In this document: piece after piece, positions 1 to 64,000 of the stretch
How the letters are laid out: each line of letters begins with the position of its first letter
Numbering within the stretch: position 1 is the stretch's first letter
DNA from: Tachypleus tridentatus
Taxonomy: Eukaryota; Arthropoda; Merostomata; Xiphosura; Limulidae
NCBI RefSeq assembly: GCF_004210375.1
Contig: NW_027467782.1
Location: forward strand, 20,315,276-20,379,275
DNA length: 64,000 nt
Direction of reading: 5' to 3'
Position numbers and translations under genes: made by a program
Notes under the pieces: model-generated
Told to the model about the DNA's origin: nothing
Seen by the model: only the letters and a program-made list of their open reading frames with translations
Databases searched by the model: none

Positions 1-341
1 TGGTAAGTTAATCACCGTGTTGGTCCTAATGTTTTTACTATTTTATTGTCAAACAGGATTAGTAGTTCACCAATATGAAGATAGAACTTTTGTAAGTTTT
101 GAGTCATTTTAACAAATTAATTACACATATATCATCAACACATTATATTATCTCAGAAACTGTAAGTATATTTAGCAGCCTGAAGGTGGTGCTTGTTTTA
201 CGCGAAATGTGAATATTTGGATCAAATCACACATTAAAAACTTTACTAGTATATGGTCTGTAAATTAAAATGTACATGTAGCGTATCGTTACAATACAAG
301 CGTTGTGTAGATAAACAATTAGATCTAGATTCCAGGTCTAA

Positions 342-612
342 CGTCCCGGTATAGCCAGGTGGTTAGGGTACTCGACCTGTAATCTGAAGAAAACGGCTCG
401 AATCCCTGTCACAACAAGCATGCTCGCGTTTTCAGTCGAGGTGGCGTTATAAAATGAGTCAATCCCAGTACCAGTTGATAAAATAGTAGCCCAAGAGTTG
501 GCGGTAGGTGATGATGACCAGCTGCCTTCCTCGTTTCTTAAACTACTTAATTAGGGACGGCTAGCTCAGATAGCCTTTGTGTAGCTTTGCGAGAAATTTC
601 AAAAGCAAACAA
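342..612 (+). repeat. Degraded tRNA-derived SINE (family A)
   Basis: The tRNA-like head (about 347-405) is followed by the family body: the 'agcccaagagttggcggt' segment near 489, 'attagggacggctagc' near 551 and a tail ending 'gtagctttgcgagaaatttc'. Substitutions and small indels show an old copy. It is mirrored at 33,248-33,522. Confidence 0.85.
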
Positions 613-1317
613 TTTAGGTCTAACACAAAAAATGTGGTAAACGTTATCGAACAACCTGACAAACAAGCTGATTCTCTTTAGGTAAAGAAAGATATCATCC
701 ATCACCACACATAAAATACTGCTAAGTAAGTACAGGTGATTATATAGAACACATCTGGGTCCAGTTTAAGAATTTTTTATACCAGTTCTTTACTTTCGAC
801 TACCTCACCAAAATGAACGAGTCTGACACTGTACACCCAGCCTATTAGAAAACATCTAGGTATTCTGTGTCTGGAATGTCCATAACTGTGTCTCTGTGAA
901 CGGCAGCTAAGTCTGTGGTTATTGTTGCAAGGTTGAAATAGGAGTTCGTCATAGACATTCCAAATTACTAACATTTTACCTTATGTAAATCATCAGTCAA
1001 AACTGTAAACACAAATTTTTCCTGTATGTAATAAACGTTACAGAAACTCGTCATATTTACACACAAAATGCCAGATAGTAAAACTAGCTCCGCTTTCAGT
1101 TACCTCTACAAGTGTCACTGTGACTTCTGAGACATCAACATGGGTGTCACTGTGACTGAAGCAAAGCTGTTATTGGTGGGAGTATCGTAAAAATGGTGTT
1201 ATTACAGTAGCTTATAGTAAACACCCACTTCAACGAAACTATATCGAAATCAAAGTTCAATATATCCCTTACAGAATAAAGTCTACCAGAAATATTGTGT
1301 TAATTGGTTTGGTGTAG
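613..1317. other. No gene seen (AT-rich arm sequence)
   Basis: Unique AT-rich sequence shared with the other arm. A short ORF on the minus strand (777-974) is identical in the mirror copy, but it resembles no family and has no supporting start or splice context. Around 1,100-1,160 a 'gtgtcactgtgact' motif occurs twice; similar 'cagtcacagtgac' words recur loosely at 34,555-34,800. Confidence 0.5.
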
Positions 1318-1525
1318 CTTGAACTTTGTTCAAAGTCACATGAGAGTTATCTCCGCTAGCCGTTCCTAATTTAGCAGTGAAAGGCCGCCAACTCTTCACC
1401 TGGTCTTTTAGTCATGAAGACTGGGATTGACCGTCACTTGGCTGAAAGGACAAGCATGTTTGGTGGGACAGGGATTCGAACCCGTCACCCTCACATTGGG
1501 ACTACTCATCTGGTCATACAGGACA
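1318..1525 (-). repeat. Degraded SINE family A, reverse orientation
   Basis: It reads on the minus strand from a B-box-like 'gggattcgaacccgtc' (1,471-1,486) through the body to 'ctccgctagccgttcc'. It lacks part of the middle of the body. It is mirrored at 32,338-32,548. Confidence 0.8.
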
Positions 1526-2865
1526 AATATAGTGTTATTGAAGGTATACCAATAATATAGTGTTAGTGAAAGTTGTTGAAAATGTTGATGTGTGTTGCCT
1601 TGTTTCTTAATTCAAGTTTAAGGATTATCTCCATCTTGAAAAGTCCTTCATGTGAGCATATCTTCACAATCCATGTACATGATTATTTTTCATGATCATC
1701 ACATACATTCCCAAACGTGACAAAGTATTAGTGACATCCAACTACATACTAAATTACAAATAATGTTGTCACTGTACCACTGGAACCTTATATTCAAGAT
1801 GTTGATTTGGTTATTCAACATTATTTTAATATAACATTCTGAACCCTGTGCATCCTACTAAAAATATAAAATGTATTAAATCATCATACATGAACAATTT
1901 TAATATTTCAGTAAATATAGAAATGTTTTCTTGATCAGTTTCTGTTAAATAATAATGTAGTATTGAATGAATCAGGTAGGATCGAACATGTTTTGAAGAT
2001 TTAAAAACTTGTTTGTTAGAATCTTTTAAACAAGCCTATTTAATAACAGTAAAACTATACAAAGACACTATAAAATGTAAATTAGTTAGTACTTTGCATT
2101 TTCAGTACGTAGTTGTATTGAAATTAACAAATGTAAAGAAATTCCTCATATTGGTTAAGAACCATTGTAATGAAAATATATCAGACAAACTGTCTGTTCA
2201 CTGTTTAAATAATTCAGTCTTTAATTGTTGTTTTTTTATAATTTTATTTACACAGCACACTTACAGTTTTGATCAAATCTTATTGCAAAAACATATACAT
2301 GATTTCAATTATTCGTATCAATAAATAATCTGAACATGTGGATATAGTCTCTTTGAATCTCTTCTCAATAACATGTTTCAACAATATCCTTACCATAATT
2401 GATGTTTTGGACTACATGGAATCAGATATTACTGTTATTTCATTTAAATGTGTCATTATATCTGCGATCTGCCTTTACAGGTTAAACACTCTGATAAGTT
2501 ATGATGGTAAATATTTTGTATAAAGAAAGTCAAATAATTCTACTTTTGAACTTACAAACAGAAGGACCAGAAAATACGTTTATTTATGGTTATTTATATA
2601 TACACTAGAATACACACATAAAATTTGAATACAGTTTTGGTAATGTCGATTTTTAGCTTTGCTTGACATATGTAGTGTCTATATTTTTTTAAAAAAAGTT
2701 ATTGTACGTTGATTGTGAATTTATGAAAACTTAATATTTCTTATACACCGTAAATATATTTCCGATAGATACCACTTCTCATAAGATGGCTTTACTGTTC
2801 AGTTTCTGCAGACACTAGTTCCACCTACCCAAGGTTTCAACAGGAACGTGACTACTTCTACTGTC
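1526..2865. other. No gene seen
   Basis: AT-rich sequence with no recognisable coding similarity on either strand. The 103-aa ORF at 2,013-2,324 is rich in F, I, L and N, as expected of AT-rich noncoding DNA. It differs from its mirror copy at one residue, which reflects arm similarity rather than coding constraint. Confidence 0.5.
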
Positions 2866-3330
2866 GCAGCCGCTTCCCAGAAAAGAAGTACCAGAAGTGT
2901 GAGTCGATATCTTACCTAAACTCACACTGACTTGGTTGAGGAAACAGTGATGAGCACCCTTCGGAAAGTGTCCAAATGCATCTCTATTGGTGCAACATCC
3001 CAACCCAGAGGAAAACACATGTGGGACAACGCTCATAACCAGATACAGTCTTCGCCCATGTTGACAGTACGTTTCACTAAACTGGGTGTCAAAAAAGAGG
3101 ATGACATCCTTAATTGTAGATATGATGGTTGGTCCACCTTTCCCATGTGCCTAGCCAACACAGTGCATCTAGACCAGTCTGTCTCCTTTCTATACCAGAC
3201 CACCTGGGAATCAACCTTTTGAAGAAGATATGACAGGGGTGTCTTAACCAACTAATACTATTTGGTTGGTCCAGTACTTTTCTAAAACCAGTTTTACCAC
3301 AAACTAACCAGCAGGAGATTGTACAGTTAT
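2866..3330 (+). repeat. Dispersed repeat related to the 62-bp minisatellite
   Basis: About 2,880-3,200 is a diverged copy of 23,100-23,470 in the same orientation, and is mirrored in the right arm at about 30,590-30,990. Shared words include 'gaagtaccagaagtgtga' and 'cggaaagtgtcca', followed by one divergent 62-bp unit ('tggtccacctttcccatg'). It looks like an unnamed mobile or dispersed element; no coding capacity was recognised. Confidence 0.65.
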
Positions 3331-4498
3331 AACATTCTCTAGTGTAGTATAGTATAGGAAAAATGATATATAGAAATGAAAAGTAAATAAGCTACATGTA
3401 CAGTTAATCCAAAAGCCACGTTTGAAACCGGAGAGTGGTGATAGTGGAATGATAATTTGACACCGAGTCTGATGAATGAGTGATATTTAAGGGAAGTACT
3501 AAGAGGGGGTATTTTGTGAAGGATAAGGACTGGAAATTAAGTTTGAGCTGGCCATAAATGTGTTATCAAAAGGACAGATGCAGGTGTGGACTGAGTGACG
3601 TATAAAACCTTGAGAAGGAAACATATATAAGTAACTTGGTCTAACTAAATAGAATTAATTTACTATCTAAGCAAAACGATGTGGTATTGGAGACCAAAAA
3701 GTTATGACTGTTTTTTCTGAGATGGGTGGTAAATGTGTACAGAGGTTGAGTATTTCACTGATTAGATAACTATCAGAACACTTGGGTATTGAAAAAACAC
3801 ACTGTAGGATCTTATAGGTATTGAGTAACGGATACCAGGTTCCATTGATTCTGTTATGCTCAGTAACAGATGTGAAAGTGAGTGTGACTCAAAGGCATAA
3901 GGACTTCCATTACAGCTATTACCTCAGTAAAGAAATTACTTCACTAGTAGACAGATTAAGACTGCATCAATCTAAACGAAAAGAAAGAAAATTCAGACCG
4001 ATTGAGAAATGTGTTGAAAATGAGTGAATTTTTGAAACTAGTTACTTAATAACTGTACAAAATAAAAATAAAAGTAATAAACAGCATGAAAAACGTTAAA
4101 GTAAAAAACAAGAAGGAAAAATTTTAACACATCATAAAACTACTGTGTCAAATGTAGAGATGAAGATTGGAACCCCCATTTTATTATCTCCAACTGGTTA
4201 GTTCAGAAGACATCTGGTTTTGGAAAAAGTTAACATTTTCTTACATGAAAATGTGTTTCCATTAGACGCTTACCATTTCACACAGAGATTATATCTTCTG
4301 TGAACATCTGCCTTGAGTATCTGCGTGACACTAGTTTTTAGGCAACTTCAATCTGAACTCACGTGATTCTTATTAATGAATAATGATGTTATTGTTTAAT
4401 AGCTCCCTCTATACTGCTCCACTCATGAAATTTCATTATTAAAGAGAAAATAAGTCGTAATTACCCAAATGAACACATACGCATCAGAAAACTTGTGA
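3331..4498. other. No recognisable gene; possible downstream part of the DIRS-like relic
   Basis: AT-rich, with no motif I can name on either strand. It follows the DIRS-like fragment in its minus-strand reading direction, so it may hold more of that element. I could not recognise tyrosine-recombinase motifs. Confidence 0.35.
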
Positions 4499-5760
4499 GT
4501 GAAGCAGGCTATTTGATAGGCAGATCATGATACAAATGATCTGTTTTCAAATTAATCGCTTCAAATACATGAGAATCTATACAGCAAATCCATTGGATGG
4601 ATGCCGAATCATGACGGTCGAGTGTTTTAAAAGGAATTAAAGATCTGATACCTGCTCTATAATTGATGTAAAAAATCACCACGAATTTATCAGAATGGAT
4701 CATAATCAAACAATTCACTAGCAGTGGTAAGGAATACAAACATGTCCAATGAACAGAACAGAGGTCGAGTACACTGATGTGTAAGAATTGCTTATGCTGG
4801 TACATATGTTTAAGATGAGATTGTTGTTCAATGATGTATCACAACCAGTAAACATAACATTTCTGAAGAGGTGTGGGTTTGGTACGATTCAAAGTGAAGG
4901 AACCAAAACAGTGGTAATAGATTATCTAGCCACAACGAGTTTCTCGAGCACAGTAGGAAACAGTGAAAATGGTTGGGTCAAGAGGATAAAGTATTGGGTT
5001 GGAGTGAGTAAGGATTTGAAAATTTGTCAATTCATCCAAAACGGGTTTCTACCATCAAAGATATAACTGGAGGACTCTTTCCATTGGTATGAAAACAGAA
5101 GGCTATCTTGCATGTAATAACGAAACCACAGACCAAGTCAACGGAGATGTAGTGTACACTTTGACCACGTGACTGAGATTGTAGTGTTTGAAACAATAAA
5201 TTATAAAATCAGTGGATGAAGAAAAGCAAGCATCTAGAGAACTCTGTGATGGGAATAGGAAGAAAGGCGTTTGTAATATAGACCTGAATATGGAATAATG
5301 ATCCAACGAAGTGAAGAGAACTTTTCTAAATGAAAACTTTGCACAGATTAATAACTAAATCCCTTCGTGTCTTTTAAGGACATCAAGTAAAACCTTGTAA
5401 GATGATTGGTAAATTTCTTCACACCTAAAGAAAACAGAATAGATTTCAAAGTGGATGAAATTGAACAGGTTTAGAACTGATCGTTAGAGAGAAAAAGGAA
5501 CTGGAGAGAAATCCTATGTGTAAGAATGGTTGTAATCCATCCGTTATTTGACATGTGGGACCAGAGGAAGAAACATTGTATAGAACAAGCCACAGCAGAA
5601 AACAGAATGGAACAAGAATCATTCCAAAGGGAACAGCATCTCTATGAAGTACTTCTGACATGAAATGAAGACGTAAAGTGCAAGGAGGCAAACAAAGAAG
5701 GTTCAGGAAAAGACAGGGTAATTGTGTACTGGGTAGTTGAACTGAATAAATGGGTCAGCT
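4499..5760 (-). pseudogene. Decayed DIRS-like retroelement fragment, RT/RNase H region
   Basis: On the minus strand, broken frames give peptides in the order expected for the end of RT and the RNase H domain of DIRS-type (tyrosine-recombinase) retroelements. Near 4,680-4,790 they are 'SVHWTCLYSLPLLVNCL' and 'SDKFVVIFYINYRAG', resembling the family's 'ELLAVHW...SDN..VVSYINHQGG' block. Further upstream is 'SLLTPTQYFILL'. Stops and frameshifts are frequent, so it is dead. The assignment rests on remembered motif shape and could instead be another RNase H-bearing retroelement. The mirror copy is at 28,140-29,380. Confidence 0.5.
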
Positions 5761-6149
5761 TTCCAAAAATTCAAAATTTATACCACAGTTTGTGAATCTA
5801 GATAGTGCATGTAAAAATAACTATAATTTTAATCAGTGAATCAGTAAGACTACGAGGACCAGACATATAGTCCTGGAAATGTAGTTGGTGTAAAAAGAAA
5901 TCAGTATGTATGCAGATGTAAGTAACTGATGAAAAACAAATAATACATCAGGATTAGATTTATACAAACGGGATTGTGAAAGAGGGAAAAAGACCTGGAA
6001 TGGAATATACATGAGAAATTAAGCCCACATAATGAGAGGATGGTCGAATACTGTCCTCAGTGGGAAGTTCACATAGCCTTAGAAGTAGATGAACGTAAAC
6101 AAACAAGCTGACCTTCTGCTGAATTTCCTATTGACATCGAAGGGATGAA
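5761..6149. other. No gene seen
   Basis: AT-rich stretch between the DIRS-like relic and the 70-bp tandem repeat, shared by both arms. No motif was recognised. Confidence 0.45.
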
Positions 6150-6440
6150 AGAGTGTCAAATATATGTGAATAAAGTTGCAGGCTACATAATGGTGTTCAC
6201 TAATATATGAAAAGTGGCTGTCATGTCAAACAGATGTGAATAAAGTTACAGACTACATGATGGTGTTCACTAATATATGAAAAGTGGCTGTCACGTCAAA
6301 TAGATGTGAATAAAGTTACAGACTACATGATGGTGTTCACTAATATATGAAAAGTGGCTGTCACGTCAAATAGATGTGAATAAAGTTACAGACTACATAA
6401 TGGTGTTCACTAATATATGAAAGTGGCTGTCACGTCATCA
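6150..6440 (+). repeat. 70-bp tandem repeat, about 4 copies
   Basis: Successive copies of 'gtgaataaagttacagacta' and 'cactaatatatgaaaagtgg' recur every 70 bp (for example 6,221, 6,291, 6,361). The mirror array at 27,395-27,755 has about 5 copies, so the arms differ in copy number. Confidence 0.9.
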
Positions 6441-6799
6441 ATACGTAACTTTCATCTCCTCGCCACTGTTGAAATTTCACTTATGTGTAAACATTCTTCT
6501 CTCACAAAGGATAGAGAAATAGTGATATGGACTTCTACGTTAATAAATAGAAAAAAAAATGTAATTCGAGAAACAAAGCAAATCTCTGTTATTAAAAACT
6601 AGTAAATCTACAAAACAAATTTTAAATACCACAGAGAGAACGAGAAAATAGGAAGTTAGTTTTCTAAGATTGTTGGAAGACACATGCTGAACTATGAAAA
6701 ATCTCATGAGCCAAGATGGCAATTGTTTAAAGACAAAAATCTCTAAGGCAAACGAACAGAGAAGACATCTTAACTGTGTTAAAAGGTTTATCTTGTTTC
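6441..6799. other. No gene seen
   Basis: AT-rich arm sequence. Short ORFs on both strands have no recognisable similarity. Confidence 0.45.
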
Positions 6800-7080
6800 A
6801 GAAGGAGCTGTAGCAGCCAATGAATATTCCAGTCGGCCGAGAAACTCCATTCATACCATCTCCTGCAGGCTGGTTCTTTGGAGATCTGGTATGGAAAGGG
6901 TGGACCAGTTTAGATGTATTGTGTTGGCTGGGATGCCCCCACCCAATCATGGAAAAGAGGGTGGACCACTTTAGATGTAATGTTTTAGCTCGGATGTTTC
7001 CCACCACTATATCATAGGAAAAGAGGGTGAACCCGTTTAGATGTATCGCGTTGAGAAAGAATGCTCCCCCCACCCAATCA
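6800..7080 (+). repeat. Divergent units of the 62-bp repeat family
   Basis: Three diverged units resembling the minisatellite ('gtggaccagtttagatgtat', 'ggctgggatgcccccaccca') form the outer edge of the array. They are mirrored at about 26,760-27,020. They retain a 'gatgtattgtgttggct' variant also seen in the dispersed repeat at 2,866-3,330. Confidence 0.75.
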
Positions 7081-7334
7081 TGGGAAAGAAGGTGGACTAA
7101 TTTATATATATTGTGTTTACTAAGATGCTCCCCACTCTACCACTCTACAAAGGAAGGTATATGTATTGTGTTTTTTTTAAGGGAAGAAGGTAAACTAATT
7201 TATATGTATTGTGTTTACTAAGATGCTCCCCACTCTACATGGGAAGAAGGTGGACTAATTTATATGTATTGTGTTTACTAAGATGCTCCCAACTCTACCA
7301 TGGGAAAGAAGGTGGACTAATTTATATGTATTGT
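7081..7334 (+). repeat. 62-bp minisatellite, outer block
   Basis: Tandem copies of a 62-bp unit containing 'gtggactaatttatatgtat' and 'ctaagatgctccccactcta'. The array stops exactly where a PLE terminus begins and resumes at 8,949. Short 'ORFs' here are products of the repeat, not genes. Confidence 0.9.
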
Positions 7335-7400
7335 AATATATATGCAAAAAAACAGCTCGTTTGGGTTGAGAAAATATTTCGCATAGAAGAACAAACAACG

Positions 7401-7426
7401 TTTCGACCTTCTTCTGTCATCGTCAG
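7401..7426 (-). ncRNA. Hammerhead-ribozyme-like core in PLE 3' end
   Basis: The minus strand reads CTGACGA, then a hairpin with GAC/GTC ends, then GAAAC: the order of hammerhead core elements. One stem II pair is lost compared with the 53,925 copy. Stems I and III were not confirmed. Confidence 0.4.
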
Positions 7427-8826
7427 GTTCATGAAGAAAGAAGAGTAACTGACCGAAAGCTGACCACATCTTTGAAAGGGGTTGTGTAACTGGGTGTCAG
7501 AATGTTGAGTGGGCGGTGTTAGATGTTTGAAATATATAATATAATTTTATTTTATTACATTTAAATATATGAATAAAGGCGTTCTTTTATATTGGTTTAT
7601 TTTGGGTTTACGTTGTTGTATAAGTAAGGCTTTTTTTAATTTTGCGTTTGTTTATGTTTGTTTCTTTATTTAGTATTTGTGTGTTTTCTATGGTTATGTT
7701 GTGTTTATTTGACTTGCAGTGTTCGAAAACGAGTGAAGGTGACTTTTATGTTCTTTGAATCTGGTTTCCATTTTCTACTTGTTTCTCCAATATAGAAGTC
7801 GTGGCAGTTATCACATTGTATTTTATAAATAACGTTTTTGTGGTGTTTGTCAGTGTAGTTTTTTTATAGTATATAACAGGAAGAACGCAATGAACAGGAA
7901 GAAAGCAATCAAATATCATTTCTTAACCTCAAAATTACAAGAACCGACACACAATTCAAAACAGAAATCCACCGAAAAATCACCCATACTGGACTATACA
8001 TTCCTTGGGACTCAGCACATGAAACAAAATAAAAACTCAACATACTAAGAAACCAAATAAACACAGCCAAAACCGATACTCACCAGATAAAATTAACGAT
8101 GAATCAGACAAAATAAAACAATATTTCATCAACATCAATAAGTTTCCTCCACAAACCGTAGAAAACATTATACGCAAACACCTGGACAGAAAAGCAAAAT
8201 CAACCAACTAAAAAATAAACACATCTCACGAATCAAAAAATCACGAAACCATATACTGCTGTATACCATATATTCCTGACATCAACCAAACAAATAACCA
8301 ACATTTGGCAAAAACTAGTAACAAAATACGACATTCCAGTTAATACCAAATTTATTCAAAAAACCAGGCACAAAACTGAGGGTCTATACTATGTAAAAAC
8401 TACTACTGACAAACACCACACCAACATTATTTAAAAATACAATGTGATAACTGCCACAACTTCTATATATTGGAGAAACAAGTAGAAAAATGGAAACCAG
8501 ATTCAAAGAACATAAAAGTCACCTTCACACGTTTTCGAAACTGCAAATCAAATAAACACAACATAACCATAGAAAACACTCAACGCTACTAAAATAAAAG
8601 AAAAAACATAAACAAACGCAAAAATTAAAGAAACCTTACTTATACAACAACTAAAACCCAAAATAAACCAATATAAAGGAACGCTTACTTTACCTATATT
8701 AATATAATAAAATAAATAAAATTATATATTCAAACATCTAACACCGCCCTCTACATTCCAACTTTCAGTTACACAACCTTTGAAACATGTGGTCAGCTTC
8801 CGGTCAGTTACCTCTTTATTTGTGAA

Positions 8827-8852
8827 CTGACGATGACCAGAGGAGGTCGAAA
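8827..8852 (+). ncRNA. Hammerhead-ribozyme-like core in PLE 3' end
   Basis: CTGACGA (8,827-8,833), a GACC/GGTC hairpin and GAAA (8,849-8,852), in the same position relative to the PLE terminus as the other copies. One base is unpaired between CTGACGA and the stem. Confidence 0.45.
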
Positions 8853-8948
8853 CGTTGTTCGCTCTTCTATGTAAAATATCTTCTCAACCAAACGAGCCGT
8901 TTTTGCATGCATATATTTCTCTACAAGTGGGTTTCTCGACAACACTGA

Positions 8949-9645
8949 TTATATGTATTGTGTTTACTAGGATGCTCCCCACTCTACCATGAGAAAGAAG
9001 ATGGACTAATTCATATGTCTTGTGCTTACTAAGATGCTCACCAGTCTATCATGGGAAGAGAAGATGGACTAATTTATATGTATTGTGTTTACTATGATGC
9101 TCCCCACTCTGTCATGGGACAGAGGTGGACTAATTTATATGTATTGCGATTACTAAGACCTCCCACTCTACCATGGGAAAAAAGGGTGGACTAATTTATG
9201 TGTATTGTATTTACTAAAATGCTCCCACTCTACTATGGGAAAGAAAGTGGACTAATTTATATGTATTGTGTTTTACTAAGATGCTCCCCACTCTACCATG
9301 GGAAGGAAGGTGGACTAATTTATATGTATTGTGTTTGCTAAGATGCTCACACCTATCATGGGAAGAAAGAAGGTGGACTAATTTATGTATTGTGTTTACT
9401 AAGATGCTCTCACCCTACCATGGGAAAGAAGGTGGACTAATTTATATGTATTGTGTTTACTAGATGCTCCCACTCTACCATGGGAAAGAAGGTGGACTAA
9501 TTTATATGTATTGTGTTTATAAGATACTCCCACTCTACATGGGAAGAAGGTGGACTAATTTATATGTATTGTGTTTTACTAGATGCTCCCCACTCTACCA
9601 TGGGAAGAAGATTGGACTAATTTATATGTGTGTGTTTACTAGATG
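8949..9645 (+). repeat. 62-bp minisatellite, inner block
   Basis: About eleven tandem copies of the 62-bp unit with small indels, running into the N gap. The mirrored array (23,460-24,893) is about twice as long. The missing units are therefore probably in the gap. Confidence 0.9.
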
Positions 9646-10145
9646 NNNNNNNNNNNNNNNNNNNNNNNNNNNNNNNNNNNNNNNNNNNNNNNNNNNNNNN
9701 NNNNNNNNNNNNNNNNNNNNNNNNNNNNNNNNNNNNNNNNNNNNNNNNNNNNNNNNNNNNNNNNNNNNNNNNNNNNNNNNNNNNNNNNNNNNNNNNNNNN
9801 NNNNNNNNNNNNNNNNNNNNNNNNNNNNNNNNNNNNNNNNNNNNNNNNNNNNNNNNNNNNNNNNNNNNNNNNNNNNNNNNNNNNNNNNNNNNNNNNNNNN
9901 NNNNNNNNNNNNNNNNNNNNNNNNNNNNNNNNNNNNNNNNNNNNNNNNNNNNNNNNNNNNNNNNNNNNNNNNNNNNNNNNNNNNNNNNNNNNNNNNNNNN
10001 NNNNNNNNNNNNNNNNNNNNNNNNNNNNNNNNNNNNNNNNNNNNNNNNNNNNNNNNNNNNNNNNNNNNNNNNNNNNNNNNNNNNNNNNNNNNNNNNNNNN
10101 NNNNNNNNNNNNNNNNNNNNNNNNNNNNNNNNNNNNNNNNNNNNN
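9646..10145. other. Assembly gap (500 N)
   Basis: Exactly 500 ambiguous bases, a placeholder size. It interrupts the minisatellite at the inner end of the left arm. Any ORF spanning it is meaningless. Confidence 1.
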
Positions 10146-10267
10146 ATAATGTATACATGCATATTACTATTTATTCATTAATGTTTACATTTTTGTTGTG
10201 TTTCTTAAAACATAGAAAGTAAATGAGAAATACGTTAATTTCAAGGGCTCCATGAATTATAGTTTAA

Positions 10268-10284
10268 CACTCCTACGAAAAAAA
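10268..10284 (+). repeat. piggyBac left terminal inverted repeat
   Basis: 'cactcctacgaaaaaaa' directly follows TTAA and is an exact inverted match to 12,205-12,221. Confidence 0.95.
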
Positions 10285-10820
10285 AATTGGGGCCTAATAG
10301 GCCCCAGAGCAACTTGAAAGGTTATTAATATTAGGCTAATAATTTTGTATTTAAATGAAATTACCATTAACTGACCCTATCCCTTTATATTTTAAGGAGC
10401 AATAATATTTTGACTTTTCAGACATTTGCGAAATAATATTTAAATTTTTTTTCAAAACATCCACTAGGGTATTTTGGGGCCTATTAGGCCCCAGATCGAA
10501 AAACATAAAAATGACTTTATTTATTTCCTGAATAATTCTAGAACAGGCCTGGGCAACCGAAAAGCAAATTATAGTAAAAATATATTAATTTTACAACTTC
10601 TTTTCAAAAGATGGATATTTAGAATAATAACTCTACTCCAACAATAATTTTAGACGGTCCTGATTATTGCCTAGTTTGCCCACGCCTGTTCTAGAACATT
10701 CTAGAAACTTTACAGAAGTATTTAGAATAAACTAGAATATTCTTGAAGCTTCTAGAAATATTCTAAAAGAATCTACAAATCCTATATATACAGGAGCTGA
10801 AATCTTCAAACCGTGTCAAA

Positions 10821-12134
10821 ATGATATCTCTTGATAAGCTGTACATTTACTGACAAAACCATCCGACGATGAAAGTGAACATGATAATTTCGAAGACTAC
10901 TCTGAAAGTTGTGATGATGATCCTTCTGAAGCCGAAAATGATGAACAAATCGCTCCGTACCCTTCTGAAAGTGAAGAAAGTAATCAAGAAGATCTTACTA
11001 CGATGCCAGTGAACGAACTTTTGTCCAAAGATAAGAATTTTAGTTATTCAACAACACCTTCAAGGATCAACAGGAGAACCGCAGCTCTCAATATATTCAA
11101 TGGGAACCCAGGCATTACAAGGCAAGCTGCTCCAAGAGTCTCTACACCATTTGAAACATTCAAAATTTTCATTTCTGATAATATGATGGAACAGATCATT
11201 CACTCAACAAACACCGTCATGAAAGAACCAATTTTTTGAAGAAGACCTCTGGAAATGGATCGCAGCTAATCTTTTCCTTGGAATAAGCAAATCCAAAAAT
11301 GCATCGATAGACGAAATGTTTTCAACCGAATTCGGTTTGCCATTTTTGCGAAAACTGATTACACAAGACAAATTCAAAAAAATGAGCTCAAAAATCAGAT
11401 TTGACATCCACTCTCAAAGAAATAGAGAAATCAAAGATGCCGCCATCTCTGGAGTCTGGAATTTTTTCATTGAAAATTGCAAAAACAGTTACAACCCCAA
11501 GCGAATACCTGACAGTGGATGAACAACTATGTAACGGAAATCAAGAACCTTCCTGCCTCCTGAAATAAATGCAAAATCTAGAGAGTTATCACCAAAGTTT
11601 TTCTACCATGACGACATCACTCTTCTCAGGCACTCAGACAAACCAGGAAAATATGTGCTACTACTGAGTTCTCAGCATCAGTCTGGTGAAGTAGAAGAGA
11701 ATGGAAAGCCCGAAATCGTCAATCTTTACAATGCAACGAAGGCAGGTGTCGACCCTCTCGATCAACTGGTGAGATATCATACAACAAAGAGGCGATCAAA
11801 GCGCTGGTCAGTCTGCATATTCTATAACATTCTAGATCTTGCTGCGTACAATGCTTTCGTTCTATACTCGACAAAACATCCAGAATTTCTTCGTCAACAT
11901 AAATCAAGAGCCAGAAGAGAATTTATACGGCAATTGGTGCTTGAAATCAAAGAAATTTACTGCAAAGATAATGACAAAACAACCTCATGTGAACCGCCTG
12001 CAAAGAGGGCAAAAGAGGACGATGCCATTTGTGCGGCAGATCAAAAGATAGACAGTCGAAAATTGTTTGCTCAAATTGTAAAAAAAAATGTTTGTCAGAG
12101 CCATTCTAAAGTTGTTTGTAATGAATGTTGCTAA
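10821..12134 (+). pseudogene. piggyBac transposase, frameshifted and missing its catalytic centre
   Basis: DDE-type transposase remnant. A candidate ATG at 10,821 leads after one frame change into an acidic N-terminal region (about 10,845-11,000) typical of piggyBac proteins. The dimerisation/DNA-binding region follows (about 11,003-11,520), with a frameshift in a T run near 11,235. Another frame change precedes the 'LTVDEQL' block holding the first catalytic Asp (codon 11,518-11,520). Directly after it, sequence normally found more than about 100 residues later begins, so the segment with the second Asp is deleted. The last part (11,655-12,134, open) has 'GVDPLDQL', the late conserved Asp region, and ends in a short Cys-containing tail. 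The length is well below that of intact members of the family. It cannot be active. Confidence 0.9.
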
Positions 12135-12204
12135 ATCACTGTGTTTCTATTGAAAATATATGGGGGCCTGATAGGCCCCAAAATCACTTTAGTGGATGTA
12201 AATA

Positions 12205-12221
12205 TTTTTTTCGTAGGAGTG
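12205..12221 (-). repeat. piggyBac right terminal inverted repeat
   Basis: Inverted exact copy of the left terminal repeat, directly followed by TTAA at 12,222-12,225. Confidence 0.95.
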
Positions 12222-12225
12222 TTAA

Positions 12226-12789
12226 AACCACGAGTATCACCCAATCTTACAGTTTGTTTTATCACTGTTAGTAAACGTGTATACCTTTAAACTTTAAATG
12301 CTTGTTTCTTAGCAGAATCTATTTGTTTACTTTAATATAATCTTAAAATATTTGTGGTTCTCTCTATTTTTTATATTTTATATAATACACGCATATAGTG
12401 AATATAAATAAATATATATAAAAGGTTAAAGTCGTATGTACAGAATAAATCTACAGACGATAAAAAACTTGTCACATTTAAGATCTACACCGACAAATCA
12501 TCATACACGTGATCGCGAAAAAAACCTTTTATTTATAATCTAGGTACAATTTCTTTATTAGATTTAAAGGATAAAATTTCGTTTTCATCACTCAACTTTG
12601 AATATCTTCTGAGTTTTCCCATTGCTACCGCTCACTTATCAGTTTTATTTTTGTATCATTTCCTTCTCTTTGGCGTACGTCATTTCATAACAACAATTGA
12701 TTCAAGAGTATAGTTACACTTGAAACCAATACAAACTGTGAAGAAAGGCAACAATAAAGTTAAACCACAAAATTACTGAATATTTGCAT
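12226..12789. other. No gene seen
   Basis: AT-rich unique sequence between the piggyBac element and a duplicated block. No motif was recognised. Confidence 0.45.
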
Positions 12790-13630
12790 ATAGTAACTAT
12801 GGAGACCAGACATTAAAATAAAAGCCGACTTTGAGAAGAAATAACAAAATTTTATAGCAAAACATTACCAACCTCACATTCCACGGATATTTCGACCAGT
12901 ACAATTTGTTGGTTTAAAGTTTTGTATGAATACTTTTATTGTATATTTACATAAGATGATTCTAAAAATCTCAATCAACTTCTTGAAATAAGAAGCAAAA
13001 GTCAGACAAGTAACATTCACTTTACTCTGCAACCTGTGAGAGGCTTAGCAATTAGGCTTAACAAGTACTGGGCTGTTTTCGACAATGTCGTACTGAAAAA
13101 TTTAGAAAAATTGGTCATTTTTAAGATAAAAATACTATTTTACAGTAATTAATGCAGTGGAAAACTGTTCTCATTGTGCGAAGCAAACATTATTTTGGTC
13201 TATTAAGTGTGTTATCGTTTATTTAAAATTAACAGTTTTAACTCCTTTCCTTAAAACTATATTTAGATATTACATCAATAAAGATATAATAAAACCTTCA
13301 GATTTAGTTCTAGTGAAAGTCGGGTTCTTGTTATGAGGACAGTACTTTAAAATTCTGTTCTTTGATAAATATAGGTTTGTCATACGTATCGTAGTTATTT
13401 TTATAATTGTCTGAATTTAGAATACCAAAGTGGGAATTTTTATAGATTGTTTTGTGTGGTGCCATTTAGTAGATAGTGAAACAATGTATTTGTTGTTTCG
13501 GTTACATAGATACAAATATGCACGCCATGTCCTTTAGATAATAGTTAAATTAGAAAATATAACGTAATTAATACTTTATATTGGATTTACTAAAATATAT
13601 TTTTATCAGTGCTAAGATAATGCTGCTTTT
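12790..13630 (+). repeat. Segmental duplication block A, copy 1
   Basis: Collinear and diverged match to 19,558-20,410 in the same orientation. Shared words include 'tagtaactatggagac' against 'tagtaactaaggagac', then 'taacattcactttactc'. No coding capacity was recognised. Confidence 0.85.
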
Positions 13631-13639
13631 TTGTTTTGT

Positions 13640-13800
13640 TTTGAATTAAGCAGACATAGCTACCACAATGGGCTATCTGTGTGACTGCCCACCCCGCGAC
13701 CCTCGAAACGAGTCGGATTTTAGCGTGTAAATAATTAATGGGCTATCTGTGCTCTGCCCACCACGGGTATCATACCGCTGAGCCACTGCAGGGTCGATAA
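13640..13800 (-). repeat. SINE family B, rearranged copy
   Basis: Two partial copies of a second tRNA-derived SINE ('caatgggctatctgtg' twice, 'accgctgagccactgcag' at the head side) are fused. The tRNA-like head is on the right, so the element reads on the minus strand. Confidence 0.7.
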
Positions 13801-14710
13801 TTCTGGGGTCGATAATGGTGCAATTAGATAGCCTGTACCATGTTGCTGTATTATTAATTAACTGTGCTTTTAGTTCGTGATTTTAGTAAATTTAGGATAA
13901 TTATATCTATATAACCCACAATAGCGACTTAATACACTGTGATGGTTTACTTGGTGTCGTCTCATTATCAGTCAAATGTCTACGATATTTTTCTTTCTAA
14001 GTTCTCTCAGGTATCTTTGAAATGTTTCGTTACGTTCGATGATAATGAATTAATAGGTATTAATAAGGATTTTAAATGTGCTTTTGTTGTAAAGAATAAC
14101 TACCATTTTAATCAAGTAATTATTTTAGTTAAGAATAACAATGTTATTGTCGGACGATGTAACATAAATATTTTTATTTAACGACAGTTCTTTTAAAATA
14201 TTTCTTCAGAGCTTAAACGGTAAGGACGAACATTAGGGATAAAATCACAAGAAGTAGAAAAGACAAAGTTCTTTATTTTCGTCATAAAAATGTTACTCAA
14301 TCGATAAAGAGTTATTTTATCTTTCATAAGAAGGTCCTTCAGGTGTCTGTATTGTGATTTGAAAGTGTAAACTAAATTAGGTACGTAGAGTCTACGTGGT
14401 GGAAGAGAGAACTGAAGACCTTTAGCTAGCACTGATTTACACTGATTATTTATGTTATAATTACACAGGTTAACAATCTGGTCGTCAGGATGAAGCTAGG
14501 AATGAATGTTGTTAGTCAGTCAATTCATCCTCAAATTTTGGACATGTTTACACTGAACAATTTGTCTTCGTTCTATTAGTTCCACTTGTACAGTTCATCG
14601 GTGTAATCAACACTGGTATCAACGATTCTATGGTTAGTACAGAACACTTTGAACTTTTCAGTGAAATTTATGTTCTGTTGATGCTTTGTTTGAAATTCTT
14701 GATCCAACTC
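13801..14710. other. No recognisable gene
   Basis: AT-rich. An 80-aa ORF at 13,939-14,181 is F/I/N/V-rich and matches nothing I know. No splice or promoter context was supported. Confidence 0.4.
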
Positions 14711-14905
14711 CACAAAACATGCTCACCCTTTATGATATGTGTGGGGGAGGGAGAACATTGTTAGGGTCAGTCTCAATATTCGTTTGTGAAAGAGTGGTTA
14801 GTGGATGGTGATGACTAGGTACCTCTATTCTTTCACTGCTAAATTTCGGACGACTAGCGTAGATAGCCCTCGTGTAGCTTCAGCCCAATGTAAAACAAAG
14901 CAATA
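14711..14905 (+). repeat. Degraded SINE family A
   Basis: It recognisably contains the body ('ggtgatgactaggtacctc', 'actgctaaatttcgg', 'gatagccctcgtgtagctt') but lacks an intact tRNA-like head. Confidence 0.75.
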
Positions 14906-15149
14906 GTCTCTTCAGACAAATCTGATAATCTAACGACTTTTGAACATTTCGGTTTGGTTCTTTAAAGTGGAGAAACTTTGGATTCACGTTTCGAACAATG
15001 TTTCTGAACGAAAGCAAATTTCAAGGTTGATGATTAATATTATAACTATATTGAAGATGAAGAAATAATACAACAGAAGGGAACAGAGACAAAGTTTTCA
15101 ATATTTTACAGATTCAGATTTAGTATTTAACGAGAAACCTAAGAAAAAA

Positions 15150-15490
15150 TGTGCATCAGAATGTCTGGTATGGGTAAACACATGTATTTGTATCAGATGG
15201 CTGGTATGGGTACTAACACATGTATTGTGTATCAGAATGGCTGGTATGGGTACTAACACTTGTATTGTGTATCAGAATGGCTGGTATGGGTACTAACACT
15301 TGTATTGTATATCAGAATGTCTGGTATGGGTACTAACACATGTATTGTGTATCACTGCTATGGGTATTAACACTTGTATTGTATATGAATGGCTGGTATG
15401 GGTATAACACATGTATTGTATATCTGTCTGGTATGGGTACTAACACATGTATTGTGTATCACAATGGCTGCTATGGGTACTGACACTTTT
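15150..15490 (+). repeat. 40-bp minisatellite, about 8 copies
   Basis: Tandem units 'ggctggtatgggtactaaca' plus 'cttgtattgtgtatcagaat'. It ends directly at a degraded PLE terminus (15,495-15,540). Confidence 0.9.
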
Positions 15491-15494
15491 ATTG

Positions 15495-15550
15495 AGGAGA
15501 GAAAAACGATTCGACCTTCCTAGGTCATCCTCAGGTTAAGAAAGAGAGAG
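15495..15550 (-). mobile_element. Degraded PLE 3'-end fragment with broken hammerhead-like core
   Basis: The minus strand reads CTGAGGA, a GACC...GGTC hairpin and GAATC: the PLE hammerhead-like core with substitutions in both conserved boxes. It abuts the 40-bp minisatellite. Confidence 0.5.
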
Positions 15551-15617
15551 TTTGCAAGTGGCCGTTGTCGGACACATGTCTTAGGGACGAGGGTATAAAC
15601 GTATACGGGAGTAACAG

Positions 15618-15745
15618 ATACGGAAAGTTATTCAACCATTCGTGTAATAGAACGTGGTTATTTTACTGTCAAAACAAGGGTAAACTGCTATCTGCAGTGT
15701 CGTGTATAGAAACAACATAAACCACGATAAGGTCTTCCCCCAATT
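15618..15745 (+). repeat. Direct repeat, copy 1
   Basis: Matches about 16,285-16,405 ('gaaagttattcaaccatt', 'caaaacaagggtaaac', 'atctgcagtgtcgtgt'). The unit is about 120 bp, diverged, with no coding frame seen. Confidence 0.75.
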
Positions 15746-15847
15746 TTAGTTAACCCATAGCTAGCAGAAAAGCCTAATTTAGACACTGAACTGCCCTCGC
15801 GGGCAGACTGAAATTTTTACTTGGGGCACTCAACCCTGTGACTAAGC

Positions 15848-15970
15848 ATCGGGAATGCATTGTTTGTACTTACAAGACACTGCTGGACAGATCACAACCA
15901 AAAGGAGCTTGCTTGATCGATGTTCACAGGTGTCCGCGACACACGCTTCAAAACCACAGTCGTAATATTT
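15848..15970 (-). CDS. Possible cysteine-rich exon (unknown gene)
   Basis: On the minus strand, after an AG acceptor-like site (reading 'aatgacag'), an open frame encodes a peptide with five cysteines before a strong donor-like GTAAGT (reading 'gtgtcttgtaagtac'). The frame also stays open for about 12 codons past the donor, to a stop near 15,848. Cys spacing (YDCGFEACVADTCEH...) resembles small disulfide-rich extracellular modules, but I cannot name the family. It could be chance: only one exon is visible and no partner exon was recognised. Confidence 0.25.
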
Positions 15971-16284
15971 GTCTGTCCATTCTGTCATTGTTAATTTGTT
16001 ATGTTGTTTAATAGCATTACATACAAAGTAAGTTTTACTTTGCAGGTAACATGTTTACCAAACAAATGAAGACAACATGTACTACTCAGTGCACCTCTTT
16101 ATTGAATCACTAAATGTCAGCACAAATATATATTATGTGTACTGAAAGTTTGCCAAATTTCATACAGATACACGAGTCGTATCGATACAGTCCTCTCGAG
16201 TTCTTCATGGTAAGTACTCGTATGTTACTCTTTACCAACACATTTTAATATTTAGTGTTTGAATTAATTAAATACAGAAACAGA

Positions 16285-16405
16285 CAAGGAAAGTTATTCA
16301 ACCATTGATGAAACAAAACATGCTTATTGTACTGTCAAAACAAGGGTAAACAGCTATCTGCAGTGTCGTGTGTGGAAGCGTCATAAACCACGAGAAGGTC
16401 TCTAA
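16285..16405 (+). repeat. Direct repeat, copy 2
   Basis: Second copy of the unit at 15,618-15,745, about 665 bp downstream. Confidence 0.75.
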
Positions 16406-16495
16406 ACAACATACCCTGGTACATCTGTATCTGTAAAACATACATATCGTGTTGATTACTTTACTGATACCACTTAACAACATACATGTCTGGTT

Positions 16496-16715
16496 CACTA
16501 AATTACCCTGTACAACTGAACAACACACTGGTTCAACAACACAGATACCTGGTTCACTAAATTACCCTGTACAACTGAACAACACAGATACCTGGTTCAC
16601 TAAATTACCCTGTACAACTGAACAAAACAGATACCTGGTTCACTAAATTACCCTGTACAACTGAACAACACAGATACCTGGTTCACTAAATTACCCTGTA
16701 CAACTGAACAACATA
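16496..16715 (+). repeat. 43-bp minisatellite, about 5 copies
   Basis: Tandem 'ggttcactaaattaccctgt' plus 'acaactgaacaacacagata'. Copies are nearly identical, implying recent expansion. The ORF through it is repeat-derived. Confidence 0.95.
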
Positions 16716-16732
16716 CAACATTAAATAACAAT

Positions 16733-17420
16733 TATAAATCTGTACGAATAATTTTACTCAGATTTTCTTTGGACTTTATAATTTTGTAATATTTATTTAG
16801 TGTAAGTCACAAAGATGTGAGAAACCAAAGTCTGACGAGATTCCCAGTATACAATTTACCTTTTGTTTTTTAACTTCTTATCCCAAATCCTATTATTGTA
16901 TTTGTTATCTAATTCTCATTTCTTGACATAGTAAATACTCAAGCCTCGTTTTTCGTACAATTTTCTTAGAGGTTTACTTTTACAGACTTTTATCTCACCC
17001 TTTTATGATGTTACAGAATTCGATATCAACACCAATCAGTGAAGACTGACTTTGAAAACAGCTGTAGACAATATTTGAAAATTGGACAGAGAACATTATG
17101 TACTACTTGTTTTATACATACTGTGAACAGTGGTGTCTGTCCATCAGTTCATCTGTCTCCTGTTTATAACGGCTTCACTTCTCATGTTGAGTGTGAAAAG
17201 CTATGGATGAAGTCAAAGTACAACATTAACTTTTTAAATAACAGTAGAACAGGTATGAATAATGTTAACAACAAACAGGATATTCTACACTAACTTGTTA
17301 TGAATTAATAACACTATGTATCAGAATGTAAAATGTGACATAACGGTTTGTTATTGTTAAATTGTTCTTAGCAGAACACTTACTATACAAACATAGAAAA
17401 CCAAAACTCATGTAACACAC
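16733..17420 (+). repeat. Segmental duplication block B, copy 1, with exon-like segment
   Basis: Diverged direct match to about 21,440-21,840 (shared 'tggacagagaac', 'actgtgaac', 'catctgtctcctgttta'). Within it, 'gatgttacag' precedes an 84-residue open frame (17,039-17,293) with several cysteines and prolines. The paralogous segment is disrupted. It could be an upstream exon of the receptor found at 17,803, but I could not show a hormone-receptor domain. Confidence 0.5.
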
Positions 17421-17463
17421 TTACTCTAGAGTATCACACAATCTTACAATTAGTCTTTAGTCA

Positions 17464-17592
17464 CTGCTACACGAGGGCTATTTGCGCTAGTCGGCCATAA
17501 TGTAGCAGAAAGACCAGATGGAAGTCAAGTAGTCATCGCTACCAACCGCCAAGTCTTGGTCTACTATTTTGTACTATTTGCTGGTGTATATC
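17464..17592 (-). repeat. SINE family A fragment
   Basis: Tail and body in reverse orientation ('acacgagggctatttgcg', 'gtagtcatcgctaccaacc'). The tRNA-like head is missing. Confidence 0.8.
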
Positions 17593-17802
17593 TCATCATA
17601 TACAAAGATGGATCACCATTAGGTTCCTCGACTCAAATCACTACAAGTTGATGTATATATAAATAATTTACGTAGGTTCTCATACATTTTCTCGCTTCAT
17701 TTACTATGATAACTGTATTTATATATACACATATATATGTATGTACATAGATGTAGACGGACGGGAATTTAAATAGAAATGTTGTTGGTATTGTTTTTTT
17801 AG

Positions 17803-17888
17803 GGTAACACTGTCTTCTCAGTCAACGTTGTACGAATGTTGATGACGAAGCTACGTATGGACAATTCCTCAGAAACTGCGCATGTCAG
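17803..17888 (+). pseudogene. Class B (secretin-family) GPCR exon, TM5 end to intracellular loop 3
   Basis: An 86-nt open segment is bounded by an acceptor ('ttgtttttttag') and a donor (CAG|gtagat). It encodes 28 codons plus two bases, including 'NVVRMLMTKLR' and 'NSSETAHV'. In secretin-like receptors (CRF/DH44, calcitonin/DH31, PDF types) the same place carries 'NI(I/V)RVLVTKLR', then a loop with 'ET...(Y/I)RKA'. The split codon (AG|G) is completed in frame by the exon at 18,552, which independently carries the next family motif; this is strong support. Upstream transmembrane exons were not recognised. Marked as pseudogene because of the lesions in the next exon. Confidence 0.75.
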
Positions 17889-18551
17889 GTAGATATTAGT
17901 GGTTGTCTGATTTAATAACAAGCTCAGCGATGGTAAAAACTATTTTAAAATTTGAAGAAAAATAAGCATATGAGTATCTAGAAAACTATGGGAAAATATC
18001 AGTATATTTAGTGAAGTATTTGTTGTATTTTTTACTTTATAAGTAATTCTATCTTTCTAAAAGTAGTGACATAGAAATTCAAAAATGTTCTGGTGTTTGT
18101 CCTGTTTGGCATTGTTTAGATTTTTATTGATTACTTCAATTACCACTCCTCAACATATTTCACACTTGAACATTGATAATAAAACTGTAAACAGTTTCAG
18201 GTTTGTTTTGTTTTCTTTTAATCAATAGCTTAACCTTTTAATGTACTTCTATACATCAGAATTCCCAGATGTTAAGTGATTTATAGAACTGTGTATTCTT
18301 AAAAAACACATTAACTCATTACAATAAAATTTATATCAGGCTGTGACTGTTATACAAGATTAAATATTAAAATAAATAGATAGAGCTTAAAGGATTTACC
18401 GGAGTTTTCAAAATCTATAAAATAAAAATTAGTCGTAGAATCACTAGAAACAAAAGTCCACGAAACGTATTAGGGATTTTATTGGAAAGAAATGTAAACA
18501 GCTTTCCAAAGGAAAATAAATGTCAGAAGAGAATAAATAACTGTTTTATAG

Positions 18552-18681
18552 GAAAGTCATCAAAGCGACTGCGCTTCTTTTCCGTTTACTCGGAATCACT
18601 TATCTTCTGCATCAGTCCTCATGACGATACTCACCTAGAGAGGGAGTACATGGTAACTAACGCCTTGTTGTAGTCCTCCAA
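18552..18681 (+). pseudogene. Class B GPCR exon, TM6 to start of TM7, with frameshift and nonsense lesions
   Basis: A 130-nt segment lies between 'tgttttatag' and the donor GTAAGT (18,682-18,687). Read with the split codon from 17,888 it gives RKVIKATALL followed by LLGITYLL, the TM6 signature of secretin-family receptors (RKAxKAxLVLxPLLGI). The conserved TM6 proline is replaced by arginine. After LLH the frame hits TGA. Shifting one base recovers an acidic stretch (DDTHLEREYMVTNALL) that fits extracellular loop 3/TM7 start, but that frame then meets TAG where the family commonly has glutamine. Two independent lesions suggest a decaying paralogue rather than one sequencing error. The final TM7 exon was not found. 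Confidence 0.75.
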
Positions 18682-18852
18682 GTAAGTATTTCAAGTCTGA
18701 TTTTATATGAACGGGAAAAACAGAAAAATGTGGGTGTGGTTCTTACTGGCCATAAATCTGTTATTTTCACATCGCTTCCAAGTCCTTGACAGTGCTGGAT
18801 ATTAAACCTCACGGTCCGTCCAGTTTCTATTATTTCTGTGTCTTACACAGTT

Positions 18853-19120
18853 AGGACTGGCATGGCCTAGCGCGTTAAGGCGTGTGCTTCGTAATCTGAG
18901 GGTCGCGCCAAACATGCTCGCCCTCCCAGCCGTGGGGGCGTTATAATGTGACGGTCAATCCCACTATTCGTTGGTAAAAGAGTAGCCCAAGAGTTGGCGG
19001 TGGGTGGTGATGACTAGCTGCCTTCCCTCTAGTCTTACACTGCTAAATTAGGGACGGCTAGCACAGATAGCTCTCGAGTAGCTTTGTGCGAAATTGCAAA
19101 ACAAACAAACAAACAAAAAA
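18853..19120 (+). repeat. SINE family A, near full length, with 12-bp target-site duplication
   Basis: Flanked by 'tcttacacagtt' at 18,841-18,852 and 19,121-19,132. The A-box region 'tggcctagcgcg' is present, but the B-box segment is missing. The neighbouring full copy at 35,605 shows two GTCGCG words with the B box between them, and here only one remains. The AAAC tail is intact. Confidence 0.95.
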
Positions 19121-19145
19121 TCTTACACAGTTCGTAAGTTTGTGT

Positions 19146-19262
19146 GTGTGTTTTCTTACAGCAAAGCCACATCGGGCTGTCTGCTGAGCCCGCTGAGGGC
19201 AATAGAATCCATGAATTTAGCGTTGTAAATCCTAGACTTACCGCTGTACCAGCGGGGGGGGG
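19146..19262 (-). repeat. SINE family B
   Basis: The minus strand reads from a tRNA-like head (CCGCTGGTACAGCGGTAAG) to the tail near 19,160. It is inserted immediately beside the family A copy. Confidence 0.75.
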
Positions 19263-19447
19263 GAGTTTGAAAACTGTCTGACAGAATATTTATTAATCAT
19301 TTCTCTAATATGTCAATGTATGTATAACCACAACTATCTGGCTATAATTCCTAAGCCTCCTGAACTAACTAAAAGATCAACAGTGGGAAATTATCATTAC
19401 TTAAACTTAAGTCAAATTATTTACCGACAAACTAACTCAGTGTAACA

Positions 19448-19556
19448 TCTGAACTGGTCATCACCAACAACTGCCTAATCTTGGGCTACTCCTTTACTAA
19501 CGAATAGTGTTATTGAAGGTCACATAATGACACCTCAACGGCTGAAAGAGCGGCCA
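19448..19556 (-). repeat. SINE family A fragment
   Basis: Body segment only ('gtcatcaccaacaactgcc', 'tgggctactcctttac', 'cggctgaaagagcg'). Confidence 0.7.
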
Positions 19557-19557
19557 C

Positions 19558-20410
19558 GTATAGTAACTAAGGAGACAAGATATTAAAATGAGAACCGAAC
19601 TGTGCGAAGAAAAAACAAAATTTTATGGAAGAAAGTTTCTAACACTGCATTTCATGGGTACTTCGTCCAGCACAATTTGTAGGTATAACGTTTTCTATAA
19701 ATATTTTAATTGTATATTCCCATGGAAACATTTTATACATCTGAATTAAATTCTTGAAATAAGAAACAAAAGTTAGACAATTAGTAAGTAACATTCACTT
19801 TACTCCACAACCAGTGAGAAGCCTAGTAATTAATGTTAGCAAATACTTGTCTGTTTTCAATAACGTCGTGTTGAAAAGTTTAGAAAAATTGAACATTTTC
19901 TATAAATAAAGAGAGAATCTTTTTACGACACGTACTGCATGGGAAAGGTTTTCGGACTGTTCTAATATACACTATATTTTATTATCTGTTAAATGTGGTA
20001 CCGTTTATTGAAAAATAAGCTTTAAACTCCATTTCTTAAAACTGTATCTATAAATTATATCAATAAAAAAAAGATATAATCAAATCTTCAGGTTTAGTCC
20101 TAGTGAAGGTAGGGCTCTTGTTATACGAAGAGTACTTAATATTCATTTCTATGGAAAACAAACGCTTGTTGTTCGTATCATAGTTACTTTTAAAATTATC
20201 CGAATTTAGAATGCTAAAGTGAGAATTTTTTATAGTTTTTTCTTAATAGAGACATTTGATAAATAGTGACACACTGTATTTATTATTTCAGTCAAATAGA
20301 CACAGATATGCACGTCATGTCGTTTATGTAATAGTGAGATTAGAAAATATAACTTAATTGTTTATATTGGATTTACCTAAAATATATATCCTGAATGTTA
20401 TATAATGCTG
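19558..20410 (+). repeat. Segmental duplication block A, copy 2
   Basis: Collinear direct match to 12,790-13,630 with many substitutions and small indels, so the duplication is old. No coding capacity was recognised. Confidence 0.85.
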
Positions 20411-21130
20411 CAGTTGTTAATATGTAGCGTAAAATATCTTACATATTCCACATTCACTATTTAAAGCAAAACAAAAATAATACATTATTTCTACCTAAAT
20501 AACTAAAATACATTGCTGAAATAACAATTATTTAATCAAAACTAAAATATATCGAAAGTTAATTACTAAAAATAAAAAAAAATCTTCATATTTTAAATGG
20601 AACGATTTTAATGAAGACTACATGATATTTGGTGTTGGTTAAAGTTGTTTGATGTAGATGGTTTCTTTAAGTATGAATTCCAGATCAGTATCATCCCTAC
20701 AAAGAATATTTATATTTTATCGTTCGTGTCCTGTTTCTTCACTATGTTAGCGTATAAACGAAAACCATGTGTCACCGAACATTTCTGTGTGTTTTCATGA
20801 ACAATCCCGTATTTTATTAGTTCTTACTACTAGATGGCGTTCGGCTTTCTCAGTACATCAGGCCATGCAGTTTTCTTGGGTGATTATATGGACAAGCCCT
20901 GAACAAAGATAAATTTGGATGTCTTTAGTCAGAAGAATTCACTTCTGTATGATATGGGGTTAAACTTAATCTGGAACTAAAACATAATTTGTGAGTTATA
21001 AAAGCGGTTACCTATCACCATATTGATCTGTATTTTTTATCCTATTTTTAACTTAACTGTTTTTTTTATCCAACACCAACTTGTAAGCACCTTTCACATG
21101 TTGAGTGCACACCCACATATCATATTTTAA
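20411..21130. other. No recognisable gene
   Basis: AT-rich. Near 21,070, 'ccaacaccaacttgtaagc' resembles the exon/donor-like motif seen at 21,447-21,480, suggesting a further tandem copy of the same small segment. Confidence 0.4.
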
Positions 21131-21840
21131 ACTTTAAGTAAAACATAATTATAAATGTATACTAACAGTTTTATTCATAAATACTTTAGACTTTATAATT
21201 ATGAATCATTCATTCAGTGTATGTCAAGAATTAAAACCAATCCAGACTTTCATGTTTGTTTAAATGTGAACGAGCTTCTCCAGTAGACAACCTACCTATT
21301 GATTTTGACTCCAAATCCTATGATTGTAGTTGTTAACTAATTATCATTTCTTCACATACTAATTACTCATGTCTTGTTTTTCGTACAATTTTCTTAGTGG
21401 TTTACTTACTGCAATCTTTTTTATCTTACCTTTTATGATATTACAGAATTTGACCTGAACAACGACCACGACTTGTGAGTAACTTTCAGATGTAGAGTGC
21501 ACACGTTTATATTAAATATTAAACTGTAAGCAAGAAATAATTCTAAGTCTGTATGAACAGTTTTACTCAGAAATACTTTGTAATTTATAATTTTGTGACA
21601 TCCATTGAGTGTTAAGTCACAAAGAAAAAAAAAGAAATCCAATCCAGATTGGACAGAGAACGTTATCTACTACGTTTTATACAACATACTGTGAACCGTG
21701 GTGTCCGTTCATCTGTCTCCTGTTTATGTTGAGAATGAAAAGCTACACCAACGTGTTATGAATTAATAACACTGATTCACACATCAACATGTGACGTAAC
21801 GGTATGTTATTGTTGAGTGGTTCTTAACATGACTGAAATA
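21131..21840 (+). repeat. Segmental duplication block B, further copies
   Basis: Two partial copies (about 21,130-21,450 and 21,440-21,840) of the block at 16,733-17,420. At 21,447 a short exon-like piece lies between 'atattacag' and 'gtgagt'. The long open frame of copy 1 is broken here. Confidence 0.6.
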
Positions 21841-23040
21841 CTCAATCATTACTTCTTGTAGTTGTTGGTATAAGGAATATAGGTTCAGAAAGTTTGATTA
21901 ATAACAACAAAATATACCAATCATTCAAATTAATATAGAATTTTGTCTAATGAACAATTAATTTTATGTTTAAGGACATTAAAGTCATTTGTTGAAACAC
22001 TACACACAAAGAGATAAAGAGAACTTTAAAACGGATTGTTTGAAAAATTCTGTTTCGTATTCTATCTGAGATGTTTACCAACTTTAGGTTCCAGTTACAT
22101 ACAGATAATTTGAACACATTTAATCCTAGCATTTCGTTACCATTATATAACAAATACTATGCTTTATATATTTTAATATAATTTATTCTCCATATGGTAC
22201 AGCACTTATTGTACAGAGTTACAACGTTAAAATCATGGTTTAAATTATTCTCAGTTAACAGATAGCCAGATATGGCTTTACTACAGAAATAACACACACA
22301 TAATATAATTTAATTTTATTTAATGTTATACTTGGAAAAATGTTTATTTCACAATATATTTTTCAACAAATTATTTACTAATATTTTTATTCAGATATTT
22401 TGTACTCGATATAAAGTTAATAGTCGTGATTTTATTTAAATATTGATTTCAGATATTATTACATTATTATTTGTCATGTAAAATGTTGAGTTTTGTTTAC
22501 ATAGTTGTATTCATAGTTAATGGTTTGTTTTGATTTACAGAATTCTACCAAATATACTGCAGCATAATTATCTGAGATAACTTGAAATTACTGGTTCAAG
22601 TGTTAATGGAAACTATAAGAAGTAACGAAGGAGAAAAGATATTTCTGTTTGTCTGCCACATTAATTGGTTGAATTCAGAGTATTAGAAATGTTTGATTGA
22701 CAGACACAAACTTTATTTCGAAAGGACAATATAATAAGATTCGCAAAATGTTTTTTTAGGCATCGTTTTGAAAAATATTTAAAACTATATACTCATAGAA
22801 GATTATACCAGATTATTGTACATAGTCTAAAATATCTAGTTTCATACTATTTTCGATAGAATATCTTTTTGTTCTCACATAACAGCTATTATTGTTCAGT
22901 GCAGCCTTCAATATGCGAAAATATTTTTGGTTCCACTAGCCTTGAAATTCTCATCTACCGCACGTTTCAACAATGGTTCATCTGCGTTGTAGCATGTAAA
23001 TAAACAAGCACAACGCTTCACTGAAACATACTCTACTATC
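21841..23040. other. No recognisable gene
   Basis: AT-rich. 'gttttgatttacag' at about 22,533-22,546 is a good splice acceptor shape but is not followed by a recognisable frame. No receptor exons were found here. Confidence 0.4.
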
Positions 23041-23459
23041 AAAGCTGGAAGCTGGCTTCCTATTTACTGTAGAACACAATCTTCAAAGTTGACAGAAAAG
23101 AAGTACCAGAAGTGTGAGGAGAGTAAAGTATCAATGGGAAATATATTTTCAGTGTAAGAAAACATCAACTTTGACACGATATCTTACCTAAAAATAACAG
23201 GAATCACATTGAGAAGCTCATATTGACTTGGTGGAGGAACCTAGATGAGCAGTCCTCGGAAAGTGTCCACAAGATGCCCTCGGGTGTGACTTCTCTTCTT
23301 GGAGGAACGCACTTGTGGGATAACGTGTAAATAACTAGGTACACTCTTTTCCCTATCTTGAAAGTACGGGTCACGACGCTGGGTGTAAAATGACATTTTA
23401 ACTGTAGATATCCGGGCTGATCCACCTTCTTTCCCATGTTGGGGGAGGGACATCTTAGC
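23041..23459 (+). repeat. Dispersed repeat related to the 62-bp minisatellite (spacer/right-arm edge)
   Basis: Diverged copy of 2,880-3,200 in the same orientation, running directly into the minisatellite. Nothing like its reverse complement follows the gap at 10,146, so the arm boundary lies within or next to this point. Confidence 0.7.
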
Positions 23460-24893
23460 AGATACAGTACATATAAAGTTGTCCATCTTTTTTTCCCATG
23501 GTAGAGTGGAGAACATCTTAGTAAACACAATACATATAAATTAGTCCACCTTCTTTCCCATGGTAGAGTGGGGGGAGCATCTTAGTAAACACAATACATA
23601 TAAATTAGTCCACCTTCTTTCCCATGGAGTGGGGAGCATCTTAGTAAACACAATATATAAATTAGTCCACCTTCTTTCCCATGGTAGAGTGGGGAGCATC
23701 TTAGTAAACACAATACATATAAATTAGTCCACCTTCTTTCCCATGGTAGAGTGGGGAGCATCTTAGTAAACACAATACATATAAATTAGTCCACCTTCTT
23801 TCCCATGTAGAGTGGGGAGTATCTTAGTAAACACAATACATATAAATTAGTCCACCTTCTTTCCCATGTTAGGTGGGGGTATCTTAGTAAACACAATACA
23901 TATAAATTAGTCCACCTTCTTTCCCATGGTAGAGTGGGGAGTATCTTAGTAAACACAATACATATAAATTAGTCCACCTTCTTTCCCATGGTAGAGTGGG
24001 GAACATCTTAGTAAACACAATACATATAAATTAGTCCACCTTCTTTCCCATGGTAGAGTGGGGAGCATCTTAGTAAACACAATACATATAAATTAGTCCA
24101 CCTTTCTTTCCCATGGTAGAGTGGGGAGCATCTTAGTAAACACAATACATATAAATTAGTCCACCTTCTTTCCCATGGTAGAGTGGGGAGCATCTTAGTA
24201 AACACAATACATATAAATTAGTCCACCTTCTTTCCCATGGTAGAGTGGGGAGCATCTTAGTAAACACAATACATATAAATTAGTCCACCTTCTTTCCCAT
24301 GGTAGAGTGGGAGCATCTTAGTAAACACAATACATATAAATTAGTCCACCTTCTTTCCCATGGTAGAGTGGGGAGTATCTTAGTAATCGCAATACATATA
24401 AATTAGTCCACCTTCTTTCCCATGGTAGAGTGGGGAGCATCTTAGTAAACACAATACATATAAATTAGTCCACCTTCTTTCCCATGATAGGTGTGGGGAG
24501 CATCTTAGCAAACACAATACATATAAATTAGTCCACCTTCCTTCCCATGGTAGAGTGGGGAGCATCTTAGTAAACACAATACATATAAATTAGTCCACTT
24601 TCTTTCCCATGGTAGAGTGGGGAGCATTTTAGTAAATACAATACATATAAATTAGTCCACCTTTTTTCCCATGGTAGAGTGGGAGTGTCTTAGTAATCAC
24701 AATACATATAAATTAGTCCACCTTCTTTCCCATGACAGAGTGGGAGCATCATAGTAAACACAATACATATAAATTAGTCCACCTTCTTTCCCATGATAGA
24801 CTGGTGAGCATCTTAGTAAGCACAATACATATAAATTAGTCCACCTTCTTTCTCATGGTAGAGTGGGGAGCATCTCAGTAAACACAATACATA
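23460..24893 (-). repeat. 62-bp minisatellite, about 23 copies
   Basis: Tandem 'ttagtaaacacaatacatat', 'aaattagtccaccttctttc', 'ccatggtagagtggggagca' units. Copies in the middle are nearly identical, while the edges are more diverged. Because 62 is not a multiple of three, the ORFs it generates are artefacts. Confidence 0.97.
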
Positions 24894-24990
24894 TAATCAG
24901 TGTTGTCGAGAAACCCACTTGTAGAGAAATATATATGCAAAACGGCTCGTTTGGGTTGAGAAGATATTTTACATAGAAGAGCGAACAACG

Positions 24991-25016
24991 TTTCGACCTT
25001 CTTCGGTCATCGTCAG
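24991..25016 (-). ncRNA. Hammerhead-ribozyme-like core in PLE 3' end
   Basis: Minus-strand CTGACGA, GACC/GGTC hairpin, GAAAC, identical in layout to the copy at 53,925. Confidence 0.45.
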
Positions 25017-26402
25017 GTTCACAAAGAAAGAGGTAACTGACCGGAAGCTGACCACATGTTTCAAAGGGGTTGTGTAACTGAAAGTTGGAATGTAGAGGGC
25101 GGTGTTAGATGTTTGAATATATAATTTTATTTATTTTATTATATTAATATAGGTATAAAGGCGTTCCTTTATATTGGTTTATTTTGGGTTTAAGTTGTTG
25201 TATAAGTAAGGCTTCTTTAATTTTGCGTTTGTTTATGTTTGTTTCTTTATTTAGTATTTGAGTGTTTTCTATGGTTATGTTGTGTTTATTTGACTTGCAG
25301 TGTTCGAAAACGTGTGAAGGTGACTTTTTATGTTCTTTGAATCTGGTTTCCATTTTTCTACTTGTTTCTCCAATATAGAAGTTGTGGCAGTTATCACATT
25401 GTATTTTTTAAATAATGTTGGTCTGGTGTTTGTCAGTGTAGTTTTTACATAGTATAGACCTCAGTTTTGTGCCTGGTTTTGAATAAATTTGGTATTAACT
25501 GGAATGTCGTATTTTGTTACTAGTTTTTGCCAAATGTTGGTTATTTGTTTGCTGATGTCAGGAATATATGGTATACAGCAGTATATGGTTTCGTGATTTT
25601 TTGATTCGTGAGATGTGTTTACTTTAGTTGGTTGATTTTGCTTTCTGTCCAGGTGTTTGCGTATAATGTTTTCTACGGTTTGTGGAGGAAACTTATTGAT
25701 GTTGATGAAGTATTGTTTTATTTTGTCTGATTCATCGTTAATTTTATCTGGTGAGCATCGGTTTTTGGCTGTGTTTATTTGGTTTTTTAGTATGTTGAGT
25801 TTTTATTTTGTTTCATGTGCTGAGTCCCAAGGAATGTATAGTCCAGTATGGGTGATTTTTCGGTGGATTTCTGTTTTGAATTGTGTGTCGGTTCTTGTAA
25901 TTTTGAGGTTAAGAAATGATATTTGATTGCTTTCTTCCTGTTCATTGCGTTCTTCCTGTCTATACTATGTAAAAACTACACTGACAAACACCACAAAAAC
26001 GTTATTTATAAAATACAATGTGATAACTGCCACGACTTCTATATTGGAGAAACAAGTAGAAAAATGGAAACCAGATTAAAAGAACATAAAAAGTCACCTT
26101 CACTCGTTTTCGAACACTCCAAGTCAAATAAACACAACATAACCATAGAAAACACACAAATACTAAATAAAGAAACAAACATAAACAAACGCAAAATTAA
26201 AAAAGCCTTACTTATACAACAACGTAAACCCAAAATAAACCAATATAAAGGAACGCCTTTATACCTATATTAAATGTAATAAAATAAAATTATATTATAT
26301 ATTCAAACATCTAACACCGCCCACTACATTCCGACACCCAGTTACACAACCCCTTTCAAAGATGTGGTCAGCTTTCTGTCAGTTACCTCTTTCTTCATGA
26401 AC

Positions 26403-26428
26403 CTGACGATGACAGAAGAAGGTCGAAA
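26403..26428 (+). ncRNA. Hammerhead-ribozyme-like core in PLE 3' end
   Basis: CTGACGA (26,403-26,409) to GAAA (26,425-26,428), mirror of 7,401-7,426. Confidence 0.4.
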
Positions 26429-26485
26429 CGTTGTTCGCTCTTCTATGTAAAATATTTTCTCAACCCAAACGAGCCGTTTTGCATA

Positions 26486-27020
26486 TATATTACAATTCAT
26501 ATAAATTAGTCCACCTTCTTTCCCATGTCCACCTTCTTTCCCATGTAGAGTGGGGAGCATCTTAGTAAACACAATACATATAAATTAGTCCACCTTCTTT
26601 CCAATACATGTCCACCTTCTTTCCCATGTAGAGTGGGGAGCATCTTAGTAAACACAATACATATAAATTAGTCCACCTTCTTTTAGTAAACCAATACATG
26701 GTAGAGTGGGGAGCATCTTAGTAAACACAATATATATAAATTAGTCCACCTTCTTTCCCATGATTGGGTGGGGAGCATTCTTCTCAACGCGATACATCTA
26801 AACGGGTTCACCTCTTTTCCTATGATAGGGTGGGAAACATCCGAGCTAAAACATTACATCTAAAGTGGTCCACCCTCTTTCCCATGATTGGGTGGGGGGC
26901 ATCCTAGCCAACACAATACATCTAAACTGGTCCACCTCCTTTCCATACCAGATCTCCAAAGAACCAGCCTGCAGGAGATGGTATGAATGGAGTTTCTCGG
27001 CCGACTGGTATATTCATTGG
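26486..27020 (-). repeat. 62-bp minisatellite, outer block with scrambled and divergent units
   Basis: Units resume after the PLE pair. Several are shortened or rearranged ('ctttccaatacatgtccacc'), and three divergent units follow towards 27,020. The rearranged part has no exact counterpart in the left arm (7,081-7,334), so the arms have diverged here. Confidence 0.85.
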
Positions 27021-27394
27021 CTGCTACAGCTCCTTCTGAAACAAGATAAACCTTTTAACACAGTTAAGATGTCTTCTCTGTTCGTTTGCCTTAGAGATTT
27101 TTCTCTTTAAACAATTGCCATCTTGGCTCATGAGATTTCTCATAGTTCAGCATGTGTCTTCCAACAATCTTAGAAAAACTAACTTCCTATTTTCTCGTTC
27201 TCTCTGTGGTATTTAAAATTTGTTTTGTAGATTTACTATTTTTTAATAACAGAGATTTGCTTTGTTTCTCGAATTACATTTTTTTTATTTATTAACGTAG
27301 AAGTCCATATCACTATTTCTCTATCCTTTGTGAGAGAAGAATGTTTACACATAAGTGAAATTTCAACAGTGGCGAGGAGATGAAAGTTACGTAT

Positions 27395-27755
27395 TGATGA
27401 CGTGACAGCCACTTTTCATATATTAGTGAACACCATTATGTAGTCTGTAACTTTATTCACATCTATTTGACGTGACAGCCACTTTTCATATATTAGTGAA
27501 CACCATCATGTAGTCTGTAACTTTATTCACATCTATTTGACATGACAGCCACTTTTCATATATTAGTGAACACCATTATGTAGCCTGCAACTTCATTCAC
27601 ATCTATTTGACATGACAGCCACTTTTCATATATTAGTGAACACCATTATGTAGTCTGTAACTTTATTCACATCTATTTGACATGACAGCCACTTTTCATA
27701 TATTAGTGAACACCATTATGTAGCCTGCAACTTTATTCACATATATTTGACACTC
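27395..27755 (-). repeat. 70-bp tandem repeat, about 5 copies
   Basis: Mirror of 6,150-6,440 with one more copy. 'catgacagccacttttcata' recurs every 70 bp. Confidence 0.92.
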
Positions 27756-28139
27756 TTTCATCCCTTCGATGTCAATAGGAAATTCAGCAGAAGGTCAGCT
27801 TGTTTGTTTACGTTCATCTACTTCTAAGGCTATGTGAACTTCCCACTGAGGACAGTATTCGACCATCCTCTCATTATGTGGGCTTAATTTCTCATGTATA
27901 TTCCATTCCAGGTCTTTTTCCCTCTTTCACAATCCCGTTTGTATAAATCTAATCCTGATGTATTATTTGTTTTTCATCAGTTACTTACATCTGCATACAT
28001 ACTGATTTCTTTTTACACCAACTACATTTCCAGGACTATATGTCTGGTCCTCGTAGTCTTACTGATTCACTGATTAAGAATTATAGTTATTTTTACATGC
28101 ACTATCTAGATTCACAAACTGTGGTATAAATTTTGAATT

Positions 28140-29380
28140 TTTGGAAAGCTGACCCATTTATTCAGTTCAACTACCCAGTACACAATTACCCTGTCTTTTC
28201 CTGAACCTTCTTTGTTTGCCTCCTTGCACTTTACGTCTTCATTTCATGTCAGAAGTACTTCATAGAGATGCTGTTCCCTTTGGAATGATTCTTGTTCCAT
28301 TCTGTTTTCTGCTGTGGCTTGTTCTATACAATGTTTCTTCCTCTGGTCCCACATGTCAAATAACGGATGGATTACAACCATTCTTACACATAGGATTTCT
28401 CTCCAGTTCTTTTCTCTCTAACGATCAGTTCTAAACCTGTTCAATTTCATCCACTTTGAAATCTATTCTGTTTTCTTTAGGTGTGAAGAAATTTACCAAT
28501 CATCTTACAAGGTTTTACTTGATGTCCTTAAAAGACACGAAGGGATTTAGTTATTAATCTGTGCAAAGTTTTCATTTAGAAAAGTTCTCTTCACTTCGTT
28601 GGATCATTATTCCATATTCAGGTCTATATTACAAACGCCTTTCTTCCTATTCCCATCACAGAGTTCTCTAGATGCTTGCTTTTCTTCATCCACTGATTTT
28701 ATAATTTATTGTTTCAAACACTACATCTCCGTTGACTTGGTCTGTGGTTTCGTTATTACATGCAAGATAGCCTTCTGTTTTCATACTCATGGAAAGAGTC
28801 CTCCAGTTATATCTTTGATGGTAGAAACCCGTTTTGGATGAATTGACAAAATGTTCAAATCCTTACTCACTCCAACCCAATACTTTATCCTCTTGACCCA
28901 ACCATTTTCACTGTTTCCTACTGTGCTCGAGAAACTCGTTGTGGCTAGATAATCTATTACCACTGTTTTGGTTCCTTCACTTTGAATCGTACCAAACCCA
29001 CACCTCTTCAGAAATGTTATGTTTACTGGTTGTGATACATCATTGAACAACAATCTCATCTTAAACATATGTACCAGCATAAGCAATTCTTACACATCAG
29101 TGTACCCGACCTCTGTTCTGTTCATTGGACATGTTTGTATTCCTTACCACTGCTAGTGAATTGTTTGATTATGATCCATTCTGATAAATTCGTGGTGATT
29201 TTTTACATCAATTATAGAGCAGGTATCAGATCTTTAATTCCTTTTAAAACACTCGACCGTCATGATTCGGCATCCATCCAATGGATTTGCTGTATAGATT
29301 CTCATGTATTTGAAGCGATTAATTTGAAAACAGATCATTTGTATCATGATCTGCCTATCAAATAGCCGCTTCACTCACAA
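28140..29380 (+). pseudogene. Decayed DIRS-like retroelement fragment (right arm)
   Basis: Mirror of 4,499-5,760, carrying the same RT/RNase H-like peptide blocks in the same order on the plus strand and the same main stops. A few private indels (for example after 28,425 and near 28,720) change local frames. It has no coding potential as it stands. Confidence 0.5.
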
Positions 29381-30589
29381 GTTTTCTGATGCGTATGCGT
29401 TCATTTGGGTAATTACGACTTATTTTCTCTTTAATAATGAAATTTCATGAGTGGAGCAGTATAGAGGGAGCTATTAAACAATAACATCATTATTCATTAA
29501 TAAGAATCACGTGAGTTCAGATTGAAGTTGCCTAAAAACTAGTGTCACGCAGATACTCAAGGCAGATGTTCACAGAAGATATAATCTCTGTGTGAAATGG
29601 TAAGCGTCTAATGGAAACACATTTTCATGTAAGAAAATGTTAACTTTTCCAAAACCAGATGTCTTCTGAACTAACCAGTTGGAGATAATAAAATGGGGGT
29701 TCCAATCTTCATCTCTACACAATAGTTTTATGATGTGTTAAAATTTTTCCTTCTTGTTTTTTTACTTTAACGTTTTTCATGCTGTTTATTACTTTTTATT
29801 TTGTACAGTTATTAAGTAACTAGTTTCAAAATTCACTCATTTTCAACACATTTCTCAATCGGTCTGAATTTTCTTTCTTTTCGTTTAGATTGATGCAGTC
29901 TTAATCTGTCTACTAGTGAAGTAATTTCTTTACTGGAGGTAATAGCTGTAATGGAAGTCCTTATGCCTTTGAGTCACACTCACTTTCACATCTGTTACTG
30001 AGTATAACAGAATCAATGGAACCTGGTATCCATTACTCAATACCTATAAGATCCTACAGTGTGTTCTTTCAATACCCAAGTGTTCTGATAGTTATCTAAT
30101 CAGTGAAATACTCAACCTCTGTACACATTTACCACCCATCTCAGAAAGAACAGTCATAACTTTTTGGTCTCCAATACCACATCGTTTTGCTTAGATAGTA
30201 AATTAATTCTATTTAGTTAGACCAAGTTACTTATATATGTTTCCTTCTCAAGGTTTTATACGTCACTCAGTCCACACCTGCATCTGTCCTTTTGATAACA
30301 CATTTATGGCCAGCTCAAACTTAATTTCCAGTCCTTATCCTTCACAAAATACCCCCTCTTAGTACTTCCCCTTAAATATCACTCATTCATCAGACTCGGT
30401 GTCAAATTATCATTCCACTATCACCACTCTCCGGTTTCAAACGTGGCTTTTGGATTAACTGTACATGTAGCTTATTTACTTTTCATTTCTATATATCATT
30501 TTTCCTATACTATACTACACTAGAGAATGTTATAACTGTACAATCTCCTGCTGGTTAGTTTGTGGTAAAACTGGTTTTAGAAAAGTACT

Positions 30590-30990
30590 GGACCAACCAA
30601 ATAGTATTAGTTGGTTAAGACACCCCTGTCATATCTTCTTCAAAAGGTTGATTCCCAGGTGGTCTGGTATAGAAAGGAGACAGACTGGTCTAGATGCACT
30701 GTGTTGGCTAGGCCATGGGAAAGGTGGACCAACCATCATATCTACAACTAAGGATGCCATCCTCTTTTGACACCCAGTTTAGTGAAACGTACTGTCAACA
30801 TGGGCGAAGACTGTATCTGGTTATGAGCGTTGTCCCACATGTGTTTTCCTCTGGGTTGGGATGTTGCACTCCAATAGAGATGCATTTGGACACTTTCCGA
30901 AGGGTGCTCATCACTGTTTCCTCAACCAAGTCAGTGTGAGTTTAGGTAAGATATCGACTCACACTTCTGGTACTTCTTTTCTGGGAAGCG
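30590..30990 (-). repeat. Dispersed repeat related to the minisatellite (right arm)
   Basis: Mirror of 2,866-3,330. Confidence 0.65.
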
Positions 30991-32337
30991 GCTGCGACAG
31001 TAGAAGTAGTCACGTTCCTGTTGAAACCTTGGATAGGTGGAACTAGTGTCTGCAGAAACTGAACAGTAAAGCCATATTATGAGAAGTGGTATCTATCGGA
31101 AATATATTTAGGGTGTATAAGAAATATTAAGTTTTCATAAATTCACAATCAACGTACAATAACTTTTTTTTTAAAAAATATAGACACTACAGATGTCAAG
31201 CAAAGCTGAAAATCGACATTACCAAAACTGTATTCAAATTTTATGTGTGTAATCTAGTGTATATATAAATAACCATAAATAAACGTATTTTCTGGTCCTT
31301 CTGTTTGTAAGTTCAAAAGTAGAATTATTTGACTTTCTTTATACAAAATATTTACCATCATAACTTATCAGAGTGTTTAACCTGTAAAGGCAGATCGCAG
31401 ATATAATGACACATTTAAATGAAATAACAGTAATATCTGATTCCATGTAGTCCAAAACATCAATTATGGTAAAGATATTGTTGAAACATGTTATTCAGAA
31501 GAGATTCAAAGAGACTATATCCACATGTTCAGAATATTTATTGATACGAATAATTGAAATCATGTATATGTTTTTGCAATAAGATTTGATCAAAACTGTA
31601 AGTGTGCTGTATAAATAAAATTATAAAAAAACAACAATTAAAGACTGAATTATTTAAACAGTGAACAGACAGTTTGTCTGATATATTTTCATTACAATGG
31701 TTCTTAACCAATATGAGGAATTTCTTTACATTTGTTAATTTCAATACAACTACGTACTGAAAATGCAAAGTACTAACTAATTTACATTTTATAGTGTCTT
31801 TGTATAGTTTTACTGTTATTAAATAGGCTTGTTTAAAAGATTCTAACAAACAAGTTTTTAAATCTTCATAACATGTTCGATCCTACCTGATTCATTCAAT
31901 ACTAAATTATTATTTAACAGAAACTGATCAAGAAAACATTTCTATATTTACTGAAATATTAAAATTGTTCATGTATGATGATTTAATACATTTTATATTT
32001 TTAGTAGGATGCACAGGGTTCAGAATGTTATATTAAAATAATGTTGAATAACCAAATCAACATCTTGAATATAAGGTTCCAGTGGTACAGTGACAACATT
32101 ATTTGTAATTTAGTATGTAGTTGGATGTCACTAATACTTTGTCACGTTTGGGAATGTATGTGATGATCATGAAAAATAATCATGTACATGGATTGTGAAG
32201 ATATGCTCACATGAAGGACTTTTCAAGATGGAGATAATCCTTAAACTTGAATTAAGAAACAAGGCAACACACATCAACATTTTCAACAACTTTCACTAAC
32301 ACTATATTATTGGTATACCTTCATTAACACTATATTT

Positions 32338-32548
32338 GTCCTGTATGACCAGATGAGTAGTCCCAATGTGAGGGTGACGGGTTCGAATCCCTGTCCCACC
32401 AAACATGCTTGTCCTTTCAGCCAAGTGACGGTCAATCCCAGTCTTCATGACTAAAAGACCAGGTGAAGAGTTGGCGGCCTTTCACTGCTAAATTAGGAAC
32501 GGCTAGCGGAGATAACTCTCATGTGACTTTGAACAAAGTTCAAGCTAC
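32338..32548 (+). repeat. Degraded SINE family A (right arm)
   Basis: Mirror of 1,318-1,525. The B-box-like 'gggttcgaatccctgtcc' lies at 32,379-32,396. Confidence 0.8.
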
Positions 32549-33247
32549 ACCAAACCAATTAACACAATATTTCTGGTAGACTTTATTATGTAAGGGATAT
32601 ATTGACTTTGATTTTGATATAGTTTCGTTGAAGTGGGTGTTTACTATAAGCTACTTTATTAATACCATTTTACGATATTAACACCAATAACAGCTTTGCT
32701 TCAGTCACAGTGACACCCATGTTGATGTCTCAGAAGTCACAGTGACACTTGTAGAGGTAACTGAAAGCGGAGCTAGTTTTACTATCTGGCATTTTGTGTG
32801 TAAATATGACGAGTTTCTGTAACGTTTATTACATACAGGAAAACCTTCTGTTTACAGTTTTGACTAATGATTTACATAAGGTAAAATGTTAGTAATTTGG
32901 AATGTCTATGACGAACTCCTATTTCAACCTTGCAACAATAACCACAGACTTAGCTGCCGTTCACAGAGACACAGTTATGGACATTCCAGACACAGAATAC
33001 CTAGATGTTTTCTAATAGGCTGGGTGTACAGTGTCAGACTCGTTCATTTTGGTGAGGTAGTCGAAAGTAAAGAACTGGTATAAAAATTCTTAAACTGGAC
33101 CCAGATGTGTTCTATATAATCACCTGTACTTACTTAGCAGTATTTTATGTGTGGTGATGGATGATATCTTTCTTTACCTAAAGAGAATCAGCTTGTTTGT
33201 CAGGTTGTTCGATAACGTTTACCACATTTTTTGTGTTAGACCTAAAT

Positions 33248-33522
33248 TGTTTGCTTTTGAAATTTCTCGCAAAGCTACACAAAGGCTATCTGAGCTAGCC
33301 GTCCCTAATTAAGTAGTTTAAGAAACGAGGAAGGCAGCTGGTCATCATCACCTACCGCCAACTCTTGGGCTACTATTTTATCAACTGGTACTGGGATTGA
33401 CTTATTTTATAACGCCACCTCGACTGAAAACGCGAGCATGCTTGTTGTGACAGGGATTCGAGCCGTTTTCTTCAGATTACAGGTCGAGTACCCTAACCAC
33501 CTGGCTATACCGGGATGTTAGA
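33248..33522 (-). repeat. Degraded SINE family A (right arm)
   Basis: Mirror of 342-612. Confidence 0.85.
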
Positions 33523-33862
33523 CCTGGAATCTAGATCTAATTGTTTATCTACACAACGCTTGTATTGTAACGATACGCTACATGTACATTTTTAATTTAC
33601 AGACCATATACTAGTAAAGTTTTTAATGTGTGATTTGATCCAAATATTCACATTTCGCGTAAAACAAGCACCACCTTCAGGCTGCTAAATATACTTACAG
33701 TTTCTGAGATAATATAATGTGTTGATGATATATGTGTAATTAATTTGTTAAAATGACTCAAAACTTACAAAAGTTCTATCTTCATATTGGTGAACTACTA
33801 ATCCTGTTTGACAATAAAATAGTAAAAACATAAGGACCAACACGGTGGTGATTAACTTACCA

Positions 33863-35590
33863 GAAGTTCATCTCTGAACAAAAGTTTATATATTAAGGGT
33901 GTATTTCACATGCTACCCTATATATGTAATCATAACTTATGGTTGGGATAGAGTATTGTTTTAGTTGGGCTTGGTTGGGTCTGTATCACAAAATGTCTGT
34001 TTTTGATGCATTTGTGATTATAATATTAATATTCGTGATGTACTCCGATAAAACAGTGGTGCATATTCAGATGTACATCTCTAAAATCAGTGGTTCGATT
34101 CTCTCGGTAGACGCAGGAGATAGCCCAATATTCATGATAATTTCATTCTCCGAAAGAAAACATTTTAATACGTTACAAATATGTTTGTAACTACGTCAGT
34201 CACAACCACTGTCCTACAGTCGTTTGTATGGGTTGTAGTTCAACTAGAGGGTCAGGACTTGACTGTAAGTAGCACGTGCATAACAGGAATATGATGGTGT
34301 TACTCACGTGCAGCAGCCACATTATTCTGCATGGAGACACCAACAAAGATAACCAAAGGTCAACCCTGTATTTTTTCAACCAATTAGTATTATTACACGA
34401 TTCATTTCTAAGTATTTAACTGGAAATAGGGTTTCTGTTTTTTTATTATTTTGTTATTAGGTCCAATATAGCGGAATAAACAAAGTCGACCAGGTGCATG
34501 AAGTCACGTGCATAACCTTTATAATGATCTCATACACGTTACTCTGACACCTACATATAGACTCAAGCCAGTCACAGTGACATCTATAACAGTCTCAGTA
34601 ATGTTGACATTCATAACGGTCTCACACTAGCCACTCTCACCCATAAAAATAGTCAAATCAGTCACACTGACGAATATAATCGTTCATCAACTGTCATTCT
34701 GACACCCAAATCGTCTCACACCAATTATACTGGCATAAATAATATAATCAACCGTAGTTCCACTGATTCTCATCGTGGTCTCACAACAGTCACATTACCT
34801 CTAATTTAAATAATAAAACATAGATGGGGTTACTGTTTTACTTTTATTAATCTCGAAGTGGTACGTTAAAAATAATATTAAACACATGTTTATTGATTCC
34901 GAAACAATCTTTTACCAATGAATCATTTTTGAACATTTGTTTTTGTTTTGCTTTAAATCCATCAAACAAAGCAAAGCATAACCAGAAACTTTCAAATTTT
35001 CTACTCTGAATACATCATGGGTTATAAACAGGTGGTTTGTTTTCTGAGTTTCTTCAACAGATGTCTTCTTTAGTCGTCCCTAATTCTTGAAGCGACGGAC
35101 TAAAGTGGGTCGTCACTTTTTAACGCCTTCAAAACAGGAATGGTAGAGTTCGAATACAAGAAATCCGTTTAGCTGAGCATTTTATGTCTTAAAATTTGAT
35201 TGATAAATAAAGGAAGACAAACAGAGACTTAGTAAATACATTAGATATTACACTTTATTTCAATCAAATCATACAATTAGACTGATTAGTCAGAGAAACA
35301 AGTACAATGTAACGTATTTCGATTAATTTATCACTGTGTTCAAATGTTTAGAAACGTATTATTATTTATTAGCCAGATCTAGAACTTCTGAAAAGAAATA
35401 TGGTAAACAATCATCTCAACTGGTATATAAAACAATCTGGTATATAAATCTGACGGTTTATAACCAAATAAACATGTTTACAGTTCTTCCTATTTGTTAT
35501 AAAATTATCAAATCACTTTATCTTGTTAACAGCGATGACCAACTCAGAGTTAACTGTACGTCTTAGATTCTCGCGTCTTTTACCAGTCTC
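33863..35590. other. No recognisable gene
   Basis: AT-rich. A small family B SINE piece is visible near 34,086-34,135. Loose, imperfect repeats of a 'cagtcacagtgac'-like word occur at 34,555-34,800. ORFs at 33,939 and 35,336 match nothing I know. Confidence 0.4.
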
Positions 35591-35604
35591 TAACGAATCA
35601 TATT

Positions 35605-35890
35605 GGGCCTGGCATGGCCTAGCGCGTTAAGGCGTGCGCTTCGCAATCCGAGGGTCGCGGGTTCGCGCCCAAGTCGCGCCAAACATACTCGCCCTCCCAG
35701 CCGTGGGGGCGTTATAATGTGACGATCAATCCCACTATTCGTTGGTAAAAGAGAAGCCCAAGAGTTGGCGGTGGGTGGTGATGACTAGCTGCCTTCCCTC
35801 TAGTCTTACACTGCTAAATTAGGGACGGCTAGCACAGATAGCCCTCGAGTAGCTTTGTGCGAAATTCCAAAGAACAAAAAAAAAAAACAC
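35605..35890 (+). repeat. Full-length SINE family A with 13-bp target-site duplication
   Basis: The best reference copy in the window. The TSD 'aacgaatcatatt' lies at 35,592-35,604 and 35,891-35,903. The tRNA-like head has A box 'tggcctagcgcg' and B box 'gggttcgcgccc'. The conserved body and an A-rich tail follow. Confidence 0.97.
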
Positions 35891-36059
35891 AAACGAATCA
35901 TATTATGGAAAAAGACTTAATGTTAGTTTGTGTCATCTGTCTTTCTTTAACATGTCTAAGGCATCTAGAAGGAAGTGTATACATGTCAGTCTCATGTTAA
36001 TTGTTTATTAATGTGAATGTTTTCACTCACCATATCAAGTTGTGTTTATTAATAAATAT

Positions 36060-36250
36060 AATCAAACATCAAACACGCCCTATATATTCTTGTTCTCAGT
36101 TACACAACCCCCTTCGAACATATGGTCAGCTCTTGGTCAGTTATCTCTTTCTTTCTTTGTCAATCTGACGATGACCGAAGAAGGTCGAAAAGTTGTTCGC
36201 TCCTATACATAAATATTTTCTCAACACAAACCAGCTGTTTTTGCATATAT
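36060..36250 (+). mobile_element. Solitary PLE 3'-terminal fragment
   Basis: It runs from the 3' UTR segment ('acatcaaacacgccct') through a hammerhead-like core (CTGACGA at 36,165-36,171, GAAA at 36,187-36,190) to 'ccagctgtttttgcatat'. No coding part remains. Confidence 0.85.
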
Positions 36251-37154
36251 AATTTACTTCATGTATTGTTTGGTTTCCATTGTGTTGAATGGTAAAAAAT
36301 ACATATACAACAATATTAGGGGCAGGTAACTATCACAGTGAATCAGTCAATAAAATACATTGTTTGTACAACGTTATTCTTACTGACTAATCATAAAAAT
36401 CACAGACAGTTAAGAACCGTGATTGGTTTAGTAATTAATTTTATGTTATTGCAGGATATTTCAACTTGTATCATCTTTATGGGAACAGATACTCTGTTAC
36501 CTTAAAGTTGGAAACACGACAAAATAAACATTTACTGGAATTAAAATATTTATAAAAATATAAGGTTTTATATAGAAAGTTTAATAGTTTATACATTTTG
36601 TTTTAAAAATGGTAGACATTTATAATAGTTTTGTAAAATGTTAACTTTTGTGAAACTAAAATAGTGTTTTCTTGGAACTAATATACAAATATATAATAAA
36701 CACAAACACTTGTTAGCATGCTGTTTGACAACCTTTATCTCTAGACATCAATGTTTATATAGTAGTGGACACAGTAACAATAGAACAAAATTTTACATGA
36801 AAAATAAAATTATCAAGTTAAAATAATGAATTTTAAGTTCTGTAAAACTTATTTCAGTTTAACAAAACTGGTAAATCAGTTCATATAATTTCTTGTATCT
36901 TGAGACTGGTTATTTCCATTAGTATATTAACATTTAGATACTTTTCATGTTATGGTAATTATAAGAATGCATAATTGTAAACAAACGAGAATATATTATA
37001 TGTTAGTCACATTACATATGTCATCTCAGGCGTTAAAGAGGCCTTTCGCCAAACACTAGCAATATAGTTAATACGTTAAAAGGTATCTGATGTATTAACC
37101 AGTCAGTGAGACCCCAGCAGTACAGCGGTATGTCTGTTTCGATATATTTCATTG
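36251..37154. other. No gene seen
   Basis: Very AT-rich, with no motif recognised. Confidence 0.5.
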
Positions 37155-37428
37155 TTATTGTTTGTTTTGAATTTCGCGCAAAGCTATACGAGGGCTATCT
37201 GCGCTAGTTGTCCCTAATTTAGCAGTGTAAAACTAGAGGGAAGGCAGGTAATCATGATCACCCACCGCCGACTATTGGTTACTCCTTTACCAAGAAATAG
37301 TGGGAATGACCATCACATTGTAACTCTCCCACAGCTGAAAGGACAACCATGTTTGGTTCGACGGAGACTCGAACCCGCATCCCTGAGATTACGAGTCCAC
37401 CGCCCTTGCCACTTGGCCATGCTGGGCA
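37155..37428 (-). repeat. SINE family A, near full length
   Basis: The minus strand runs from a tRNA-like head (37,360-37,428, B box read as GGTTCGAGTCTC) through the body to the tail 'gcgcgaaattcaaaac'. Confidence 0.9.
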
Positions 37429-38329
37429 TGTTCACGTTTCAAAAGAACATTCTTACAGGCCTTTCCTCTGATTTCTTGACTTCTTCCCATGAAGTAAACT
37501 GCATTTCCGTTGGGTTTTTCAGTGGTTTGTGAAAGGATGAACAAAAACGATCTAGTTCCGGTTTCCTTGGTTACATTTACAAAAGGTGTATATATACATA
37601 TGTTTATCTTTAAAATTAATATTTATCTGACAAAAGCTACTTTTTAAGTATAGTTTAATTTATATTTATTTAGTGCTTTGCACAAGTCCCTTGTTGTCCC
37701 TAAACATTATATTGTGACTTTTTATCTTTATATTCCATGGTAAAGAGTAGTCCAAGAGTTCACGGAGGATGATGTTAACTCGCTGCCTCATTTTTAGTGT
37801 ATTAACTTCAAAATTAGGATCGGCTGAACATCCACAAATAAATAAACATATGGGAAGTGATAGTCACTATGGACAAGTTTTACATTATCAAGGTGGCTGA
37901 ACAACGTGATATTTACTGTCTGGAACACAATAGTAACAAACTGAAGAGTATCTCAATACAGCCAATCTTACTTCACATTCACAAGAACTTCAAACAGAAC
38001 TCTCCAGTAAAAACGACTGTCTTTTGTGACAAATAAACTATATTGTTTGTTGTACTTGTTAAGACAAAATAAATATAAAAATAAGAATTTAAAAATATGT
38101 AAATATGGATTGTAAACAAAACAAGGAAACCGGATTGGAGATACTGTAAACATTATTTACTGAAACTAGAAACCCTTATTTTGGTTCCACGTTTTTACCT
38201 TTAATTATATTTGGTGTTTTCAAAATGAACTTTCTTTCCTAATTCTTTTATGGCGCCTATTTGCAGATTTTTAAATTCTCAGTTTTCACTTATCTTATTT
38301 TTTGGCTTATTTTGTATACCGGATTATGT
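37429..38329. other. No gene seen; one worn SINE fragment
   Basis: AT-rich. 37,735-37,840 is a very degraded family A body piece ('gagtagtccaagagttca', 'aattaggatcggct'). Confidence 0.45.
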
Positions 38330-38462
38330 TGTTGTTTTGTTGTTTTGAATTAAGCACAAAGCTACACAATGGGCTATCTGTGCTCTGCCCACCACAGGTA
38401 TCGAAACCCGGATTTTAGCGTGTAAGTCCGCAGACATACCGCTGAGCCACTGGGGGGCCACC
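38330..38462 (-). repeat. SINE family B, reference copy
   Basis: The minus strand reads a tRNA-like head (A box about 'tggctcagcggta', B box 'gggtttcgatacc'), then directly 'agatagcccattgtgtagct' and the tail 'gcttaattcaaaacaac'. It lacks the long family A body but shares its 3' tail. Confidence 0.85.
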
Positions 38463-38919
38463 GGATTATGAGCAAAGGATTACTGGGTAATGTAACAAAC
38501 TTTATACATTGTAATGATAATAAACATAACTAATACCTAGTTGATACGGTTCGTGATGATTTACTGTACTATTGACTATTTGATCGCATTTGTTTGAAAA
38601 ATAAAATATTAAACTGCAGATGGAGATTTGTTTGAGAATATAGTGAACATTAATAGCTGCCGTGTAACGACATTATGTATGTATAGTAAAGTAAAACTAT
38701 ATACAAGACACAACTTCCACTACGTGAGTATAACATTTTACAAGTACGACAGCAGTATTTCAAATAAAACATGTAAGACTAAAATGTCACTATAAATATT
38801 TCTTCGTGTATTTTAAAGTAATTATTCTACGATGTGTGTAATAAAATTTGATATTATGTGTATTGATATATTTACTACTTCTCTTCATATATAATATAGG
38901 GGTTGGCTACTTAAAAACA
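38463..38919. other. No gene seen
   Basis: AT-rich spacer between two family B SINEs. Confidence 0.45.
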
Positions 38920-39025
38920 CCGTTTGTTTAGAATTAAACACAAAATTACATGGGCACCACGGGTATCGAAACTCGGTTTCTAGCGTTATAAATTCGTAGA
39001 TCTACCACTGTGCCACTAGAGGTGA
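38920..39025 (-). repeat. SINE family B, shortened
   Basis: Same head and tail as 38,330-38,462 ('gggtatcgaaactcggttt', 'ccactgtgccactagagg'). Confidence 0.8.
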
Positions 39026-40360
39026 CCGAGTGTATAATGTCGAAAGCATTTTAGTATCTATATGTTACATATAAATATATTTATCTGTTATGGGCTGATA
39101 ATTCTTCTTTTACCTTATATTTAACATTTTAAATGGGTCGTTTTGACCTGCTTTTATTTTTACATATTTTTAAACAGGTATAGCCTTGGAAATAAACAAT
39201 AAAGGGTTTAAAGTGTTGTTTGAACTGGACTGAATATTTACTATTTAAGGTGTTTTTCGTCGTCACATTCTATACGGTTTTGTTGTGGTCCATTTTATGA
39301 AATACTACTGTGGTTCATGATAAAATTTGTTTATTATGATTGTGCTGGCTCTCTTTATTTATACTGGTTTTTATTTCTCACTTAGTCCAATAATATAAAA
39401 TTAAAAATATCCCATTATTCACCATATCTTCATTGTCACTCAAATCAGAAATCAGTACAATATAAAAATACAATATTACAAACATTGCTTTACGTGTATC
39501 ATTTCTGTAGCTGACCAACTGTAGTACAATTAGAAGTAATGTATTGCTGTATTTTCTTTCCCTCCGTAGCTTCCTGGTTTATCAACACATACTTAATTAT
39601 TCTGTTATTCTCTGTAAAAAAGACACTATATGTATTATTTTTACACTGTTCTGTCTGAAGAAGTACAGAATTTTATTCAAGTTTCATTTTTCAAATGAAT
39701 TTAAGATTGTATATGTTTTAGTATGTGTGTTACTAAAATAAAGTCTCGTCCTCTAATTGGAATAAAGCTTCTTGGTGTGATAATTTTATTTTTATGTAAC
39801 ATTATCTGTCGTACGTTATGCAGGTGCTCTACAAACTTCACCCCTACATCACTTACTAGTAAGGTTGGTATCGAACCCTGGATACCCTGTACAATGGTCA
39901 AGTGGTTTGCTTACTGAGATAACGTACTGGATATTCAATAACTAAATACAAAGTCATTGGACAGTTTCCTACTCTATGTTATGTATCTATAAATTGTATA
40001 TTAGTTGTCTTCTACTCGTTATGGTACGTCAACCTATATCCATACAGGATTTTAAAATATTTAGTGTTTCCGCTATTAATTTATCTTTCTTAATTACTCA
40101 GTAAATAAATCGTTTAAAATACTAAAAATAAATATCGAGTCCAATCTATCGGTTAGTTCGTCAACTGTATTTGATAAATATCAGTTTTGGAAGATTATTC
40201 ACCCATCAGTTACCTTGAAAATACATCAGCGGTATATCTTTAATACCTTTAAAAACTGTACTTATATTCAACATCAATGGTTTTAAGCTCTTCAATAACA
40301 ATAATTTATCTTTATTAACCATTTTATGATAACTAATTCTGATGTTCTATCGACGTGGTT
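39026..40360. other. No recognisable gene
   Basis: AT-rich. 39,830-39,915 has a tRNA-like look on the minus strand ('ggtatcgaaccctgga' reversed is a B-box shape) and may be another worn SINE head. No coding similarity was seen. Confidence 0.4.
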
Positions 40361-40565
40361 CGGTTTGAATTTCGCGCAAAGCTAAAGGTGGGCTATCTGC
40401 GCTACCCGTCCCTAATTTTGCAGTGTAAGACTAGAGGTAAGGCAGTTAGTATCTGTGTGCTCCATTCACCCACTACATCCTCACTTAAAAATAAATAAGT
40501 CGTGTAACAACACGTACTGTCAGTCGAAGTTCCAACAGTTGAGCTAAACCAACCACTCGGCCTGA
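40361..40565 (-). repeat. SINE family A, degraded
   Basis: The tail and first half of the body are clear ('gaatttcgcgcaaagcta', 'ctatctgcgctacccgtcc'); the head side is diverged. Confidence 0.8.
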
Positions 40566-40734
40566 CTTCTCACCGTTACGTGATTGGTGAAGTCTTGGAG
40601 GATACTTTTGGAGTACGTAACAACAGGTTGGTTAAAGTAAAGAAAGAAGTTGAGGTAGAGAAGTTAGTTTAAGGTTCTATAAGTAGTGTAAGTAGAAAAT
40701 AATATTAAATAAGTAACTGTGGCTACTGCTGGCA

Positions 40735-41315
40735 TAGACACCACTACTACCAGAAGGGCTGATGATATGTGGAAGCTGTGCCAGATACACCCACTCAGGT
40801 AGGTTCGTAAGGCACTAAACACTACTACTACCAAAAGGGATGATAATAATGTGGAAGCTGTGTCAGATCCACTCACTCAAGTAGGTTCGTGTGGCACTAA
40901 ACACTACTACTACCAGAAGGGCTGATGATATGTGGAAGCTGTGCCAGATACACCCACTCAGGTAGGTTCGTAAGGCACCAAACACTACTACTACCAAAAG
41001 GGATGATAATAATGTGGAAGCTGTGTCAGATCCACTCACTCAAGTAGGTTCGTGTGGCACTAAACACTACTACTACCAGAAGGGCTGATGATATGTGGAA
41101 GCTGTGCCAGATACACCCACTCAGGTAGGTTCGTAAGGCACTAAACACTACTACTACCAAAAGGGATGATAATAATGTGGAAGCTGTGTCAGATCCACTC
41201 ACTCAAGTAGGTTCGTGAGGCACTAAACACTACTACTACCACAAGGTATGCTGATAATGTGGAAGCTGTGCTAGATCCACCCACTCAAGTAGGTTCGTGA
41301 GGCACTACACACTTA
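40735..41315 (+). repeat. Two-monomer higher-order tandem repeat (163-bp unit)
   Basis: Monomers of about 82 bp alternate between a 'gggctgatgatatgtgg' type and a 'gggatgataataatgtgg' type, so the true period is 163 bp (40,751, 40,914, 41,077). It ends just before the gag relic. Confidence 0.93.
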
Positions 41316-41344
41316 ACGGCACGATACCTTTTTTTCACTGTAAG

Positions 41345-41985
41345 CTCGACGAGGATGTCGAAAGTTTTACAGATGCATTAAATGAAGCTGTTAGAATATC
41401 AGGTTAGACTGATGCACAGAAATCAGACATTTTGAGACTGAGAACAGCAGGAAAAGCAAAACGTTTCATTGAGGCATTGTGTGAAACTGTAGTTTTTCAG
41501 TTTTTAATACGTATGTTAACAGAGGAATATGGTAAACGAGAAACCCCAAGCACAATCATGGCGTAATTACGAAATATGAATTAAGAAAAAGGCGAGTATG
41601 TTCGAGTGTTTGGACATAAGCTACAAGAGCAAGGTAATAGATTATATAGAACTTAAATTATAAAATGACCCAAGATACACTAAAGTCTGAGTATCAGCGA
41701 AGGTCGCTTAGCGATAGAGCTTGCAGTGATGTTAATGAATCCAATACCCAACGAGCAATCTTATTAGATTTAATCGAGGATACAAGAGAGCAACAGATAT
41801 ATAGGTACAAGCAGTCTGTAATAAGTATGATAAGTAAGAGTATGAATGAAACAGTAAACTGGCGAAGCGGACAAAATAAGTGCGAGGACTTGCAGTGTTT
41901 TAAGTGTGGTAAGGTTGGCCACATAGCAAAAAATTGTTTTATAAAACAAACTGAGTCTGTAAGTTGTTTAACTGTTGTATTTTAG
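41345..41985 (+). pseudogene. Retroviral/LTR-element gag fragment with CCHC zinc knuckle
   Basis: Broken frames from 41,345 resemble the capsid part of a gag protein. The last frame (41,665-41,985, open) ends with a clear CCHC knuckle, C-x2-C-x4-H-x4-C, at about 41,895-41,938, the nucleic-acid-binding motif of nucleocapsid. Stops and at least one frame change separate the capsid-like and knuckle parts. No protease, reverse transcriptase or integrase follows. The next recognisable piece, an env-like fragment, begins only about 40 bp later. It is an old endogenous copy and inactive. Confidence 0.75.
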
Positions 41986-42027
41986 TAAGGATTTTATAGC
42001 AAGGGTTAATTCAGAAGTATAAGATCT

Positions 42028-42815
42028 TAGTTAGACGACATCTTGTTGAGATAGAAGATGTGTTATTAGGATTAAAGGATATTAAACATAACGTTTTGTA
42101 GATTTCAGATTTACCTCAACAAAAACGTGGTTTAATACAGGCAGGTGGAAATGTTCTGAAAGTTTTGTTCGGAACCACAACCACAGATGATTTACGTGAA
42201 TTAAATAAGAAAGTATAACATCAAAGACAAGTATCCAGAGAAATGATTCATTTAATAGGTAAACAGATGACTATAATGAATTCATTAAACCAGACACTTG
42301 AATTACATGAACAGGAAATTAAAAGCGTGTCTAGAGCATTAGTAAACATTACTAACAGTTTGATACATACTAGAATAAGACAGACTGAGCTTCATAAGGA
42401 AGGAATTGAAATGTTAGTTTCCACTTAAGTAGATTATAAAAGTATTAGACGAAGTTGAAAGTGAGTTACCTCCGTACTTACACTCTGTAATTCCTACACA
42501 TAGTAAAGAGATTTACATGTATTATAGATAGGCTGATGTAAAACAGCCGCAGTAAAGGATACGTAAAAATGTTCATGGAGATACCTTTGAAAGCAAACGA
42601 TAGAATGTTTAAATTATATAAAATCAAACCCTAATCATTAGCATTAAGCCATTCATTCGCTCTAACTGTAGAAAATAACAACCAATATCTTGCAGCGTCA
42701 AGTGATCAACGTACTTATATGGAAATAACAGAAGATATGCTAAACTGTGTAGAAGGACCCATTAGAGTATGTGGCCCAACTTCAGTAATTTGTTCAGTAC
42801 CCACTATGACTTGAA
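42028..42815 (+). pseudogene. Env-like fusion glycoprotein fragment (baculovirus F / errantivirus Env type)
   Basis: A frame interrupted by stops at 42,099-42,101, 42,216-42,218 and 42,426-42,428 carries a basic cleavage-like site followed by a glycine-rich hydrophobic peptide (about 42,121-42,190). Next come a heptad-like helical stretch (42,243-42,428) and, after further breaks, an ectodomain-like part with paired cysteines (about 42,570-42,815). This order fits the F/Env proteins of insect errantiviruses and baculoviruses. The signal peptide and membrane anchor were not seen. It is a dead endogenous copy. Other class I fusion proteins are possible, but the fragment's motif order favours this family. 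Confidence 0.65.
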
Positions 42816-42847
42816 GTTATGCAATATTAACAAGACTTTCCTAGGGT

Positions 42848-43474
42848 GGAGGTCCATTATGGGCTGTATTTTAGCCAGTTTACCTGAACTGAGTCATTGT
42901 GTGCGGCTCTTAACATTTTTATAATATATCCATTTTTCATCTCCAGTTACTAACCTGTCCAAAAGGTGAGTTACGTTCACACGAGTGCAGAGAAGTGCAA
43001 ATGTCCATTCTTGCTCTGAGGTTGGCTTCTGTCAAATCATAGAGACCCATTTTCCAAGTTTTGATACATTTCCATTGTTGCAGATGACAGTGAACTGTTG
43101 AAGTAAGCTTCTGCTTGTTCTTCGAATGCTACAGCACAGTCTTCATCAAGTGCAGCCAGCAGCAAGTCATCATTAAACTTAAGCTGTAGTTACCTGATAT
43201 AAACTTCTGAAACTACGTTCGACGTTTACTTTCATTGAGAGAATCCGTACCATAAACACGTTGAATGTTTTTTGTGGTTTCTGCTGCACTATTGTCTTTT
43301 TTAAACTCATAAAGCATTATATGTCTAATGTCGGGCTGAAGAGAAACAAATATTTCTGAGCGCCCCTGGTTTGCCTTAGGGTCTCCCTAAGATCTTTAAA
43401 ACCAAAATTACTGTCAAGTCTAAAATAAATAAATAAATATGTCTAATGTGCTCCTCAGACACATCCATCTTCAT
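42848..43474 (-). pseudogene. mariner-family transposase fragment
   Basis: The minus strand starts near 43,474 with the N-terminal helix-turn-helix region ('HIRHIMLYEFKKDNSAAET') and runs to 'LVTGDEKWIYYKN' (about 42,920-42,955), which holds the first catalytic Asp. It ends in a 'WLSPGQ...LHPKK'-like stretch near 42,850. The second and third catalytic positions are absent, so about half of a normal (roughly 340-residue) protein remains. Frameshifts and stops occur in the middle. It is interrupted at 43,332-43,438 by a short insertion with target-site duplication. It abuts the env-like fragment, which may have been its target or may have been joined by deletion. Confidence 0.85.
43332..43438. 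mobile_element. Short retroposon-like insertion (107 bp) with 11-13 bp TSD
   Basis: 'atgtctaatgt' at 43,321-43,331 is repeated at 43,439-43,449; both copies are preceded by 'at'. Between them are 107 bp that start 'cgggctgaagagaaac' and end in an AAAT repeat, as expected of a LINE-mobilised short element. Removing it and one TSD copy rejoins the mariner reading. The element family is not recognised. Confidence 0.8.
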
Positions 43475-44189
43475 GAGGGTTTATTTGATAAATGATCTGA
43501 AAATTGGAGTTTGGACAGTTTCTTTTATTTGTCTGAGCATTTTTATGCACGTCCTAGTACATATTTAAGTCATTGAAGCCTTCTACAAAGACAGAAATAA
43601 TGATGCACTTTCTGTATTGAAATTTCGGACATCACTTATGAGATGACCTGATAAATCATGAAAAATGTTATTTAGTTCATAATGAATAATATACAATATC
43701 TAAATCATGCAGGATTACTTTAAATCAAACATTAAGCTGACTGTGTACAAGATAAAGAATTCTTCCGTTAGATAAAAAAAGAGTCCACTGTGAACAAAAT
43801 CAAACAAATAATTATTAAAACGATACAAAACACTGCTGTTCTGTATAGTGAAACAATCATTAAGAAACTCTTACTTTACCTGACTGAGGTTTAACATATA
43901 TAAATATATGGACACATAACTTGTTAGTTGATTTGTTATCACGAGATACTGATATATATATATGTGGATTTGGTATTTAGTTGAAACTTCAAAGTATAAA
44001 CAAGTGTGATGTAGTGTGTGGTTCAGTTCTTTGTTTATTCAATAAAATGTATTCCTGAAGTTGATATGTATATCATTATATATAATTTAATACGAAATTT
44101 ATGTTGTTGCTATATATTTATGTATTAGTGCACAGTTGGTACAATGTATACAAGAAGGTTTACATAGATACTTGTAATCTCTTCTCTAA
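43475..44189. other. No recognisable gene
   Basis: AT-rich. It may include the upstream terminal region of the mariner copy, but no terminal inverted repeat was identified. Confidence 0.4.
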
Positions 44190-44960
44190 AATGAACGCAT
44201 GGTTACATAATCTCAGACATTTTGTGTCAGTTCAAACATCTGAGAACCTGTTTGAATCAAGTGACAAAGAAACTTAATAAGATTTTTCATCTTATTTGCA
44301 TCATGGCACATTTCAGGCTAAATTTGTTTCAAAAGTTGTTACATTTTCCTCCTTAGACCTTTACTCTTTTGTTCTGTCAAAGCCTCCATCATGTGAGAAA
44401 TGTGTAGCTCACAGTAAAGGTTTTCCAGAATTCTAATCAAGAGTGGTAATCGCTCTATTGTCCTGATCTGTTTCAGTTTGTTTTCTTGTTTTGTTTTTGT
44501 ATTTTTTAATTTCACACAAAGCTACTCGAAGGCCATCTGCGCTAGCCGTCCATAATTTAGGAGTGTAAGACTAAAGGGAAGGCAGCTAGTCATCACCACC
44601 CACCGCCAACTAATGGGCTACTTTTTAACTAACGAATAGCGGGATTGACCGTAACTTATAACACCCCCGCGGCTGAAAGGGCGAGGATGTTTGGTGAAAC
44701 GGGGATTCGAACCCGCGACCCTCAGATTACAAGTCGAACGCCTTAGCTCACCTGGCCATGTCGGGCCTCCGACCTGTTTCAGATAAAGCGGTGTCACAAC
44801 AAACTGTCATGACCTGATCTGTGATATCATAATATTCAAGCAAACTGTAAAGGCTAACTGGTTACTCATGACCTTTTGAAGAAAGTATTATTCCTAGAAG
44901 TAAATCAATTAGATCTAAGAATGAAGTAGTAACACTGACTACAAACACCAACTATAAGTT
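44190..44960 (-). pseudogene. Coding-like relic of unknown family, split by a SINE
   Basis: On the minus strand the part right of the SINE (44,783-44,960) reads 'VSLYSLLEYYDITDQVM' and 'VCCDTALSET'. The part left of it (44,190-44,467) reads 'RLPLLIRILENLYCEL', 'LLKQI' and 'MKNLIKFLCHLIQTGSQ' with few stops. Such density of sensible codons in AT-rich DNA suggests former coding sequence. The 'DQV...CCDT' block vaguely resembles a widespread hAT-like/host-transposon protein family, but I cannot name it with confidence. There are several stops and at least one frame change. Confidence 0.5.
44477..44773 (-). repeat. Full-length SINE family A inside the relic, 9-bp TSD
   Basis: 'ctgtttcag' at 44,468-44,476 is repeated at 44,774-44,782. 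The tRNA-like head (44,690-44,770) has a good B box (read as GGTTCGAATCCC). The poly-T/TTTG tail lies at the left. Confidence 0.93.
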
Positions 44961-45023
44961 TTCTATCCTCCTCCAATTCGCTCACTGTATTTGTGATAAA
45001 CTGAAGGTCAATATTTGACATGT

Positions 45024-46660
45024 CTTATCTGATGTCTGTAGCTTCAGATTATTAACATGTCTTATCTGATGTCTGTAGCTTCAGATTCTTAACATGTCTT
45101 CACTGATGTCTGTAGCTTCAGATTATTAGCATGTCTTCACTGATCTGTAGTTTCAGATTATTAACATGTCTTTACTGATGTCTTAGCTTCAGAGTCTTTA
45201 CTGATGTCTGTAGCTTCAGATTATTAACATGTCTTCACTGATGTCTGTAGCTTCGGATTCTTAACATGTCTTTACTGATGACTGTAGCTTCAGATTCTTA
45301 ACATGTCTTCACTGATGACTGTATTTTCAGATTATTAAAATGTCTTCACTGATGTCTGTATCTTCGAATTCTTAACATGTCTTATCTGGTGTCTGTAGCT
45401 TCAGATTATTAACATGTCTTATCTGATGTCTGTAGCTTCAGATTCTTAGCATGTCTTCACTGATGTCTGTAGCTTCAGATTATTAACATGTCTTCACTGA
45501 TGTCTGTAGCTTCAGATTATTAACATGTCTTCACTGATGTCTGTAGCTTCAGATTATTAACATGTCTTCACTGATGTCTGTAGCTTCAGATTCTTAACAT
45601 GTCTTCACTGATGTCTGTAGCTTCAGATTATTAACATGTCTTCACTGATGTCTGTAGCTTCGGATTCTTAACATGTCTTTACTGATGACTGTAGCTTCAG
45701 ATTCTTAACATGTCTTCACTGATGACTGTATTTTCAGATTATTAAAATGTCTTCACTGATGTCTGTATCTTCGAATTCTTAACATGTCTTATCTGGTGTC
45801 TGTAGCTTCAGATTATTAACATGTCTTATCTGATGTCTGTAGCTTCAGATTCTTAACATGTCTTCACTGATGTCTGTAGCTTCAGATTCTTAGCATGTCT
45901 TCACTGATGTCTGTAGCTTCAGATTCTTAACATGTCTTCACTGATGTCTGTAGCTTCAGATTCTTAACATGTCTTCACTGATGTCTGTAGCTTCAGATTC
46001 TTAGCATGTCTTCACTGATGTCTGTAGCTTCAGATTATTAACATGTCTTCACTGATGTCTGTAGTTTCAGATTATTATCACGTTTTCACTGATGACTGTA
46101 GCTTCAGATTCTTAACATGTCTTCACTGATGTCTGTAGCTTCGGATTCTTAACATGTCTTTACTGATGTCTGTAGCTTCAGATTCTTAACATGTCTTCAC
46201 TGATGTCTGTAGCTTCAGATTATTAACATGTCTTCACTGATGTCTGTAGCTTCGGATTCTTAACATGTCTTTTCTGATGACTGTAGCTTCAGATTCTTAA
46301 CATGTCTTCACTGATGACTGTATTTTCAGATTCTTAACATGTCTTCACTGATGTCTGTAGCTTCAGATTATTAACATGTCTTCACTGATGTCTGTAGTTT
46401 CAGATTATTATAACGTTTCACTGATGACTGTAGCTTCAGATTATTATAACGTTTCACTGATTACTGTATTTTCAGATTCTTAACATGTCTTCACTGATGT
46501 TTGTAGCTTCAGATTATTAACATGTCTTCACTGATGTCTGTAGCTTTAGATTATTAACATGTCTTCTCTGATGACTGTAGTTTCAGATTAATAACATGTC
46601 TTCACTGATGACTGTAGTTTCAGATTCTTAACATGTCTTCTCTGATGAATGTAGCTTCAG
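45024..46660 (+). repeat. 37-bp satellite array, about 44 copies
   Basis: Tandem 'cttcactgatgtctgtagct' plus 'tcagattattaacatgt' units over 1.6 kb with recurring variants (tcggattctt, gatgactgta, ttatctgg). A block of six variant units starting at 45,231 recurs with the same variants from 45,638, an offset of 407 bp (11 units), showing block duplication within the array. Confidence 0.97.
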
Positions 46661-47397
46661 GTACTATAATTTCTTATTTGATTCTTCAAACATTTGACCG
46701 AGAAAGACTGACATTATTAATGTCACCTCCAGTGAATTCCAAGAAAGCCGCCCTTCGATTCCAGCCTTAGTGGTAATCGGGATGCATGTTCCATGAGCTG
46801 ATCGATAGATGTCTCCAAAATAACTTTATCAGTTCTTTTCTCTATGAGTATCTAGGTTTGGTCCATTTTATTATATTTTTAGGTTGCATTTTTATCATGT
46901 AATATAGTTAAAAATTAGAATTTAGCTTGGTTATAATAAAAAATAAAAATATTATCAATGATAATATTTTGTATGGTATAGATAGTACAAGTAAAATCAA
47001 TAAAACTACTTGTAATATTTTATGAAATACTTCACTCACTTATAATCATCATAGAGGGACAAATTTTGGTTTTTTAACATCATTGTATGAATATAAATAG
47101 CAATCTACAAAGTCGGGTCCCATTTGGGACAGTGGTTCTTTTTTGTGTGTAAAATAATTAAATTTCTTGTTATCTATAGATAAGATGATCATTTTGAAAA
47201 TATATCCTTTTAGCAGCATGTTCTTTTATTAATCTGTTTTCGAGAACAACTGGATGGATTTTAGAATTCGTTTGACATCAATCCTCATGTTATGATATAA
47301 ACGGCTGTTAAGTGCACATGTTGGTAATTTATTTCGAGAGTCAATATTTTATTATTGTTTAATTTTGTTCGTAACATGATATTTACAAGCAATTAAT
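46661..47397. other. No recognisable gene
   Basis: AT-rich apart from 46,700-46,800, which is more GC-balanced but gave no recognisable peptide in any frame. Confidence 0.4.
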
Positions 47398-47535
47398 TTG
47401 ACGGTCAAGCCCAATATTCGTTGTTAAAAGAGTAATTCAAGAGGTGGGATGGTGATAACTTGCTCTCTTCCCTGTAGTCTTACATTGCTAAATTTGGGAC
47501 GGCTAGCACAGATAATCCTCTTGTATGTTTGTATG
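47398..47535 (+). repeat. SINE family A, body fragment
   Basis: 'gacggtcaagcccaatatt' to 'gggacggctagcacagata', with internal loss of part of the body. Confidence 0.8.
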
Positions 47536-48029
47536 AAAAACAAAATAAATCGTTTATACCTTCCTAGTGTACGGTAACTTCTGGAATAATATGTAACATG
47601 TGACGATATTCTAAATTTATATATATTATGTAATTGTTTCTTGGTGAACAATTGTTAAAGTTTCCGATAAAAAGTACAACTGTTAATAATTAATCGTAAT
47701 TATGAGTGACAGAAAAACTAATAAGTATTCTATGATTTCTTTATCTTACGTTACAATTTCATTAACCTCGCTGTTTTGGGCCAAGAATATCTGACCTGAG
47801 CGCCTCTAAGTTTGTTCAGGATTTCTCAAGTCCAGTTACATATGTCATCAAAACGCTTAGCGTAAAATACCCTGTATCTTTGCGTTAATTTTGTTTTATT
47901 GAATATATGTATGAATGTTGTATATTTATCGATTTTAATGAATCAATTAATCAAATGTTTAATCCGTGAACTGTAAAACACATATTTTAAAGTGTTGTCA
48001 TATAGCAACAAACTGACCCACAATAATAA
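47536..48029. other. No gene seen
   Basis: AT-rich. Confidence 0.45.
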
Positions 48030-48870
48030 AAGGCCGAGGCTTTTGGTTTGTGTGTGACCCCACATAACTCCAAGAGAAAAAAACCTAGAAACTTAAAATT
48101 TTGCACACATACTACATGAGGGTATTATTACTTATCCACGTGTGTGCACATCTTTTTAATGAGAAATATAGTGAGAAACTACAAAGTAAAAAAGAGTAAC
48201 CGACATAGCACCAAGAAAAAAGAACCTAAACACCGAGATGTTGCACCCACACTGAAGGTGTGCACCTAGGTATTACTTATCCACGTGTGTACACACCTTT
48301 TCAATGAGAAATATAGTGAGAAACTACAAAGTAAAGAAGAGTGACCACCCTAACACCAAAAAAAAAGACCCTAGACACCGAGATGTTGCACCCACACTGA
48401 AGGTGTGCACCTAGGTATTACTTATCCACGTGTGTACACACCTTTTCAATGAGAAATATAGTGAGAAACTACAAAGTAAAGAAGAGTAACCACCATAACA
48501 CCAAGAAAAAAGAACCTAAACACCGAGATGTTGCACCCACACTGAAGGTGTGCACCTAGGTATTACTTATCCACGTGTGTACACACCTTTTCAATGAGAA
48601 ACATAGTGAGAACTACAAAGTAAGAGAGAGTAACCACCATAACACCAAGAAAAAAGAACCTAAACACCGAGATGTTGCACCCACACTGAAGGTGTGCACC
48701 TAGGTATTACTTATCCACGTGTGTACACACCTTTTCAATGAGAAATATAGTGAGAAACTACAAAGTAAAGAAGAGTAACCACCATAACACCAAGAAAAAA
48801 GAACCTAAACACCGAGATGTTGCACCCACACTGAAGGTGTGCACCTAGGTATTACTTATCCACGTAGATG
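48030..48870 (+). repeat. 145-bp tandem repeat, about 6 copies
   Basis: 'gatgttgcacccacactgaa' recurs at 145-bp steps (48,241, 48,386, 48,531, 48,675, 48,820); the first copy is more diverged. Each unit has 'tatccacgtgtgtacacacc', i.e. one CACGTG and a GTGTACAC palindrome. Confidence 0.95.
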
Positions 48871-49430
48871 TGCAAATGTGTGAGAAAATATTTTTATTAT
48901 GCAAATTAGCGAAAACCACATAGAAAGAAATGTCAGCGTCATAGTTAATTAACAGTATTATAAAACTGTTTATAGTAAATGGCATCATTTAGTGTTGAGC
49001 TTCGGCTTAACGTTGTTCTGAAATTAGAAGAATTTTTTTCAAGACTAAGATATGTTTTTATAATAAAATGTCGTACATAGAATCGTTTTATCCAAGAGAT
49101 GGGACTAATGAGGCAGTTCGGATGAAATACACAAACAAACAGTATTTTAACTCATTTATGATTGAGATTTAAATAAGTAAGAGATTGTGTAAATTTAAAA
49201 ATGTGATGTATATTTAACCAAATATACCTCGGAAAGAAATCCACATTCAAAAAAGGACTCCTTGTTACATATAGTTAAATAGCCAAGTCAGAGGCTAGTT
49301 AAGACACCAGTAGGGTTTGCTTCTATTTTAGACTTGATCAGAGTGAGAGCAGTTAGCCTAAATCATCCGTCGTTACCAAACATTTTACACATATAAGAGT
49401 ACTTTTACTGTTATTCATGAACCGTGATGA
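48871..49430. other. No gene seen
   Basis: AT-rich with no motif recognised. Confidence 0.45.
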
Positions 49431-49550
49431 CGAGAAAACCCACTTGTAGAGAAAATTATGTATTTAAAAACGGCTAGAATGGGTTGAGAAGGCAGTAATA
49501 GAGGAGCGAACAACGTTTCGACCTTATTCGACGTAATTAACTCGGTATCA
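49431..49550 (-). mobile_element. Degraded PLE terminus
   Basis: Minus-strand PLE end: 'cccacttgtagagaaaatta', 'aaaaacggctagaatgggtt', 'gaacaacgtttcgacctta'. The GAAAC box and GGTC arm survive, but the CTGANGA box is lost. Confidence 0.75.
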
Positions 49551-50012
49551 CATATTTGTTTATTACCGGAATTAATCTGTAAAAACGTACTTTTATGTTT
49601 AGCTTTAGCATAAAAAAATGTTTTATTTGTGTTTTGGTTTATGAGAAAATATATTTAGGGTACATAAAACGGAAATGTGTGTTTGTTCACTAGAGTTCTT
49701 ACGAAAATGCTTGTAATACATTGGGACCATCGATGTATTAAAGTAGTAACAATAGAAACAAGTAAACCAGAGTCTATAGGTTAAACATTAAGGACATCTA
49801 TACACCGATATCCCTTTTGTAACTTTGTGAGAATTTCCAAACAAAGAAACAAAATAATATTTAGAGATAAAAACGTCAAACTTCTTTTCCAGTAGTGACA
49901 CCTGGAGAGAACTTTTTACAACATACAGTTTTGTGTTTCTGGTACAAGGCATAGATTTTCTATTAAAAATTAACAAAAACTAATATATCTTTAGAATGTT
50001 CTCTTGTCTCCT

Positions 50013-50130
50013 AGTGGCACAAAGATATGACTGCGAATTTCCAACGCTAGAATACGGGTTTAGATACATGTGGTGGGCATAACAGAGATAATCCATAATG
50101 TAGCTTTGTGCTTAACTACAAATAAAGAAG
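50013..50130 (+). repeat. SINE family B
   Basis: Head 'cctagtggcacaaagatat', weak B box, then 'gagataatccataatgtagc' and the tail 'ttgtgcttaactac'. Confidence 0.75.
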
Positions 50131-50229
50131 AACTAGAATTGTTTTCATACGAGACATAAATATATTTCCCGAAAAACAGAAGAAAAAATTATATGATCCT
50201 TTTCCAGCCTTTCTGATAGTCAAAACCAT

Positions 50230-50535
50230 CAAATGTTACAAAATGTATAAAAAGAAAGTTGTCAGATGTGATTGAGGTACATGTTGTTAACACATTTAAA
50301 ATATGACAAATGTAACAAAATGTATAAAAAGAAAGTTGTCAGATGTGATTGAGGTACATGTTGTTAACACATTTAAAATATGACAAATGTAACAAAATGT
50401 ATAAAAAGAAAGTTGTCAGATGTGATTGAGGTACATGTTGTTAACACATTTAAAATATGACAAATGTAACAAAATGTATAAAAAGAAAGTTGTCAGATGT
50501 GATTGAGGTACATGTTGTTAACACAAGCAATTAAC
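50230..50535 (+). repeat. 77-bp tandem repeat, 4 copies
   Basis: 'gtataaaaagaaagttgtca' and 'gaggtacatgttgttaacac' recur every 77 bp with almost no differences. A recent expansion. Confidence 0.95.
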
Positions 50536-50569
50536 ACATTTAAAATATGACATTTTGCTTGTTGTTTAT

Positions 50570-50690
50570 TTGTTGAATTTCTCAAAAAGCTACATCAATG
50601 CCATCTGCACTAAGTCTGAAGAGACAAACTAGAGTGGAGGCAGATATTGCCACCCTGTTTCATTTCTTGTCAGACCAAATAATAGGATTT
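50570..50690 (-). repeat. Very degraded SINE family A
   Basis: 'gaatttctcaaaaagctaca' and 'gccatctgcactaag' recall the tail and start of the body in reverse orientation. Confidence 0.5.
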
Positions 50691-51165
50691 GACCTTCACT
50701 GTTATAATGAAAATATGTGTCCAATGTGTGGAGTACAGCTAGTCTGGACGATGACAAAATGATACCACAAAACAATTGTTCCAGACATCGTCATTATAAC
50801 CACCATGGGTCACTTTGTTACTTATAGCAAGGCTAATTCATTATTGTGTTCCTTATGAAAGTAAGGTAATATTCAAACGACTGTCATATGAGCTTTAAGC
50901 TCTGCAATATATAAATACATACATATACATAAGTAGTACTTTAAAGCAAACTGTATGATAAAGTACATTATCAGAATACATAAAAGTAAGAAAGAAATAT
51001 ACGAAGAGAAGAAAGCAACCAATACAACGTTCAATCAGTCAGATCATAATGTTTAAATACAAATTTTGTTTCACATTGGTTCAACAAGTTGCTCTGAGAA
51101 GTTTGAGTGAAAATAAACATGAACTTCATTGTTATAAATACACTGAGAAAAACACAAGAACTTAC
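50691..51165. other. No gene seen
   Basis: AT-rich flank upstream of the tRNA gene. Confidence 0.45.
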
Positions 51166-51237
51166 GGGGGTGTAGCTCAGTGGTAGAGCGTTCGCTTTGC
51201 ATGCGAAAGGCCCCGGGTTCGATCCCCGGCACCTCCA
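51166..51237 (+). tRNA. tRNA-Ala (anticodon TGC)
   Basis: A 72-nt cloverleaf. The acceptor stem is GGGGGTG/CACCTCC (one G-U) with discriminator A. The D arm is GCTC...GAGC, the anticodon stem TTCGC/GCGAA with loop TTTGCAT (anticodon TGC), the variable loop AGGCC, and the T arm CCGGG/CCCGG with loop TTCGATC. The internal promoter boxes are intact: A box 'tagctcagtgg' and B box 'ggttcgatccc'. Every stem pairs, unlike the worn heads of the SINEs, so it looks like a functional RNA polymerase III gene. No CCA is encoded, as expected for a eukaryotic gene. It decodes alanine GCN codons, mainly GCA. Confidence 0.96.
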
Positions 51238-51268
51238 GCGAAGTAGGCGATTGTACGAGAACTGTAAG

Positions 51269-51273
51269 TTTTT
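51269..51273 (+). terminator. RNA polymerase III terminator (T5) of tRNA-Ala
   Basis: First run of five T residues on the coding strand, 31 bp after the discriminator base. Confidence 0.75.
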
Positions 51274-51343
51274 GTGTATTTATACTTAACTGTTACCATT
51301 ATGTATGAACTAGCATACCGTACACCACTATTAACAGTACACG

Positions 51344-53797
51344 ATCGTTAAGAAACTAAGAAATTTAAACCAACGAATTATTAATAGAAGAAATGACGTT
51401 TATTTTATTCAACAATGTAGAAAGGAACAACTAACCCCTAATTTTGTAAAGGTAAAACTTTCAAAAAATTTTAATACATATACAAACATTATCCAAAATT
51501 CACAGAAAAAACTACTTAAAGCCATGTTGAACACAAAATACAAAGAACTACATGACTTACAAAAACAAAAAATGAACCTAGACCATCAACTGGCATGCTG
51601 CATTAAACCAGAGATTTACGGACTTATACAACGAAACATAAACCAAATCAATACTAAGAACGACAGAGACAAAAAGATCTGCCACAACAAAAAAACTAGA
51701 GAAACTAAGATGCAAACAACAGAAAAGACACCAACACGACAAACCGTTGACTAACCTCATAATTAATAGATCTGACTGACAATTAAACACAGACGAGATA
51801 CATCTACTTAACAAAGGACTCAACTTTGCAATAGCACCTAGGAACATTCCAACCATAGAAATCAAAACGTGTTTAGAAAATCTATGCAGGAGACTTGTGA
51901 TACTTTCTACAGAGAACAAAAACAAGGAAACAACCAACAAAAAGAAGATAACTTAGATAATTTTATTGACATCCAACAGCCAAACTTCCCAGGTAAAATT
52001 AAAAATTTATATTTTCCAGTAACACCTAAAAACAACATCTTAAACGATTTTTATAAGAATTTTCTCACAAAACCATCAACATAATTTCACAAAACAGAAA
52101 ACTAAAAAACAACCTTACAAAAAGAGACATTAATTCCATTAAAACCTAAAACAAGACAAAACATAAAAATTCTAAAAGCAGAAAAAGGTAACGCTATAGT
52201 CATAATGAACACGAATGAATACATCCAAAAAATGAATAACATCCTATCAGACACGAACAAATTTAAACCAATACACACAAATCCAACAAAGACACACGAG
52301 ACGCAACTGAACAAATTACTACTACAAATGAAAAAAGCCAACACAATTTCACAAACACTTTATTCCTACCAACGTAAAACCGACTCACGCACACCACAAA
52401 TATACGGCATCCCCAAACCTCATCAACCAGATTGTCCATTACGACCAATAATGTCCACATATGAATCGTTTAATTACAATCTTTGTAAATACATAGCATG
52501 GGCATTCTCCAAATATGTAACCTCAGCCAGCTCATTCATCAAAGACTCTTTTAATTTCAAGTCTAATCTAAATCAACTTAATCATAAAGCCTTAATGGCC
52601 AGTTTCGATGTTACATCCCTCTTTACAGAAGTTCCAACCACTGAAGCCTGCAAGATAGCCTTAGAACTCTATATCCGAGACCCTAACCCAACCATAGAAA
52701 TTCCCAGTAACCAGTTAGCAACCCGAATAGAATTCACCACGATAGAGACAAACTTCATGTTCAACAACCAAAACTATATACAAACAAATGGCCAAAGCAT
52801 GGGCAACCCAGTATCACCAGTTCTAGCCAATATTTTTATGACACAAGTTGAAACACAAGCAATTAACACAGCATTACATCCACCACTATACTGGTACAGA
52901 TATGTAGATGACACGGTTGCGGGATTCAAATCTACAGAACACATACTTAATTTTTTCAATCACATTAACTCTATACATCCCAACATTAACTTCACATGTG
53001 AACAGGAAGAAAGCAATCAAATATCATTTCTTAACCTCAAAATTACAAGAACCGACACACAATTCAAAACAGAAATCCACCGAAAAATCACCCATACTGG
53101 ACTATACATTCCTTGGGACTCAGCACATGAAACAAAATAAAAACTCAACATACTAAGAAACCAAATAAACACAGCCAAAAACCGATGCTCACCAGATAAA
53201 ATTAACGATGAATCAGACAAAATAAAACAATACTTCATCAACATCAATAAGTTTCCTCCACAAACCATAGAAAACATTATACGCAAACACCTAGACAGAA
53301 AGCAAAATCAACCAACTACAGTAAACACATCTCACGAATCAAAAAATCACGAAACCATATACTGCTGTATACCATATATTCCTGACATCAGCAAACAAAT
53401 AACCAACATTTGGCAAAAACTAGTAACAAAATACGACATTCCAGTTAATACCAAATTTATTCAAAAACCAGGCACAAAACTGAGGTCTATACTATGTAAA
53501 AACTACACTGACAAACACCAGACCAACATTATTTAAAAAATACAATGTGATAACTGCCACAACTTCTATATTGGAGAAACAAGTAGAAAAATGGAAACCA
53601 GATTCAAAGAACATAAAAAGTCACCACTCGTTTTCGAACACTGCAAGTGAAATAAACACAATATAACCATAGAAAACACTCAAATACTAAATAAAGAAAC
53701 AAACATAAACAAACGCAAAATTAAAGAAGCCTTACTTATACAACAACTTAAACCCAAAATAAACCAATATAAAGGAACGCCTTTATACCTATATTAA
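51344..53797 (+). pseudogene. PLE polyprotein: reverse transcriptase plus GIY-YIG endonuclease
   Basis: The N-terminal region reads from 51,344 and is open to a stop at 51,752-51,754. Frame changes follow near 51,735, 51,880 and 52,100. From about 52,117 one frame runs through the RT: 'KGNAIVIMNTNEYIQKM' (RT start), 'IYGIPKPHQPDCPLRPIMS' (52,400-52,455), 'GQSMGNPVSPVLANIFM' and the catalytic YVDD (52,901-52,912). In the same frame there are stops at 53,138-53,140 (TAA), 53,534-53,536 (TAA) and 53,648-53,650 (TGA). The endonuclease has 'IQCDNCHNFYIGETSRKMET' (53,540-53,600) and ends at 53,795-53,797. RT and GIY-YIG together define PLEs that prime by target nicking. The catalytic motifs survive, but the frame does not. 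Confidence 0.92.
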
Positions 53798-53924
53798 TAT
53801 AATAAAATAAATAAAATTATATATTCAAACATCTAACACCGCCCTCTACATTCCAACTTTCAGTTACACAACCCCTTTGAAACATGTGGTCAGCTTCCGG
53901 TCAGTTACCTCTTTCTTTGTGAAA

Positions 53925-53950
53925 CTGACGATGACCGAAGAAGGTCGAAA
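53925..53950 (+). ncRNA. Hammerhead-ribozyme-like core in PLE 3' UTR
   Basis: CTGACGA (53,925-53,931), GACC (53,933-53,936) paired with GGTC (53,943-53,946) around a GAAGAA loop, then GAAA (53,947-53,950). Hammerhead ribozymes are known in PLEs of many animals. Here one extra unpaired T sits between the box and stem II, and stem I is not obvious, so activity is not shown. Confidence 0.5.
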
Positions 53951-54030
53951 CGTTGTTCCAACCCAAACGAGCCGTTTTTGCATATAAATTTCTCAACAAG
54001 TGGGTTTCTCGACATCACTGATTATATAAT

Positions 54031-54621
54031 GTTTTGTTTTCAAAGTGTCCTGGAAAAAAAAAAAAAGTGTGCCTATGAAATCAAACCGACACCAAACTGG
54101 TGTCATAAATAGGTCATGTAAAAAATATAAACTGGTATATTCAATATTAGTTTATATAAAAAAAATTACAGTTTTCATGTTGTTATACCTTTTGCTTTTT
54201 CCTTGTCACACCAAACATGCTCGTATAATTTTTAAAATATCGTATCTGTGAAAACAGCTCTTGAAAGTGTTGGAGATATCCTGTTACTTAGACACAATCC
54301 AAAAAGGGATCACAAAAGAGTCAGCTGCTAATGAGTATCAAATACAGGTTAGATTTCGAATGCTAAAAACTTATAACCTACATGTCCTAAAACCATCTAT
54401 TACTCGCTGTCAGTGTAAAACACTTAGATATTTCAGTAAAAGGTGAGCTTATTTTACAGCGAAATGAATTGAAAAATAAATAAAATTTTACTGAAAACAT
54501 TTTATTTGAACAAAATATTTTAATCGATGTTAAAGAATAGACTTGTGTCAAGATTGACTTAAGTATAGTAATAATAATAATATTTATTTCCATCCATTTC
54601 ACAATGTGTTTAGCCTAACAT
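54031..54621. other. No gene seen
   Basis: AT-rich flank between the PLE and the next SINE. Short ORFs lack any similarity. Confidence 0.45.
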
Positions 54622-54893
54622 GACCCGGCTTAGCTAGGTGGCTAAAGCACTTGTCTCATAATCCGAATATCACGGGTTCGATCCCCTATCGTACCAAACA
54701 TGCTCGTCGTTTCAGCCGTGAGAGCGTTATAATGTGATGGTCAATCCCACTATTCGTTGGTAAAAGAGTAGCCCAACATTGGCGGTGGGTGGTGATGACT
54801 AGCTGCCTTTCCTATAGTCTTACACTCCTAAATTAGGGACGGCTAGCACAGATAGCCCTCGAGTAGCTTTGTGCTTAATTCAAACCAAACCAA
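54622..54893 (+). repeat. SINE family A, full length with variant head
   Basis: The head has a perfect B box GGTTCGATCCC (54,675-54,685) and A-box-like 'tagctaggtggcta'. The body is complete. The tail 'gtgcttaattcaaacc' matches the family B tail rather than the AAAC tail of other copies. Confidence 0.92.
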
Positions 54894-56811
54894 ACTTGTG
54901 TTAAGAGTGCTTAAATAATGATAATAATACTTGATTATAAAGAGTCAAGAAACATTGTTAAGAAACTCCGGCATAAATCGTTTCGTATCGTGATAAAAAG
55001 AAATCCCAGCACGGCTCAGCACGTACACATTTTCCTTGTAAAGGTCGTCGAGTAGATTCACTTTTACACGAAACTTGTTTTGTAAACCAGGTTATACGCT
55101 ACTCAAGTAGACAGCGATAAGGCGCTTGCACCAACCAGACTGGTAACTCAAGTAGTTACTAACTTAGTGTCTCAGGAATGTGGACGAATCAGTTGTTAAC
55201 AGTTACATAACAAGGGGCGTGTATGTATAAACATGCTCTATGGTAGTGTTCTTCATACTCATTCTACGGACAAGTATGTAGACGCACATTTGTTTGATCT
55301 GGACAAGAATCTATTATTTTATTTTTCATGCAAAAAAACTAGAGTAAACTTAATCTGCCTTTCGGAATGATTCTATGTTACTTTAGTACATTATATGTCA
55401 AAACATGGTTTATCTTGTTATTCATTTTAAATGACAATTGTGTCAGTTAATCACTTTTCTTTACAAACTGAAAGTTTTATAAATAACTTACTCATATTCA
55501 CACACACATAAAACTGATGATGTAAGTATTAGAGATTATACATCTTTAAAGGGAGACAACATCAAGATAAGACTTCATCATACATTTTTAAAGGAAACCC
55601 TCGTTTTGAAAGATACAAATCGTCTACGTCATCAGCACCCTTCTGATCTGGGTAACTCAATGTTATTGTGGATTCTTGTGCTACTTACCGATGTGGATCA
55701 TTTCATAAACAGCTTCAACGCTGATTTGTATTATAAGAAAGGTCATTGTGTACACCTTCGTATTTGTCAGAAAATGACCATACAATTGCAGGTTTGTTCC
55801 ACAGAAGTCTTACCATATACAGTATCATTACATCCACCTGACCACCACAACAAACTTAGCATTACCTACTGGAACGTTTACGAAAGAGAAATTCGTTATA
55901 TCATATATTTAATATGGCAAGAGTAGATTTGTCTAACAGGAATATTATCATACATAACATCATTATATCCATCTGCCTACCATTTCAAACTTATATTTGT
56001 CCGTCTAGATTGTTATCTAAGAATGTCATTACATGAGTCTGGCAGACGAATTTTTCAATCTATCAAACGCCAGAAATAGTATTAACAGTGTGGTTAACTA
56101 ACTGATCACCAGAGTAGTCATAGAAAGGTTCTGTAGTTTGACTGTTAGTTATAATCAAGATTAATTATTACTTATTGTAATTATTATATTCATCTGTAAT
56201 CAGTTATGACGTTCTTATAGAGAAGGATGAGGCAATTCGTGATGACAGTTCCTTTGAACCAAGACAAATAAAGGTCAAAAAAATTCTAAACCAGGTTGAA
56301 AAACTGGAAATCAATGACAGAATTTTTAGAACTGTTTGTAATGATAAGAACAGTTATGTTTGTTAGTTAACCATGGACATACTCCCTTCTGTATAATGTG
56401 ACGTAAACAGGATATGCAGTTTTCAGCTGGTAGCGAGACTAGACCAAAGCTGTTATCACCATACTGGCCTAGTGATTCAAAGTAAGCAGGACGTGTGTAC
56501 ATGAACTTTTTAACATTCCTACACCCATTCCTTTGCATCATTTTAAATTTCAAAAAGAAATGTAGATTTACAAATATTACAAAGTAACGCAAATATTACT
56601 CGACGTAACTAAAAAATTAGAAATTATCAAAAAATTGTAGTAGCTCGGCCTGAAAAAGAAGGTTTCTTTTAAAAAGTAAAATTATACAGTTTACTGTAGC
56701 AGACTGGTCTATGTATTATATAGTTAAACTGAGTGACATTAGTATCATCAGAAAAGTATTTTTAGAGCTAATTAACAGTTTTAAACGACACATCACACTT
56801 ACGCAGACGGT
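54894..56811. other. No recognisable gene
   Basis: AT-rich with a few more balanced stretches. A 106-residue ORF at 55,606-55,926 has near-normal amino acid composition and a 'gcaggtttgt' donor-like site inside, but matches nothing I know. The minus-strand ORF at 56,326-56,592 is likewise unassigned. Confidence 0.35.
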
Positions 56812-57090
56812 TTGTTTGTTTGTTTTTTGGAATTTCGCACAAAGCTACTCGAGGGCTATCTGTGCTAGCCGTCCCTAATTTAGCAGTGTAAGACTAGAGG
56901 GAAGGCAGCTAGTCATCACCACCCACCGCCAACTCTTGGACTACTCTTTTACCAACGAATAGTGGGATTGACCGTAACATTATACACCCCCACGGCTGAG
57001 AGGGCGAGCATGTTTAGCGCGAGGCGGGCGCGAACCCGCGACCCTCGGATTACGAGTCGCACGCCTTACGCGCTTGGCCATGCCGGGCCC
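56812..57090 (-). repeat. Full-length SINE family A with 12-bp TSD
   Basis: The TSD 'tacgcagacggt' lies at 56,800-56,811 and 57,091-57,102. Head, body and TTTG tail are complete on the minus strand. The ORF at 56,962-57,171 is only the SINE read in antisense. Confidence 0.97.
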
Positions 57091-57102
57091 TACGCAGACG
57101 GT

Positions 57103-57354
57103 GTTCAAAGCGTTGCATGTGACGTTCTACAAATGACAGAATCTGATGAAAGTAGGCACCAAGAACAATAAATCTGGCTTTTGAAAATCCAAACATCATC
57201 AAACATCAAGTATCAGTATCTACACCTTATTATATATATGTATATGTACGTACATGTTAGTCGGAAGGAAAAAGAGCGTTCGGAAAAAGCGTCTCCAAAA
57301 CTATGATGATTAAAAACACAACAAATATTAAATATATTCACACAAATAAACAGT
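57103..57354. other. No gene seen
   Basis: AT-rich spacer between SINEs. Confidence 0.4.
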
Positions 57355-57780
57355 AAAAGCACTTAGTCATCACTACCTACCGCCAACTATTAGGTTATTG
57401 TTTACAAACGAATAGTGAGATTGATCGTTAGTTATAATGCCCTCACGACTGAAAGGGCGAGCATATTTGGTCGCGGGTTCGCATCCCGGTCGCGCCAAAC
57501 ATGGTCGCTCTTTCAGCCGTGGGGGCATTATAATGTTACGGTCAATCCCACTATTCGTTGGTAAAAGAGTAGCCCAAGAGTTGGCGGTGGTTGGTGATGA
57601 CTAGCTACCTTCCCTCTAGTTTTACACTGCTAAATTAGGGACGGCTAGCACAGATAGCCCTCGAGTAGCTTTGTGCGAAATTCCAAAACAAACAAACAAA
57701 CATATTTGGTAGGACAGGGAGTCAAACGTCGTGAGATTCTGATTGCGAGTCGACCTTCCTAACCAACCTTGAGGACAAAT
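57355..57780. repeat. Nested SINEs: plus-strand copy inserted in a minus-strand copy
   Basis: The outer minus-strand SINE occupies 57,355-57,471 and 57,701-57,780. A 5'-truncated plus-strand SINE (57,472-57,700) sits inside, flanked by 'catatttggt' at 57,462-57,471 and 57,701-57,710. The inner copy begins within the B-box region and keeps a clean AAAC tail. Confidence 0.93.
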
Positions 57781-58821
57781 GTGGAGTTTCTAACGAGTTA
57801 TTCTCAATCTAACTTCAGTACTAATGTATATATTTTCATAAAAATTCCTTCACTACTAAAGTGTATATCTTATTATATTTAAAAAAAATTCTATTGAAGT
57901 AACAACATGTGTACATGGAGAAAAACTTCGTATAGCAGTTAATATGTGTACAAACTAAGCAAAACGTATAAAATGCAAAGTTATACACTTTGCTTACAAT
58001 ATCTACAACTGAAGTAAACAGTACTTTCTGTAACTATATATCCTTGTATTCTATCAAGCAAATGTCTATTTTGTTTCTGCTCAACTGCATAAGTTAAGTT
58101 TAATAAACAAATAAAAATAATTAATATTATTTGATATTTTATATAAAAAGAAGTAGGACAATAAAAGACATGTTTCCCATGATGTTCAACAACAACAAAC
58201 AAATTAACAACAGGAGAAGTTTTTAACCTTCCTTCAAGATATGGTGTTTTATGTAAAGTTTATCTTTATCAAAGACCTTTTAGTAGTCAACATATTTTAC
58301 CCCAATGGTGTCAAGAGGAAAATTATTTTACAGACTGCACAAACATCTGAATTATCCTCTCCTCATAATGATATTTTCATAGAGATAGTTCGTACATTTA
58401 TATTAAAGCTATAAATTAGGATCTAAACATGTCCAATTTCATATCTCAAACGCTATTACGATGTCAACCAAACGTATACCAACCAGTAGAAACCATTTGT
58501 AACCATTGACATCATAAAACAGCGCAATTTTAGATTCGGTATATGTGTTAGAAGAGGACAAAAAATAGTTTTTCCATTACATAATGTACAGTATGATAGG
58601 TTTAAGTGACAGTTCTTTTTCTGTCATGTAGCAATGTGCATATTCAACACAAATTCTGGTTCAATTCAATAGACTGACAATATTTTCAATGATTCTTTTT
58701 ATTTGAAGTCATTTCATTGACCTTAATAAGTGTGACTAATATAATAAAAGTCTTACTACATTTTAAAAGTAAAAACAAACTTTAATATTTAAAAAAAGAA
58801 GTGCTTGGTACGATAAATGTC
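57781..58821. other. No recognisable gene
   Basis: AT-rich with no motif recognised on either strand. Confidence 0.45.
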
Positions 58822-58935
58822 ACGGTATGACGAAGGGGTTCAAGCACTTGACTTGCAATTTGAGGAGCACGGGTTCGAATGCTTTTTACACCAAACACAC
58901 TCGCTATTAAACTCTTTACGTAGTGGAGTTTCCAT
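58822..58935 (+). repeat. SINE family A head and start of body, degraded
   Basis: 'gacgaaggggttcaagcac', B box 'gggttcgaatgc' (58,870-58,881), 'caccaaacacactcgc'. Confidence 0.7.
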
Positions 58936-58954
58936 AGTTAATACATCTTTAATT

Positions 58955-59275
58955 ATATTTATTTGTTTGTTTTTGAATTTCATGCAATGCTACACGAGGG
59001 CTATCTGCATTAGCCATCCCTAATTGAGAAGTGTAAAACTAGACAGAAGTCAGCTAGCTATCCCTAATTTAACAGTGTAAGACTGGAGGGAAGTCAGCTA
59101 GCTATCCCTAATTTAACAGTGTAAGACTAGATGGAAGTCAGCTAGCTATCCATAATTTAACAGTGAAAGACTGGAGGGAAGTCAACTAGCTATCCCTAAT
59201 TTAACAGTGTAAGACTAGACGGAAGTCAGCTAGCTATCCCTAATTTAACAGTGTAAGACTGGAGGGAATTAGGTA
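58955..59275 (-). repeat. SINE family A with internal 44-bp tandem expansion
   Basis: Reverse-orientation SINE tail and body ('ctacacgagggctatctgc'), after which one body segment ('agctatccctaatttaacag' plus 'gactggagggaagtca') is repeated about six times at 44-bp spacing. Confidence 0.93.
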
Positions 59276-60700
59276 CTTTACATTCACACTTAGACACAAC
59301 TAGCTATCATCTGATCTTAACATTAGTAACGGAAGGTGTATTTAATGGGCTAAATATAAGCATTGGGTGTAAAACATTATTGTAACAAAGGCTTAGTTGA
59401 AACACTACTCCACTGAAACCCTTGGTAATTTTTATCTTACTTTTGTCTATACCTCAATGTTAATAAACAACTGAAAAAAATATAAATAAAATGCTATCTA
59501 ACTTATCATGGTGCAATAAGTGAGCCTAGGGTATTATTTGTTTTATAATTAAGCTTAAAAATGTACTGTGCAATAACTTACTCTAAGCTCAATAAAGACA
59601 AAATATCAATTATAAATCTAAATAATTTCTGAATTAAATTGGTTTGTTCTATCACCAAAGTTAACAAGAATAAAAAAACAAACCAATATGTATATTAAAG
59701 ATTCACAACATAAATACCATAGTTGACCTAACAATATCAATTGGGAGTTTTGTTACAAAACAATGATATAAATTGTAGACCATTACTATTAAAACAAAGA
59801 AGCATGACACAAACTGTTTATTATATATATTAACACCAGAGGGACATTTAGAGTGTTCCTTCTACCACACACATTATACTCTTTAACACTGTAAATATGT
59901 GACAGCCATAAAGCTTCTTATTTCCAAAGAATGCAACATGTAGATCTTCAATGTTTCCAGTTCACTAAAATGTTTAGTTAAAATAAAGTTATTTCAATTT
60001 TTAAGTCCATCTCATGCTACGTTTATCATTTTTATAAAGTACTTCATAACTTGTTCTTAATGTTTCATGAAAAATTCAAAATCTTCCTATTAACAGTAAG
60101 CAGTGCCAATCTTTATACATATACTCAAAAGGTGATATACAAAACTAACTTATATCTCTGTATTTCTATAGACTGATGGAACTTTTAGGTGAATAGGTCT
60201 ATTCAGATACCAATAACTATTTTGAATCTATTCAATGTTACACAGAGTGGCTTTCAAATGCATCACTAAACTTTTGGAAAAGAAATATCAATAACTAACA
60301 TACTGAGCAAGAGCAAGAATTTAAACTGAACAAAATACACTATTCATTTCAAGCAGGCCAAACTAGCCTAACAATCCTTTGACTGTTTATGTACATGTAA
60401 AACTGAATGAGTGCTTAAATCTTTATCAGTACAACATATAACCCAATAAAGGTGACATAAAATATCTTAACTCGATTGACTATTCTTTTTTTAGGATAAT
60501 AAAGAGCAATGATTAGTAGGGCACATTACAAGTACAGATGTTGATGTCATTTATGTAAATAATAACAGAAGGCATTCCTGTCATGTTTAGATGTACATAA
60601 AAAAATGTGTGCATTATATGAAAGATGGCAGTGACAACAGTTAAAAAAATGTTAAAACAGGTTTCACAGAATAGAAAAATAAAAAGGAATGGGAATTACA
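59276..60700. other. No recognisable gene; could be 3' UTR or intergenic
   Basis: AT-rich unique sequence. If the terminal exon at 62,479 is real, transcripts could extend into this area on the minus strand, but the LINE relic between makes that uncertain. Confidence 0.35.
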
Positions 60701-60714
60701 GAAAATGATAATGT

Positions 60715-60895
60715 AAAGAAATATAGAGGAAACAATACTAATATATGGAAAATAGAAAAATTAATAAAAATATATGTGATATTAATATACAGGTAACAAA
60801 AACTAATATATGGGAAATAAAAAAATGAATAGAAATATTGGTGATATTAGTATATAGGAAACAATCCTAATATACGGGAAATAGAAGCTGAGCCT
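60715..60895. repeat. Imperfect AT-rich repeat of about 70 bp, 2-3 copies
   Basis: 'actaatatatgggaaata' and similar words recur around 60,738, 60,805 and 60,868. Confidence 0.6.
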
Positions 60896-60899
60896 TGAA

Positions 60900-61760
60900 T
60901 ACAGTACTGTAGTCCATATATAGAACAAGCAAAGCAGTGACAGCACCAGATCAGACCAACTTAATGTCAGCAAACTTGTTCCTGTGAATACCAACATGAC
61001 CAGTTATCCAGAAAAACTGGATGTGAATAGAAGATAGAAGAAAAATAGGCCAGCCAGTGTTGAATATTGTGAAAATAAGGTGAGAATTAACACAAAGCGA
61101 TTCTATGACCAGTAGAGAGTGAAGAGAGTTGGTATAAATAGAACAGTGAGTGTACTGTGTAGCTTCGATATCATTCAGAATAAAAGAAATGCCATATAAC
61201 TTGACAGTGAACACTGAAACTGTAGAGAGGATATTGTACAAAACCACCTAGCTGCAACAAACCATGGCAGATCCAATAGACTTAACTGATTTTATAACAT
61301 CTGTATAACTAGGAATGAAAGAATGGTTCAAAAGATGTTTGGCAATGAAAACAGTACAACCAAATGGAAGTATCAACCTTCCTCAGATGACTCAGAGAAA
61401 GGCAACAGGCAGAGGTGGTAATAAAACATAGTGTGGTGGGCTGATTGATGGAAAAAGCAACATCAATCTGTGACATACTGAACTCAGTCAGCTTCACCTA
61501 AATATGAAGACCAAAGGGAAGAATGGCAGACTGTATATTCCCAAAAAAGTATAACCAGTGGAACCCAGTGTACAGACTCTGAACTGGAGACATATGGAAA
61601 GACCCTGTTCAAGGCTGAAGTCTCAGATGGTGAATAGGGTACAGCATCTTCAAGGCCAAGGTTCTGGCAGAAACTTAAATAAGAGACAAATAGTTCAGTT
61701 TTGAACAAAAAATCAATCTGCTCCACAAGAGGTGGAAGAAGGGATCTGGATGTTGAAGAT
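60900..61760 (-). pseudogene. LINE (jockey/I-like) ORF2 relic with RNase H domain
   Basis: The minus-strand frame 61,247-60,951 has 'HIQFFWITGHVGIHRNKFAD' near its C-terminus, the RNase H block of non-LTR retrotransposons (usually F-W-x-P-G-H-x-G-I-x-G-N-E-x-A-D). Upstream, 'IYTNSLHSLL' stands where these proteins carry a D-S pair, so a catalytic Asp has been lost. Two more frames (61,497-61,309; 61,726-61,484) continue upstream with 'PYSPSETSALNRVFP', probably linker between RT and RNase H. No RT motifs were seen, so only the C-terminal part remains. Confidence 0.7.
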
Positions 61761-62478
61761 GTTCAGTGCCGTTGTACACTTTGTATTTCAGTCGGTTGGT
61801 TAAGTTTTACTACTGTATATATTTGACAATTACATCATTATATTGGGTCAGAAAGGCATTGTAAAGTAATAAAATCAAAAGCAGCCAATCAGGAAATGTT
61901 TAGAAAACTGAGACTGTGCTAAAATAAAAATTGTTATTGCATTTTCACAATCTGCAATTATTTTGTATGTCCAACATTTGTTTCACTACTTTCATTACAA
62001 TTGGTGTTATGGTGGTGAAGATGAGAGAGCAAGTTTAAAGTTCTATGAAAAATAAATAAAATGATATTCATTAAGATGGTATTATAAGTAAGGTTAATTA
62101 AACATAAAAAACCATGAAATGAGCACAATTAATTTTATTCTTAGCATGAAAAATCACACTTTACACAGAATTACTTGACAGAGAATTCACAAATTAATGG
62201 ATGAATGTTTTATGAAAGCAATTTACTTGAAATATAATTTCAGTTAATAAATGGCTTGTAACTTTTACATAAACATTTGGCAAAACTCATGATGATACAC
62301 TTTGTATATTTAGAACATTTCAGTAGTTTATGTAGTTTCATGGTTACATGGAGATTACAGAACTGGTCAGAATGACCAAGCACACATACAGGTTCAATAG
62401 AATATAATTTAATTGATAAAGGAATGTGTATGTGGATCACAATCAGTAGCCTGAATGTTTTTGTTTGAAGTGCATTTT
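61761..62478 (-). other. Candidate 3' UTR of the exon at 62,479, no gene otherwise
   Basis: AT-rich sequence after the stop codon at 62,479-62,481 in minus-strand direction. Several reversed AATAAA-like words (tttatt) occur, for example near 62,125-62,145. No other feature was seen. Confidence 0.3.
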
Positions 62479-62595
62479 TTAAAATTCTTCAGATACACTT
62501 GCCATTTTGGAAACTTCTAGTAAGCCTAATTTTCTTTTCACTTTTGATAAAACACCACCAGTGACTTCATCAGGAAAACTGCTCTTGATTGGATG
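62479..62595 (-). CDS. Candidate terminal coding exon, unknown gene
   Basis: On the minus strand a strong acceptor ('aattttttacag') is followed by 38 open codons ending in TAA: HPIKSSFPDEVTGGVLSK, then VKRKLGLLEVSKMASVSEEF. Composition (charged, balanced, low F/I/N) differs from the AT-driven ORFs around it and looks like a conserved C-terminus. I do not recognise the family. Another exon-like piece lies upstream (about 62,798-62,846, between 'aaattgcag' and 'gaggtaatt'), but its phase would join a different frame, so the gene model is unresolved. Confidence 0.45.
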   Translation of the reverse strand, partial: HPIKSSFPDEVTGGVLSKVKRKLGLLEVSKMASVSEEF

Positions 62596-62846
62596 CTGTA
62601 AAAAATTACTTTTCATAAATTTACTTGCTACAGTTAATTTTAAACATGAGTGAGGAATAAAATCAGGGAGAATGTTTATAATACATAAAATAAAGTTTGT
62701 TTTTCAATGGCCCATAATTAATCTTTTTGTTAAAATACAGTTTACTTCTAATTATTTGGTATTGGAAACTTTTGTATTAAGGTGGTTAATTACCTCAGAC
62801 ACATTTCAGTTACATTCTTAACCATAATGTTGGCAAGTCTTTCTGC

Positions 62847-64000
62847 AATTTTATATCAAATCTTATTTCTTTATTGAAGAAATTATAATAAAATAAATAG
62901 ATTTTATAATCTTAAAATCCCTTTCTATGGGAAAAGATTAAGTATAGAAAATCTTAGTGATTTACATAAAAAACATAATTAAAGAAAAAGTTATTAATTC
63001 AAATTCTGTTAAACATTCATGAAACAAAAAGTAACTTCTGAATTACAAGGTGACAAGTGCCTGAAGGATCAAACTACTTCATAAGAAAGATAATCAATAT
63101 ATCTTGCTCTGATCCACCAAATACTTATGAAGTGGTGTACAACTTTGGTCTTCTTACACAAGAAGGAATGGTGATGTATGAAGGACTGTTCAGAGTGATG
63201 CAACTTAAACTGATTATCAAGTAAAAACGAGGAAATTATCTTTCTATTCAAGCCACTAGTTGGTCCTCGATAGTCTTCACTTGAAATATTGTGTGAGCTT
63301 TGTCTGAGTAATGACACTGATTTGTTGTAAATTGTTCACACCACAGCTACTAAAGTTACTCCAGGGATGGAAAGGTTATATTAAGATCTCTTTATAAAAG
63401 ATCAACAGACAAGGTTTTCAGTATGTTTAAGTGGGTGATACTAATGAATCAGGGAGATAATCCTGTTAGTGTACTATGTAGTGCTGGATTGTGACTCTAC
63501 ACCATATTTTATGCACAATATCTTAAGGAAGATCCAGAGGCATGCTCTCCCAGAAATATTTAAAATCAGAAACACCATTCTCTCTATTTTCTGGTCTCTT
63601 TTAAAATAAGGGTATAAAAAGTGATTAAATTTGCAATGAACATGTGATTTTGTGTTTCCTTCATTAGGTGTAAAACAACTTTTCATAAATGTTATATCTT
63701 TTCTCCTTTTGTAATGTGAAGATGCCTTTGAAGTAGGCAAAACTCTTTGGTAAATATAATTTTTTGTGGGGAAGTGGGTGGGGTGGTTTGATTTACTGAC
63801 TGAATACGAAACAACATGACTACATTTAATTTCGTATGATTGAGTAGAGAATGCCCATTAAGTACATACTACTGACCATACAATCTACATTACATTTTTC
63901 TCTCTCACAATAAAGTATTTAAATGACTTTAAAACATATTCCTATAATTAAGAACATGAAAAGTTCAGTTAAAATAATGTTGATGACTGAAATTTTACAA
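62847..64000. other. No gene confirmed
   Basis: AT-rich, possibly intron of the minus-strand gene ending at 62,479. Minus-strand ORFs at 63,069-63,317 and 63,474-63,740 contain many H, S and K residues and cannot be assigned. 63,764-63,785 is a short G-rich run. Confidence 0.35.

What the first reader, a model, noticed from the sequence alone, without database searches (positions are those of the whole stretch)
1..33862. Near-perfect giant palindrome: two ~10-kb arms around a ~13-kb spacer
Seen: the left 9.6 kb recurs inverted at 23,460-33,862 with only scattered differences, and even short noncoding ORFs are identical between arms (777-974 against 32,886-33,083). Known: long inverted repeats with high arm identity are either recent inverted duplications, kept alike by gene conversion, or assembly errors. 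Inference: private indels, different tandem copy numbers and a spacer with unrelated content argue against a simple read-hairpin artefact, but a haplotype misjoin is still possible because an N gap sits at the arm boundary.
Basis: partly seen in the sequence, partly recalled or inferred. Interest (0 to 1): 0.75.

Follow-up and report, generated by a model that had tools for sequence, protein, structure and literature searches.

The report
Mirror-image ends of a giant repeat
The two mirrored stretches are real but are two of many near-identical copies of a huge repeated DNA block found mostly near chromosome ends, and an unsequenced gap between them leaves it open whether they truly face each other.

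Summary
Position 33,862 is just the partner of window base 1. In the assembly the arms run from window coordinate -24,988 to 9,645 and from 58,914 down to 24,191, about 34.7 kb each, with 1.14% substitutions.

The "spacer" and part of each arm belong to a 30.5-kb tandem unit; one full period is contiguous and N-free on C14. Unit sequence was found on ten scaffolds and the outermost flank on six. On C1-C13, 8 of 11 clusters of listed hits lie within 10 Mb of a scaffold end; the lists are capped.

The window therefore shows two array edges in opposite orientation, with a 500-N gap inside the array. The right arm ends inside a SINE at 58,914; 13 other matches run on past that point, so the left arm is not simply its allele. 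The left contig's last 2 kb or so before the gap is error-rich. Whether the two edges really adjoin cannot be told without long reads.

New member of a known kind: segmental duplication with a macrosatellite-like core.

The parts
1..9645 (-). Inner part of the left arm (contig A); it continues left to window coordinate -24,988 (C19:20290288)
   Evidence: self-comparison
8949..9645 (-). 61-bp minisatellite cut by the gap; part of the error-rich end of contig A
   Evidence: TRF; single-base indels 22 in 697 positions against 9 in 1415 of the right arm's array; in register with the right array
9646..10145 (.). Scaffold gap of exactly 500 N, with tandem-unit sequence on both sides
   Evidence: unit continuity at C14
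10146..32532 (+).
   Evidence: copies
10838..12134 (+). Broken piggyBac-type transposase inside the unit
   Evidence: PF13843; PDB matches 6x67 and piggyBat 9c0f
23421..24896 (+). 62-bp minisatellite, 23.9 copies, in the right copy
24983..26436 (.). Two fragments of a reverse-transcriptase element (Penelope-like is my recalled label; Pfam says only RVT_1) in opposite orientation, next to the minisatellite
27398..27752 (+). 70-bp array, 5.1 copies (4.1 copies at 6155-6437 in the left arm)
32301..32532 (+). SINE-related stretch where unit copies on C14, C10, C2 and C3 leave the window sequence; their identity to it has fallen to about 85% there
32533..58914 (+). Flank of the array, outer part of the right arm, mirrored at -24,988 to about 1,330
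58776..58914 (+). 5' part of a tRNA-like SINE; the right arm breaks here, while the left arm and 13 other genomic matches run on past this point

Best explanation
The two arms are copies of one large duplicated segment: the last unit of a tandem array of about 30.5-kb units plus 26 kb of the flank beyond the array. They lie in opposite orientation on either side of an unassembled stretch of that array.

Shown: the size of the arms, one tandem period at C14, the many copies, the mostly subterminal clusters among the listed hits, the outer breakpoint inside a SINE, and the error-rich contig end.

Inferred: array units on different chromosomes are kept alike by unequal crossing-over and gene conversion. 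SINE copies serve as exchange or template-switch points that set segment ends and flip orientation. The right arm is a derived copy cut off in the SINE, because the left arm's continuation is the one shared with 13 other matches. How many units the gap hides is unknown. The direct adjacency of the two array ends rests on a join across 500 N and is not shown, so the misjoin rival below shares most of this explanation.
For: Arms extend to -24,988 / 58,914: 382 substitutions in 33,481 aligned bases, 84 + 85 gap events. Forty scored matches (580 candidates) to 30000-31000 at 96-100%, the left arm 15th of the 40 with the query's own place first. Forty scored of 991 candidates to 21800-23300 at 97-100%. 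A direct repeat at offset 30,525 bp, 98.2% over 4.1 kb, in N-free sequence at C14. The passage from 32,532 through the closing piece back to 10,146 at 4 of 4 loci examined outside C19 (C14, C10, C2, C3), C3 with about 2 kb missing just after it. Identity of those four to the right arm falls from 98-100% at 29.9-31.1 kb to 84-85% at 32.3-32.5 kb, unevenly in C10 and C3, while two C19 array-edge copies stay at 95-100%. 8 of 11 clusters on C1-C13 within 10 Mb of an end, where 12.7% of that sequence lies. The outer break lies in a SINE and 13 other matches cross it. An N-free palindrome of the same unit exists at C12 (arms at least 3.25 kb, 98.9%, spacer 91 bp), so orientation flips also occur within a gap-free stretch.
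Against: No read crosses the gap in anything I could see. In the outermost 1.5 kb the left arm is the right arm's best match (98%, next 97%), which also fits a local duplication or an allele with a structural difference. C19 is a 69.8-Mb scaffold numbered among small ones and may itself be a collection of repeat contigs. Interior clusters exist: C3 41.8 Mb, C10 122.2 Mb, C11 16.2 Mb, and for the flank C3 51.6 Mb and C9 94.0 Mb. The hit lists are capped, the 10-Mb and cluster limits were chosen after seeing them, and only one tandem period was read in full.
Confidence: 0.72

Rival explanations
1. Scaffolding misjoin: contigs A and B are ends of two different arrays (or two ends of one array with one contig flipped), put together by a scaffolder because both carry the same repeat. 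This shares the family reading above and denies only the adjacency.
For: 500-N gap between two pieces of unit sequence. Contig A is error-rich at that end. A second 500-N gap abuts unit sequence on C10. 500-N joins are documented for Hi-C scaffolding with 3D-DNA (PMC8926247, passages); that this assembly was made so is my guess.
Against: The left arm is the right arm's best match at the outer end. An inverted copy of the unit exists at C12 without a gap.
Confidence: 0.42
2. False duplication: contig A is the other haplotype of the right arm, kept and placed inverted beside it.
For: Substitution rate 0.67% in the outer part of the visible arm. Homology runs to the very end of contig A. Differing consensus quality between copies is a sign listed for homotype false duplication (PMC8081667, passages).
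Against: Homology stops inside both contigs at 58,914 / -24,988 with different sequence beyond. 13 other matches share the left arm's continuation and the right arm does not. One copy elsewhere on C19 is nearly as close.
Confidence: 0.13
3. One very large mobile element whose copies have spread as units.
For: Many near-identical copies on ten scaffolds; transposase and reverse-transcriptase debris inside.
Against: Head-to-tail junctions. Copies part from the window at different places: C14-type copies at 32,532, the C19 3.4-Mb copy at 31,626, the right arm at 58,914, others further out. No intact element recognised in the frames tested.
Confidence: 0.05

Closest known systems
Human macrosatellites (TAF11-Like array on chromosome 5, SST1 on chromosome 19, D4Z4)
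   Same: Multi-kilobase tandem units kept nearly identical; inverted monomers at an array edge (TAF11-Like) or two arrays in opposite orientation (SST1 chr19), as described in PMC3018141 (passages read)
   Different: The units described in those passages are about 2.4-5.3 kb and tend to sit on one or two chromosomes; here about 30.5 kb with copies on ten scaffolds, made of transposon debris and minisatellites
Subtelomeric / interchromosomal segmental duplications (as in primates; recalled)
   Same: Large, highly identical blocks shared between ends of different chromosomes, with breakpoints in SINEs
   Different: Here with a tandem 30.5-kb core
False duplications in assemblies (heterotype and homotype; PMC8081667, passages)
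   Same: Near-identical copies either side of a scaffold gap, one with poorer consensus
   Different: Homology ends inside contigs at a SINE, and many further copies exist

Membership tests
Macrosatellite | Head-to-tail tandem units of several kb | tested here: met
   Offset 30,525 bp, 98.2%, N-free, one period at C14; same junction at C10, C2, C3
Macrosatellite | Tends to be confined to one or two chromosomes (PMC3018141) | tested here: not met
   Matches on C1, C2, C3, C4, C10, C11, C12, C13, C14 and C19
Macrosatellite | Unit number varies between individuals | not testable with these tools
   No reads or second assembly seen here
Segmental duplication | At least 1 kb at 90% identity or more, within or between chromosomes (definition recalled) | tested here: met
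False haplotype duplication | Homology runs to contig ends without an internal breakpoint (criterion of my own) | tested here: not met
   Inner end reaches the gap, but the outer end stops inside both contigs
False haplotype duplication | Half read depth on both copies | not testable with these tools
   No reads
Palindrome kept alike by arm-to-arm gene conversion | Arms clearly more alike than other copies of the family | tested here: inconclusive
   0.69-0.79% between arms against 0.86-1.10% to the C19 40.17-Mb copy and 0.94-4.90% to the others; 98% against 97% for the next at the outer end
Large transposable element | Same two ends in independent copies | tested here: not met
   Ends differ among the copies looked at

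The most novel reading that the evidence does not exclude
A 30.5-kb tandem unit without detected host genes is homogenised across the ends of many non-homologous chromosomes. Its arrays carry mirror-image edges made by SINE-mediated inverted duplication, so large palindromes are a regular product of how these subterminal arrays evolve.
Probability: 0.3. Interest if true: 0.55.

Novelty: new member of a known kind. Interest (0 to 1): 0.38.

Why it matters
It corrects the picture of an isolated palindrome: the region is one edge of a multi-chromosome family of large duplicated blocks. If real, these arrays would be hot spots for exchange between chromosome ends and a natural test of how far concerted evolution reaches between non-homologous chromosomes. 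In practice it warns that gaps in such assemblies can fall inside arrays of 30-kb units, and that apparent palindromes beside scaffold gaps should be checked against the whole genome before they are called either real or haplotype artefacts.

Tried and rejected
My first reading, in notebook entry 1, was an allelic contig end placed inverted. I gave it up after one search listed 40 copies and one search showed an outer breakpoint inside both contigs. An earlier count said about 24 of the 40 hits are on C19; the recount is 17.

An rDNA spacer was considered for the 30-kb period: Rfam at gathering thresholds found no rRNA in the window or in seven loci. A hairpin-read artefact was considered: the outer part of the visible arm has 41 substitutions, 21 transitions and 20 transversions, and 21 indel events, which I judge unlike long-read error. 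Amplification of a host gene was considered: of 19 distinct window frames and 6 of the 9 closing-piece frames of 90 aa or more, the Pfam matches above cut-off are transposase, reverse transcriptase and one CCHC zinc knuckle. A few weak matches below cut-off to other families were set aside. Other frames and small exons were not tested.

Species identity was not established; a family search meant for it did not complete. A global alignment of the whole arms was killed by the sandbox and was replaced by a BLAST alignment. The array-register part of the script crashed; it was redone with 148 bp of unique flank and array-only.

Papers: PMC8081667 (passages), PMC9835750 (passages), PMC8926247 (passages), PMC3018141 (passages); others were seen only as search listings. 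One search listed no paper.
Full report
WHAT WAS CHECKED. The inverted homology is real. Window 1-6437 matches the reverse complement of 33862-27468 at 98.2%, and 6154-9645 matches 27682-24191 at 93.8%. The gap is 9646-10145, exactly 500 N.

THE ARMS ARE LARGER THAN SEEN. The window is C19:20315276-20379275 of a 2.167-Gb assembly with 205 scaffolds. The 30 kb to its left and 10 kb to its right were fetched. The match continues from window coordinate -24,988 to 9,645 against 58,914 to 24,191, with 382 substitutions in 33,481 aligned bases (1.14%) and 84 + 85 gap events. Identity with gap columns counted is 92.3% (2,396 gap columns), largely from tandem arrays of different length as I read it.

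THE INNER EDGE IS MISSING. Contig A stops inside the 61-bp array. Array against array, it fits best in register with the right array counted from its outer edge: 18 substitutions and 93.6% identity, against 34-48 substitutions and at most 91.1% at 13 shifted registers. So the assembly contains no left arm/spacer junction.

CONTIG A'S END IS ERROR-RICH. A fragment of a reverse-transcriptase element occurs in both arms and at 52999-53958. Against that third copy, 43 columns are private to the left arm and 2 to the right (binomial P = 6e-11). A second fragment gives 16 against 3. Over nine copies the left arm has 34 private columns and the others 0, 2, 1, 1, 3, 18, 7 and 13; the 18 belongs to a copy cut by a fetch boundary, probably for that reason. 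Single-base indels in the minisatellite are 22 in 697 positions against 9 in 1415, and substitutions 32 against 32. Indel events in the inner 2.4 kb, which includes tandem repeats, are 45 against 21 in the outer 6.1 kb.

A DISPERSED FAMILY. A probe from the arm (30000-31000) gave 40 scored matches from 580 candidates, at 96-100% identity: 17 on C19 (the query itself included), 4 on C14 and 19 on C1-C13. The left arm ranks 15th of the 40. On C1-C13, 16 of 19 and 19 of 19 of these hits lie within 10 Mb of a scaffold end. They form 11 clusters, 8 of them terminal, where 12.7% of the sequence is that close to an end (P = 8e-6, with limits chosen after seeing the data). These lists are best-scoring samples, not a census.

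A 30.5-KB TANDEM UNIT. At C14 the stretch 7896527-7931549 is N-free and repeats itself at an offset of 30,525 bp (98.2% over 4.1 kb). It contains, in order and with small indels, window 20305-32532, about 7.8 kb absent from the window, and window 10146-24401 and on. The same passage through the closing piece back to 10,146 occurs at C10, C2 and C3, at C3 with about 2 kb missing just after it. The gap in the window thus has unit sequence on both sides. A second 500-N gap abuts unit sequence on C10. Rfam gave no rRNA. Frames tested in the unit and its closing piece gave piggyBac-type transposase and reverse-transcriptase pieces.

ARRAY EDGE AND FLANK. From about 32.5 kb outward the window carries a flank. 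Two other C19 copies (40.17 and 50.3 Mb) continue into the same flank, in several aligned blocks, to at least 44 kb. Both have a further unit hit about 30 kb on the other side (40,202,046 and 50,316,692). Copies of the C14 type lose identity to the right arm from 98-100% at 29.9-31.1 kb to 84-85% at 32.3-32.5 kb, with the 200-bp bin at 31.9 kb back at 96-97% in C10 and C3. A C19 copy at 3.4 Mb follows the same decline and leaves altogether at 31,626. I read this as homogenisation of inner units fading at the array edge; it is inference.

BREAKPOINTS IN SINEs. The right arm ends at 58,914 inside a tRNA-like SINE (the tRNA likeness is my reading of its sequence). The left arm keeps the whole SINE. 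With a probe across that point (40 scored of 7872 candidates), 13 other matches run through it. Twelve of them go to about 280 bp beyond and stop or break there, and one goes to the probe's end. The right arm stops exactly at the point, and one copy (C1 179.13 Mb) stops earlier. So among the copies seen the break is private to the right arm, which looks derived. The 32,532 switch point also lies in SINE-related sequence. That SINEs served as exchange or template-switch sites is inference; SINE pieces are common here, so some breakpoints would fall in them by chance.

IS THE INVERTED ADJACENCY REAL? For: in the outermost 1.5 kb the left arm is the right arm's best match (98%, next 97%). In the reverse probe the right arm has the highest identity over the shared part (98%, others 94-97%). 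An N-free palindrome of the same unit exists on C12 (arms at least 3.25 kb, 98.9%, spacer 91 bp), though its centre and polarity differ from the window's. Against: the join rests on a 500-N gap in an array, contig A's end is of poor quality, and C19 is an odd 69.8-Mb scaffold numbered among small ones. I hold the two readings as nearly even.

GENE CONVERSION BETWEEN ARMS. Pairwise differences over two stretches: arms 0.79% and 0.69%; left arm to C19 40.17 Mb 1.02% and 0.86%; right arm to it 0.94% and 1.10%; left arm to C19 50.3 Mb 1.18% and 2.67%; right arm to it 0.94% and 2.90%; C19 40.17 to 50.3 Mb 0.55% and 1.95%; arms to C14, C10, C2 and C3 3.4-4.9% in the first stretch. One non-partner copy is nearly as close as the partner, so arm-specific conversion is not needed, but it is not excluded.

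VERDICT. A real inverted homology, mis-sized and mis-framed: two edges of a large, multi-chromosome, tandem-cored segmental-duplication family, separated by an unassembled piece of array. New member of a known kind. 

Noticed in passing
51166-51237: A high-scoring tRNA-Ala(TGC) gene (73 bits) about 100 bp upstream of reverse-transcriptase reading frames (51335-53536) within the duplicated flank; whether the element targets tRNA genes was not tested.
   Followed up: no
L053 (C12:133966500-133973500), 1-6610: An N-free near-perfect palindrome of the unit with a 91-bp spacer, centred beside the minisatellite in the reverse-transcriptase fragments; its arms reach at least to the start of the fetched stretch.
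   Followed up: partly
G000 C4:121707658-121711763 and C4:121788901-121793039; C1:179.442 and 179.483 Mb: Two further pairs of flank copies in opposite orientation, facing inward rather than outward.
   Followed up: no
41650-41982: Open frame with a CCHC zinc knuckle (PF00098, E 8e-7), probably a retroelement gag remnant in the flank.
   Followed up: no
45018-46660: A 37-bp tandem array of about 45 copies in the flank; the left-arm counterpart is about 0.3 kb shorter by the alignment blocks.
   Followed up: partly
59011-59268: 44-bp tandem array directly outside the right arm's break, matching the 3' part of the same SINE in reverse orientation.
   Followed up: partly
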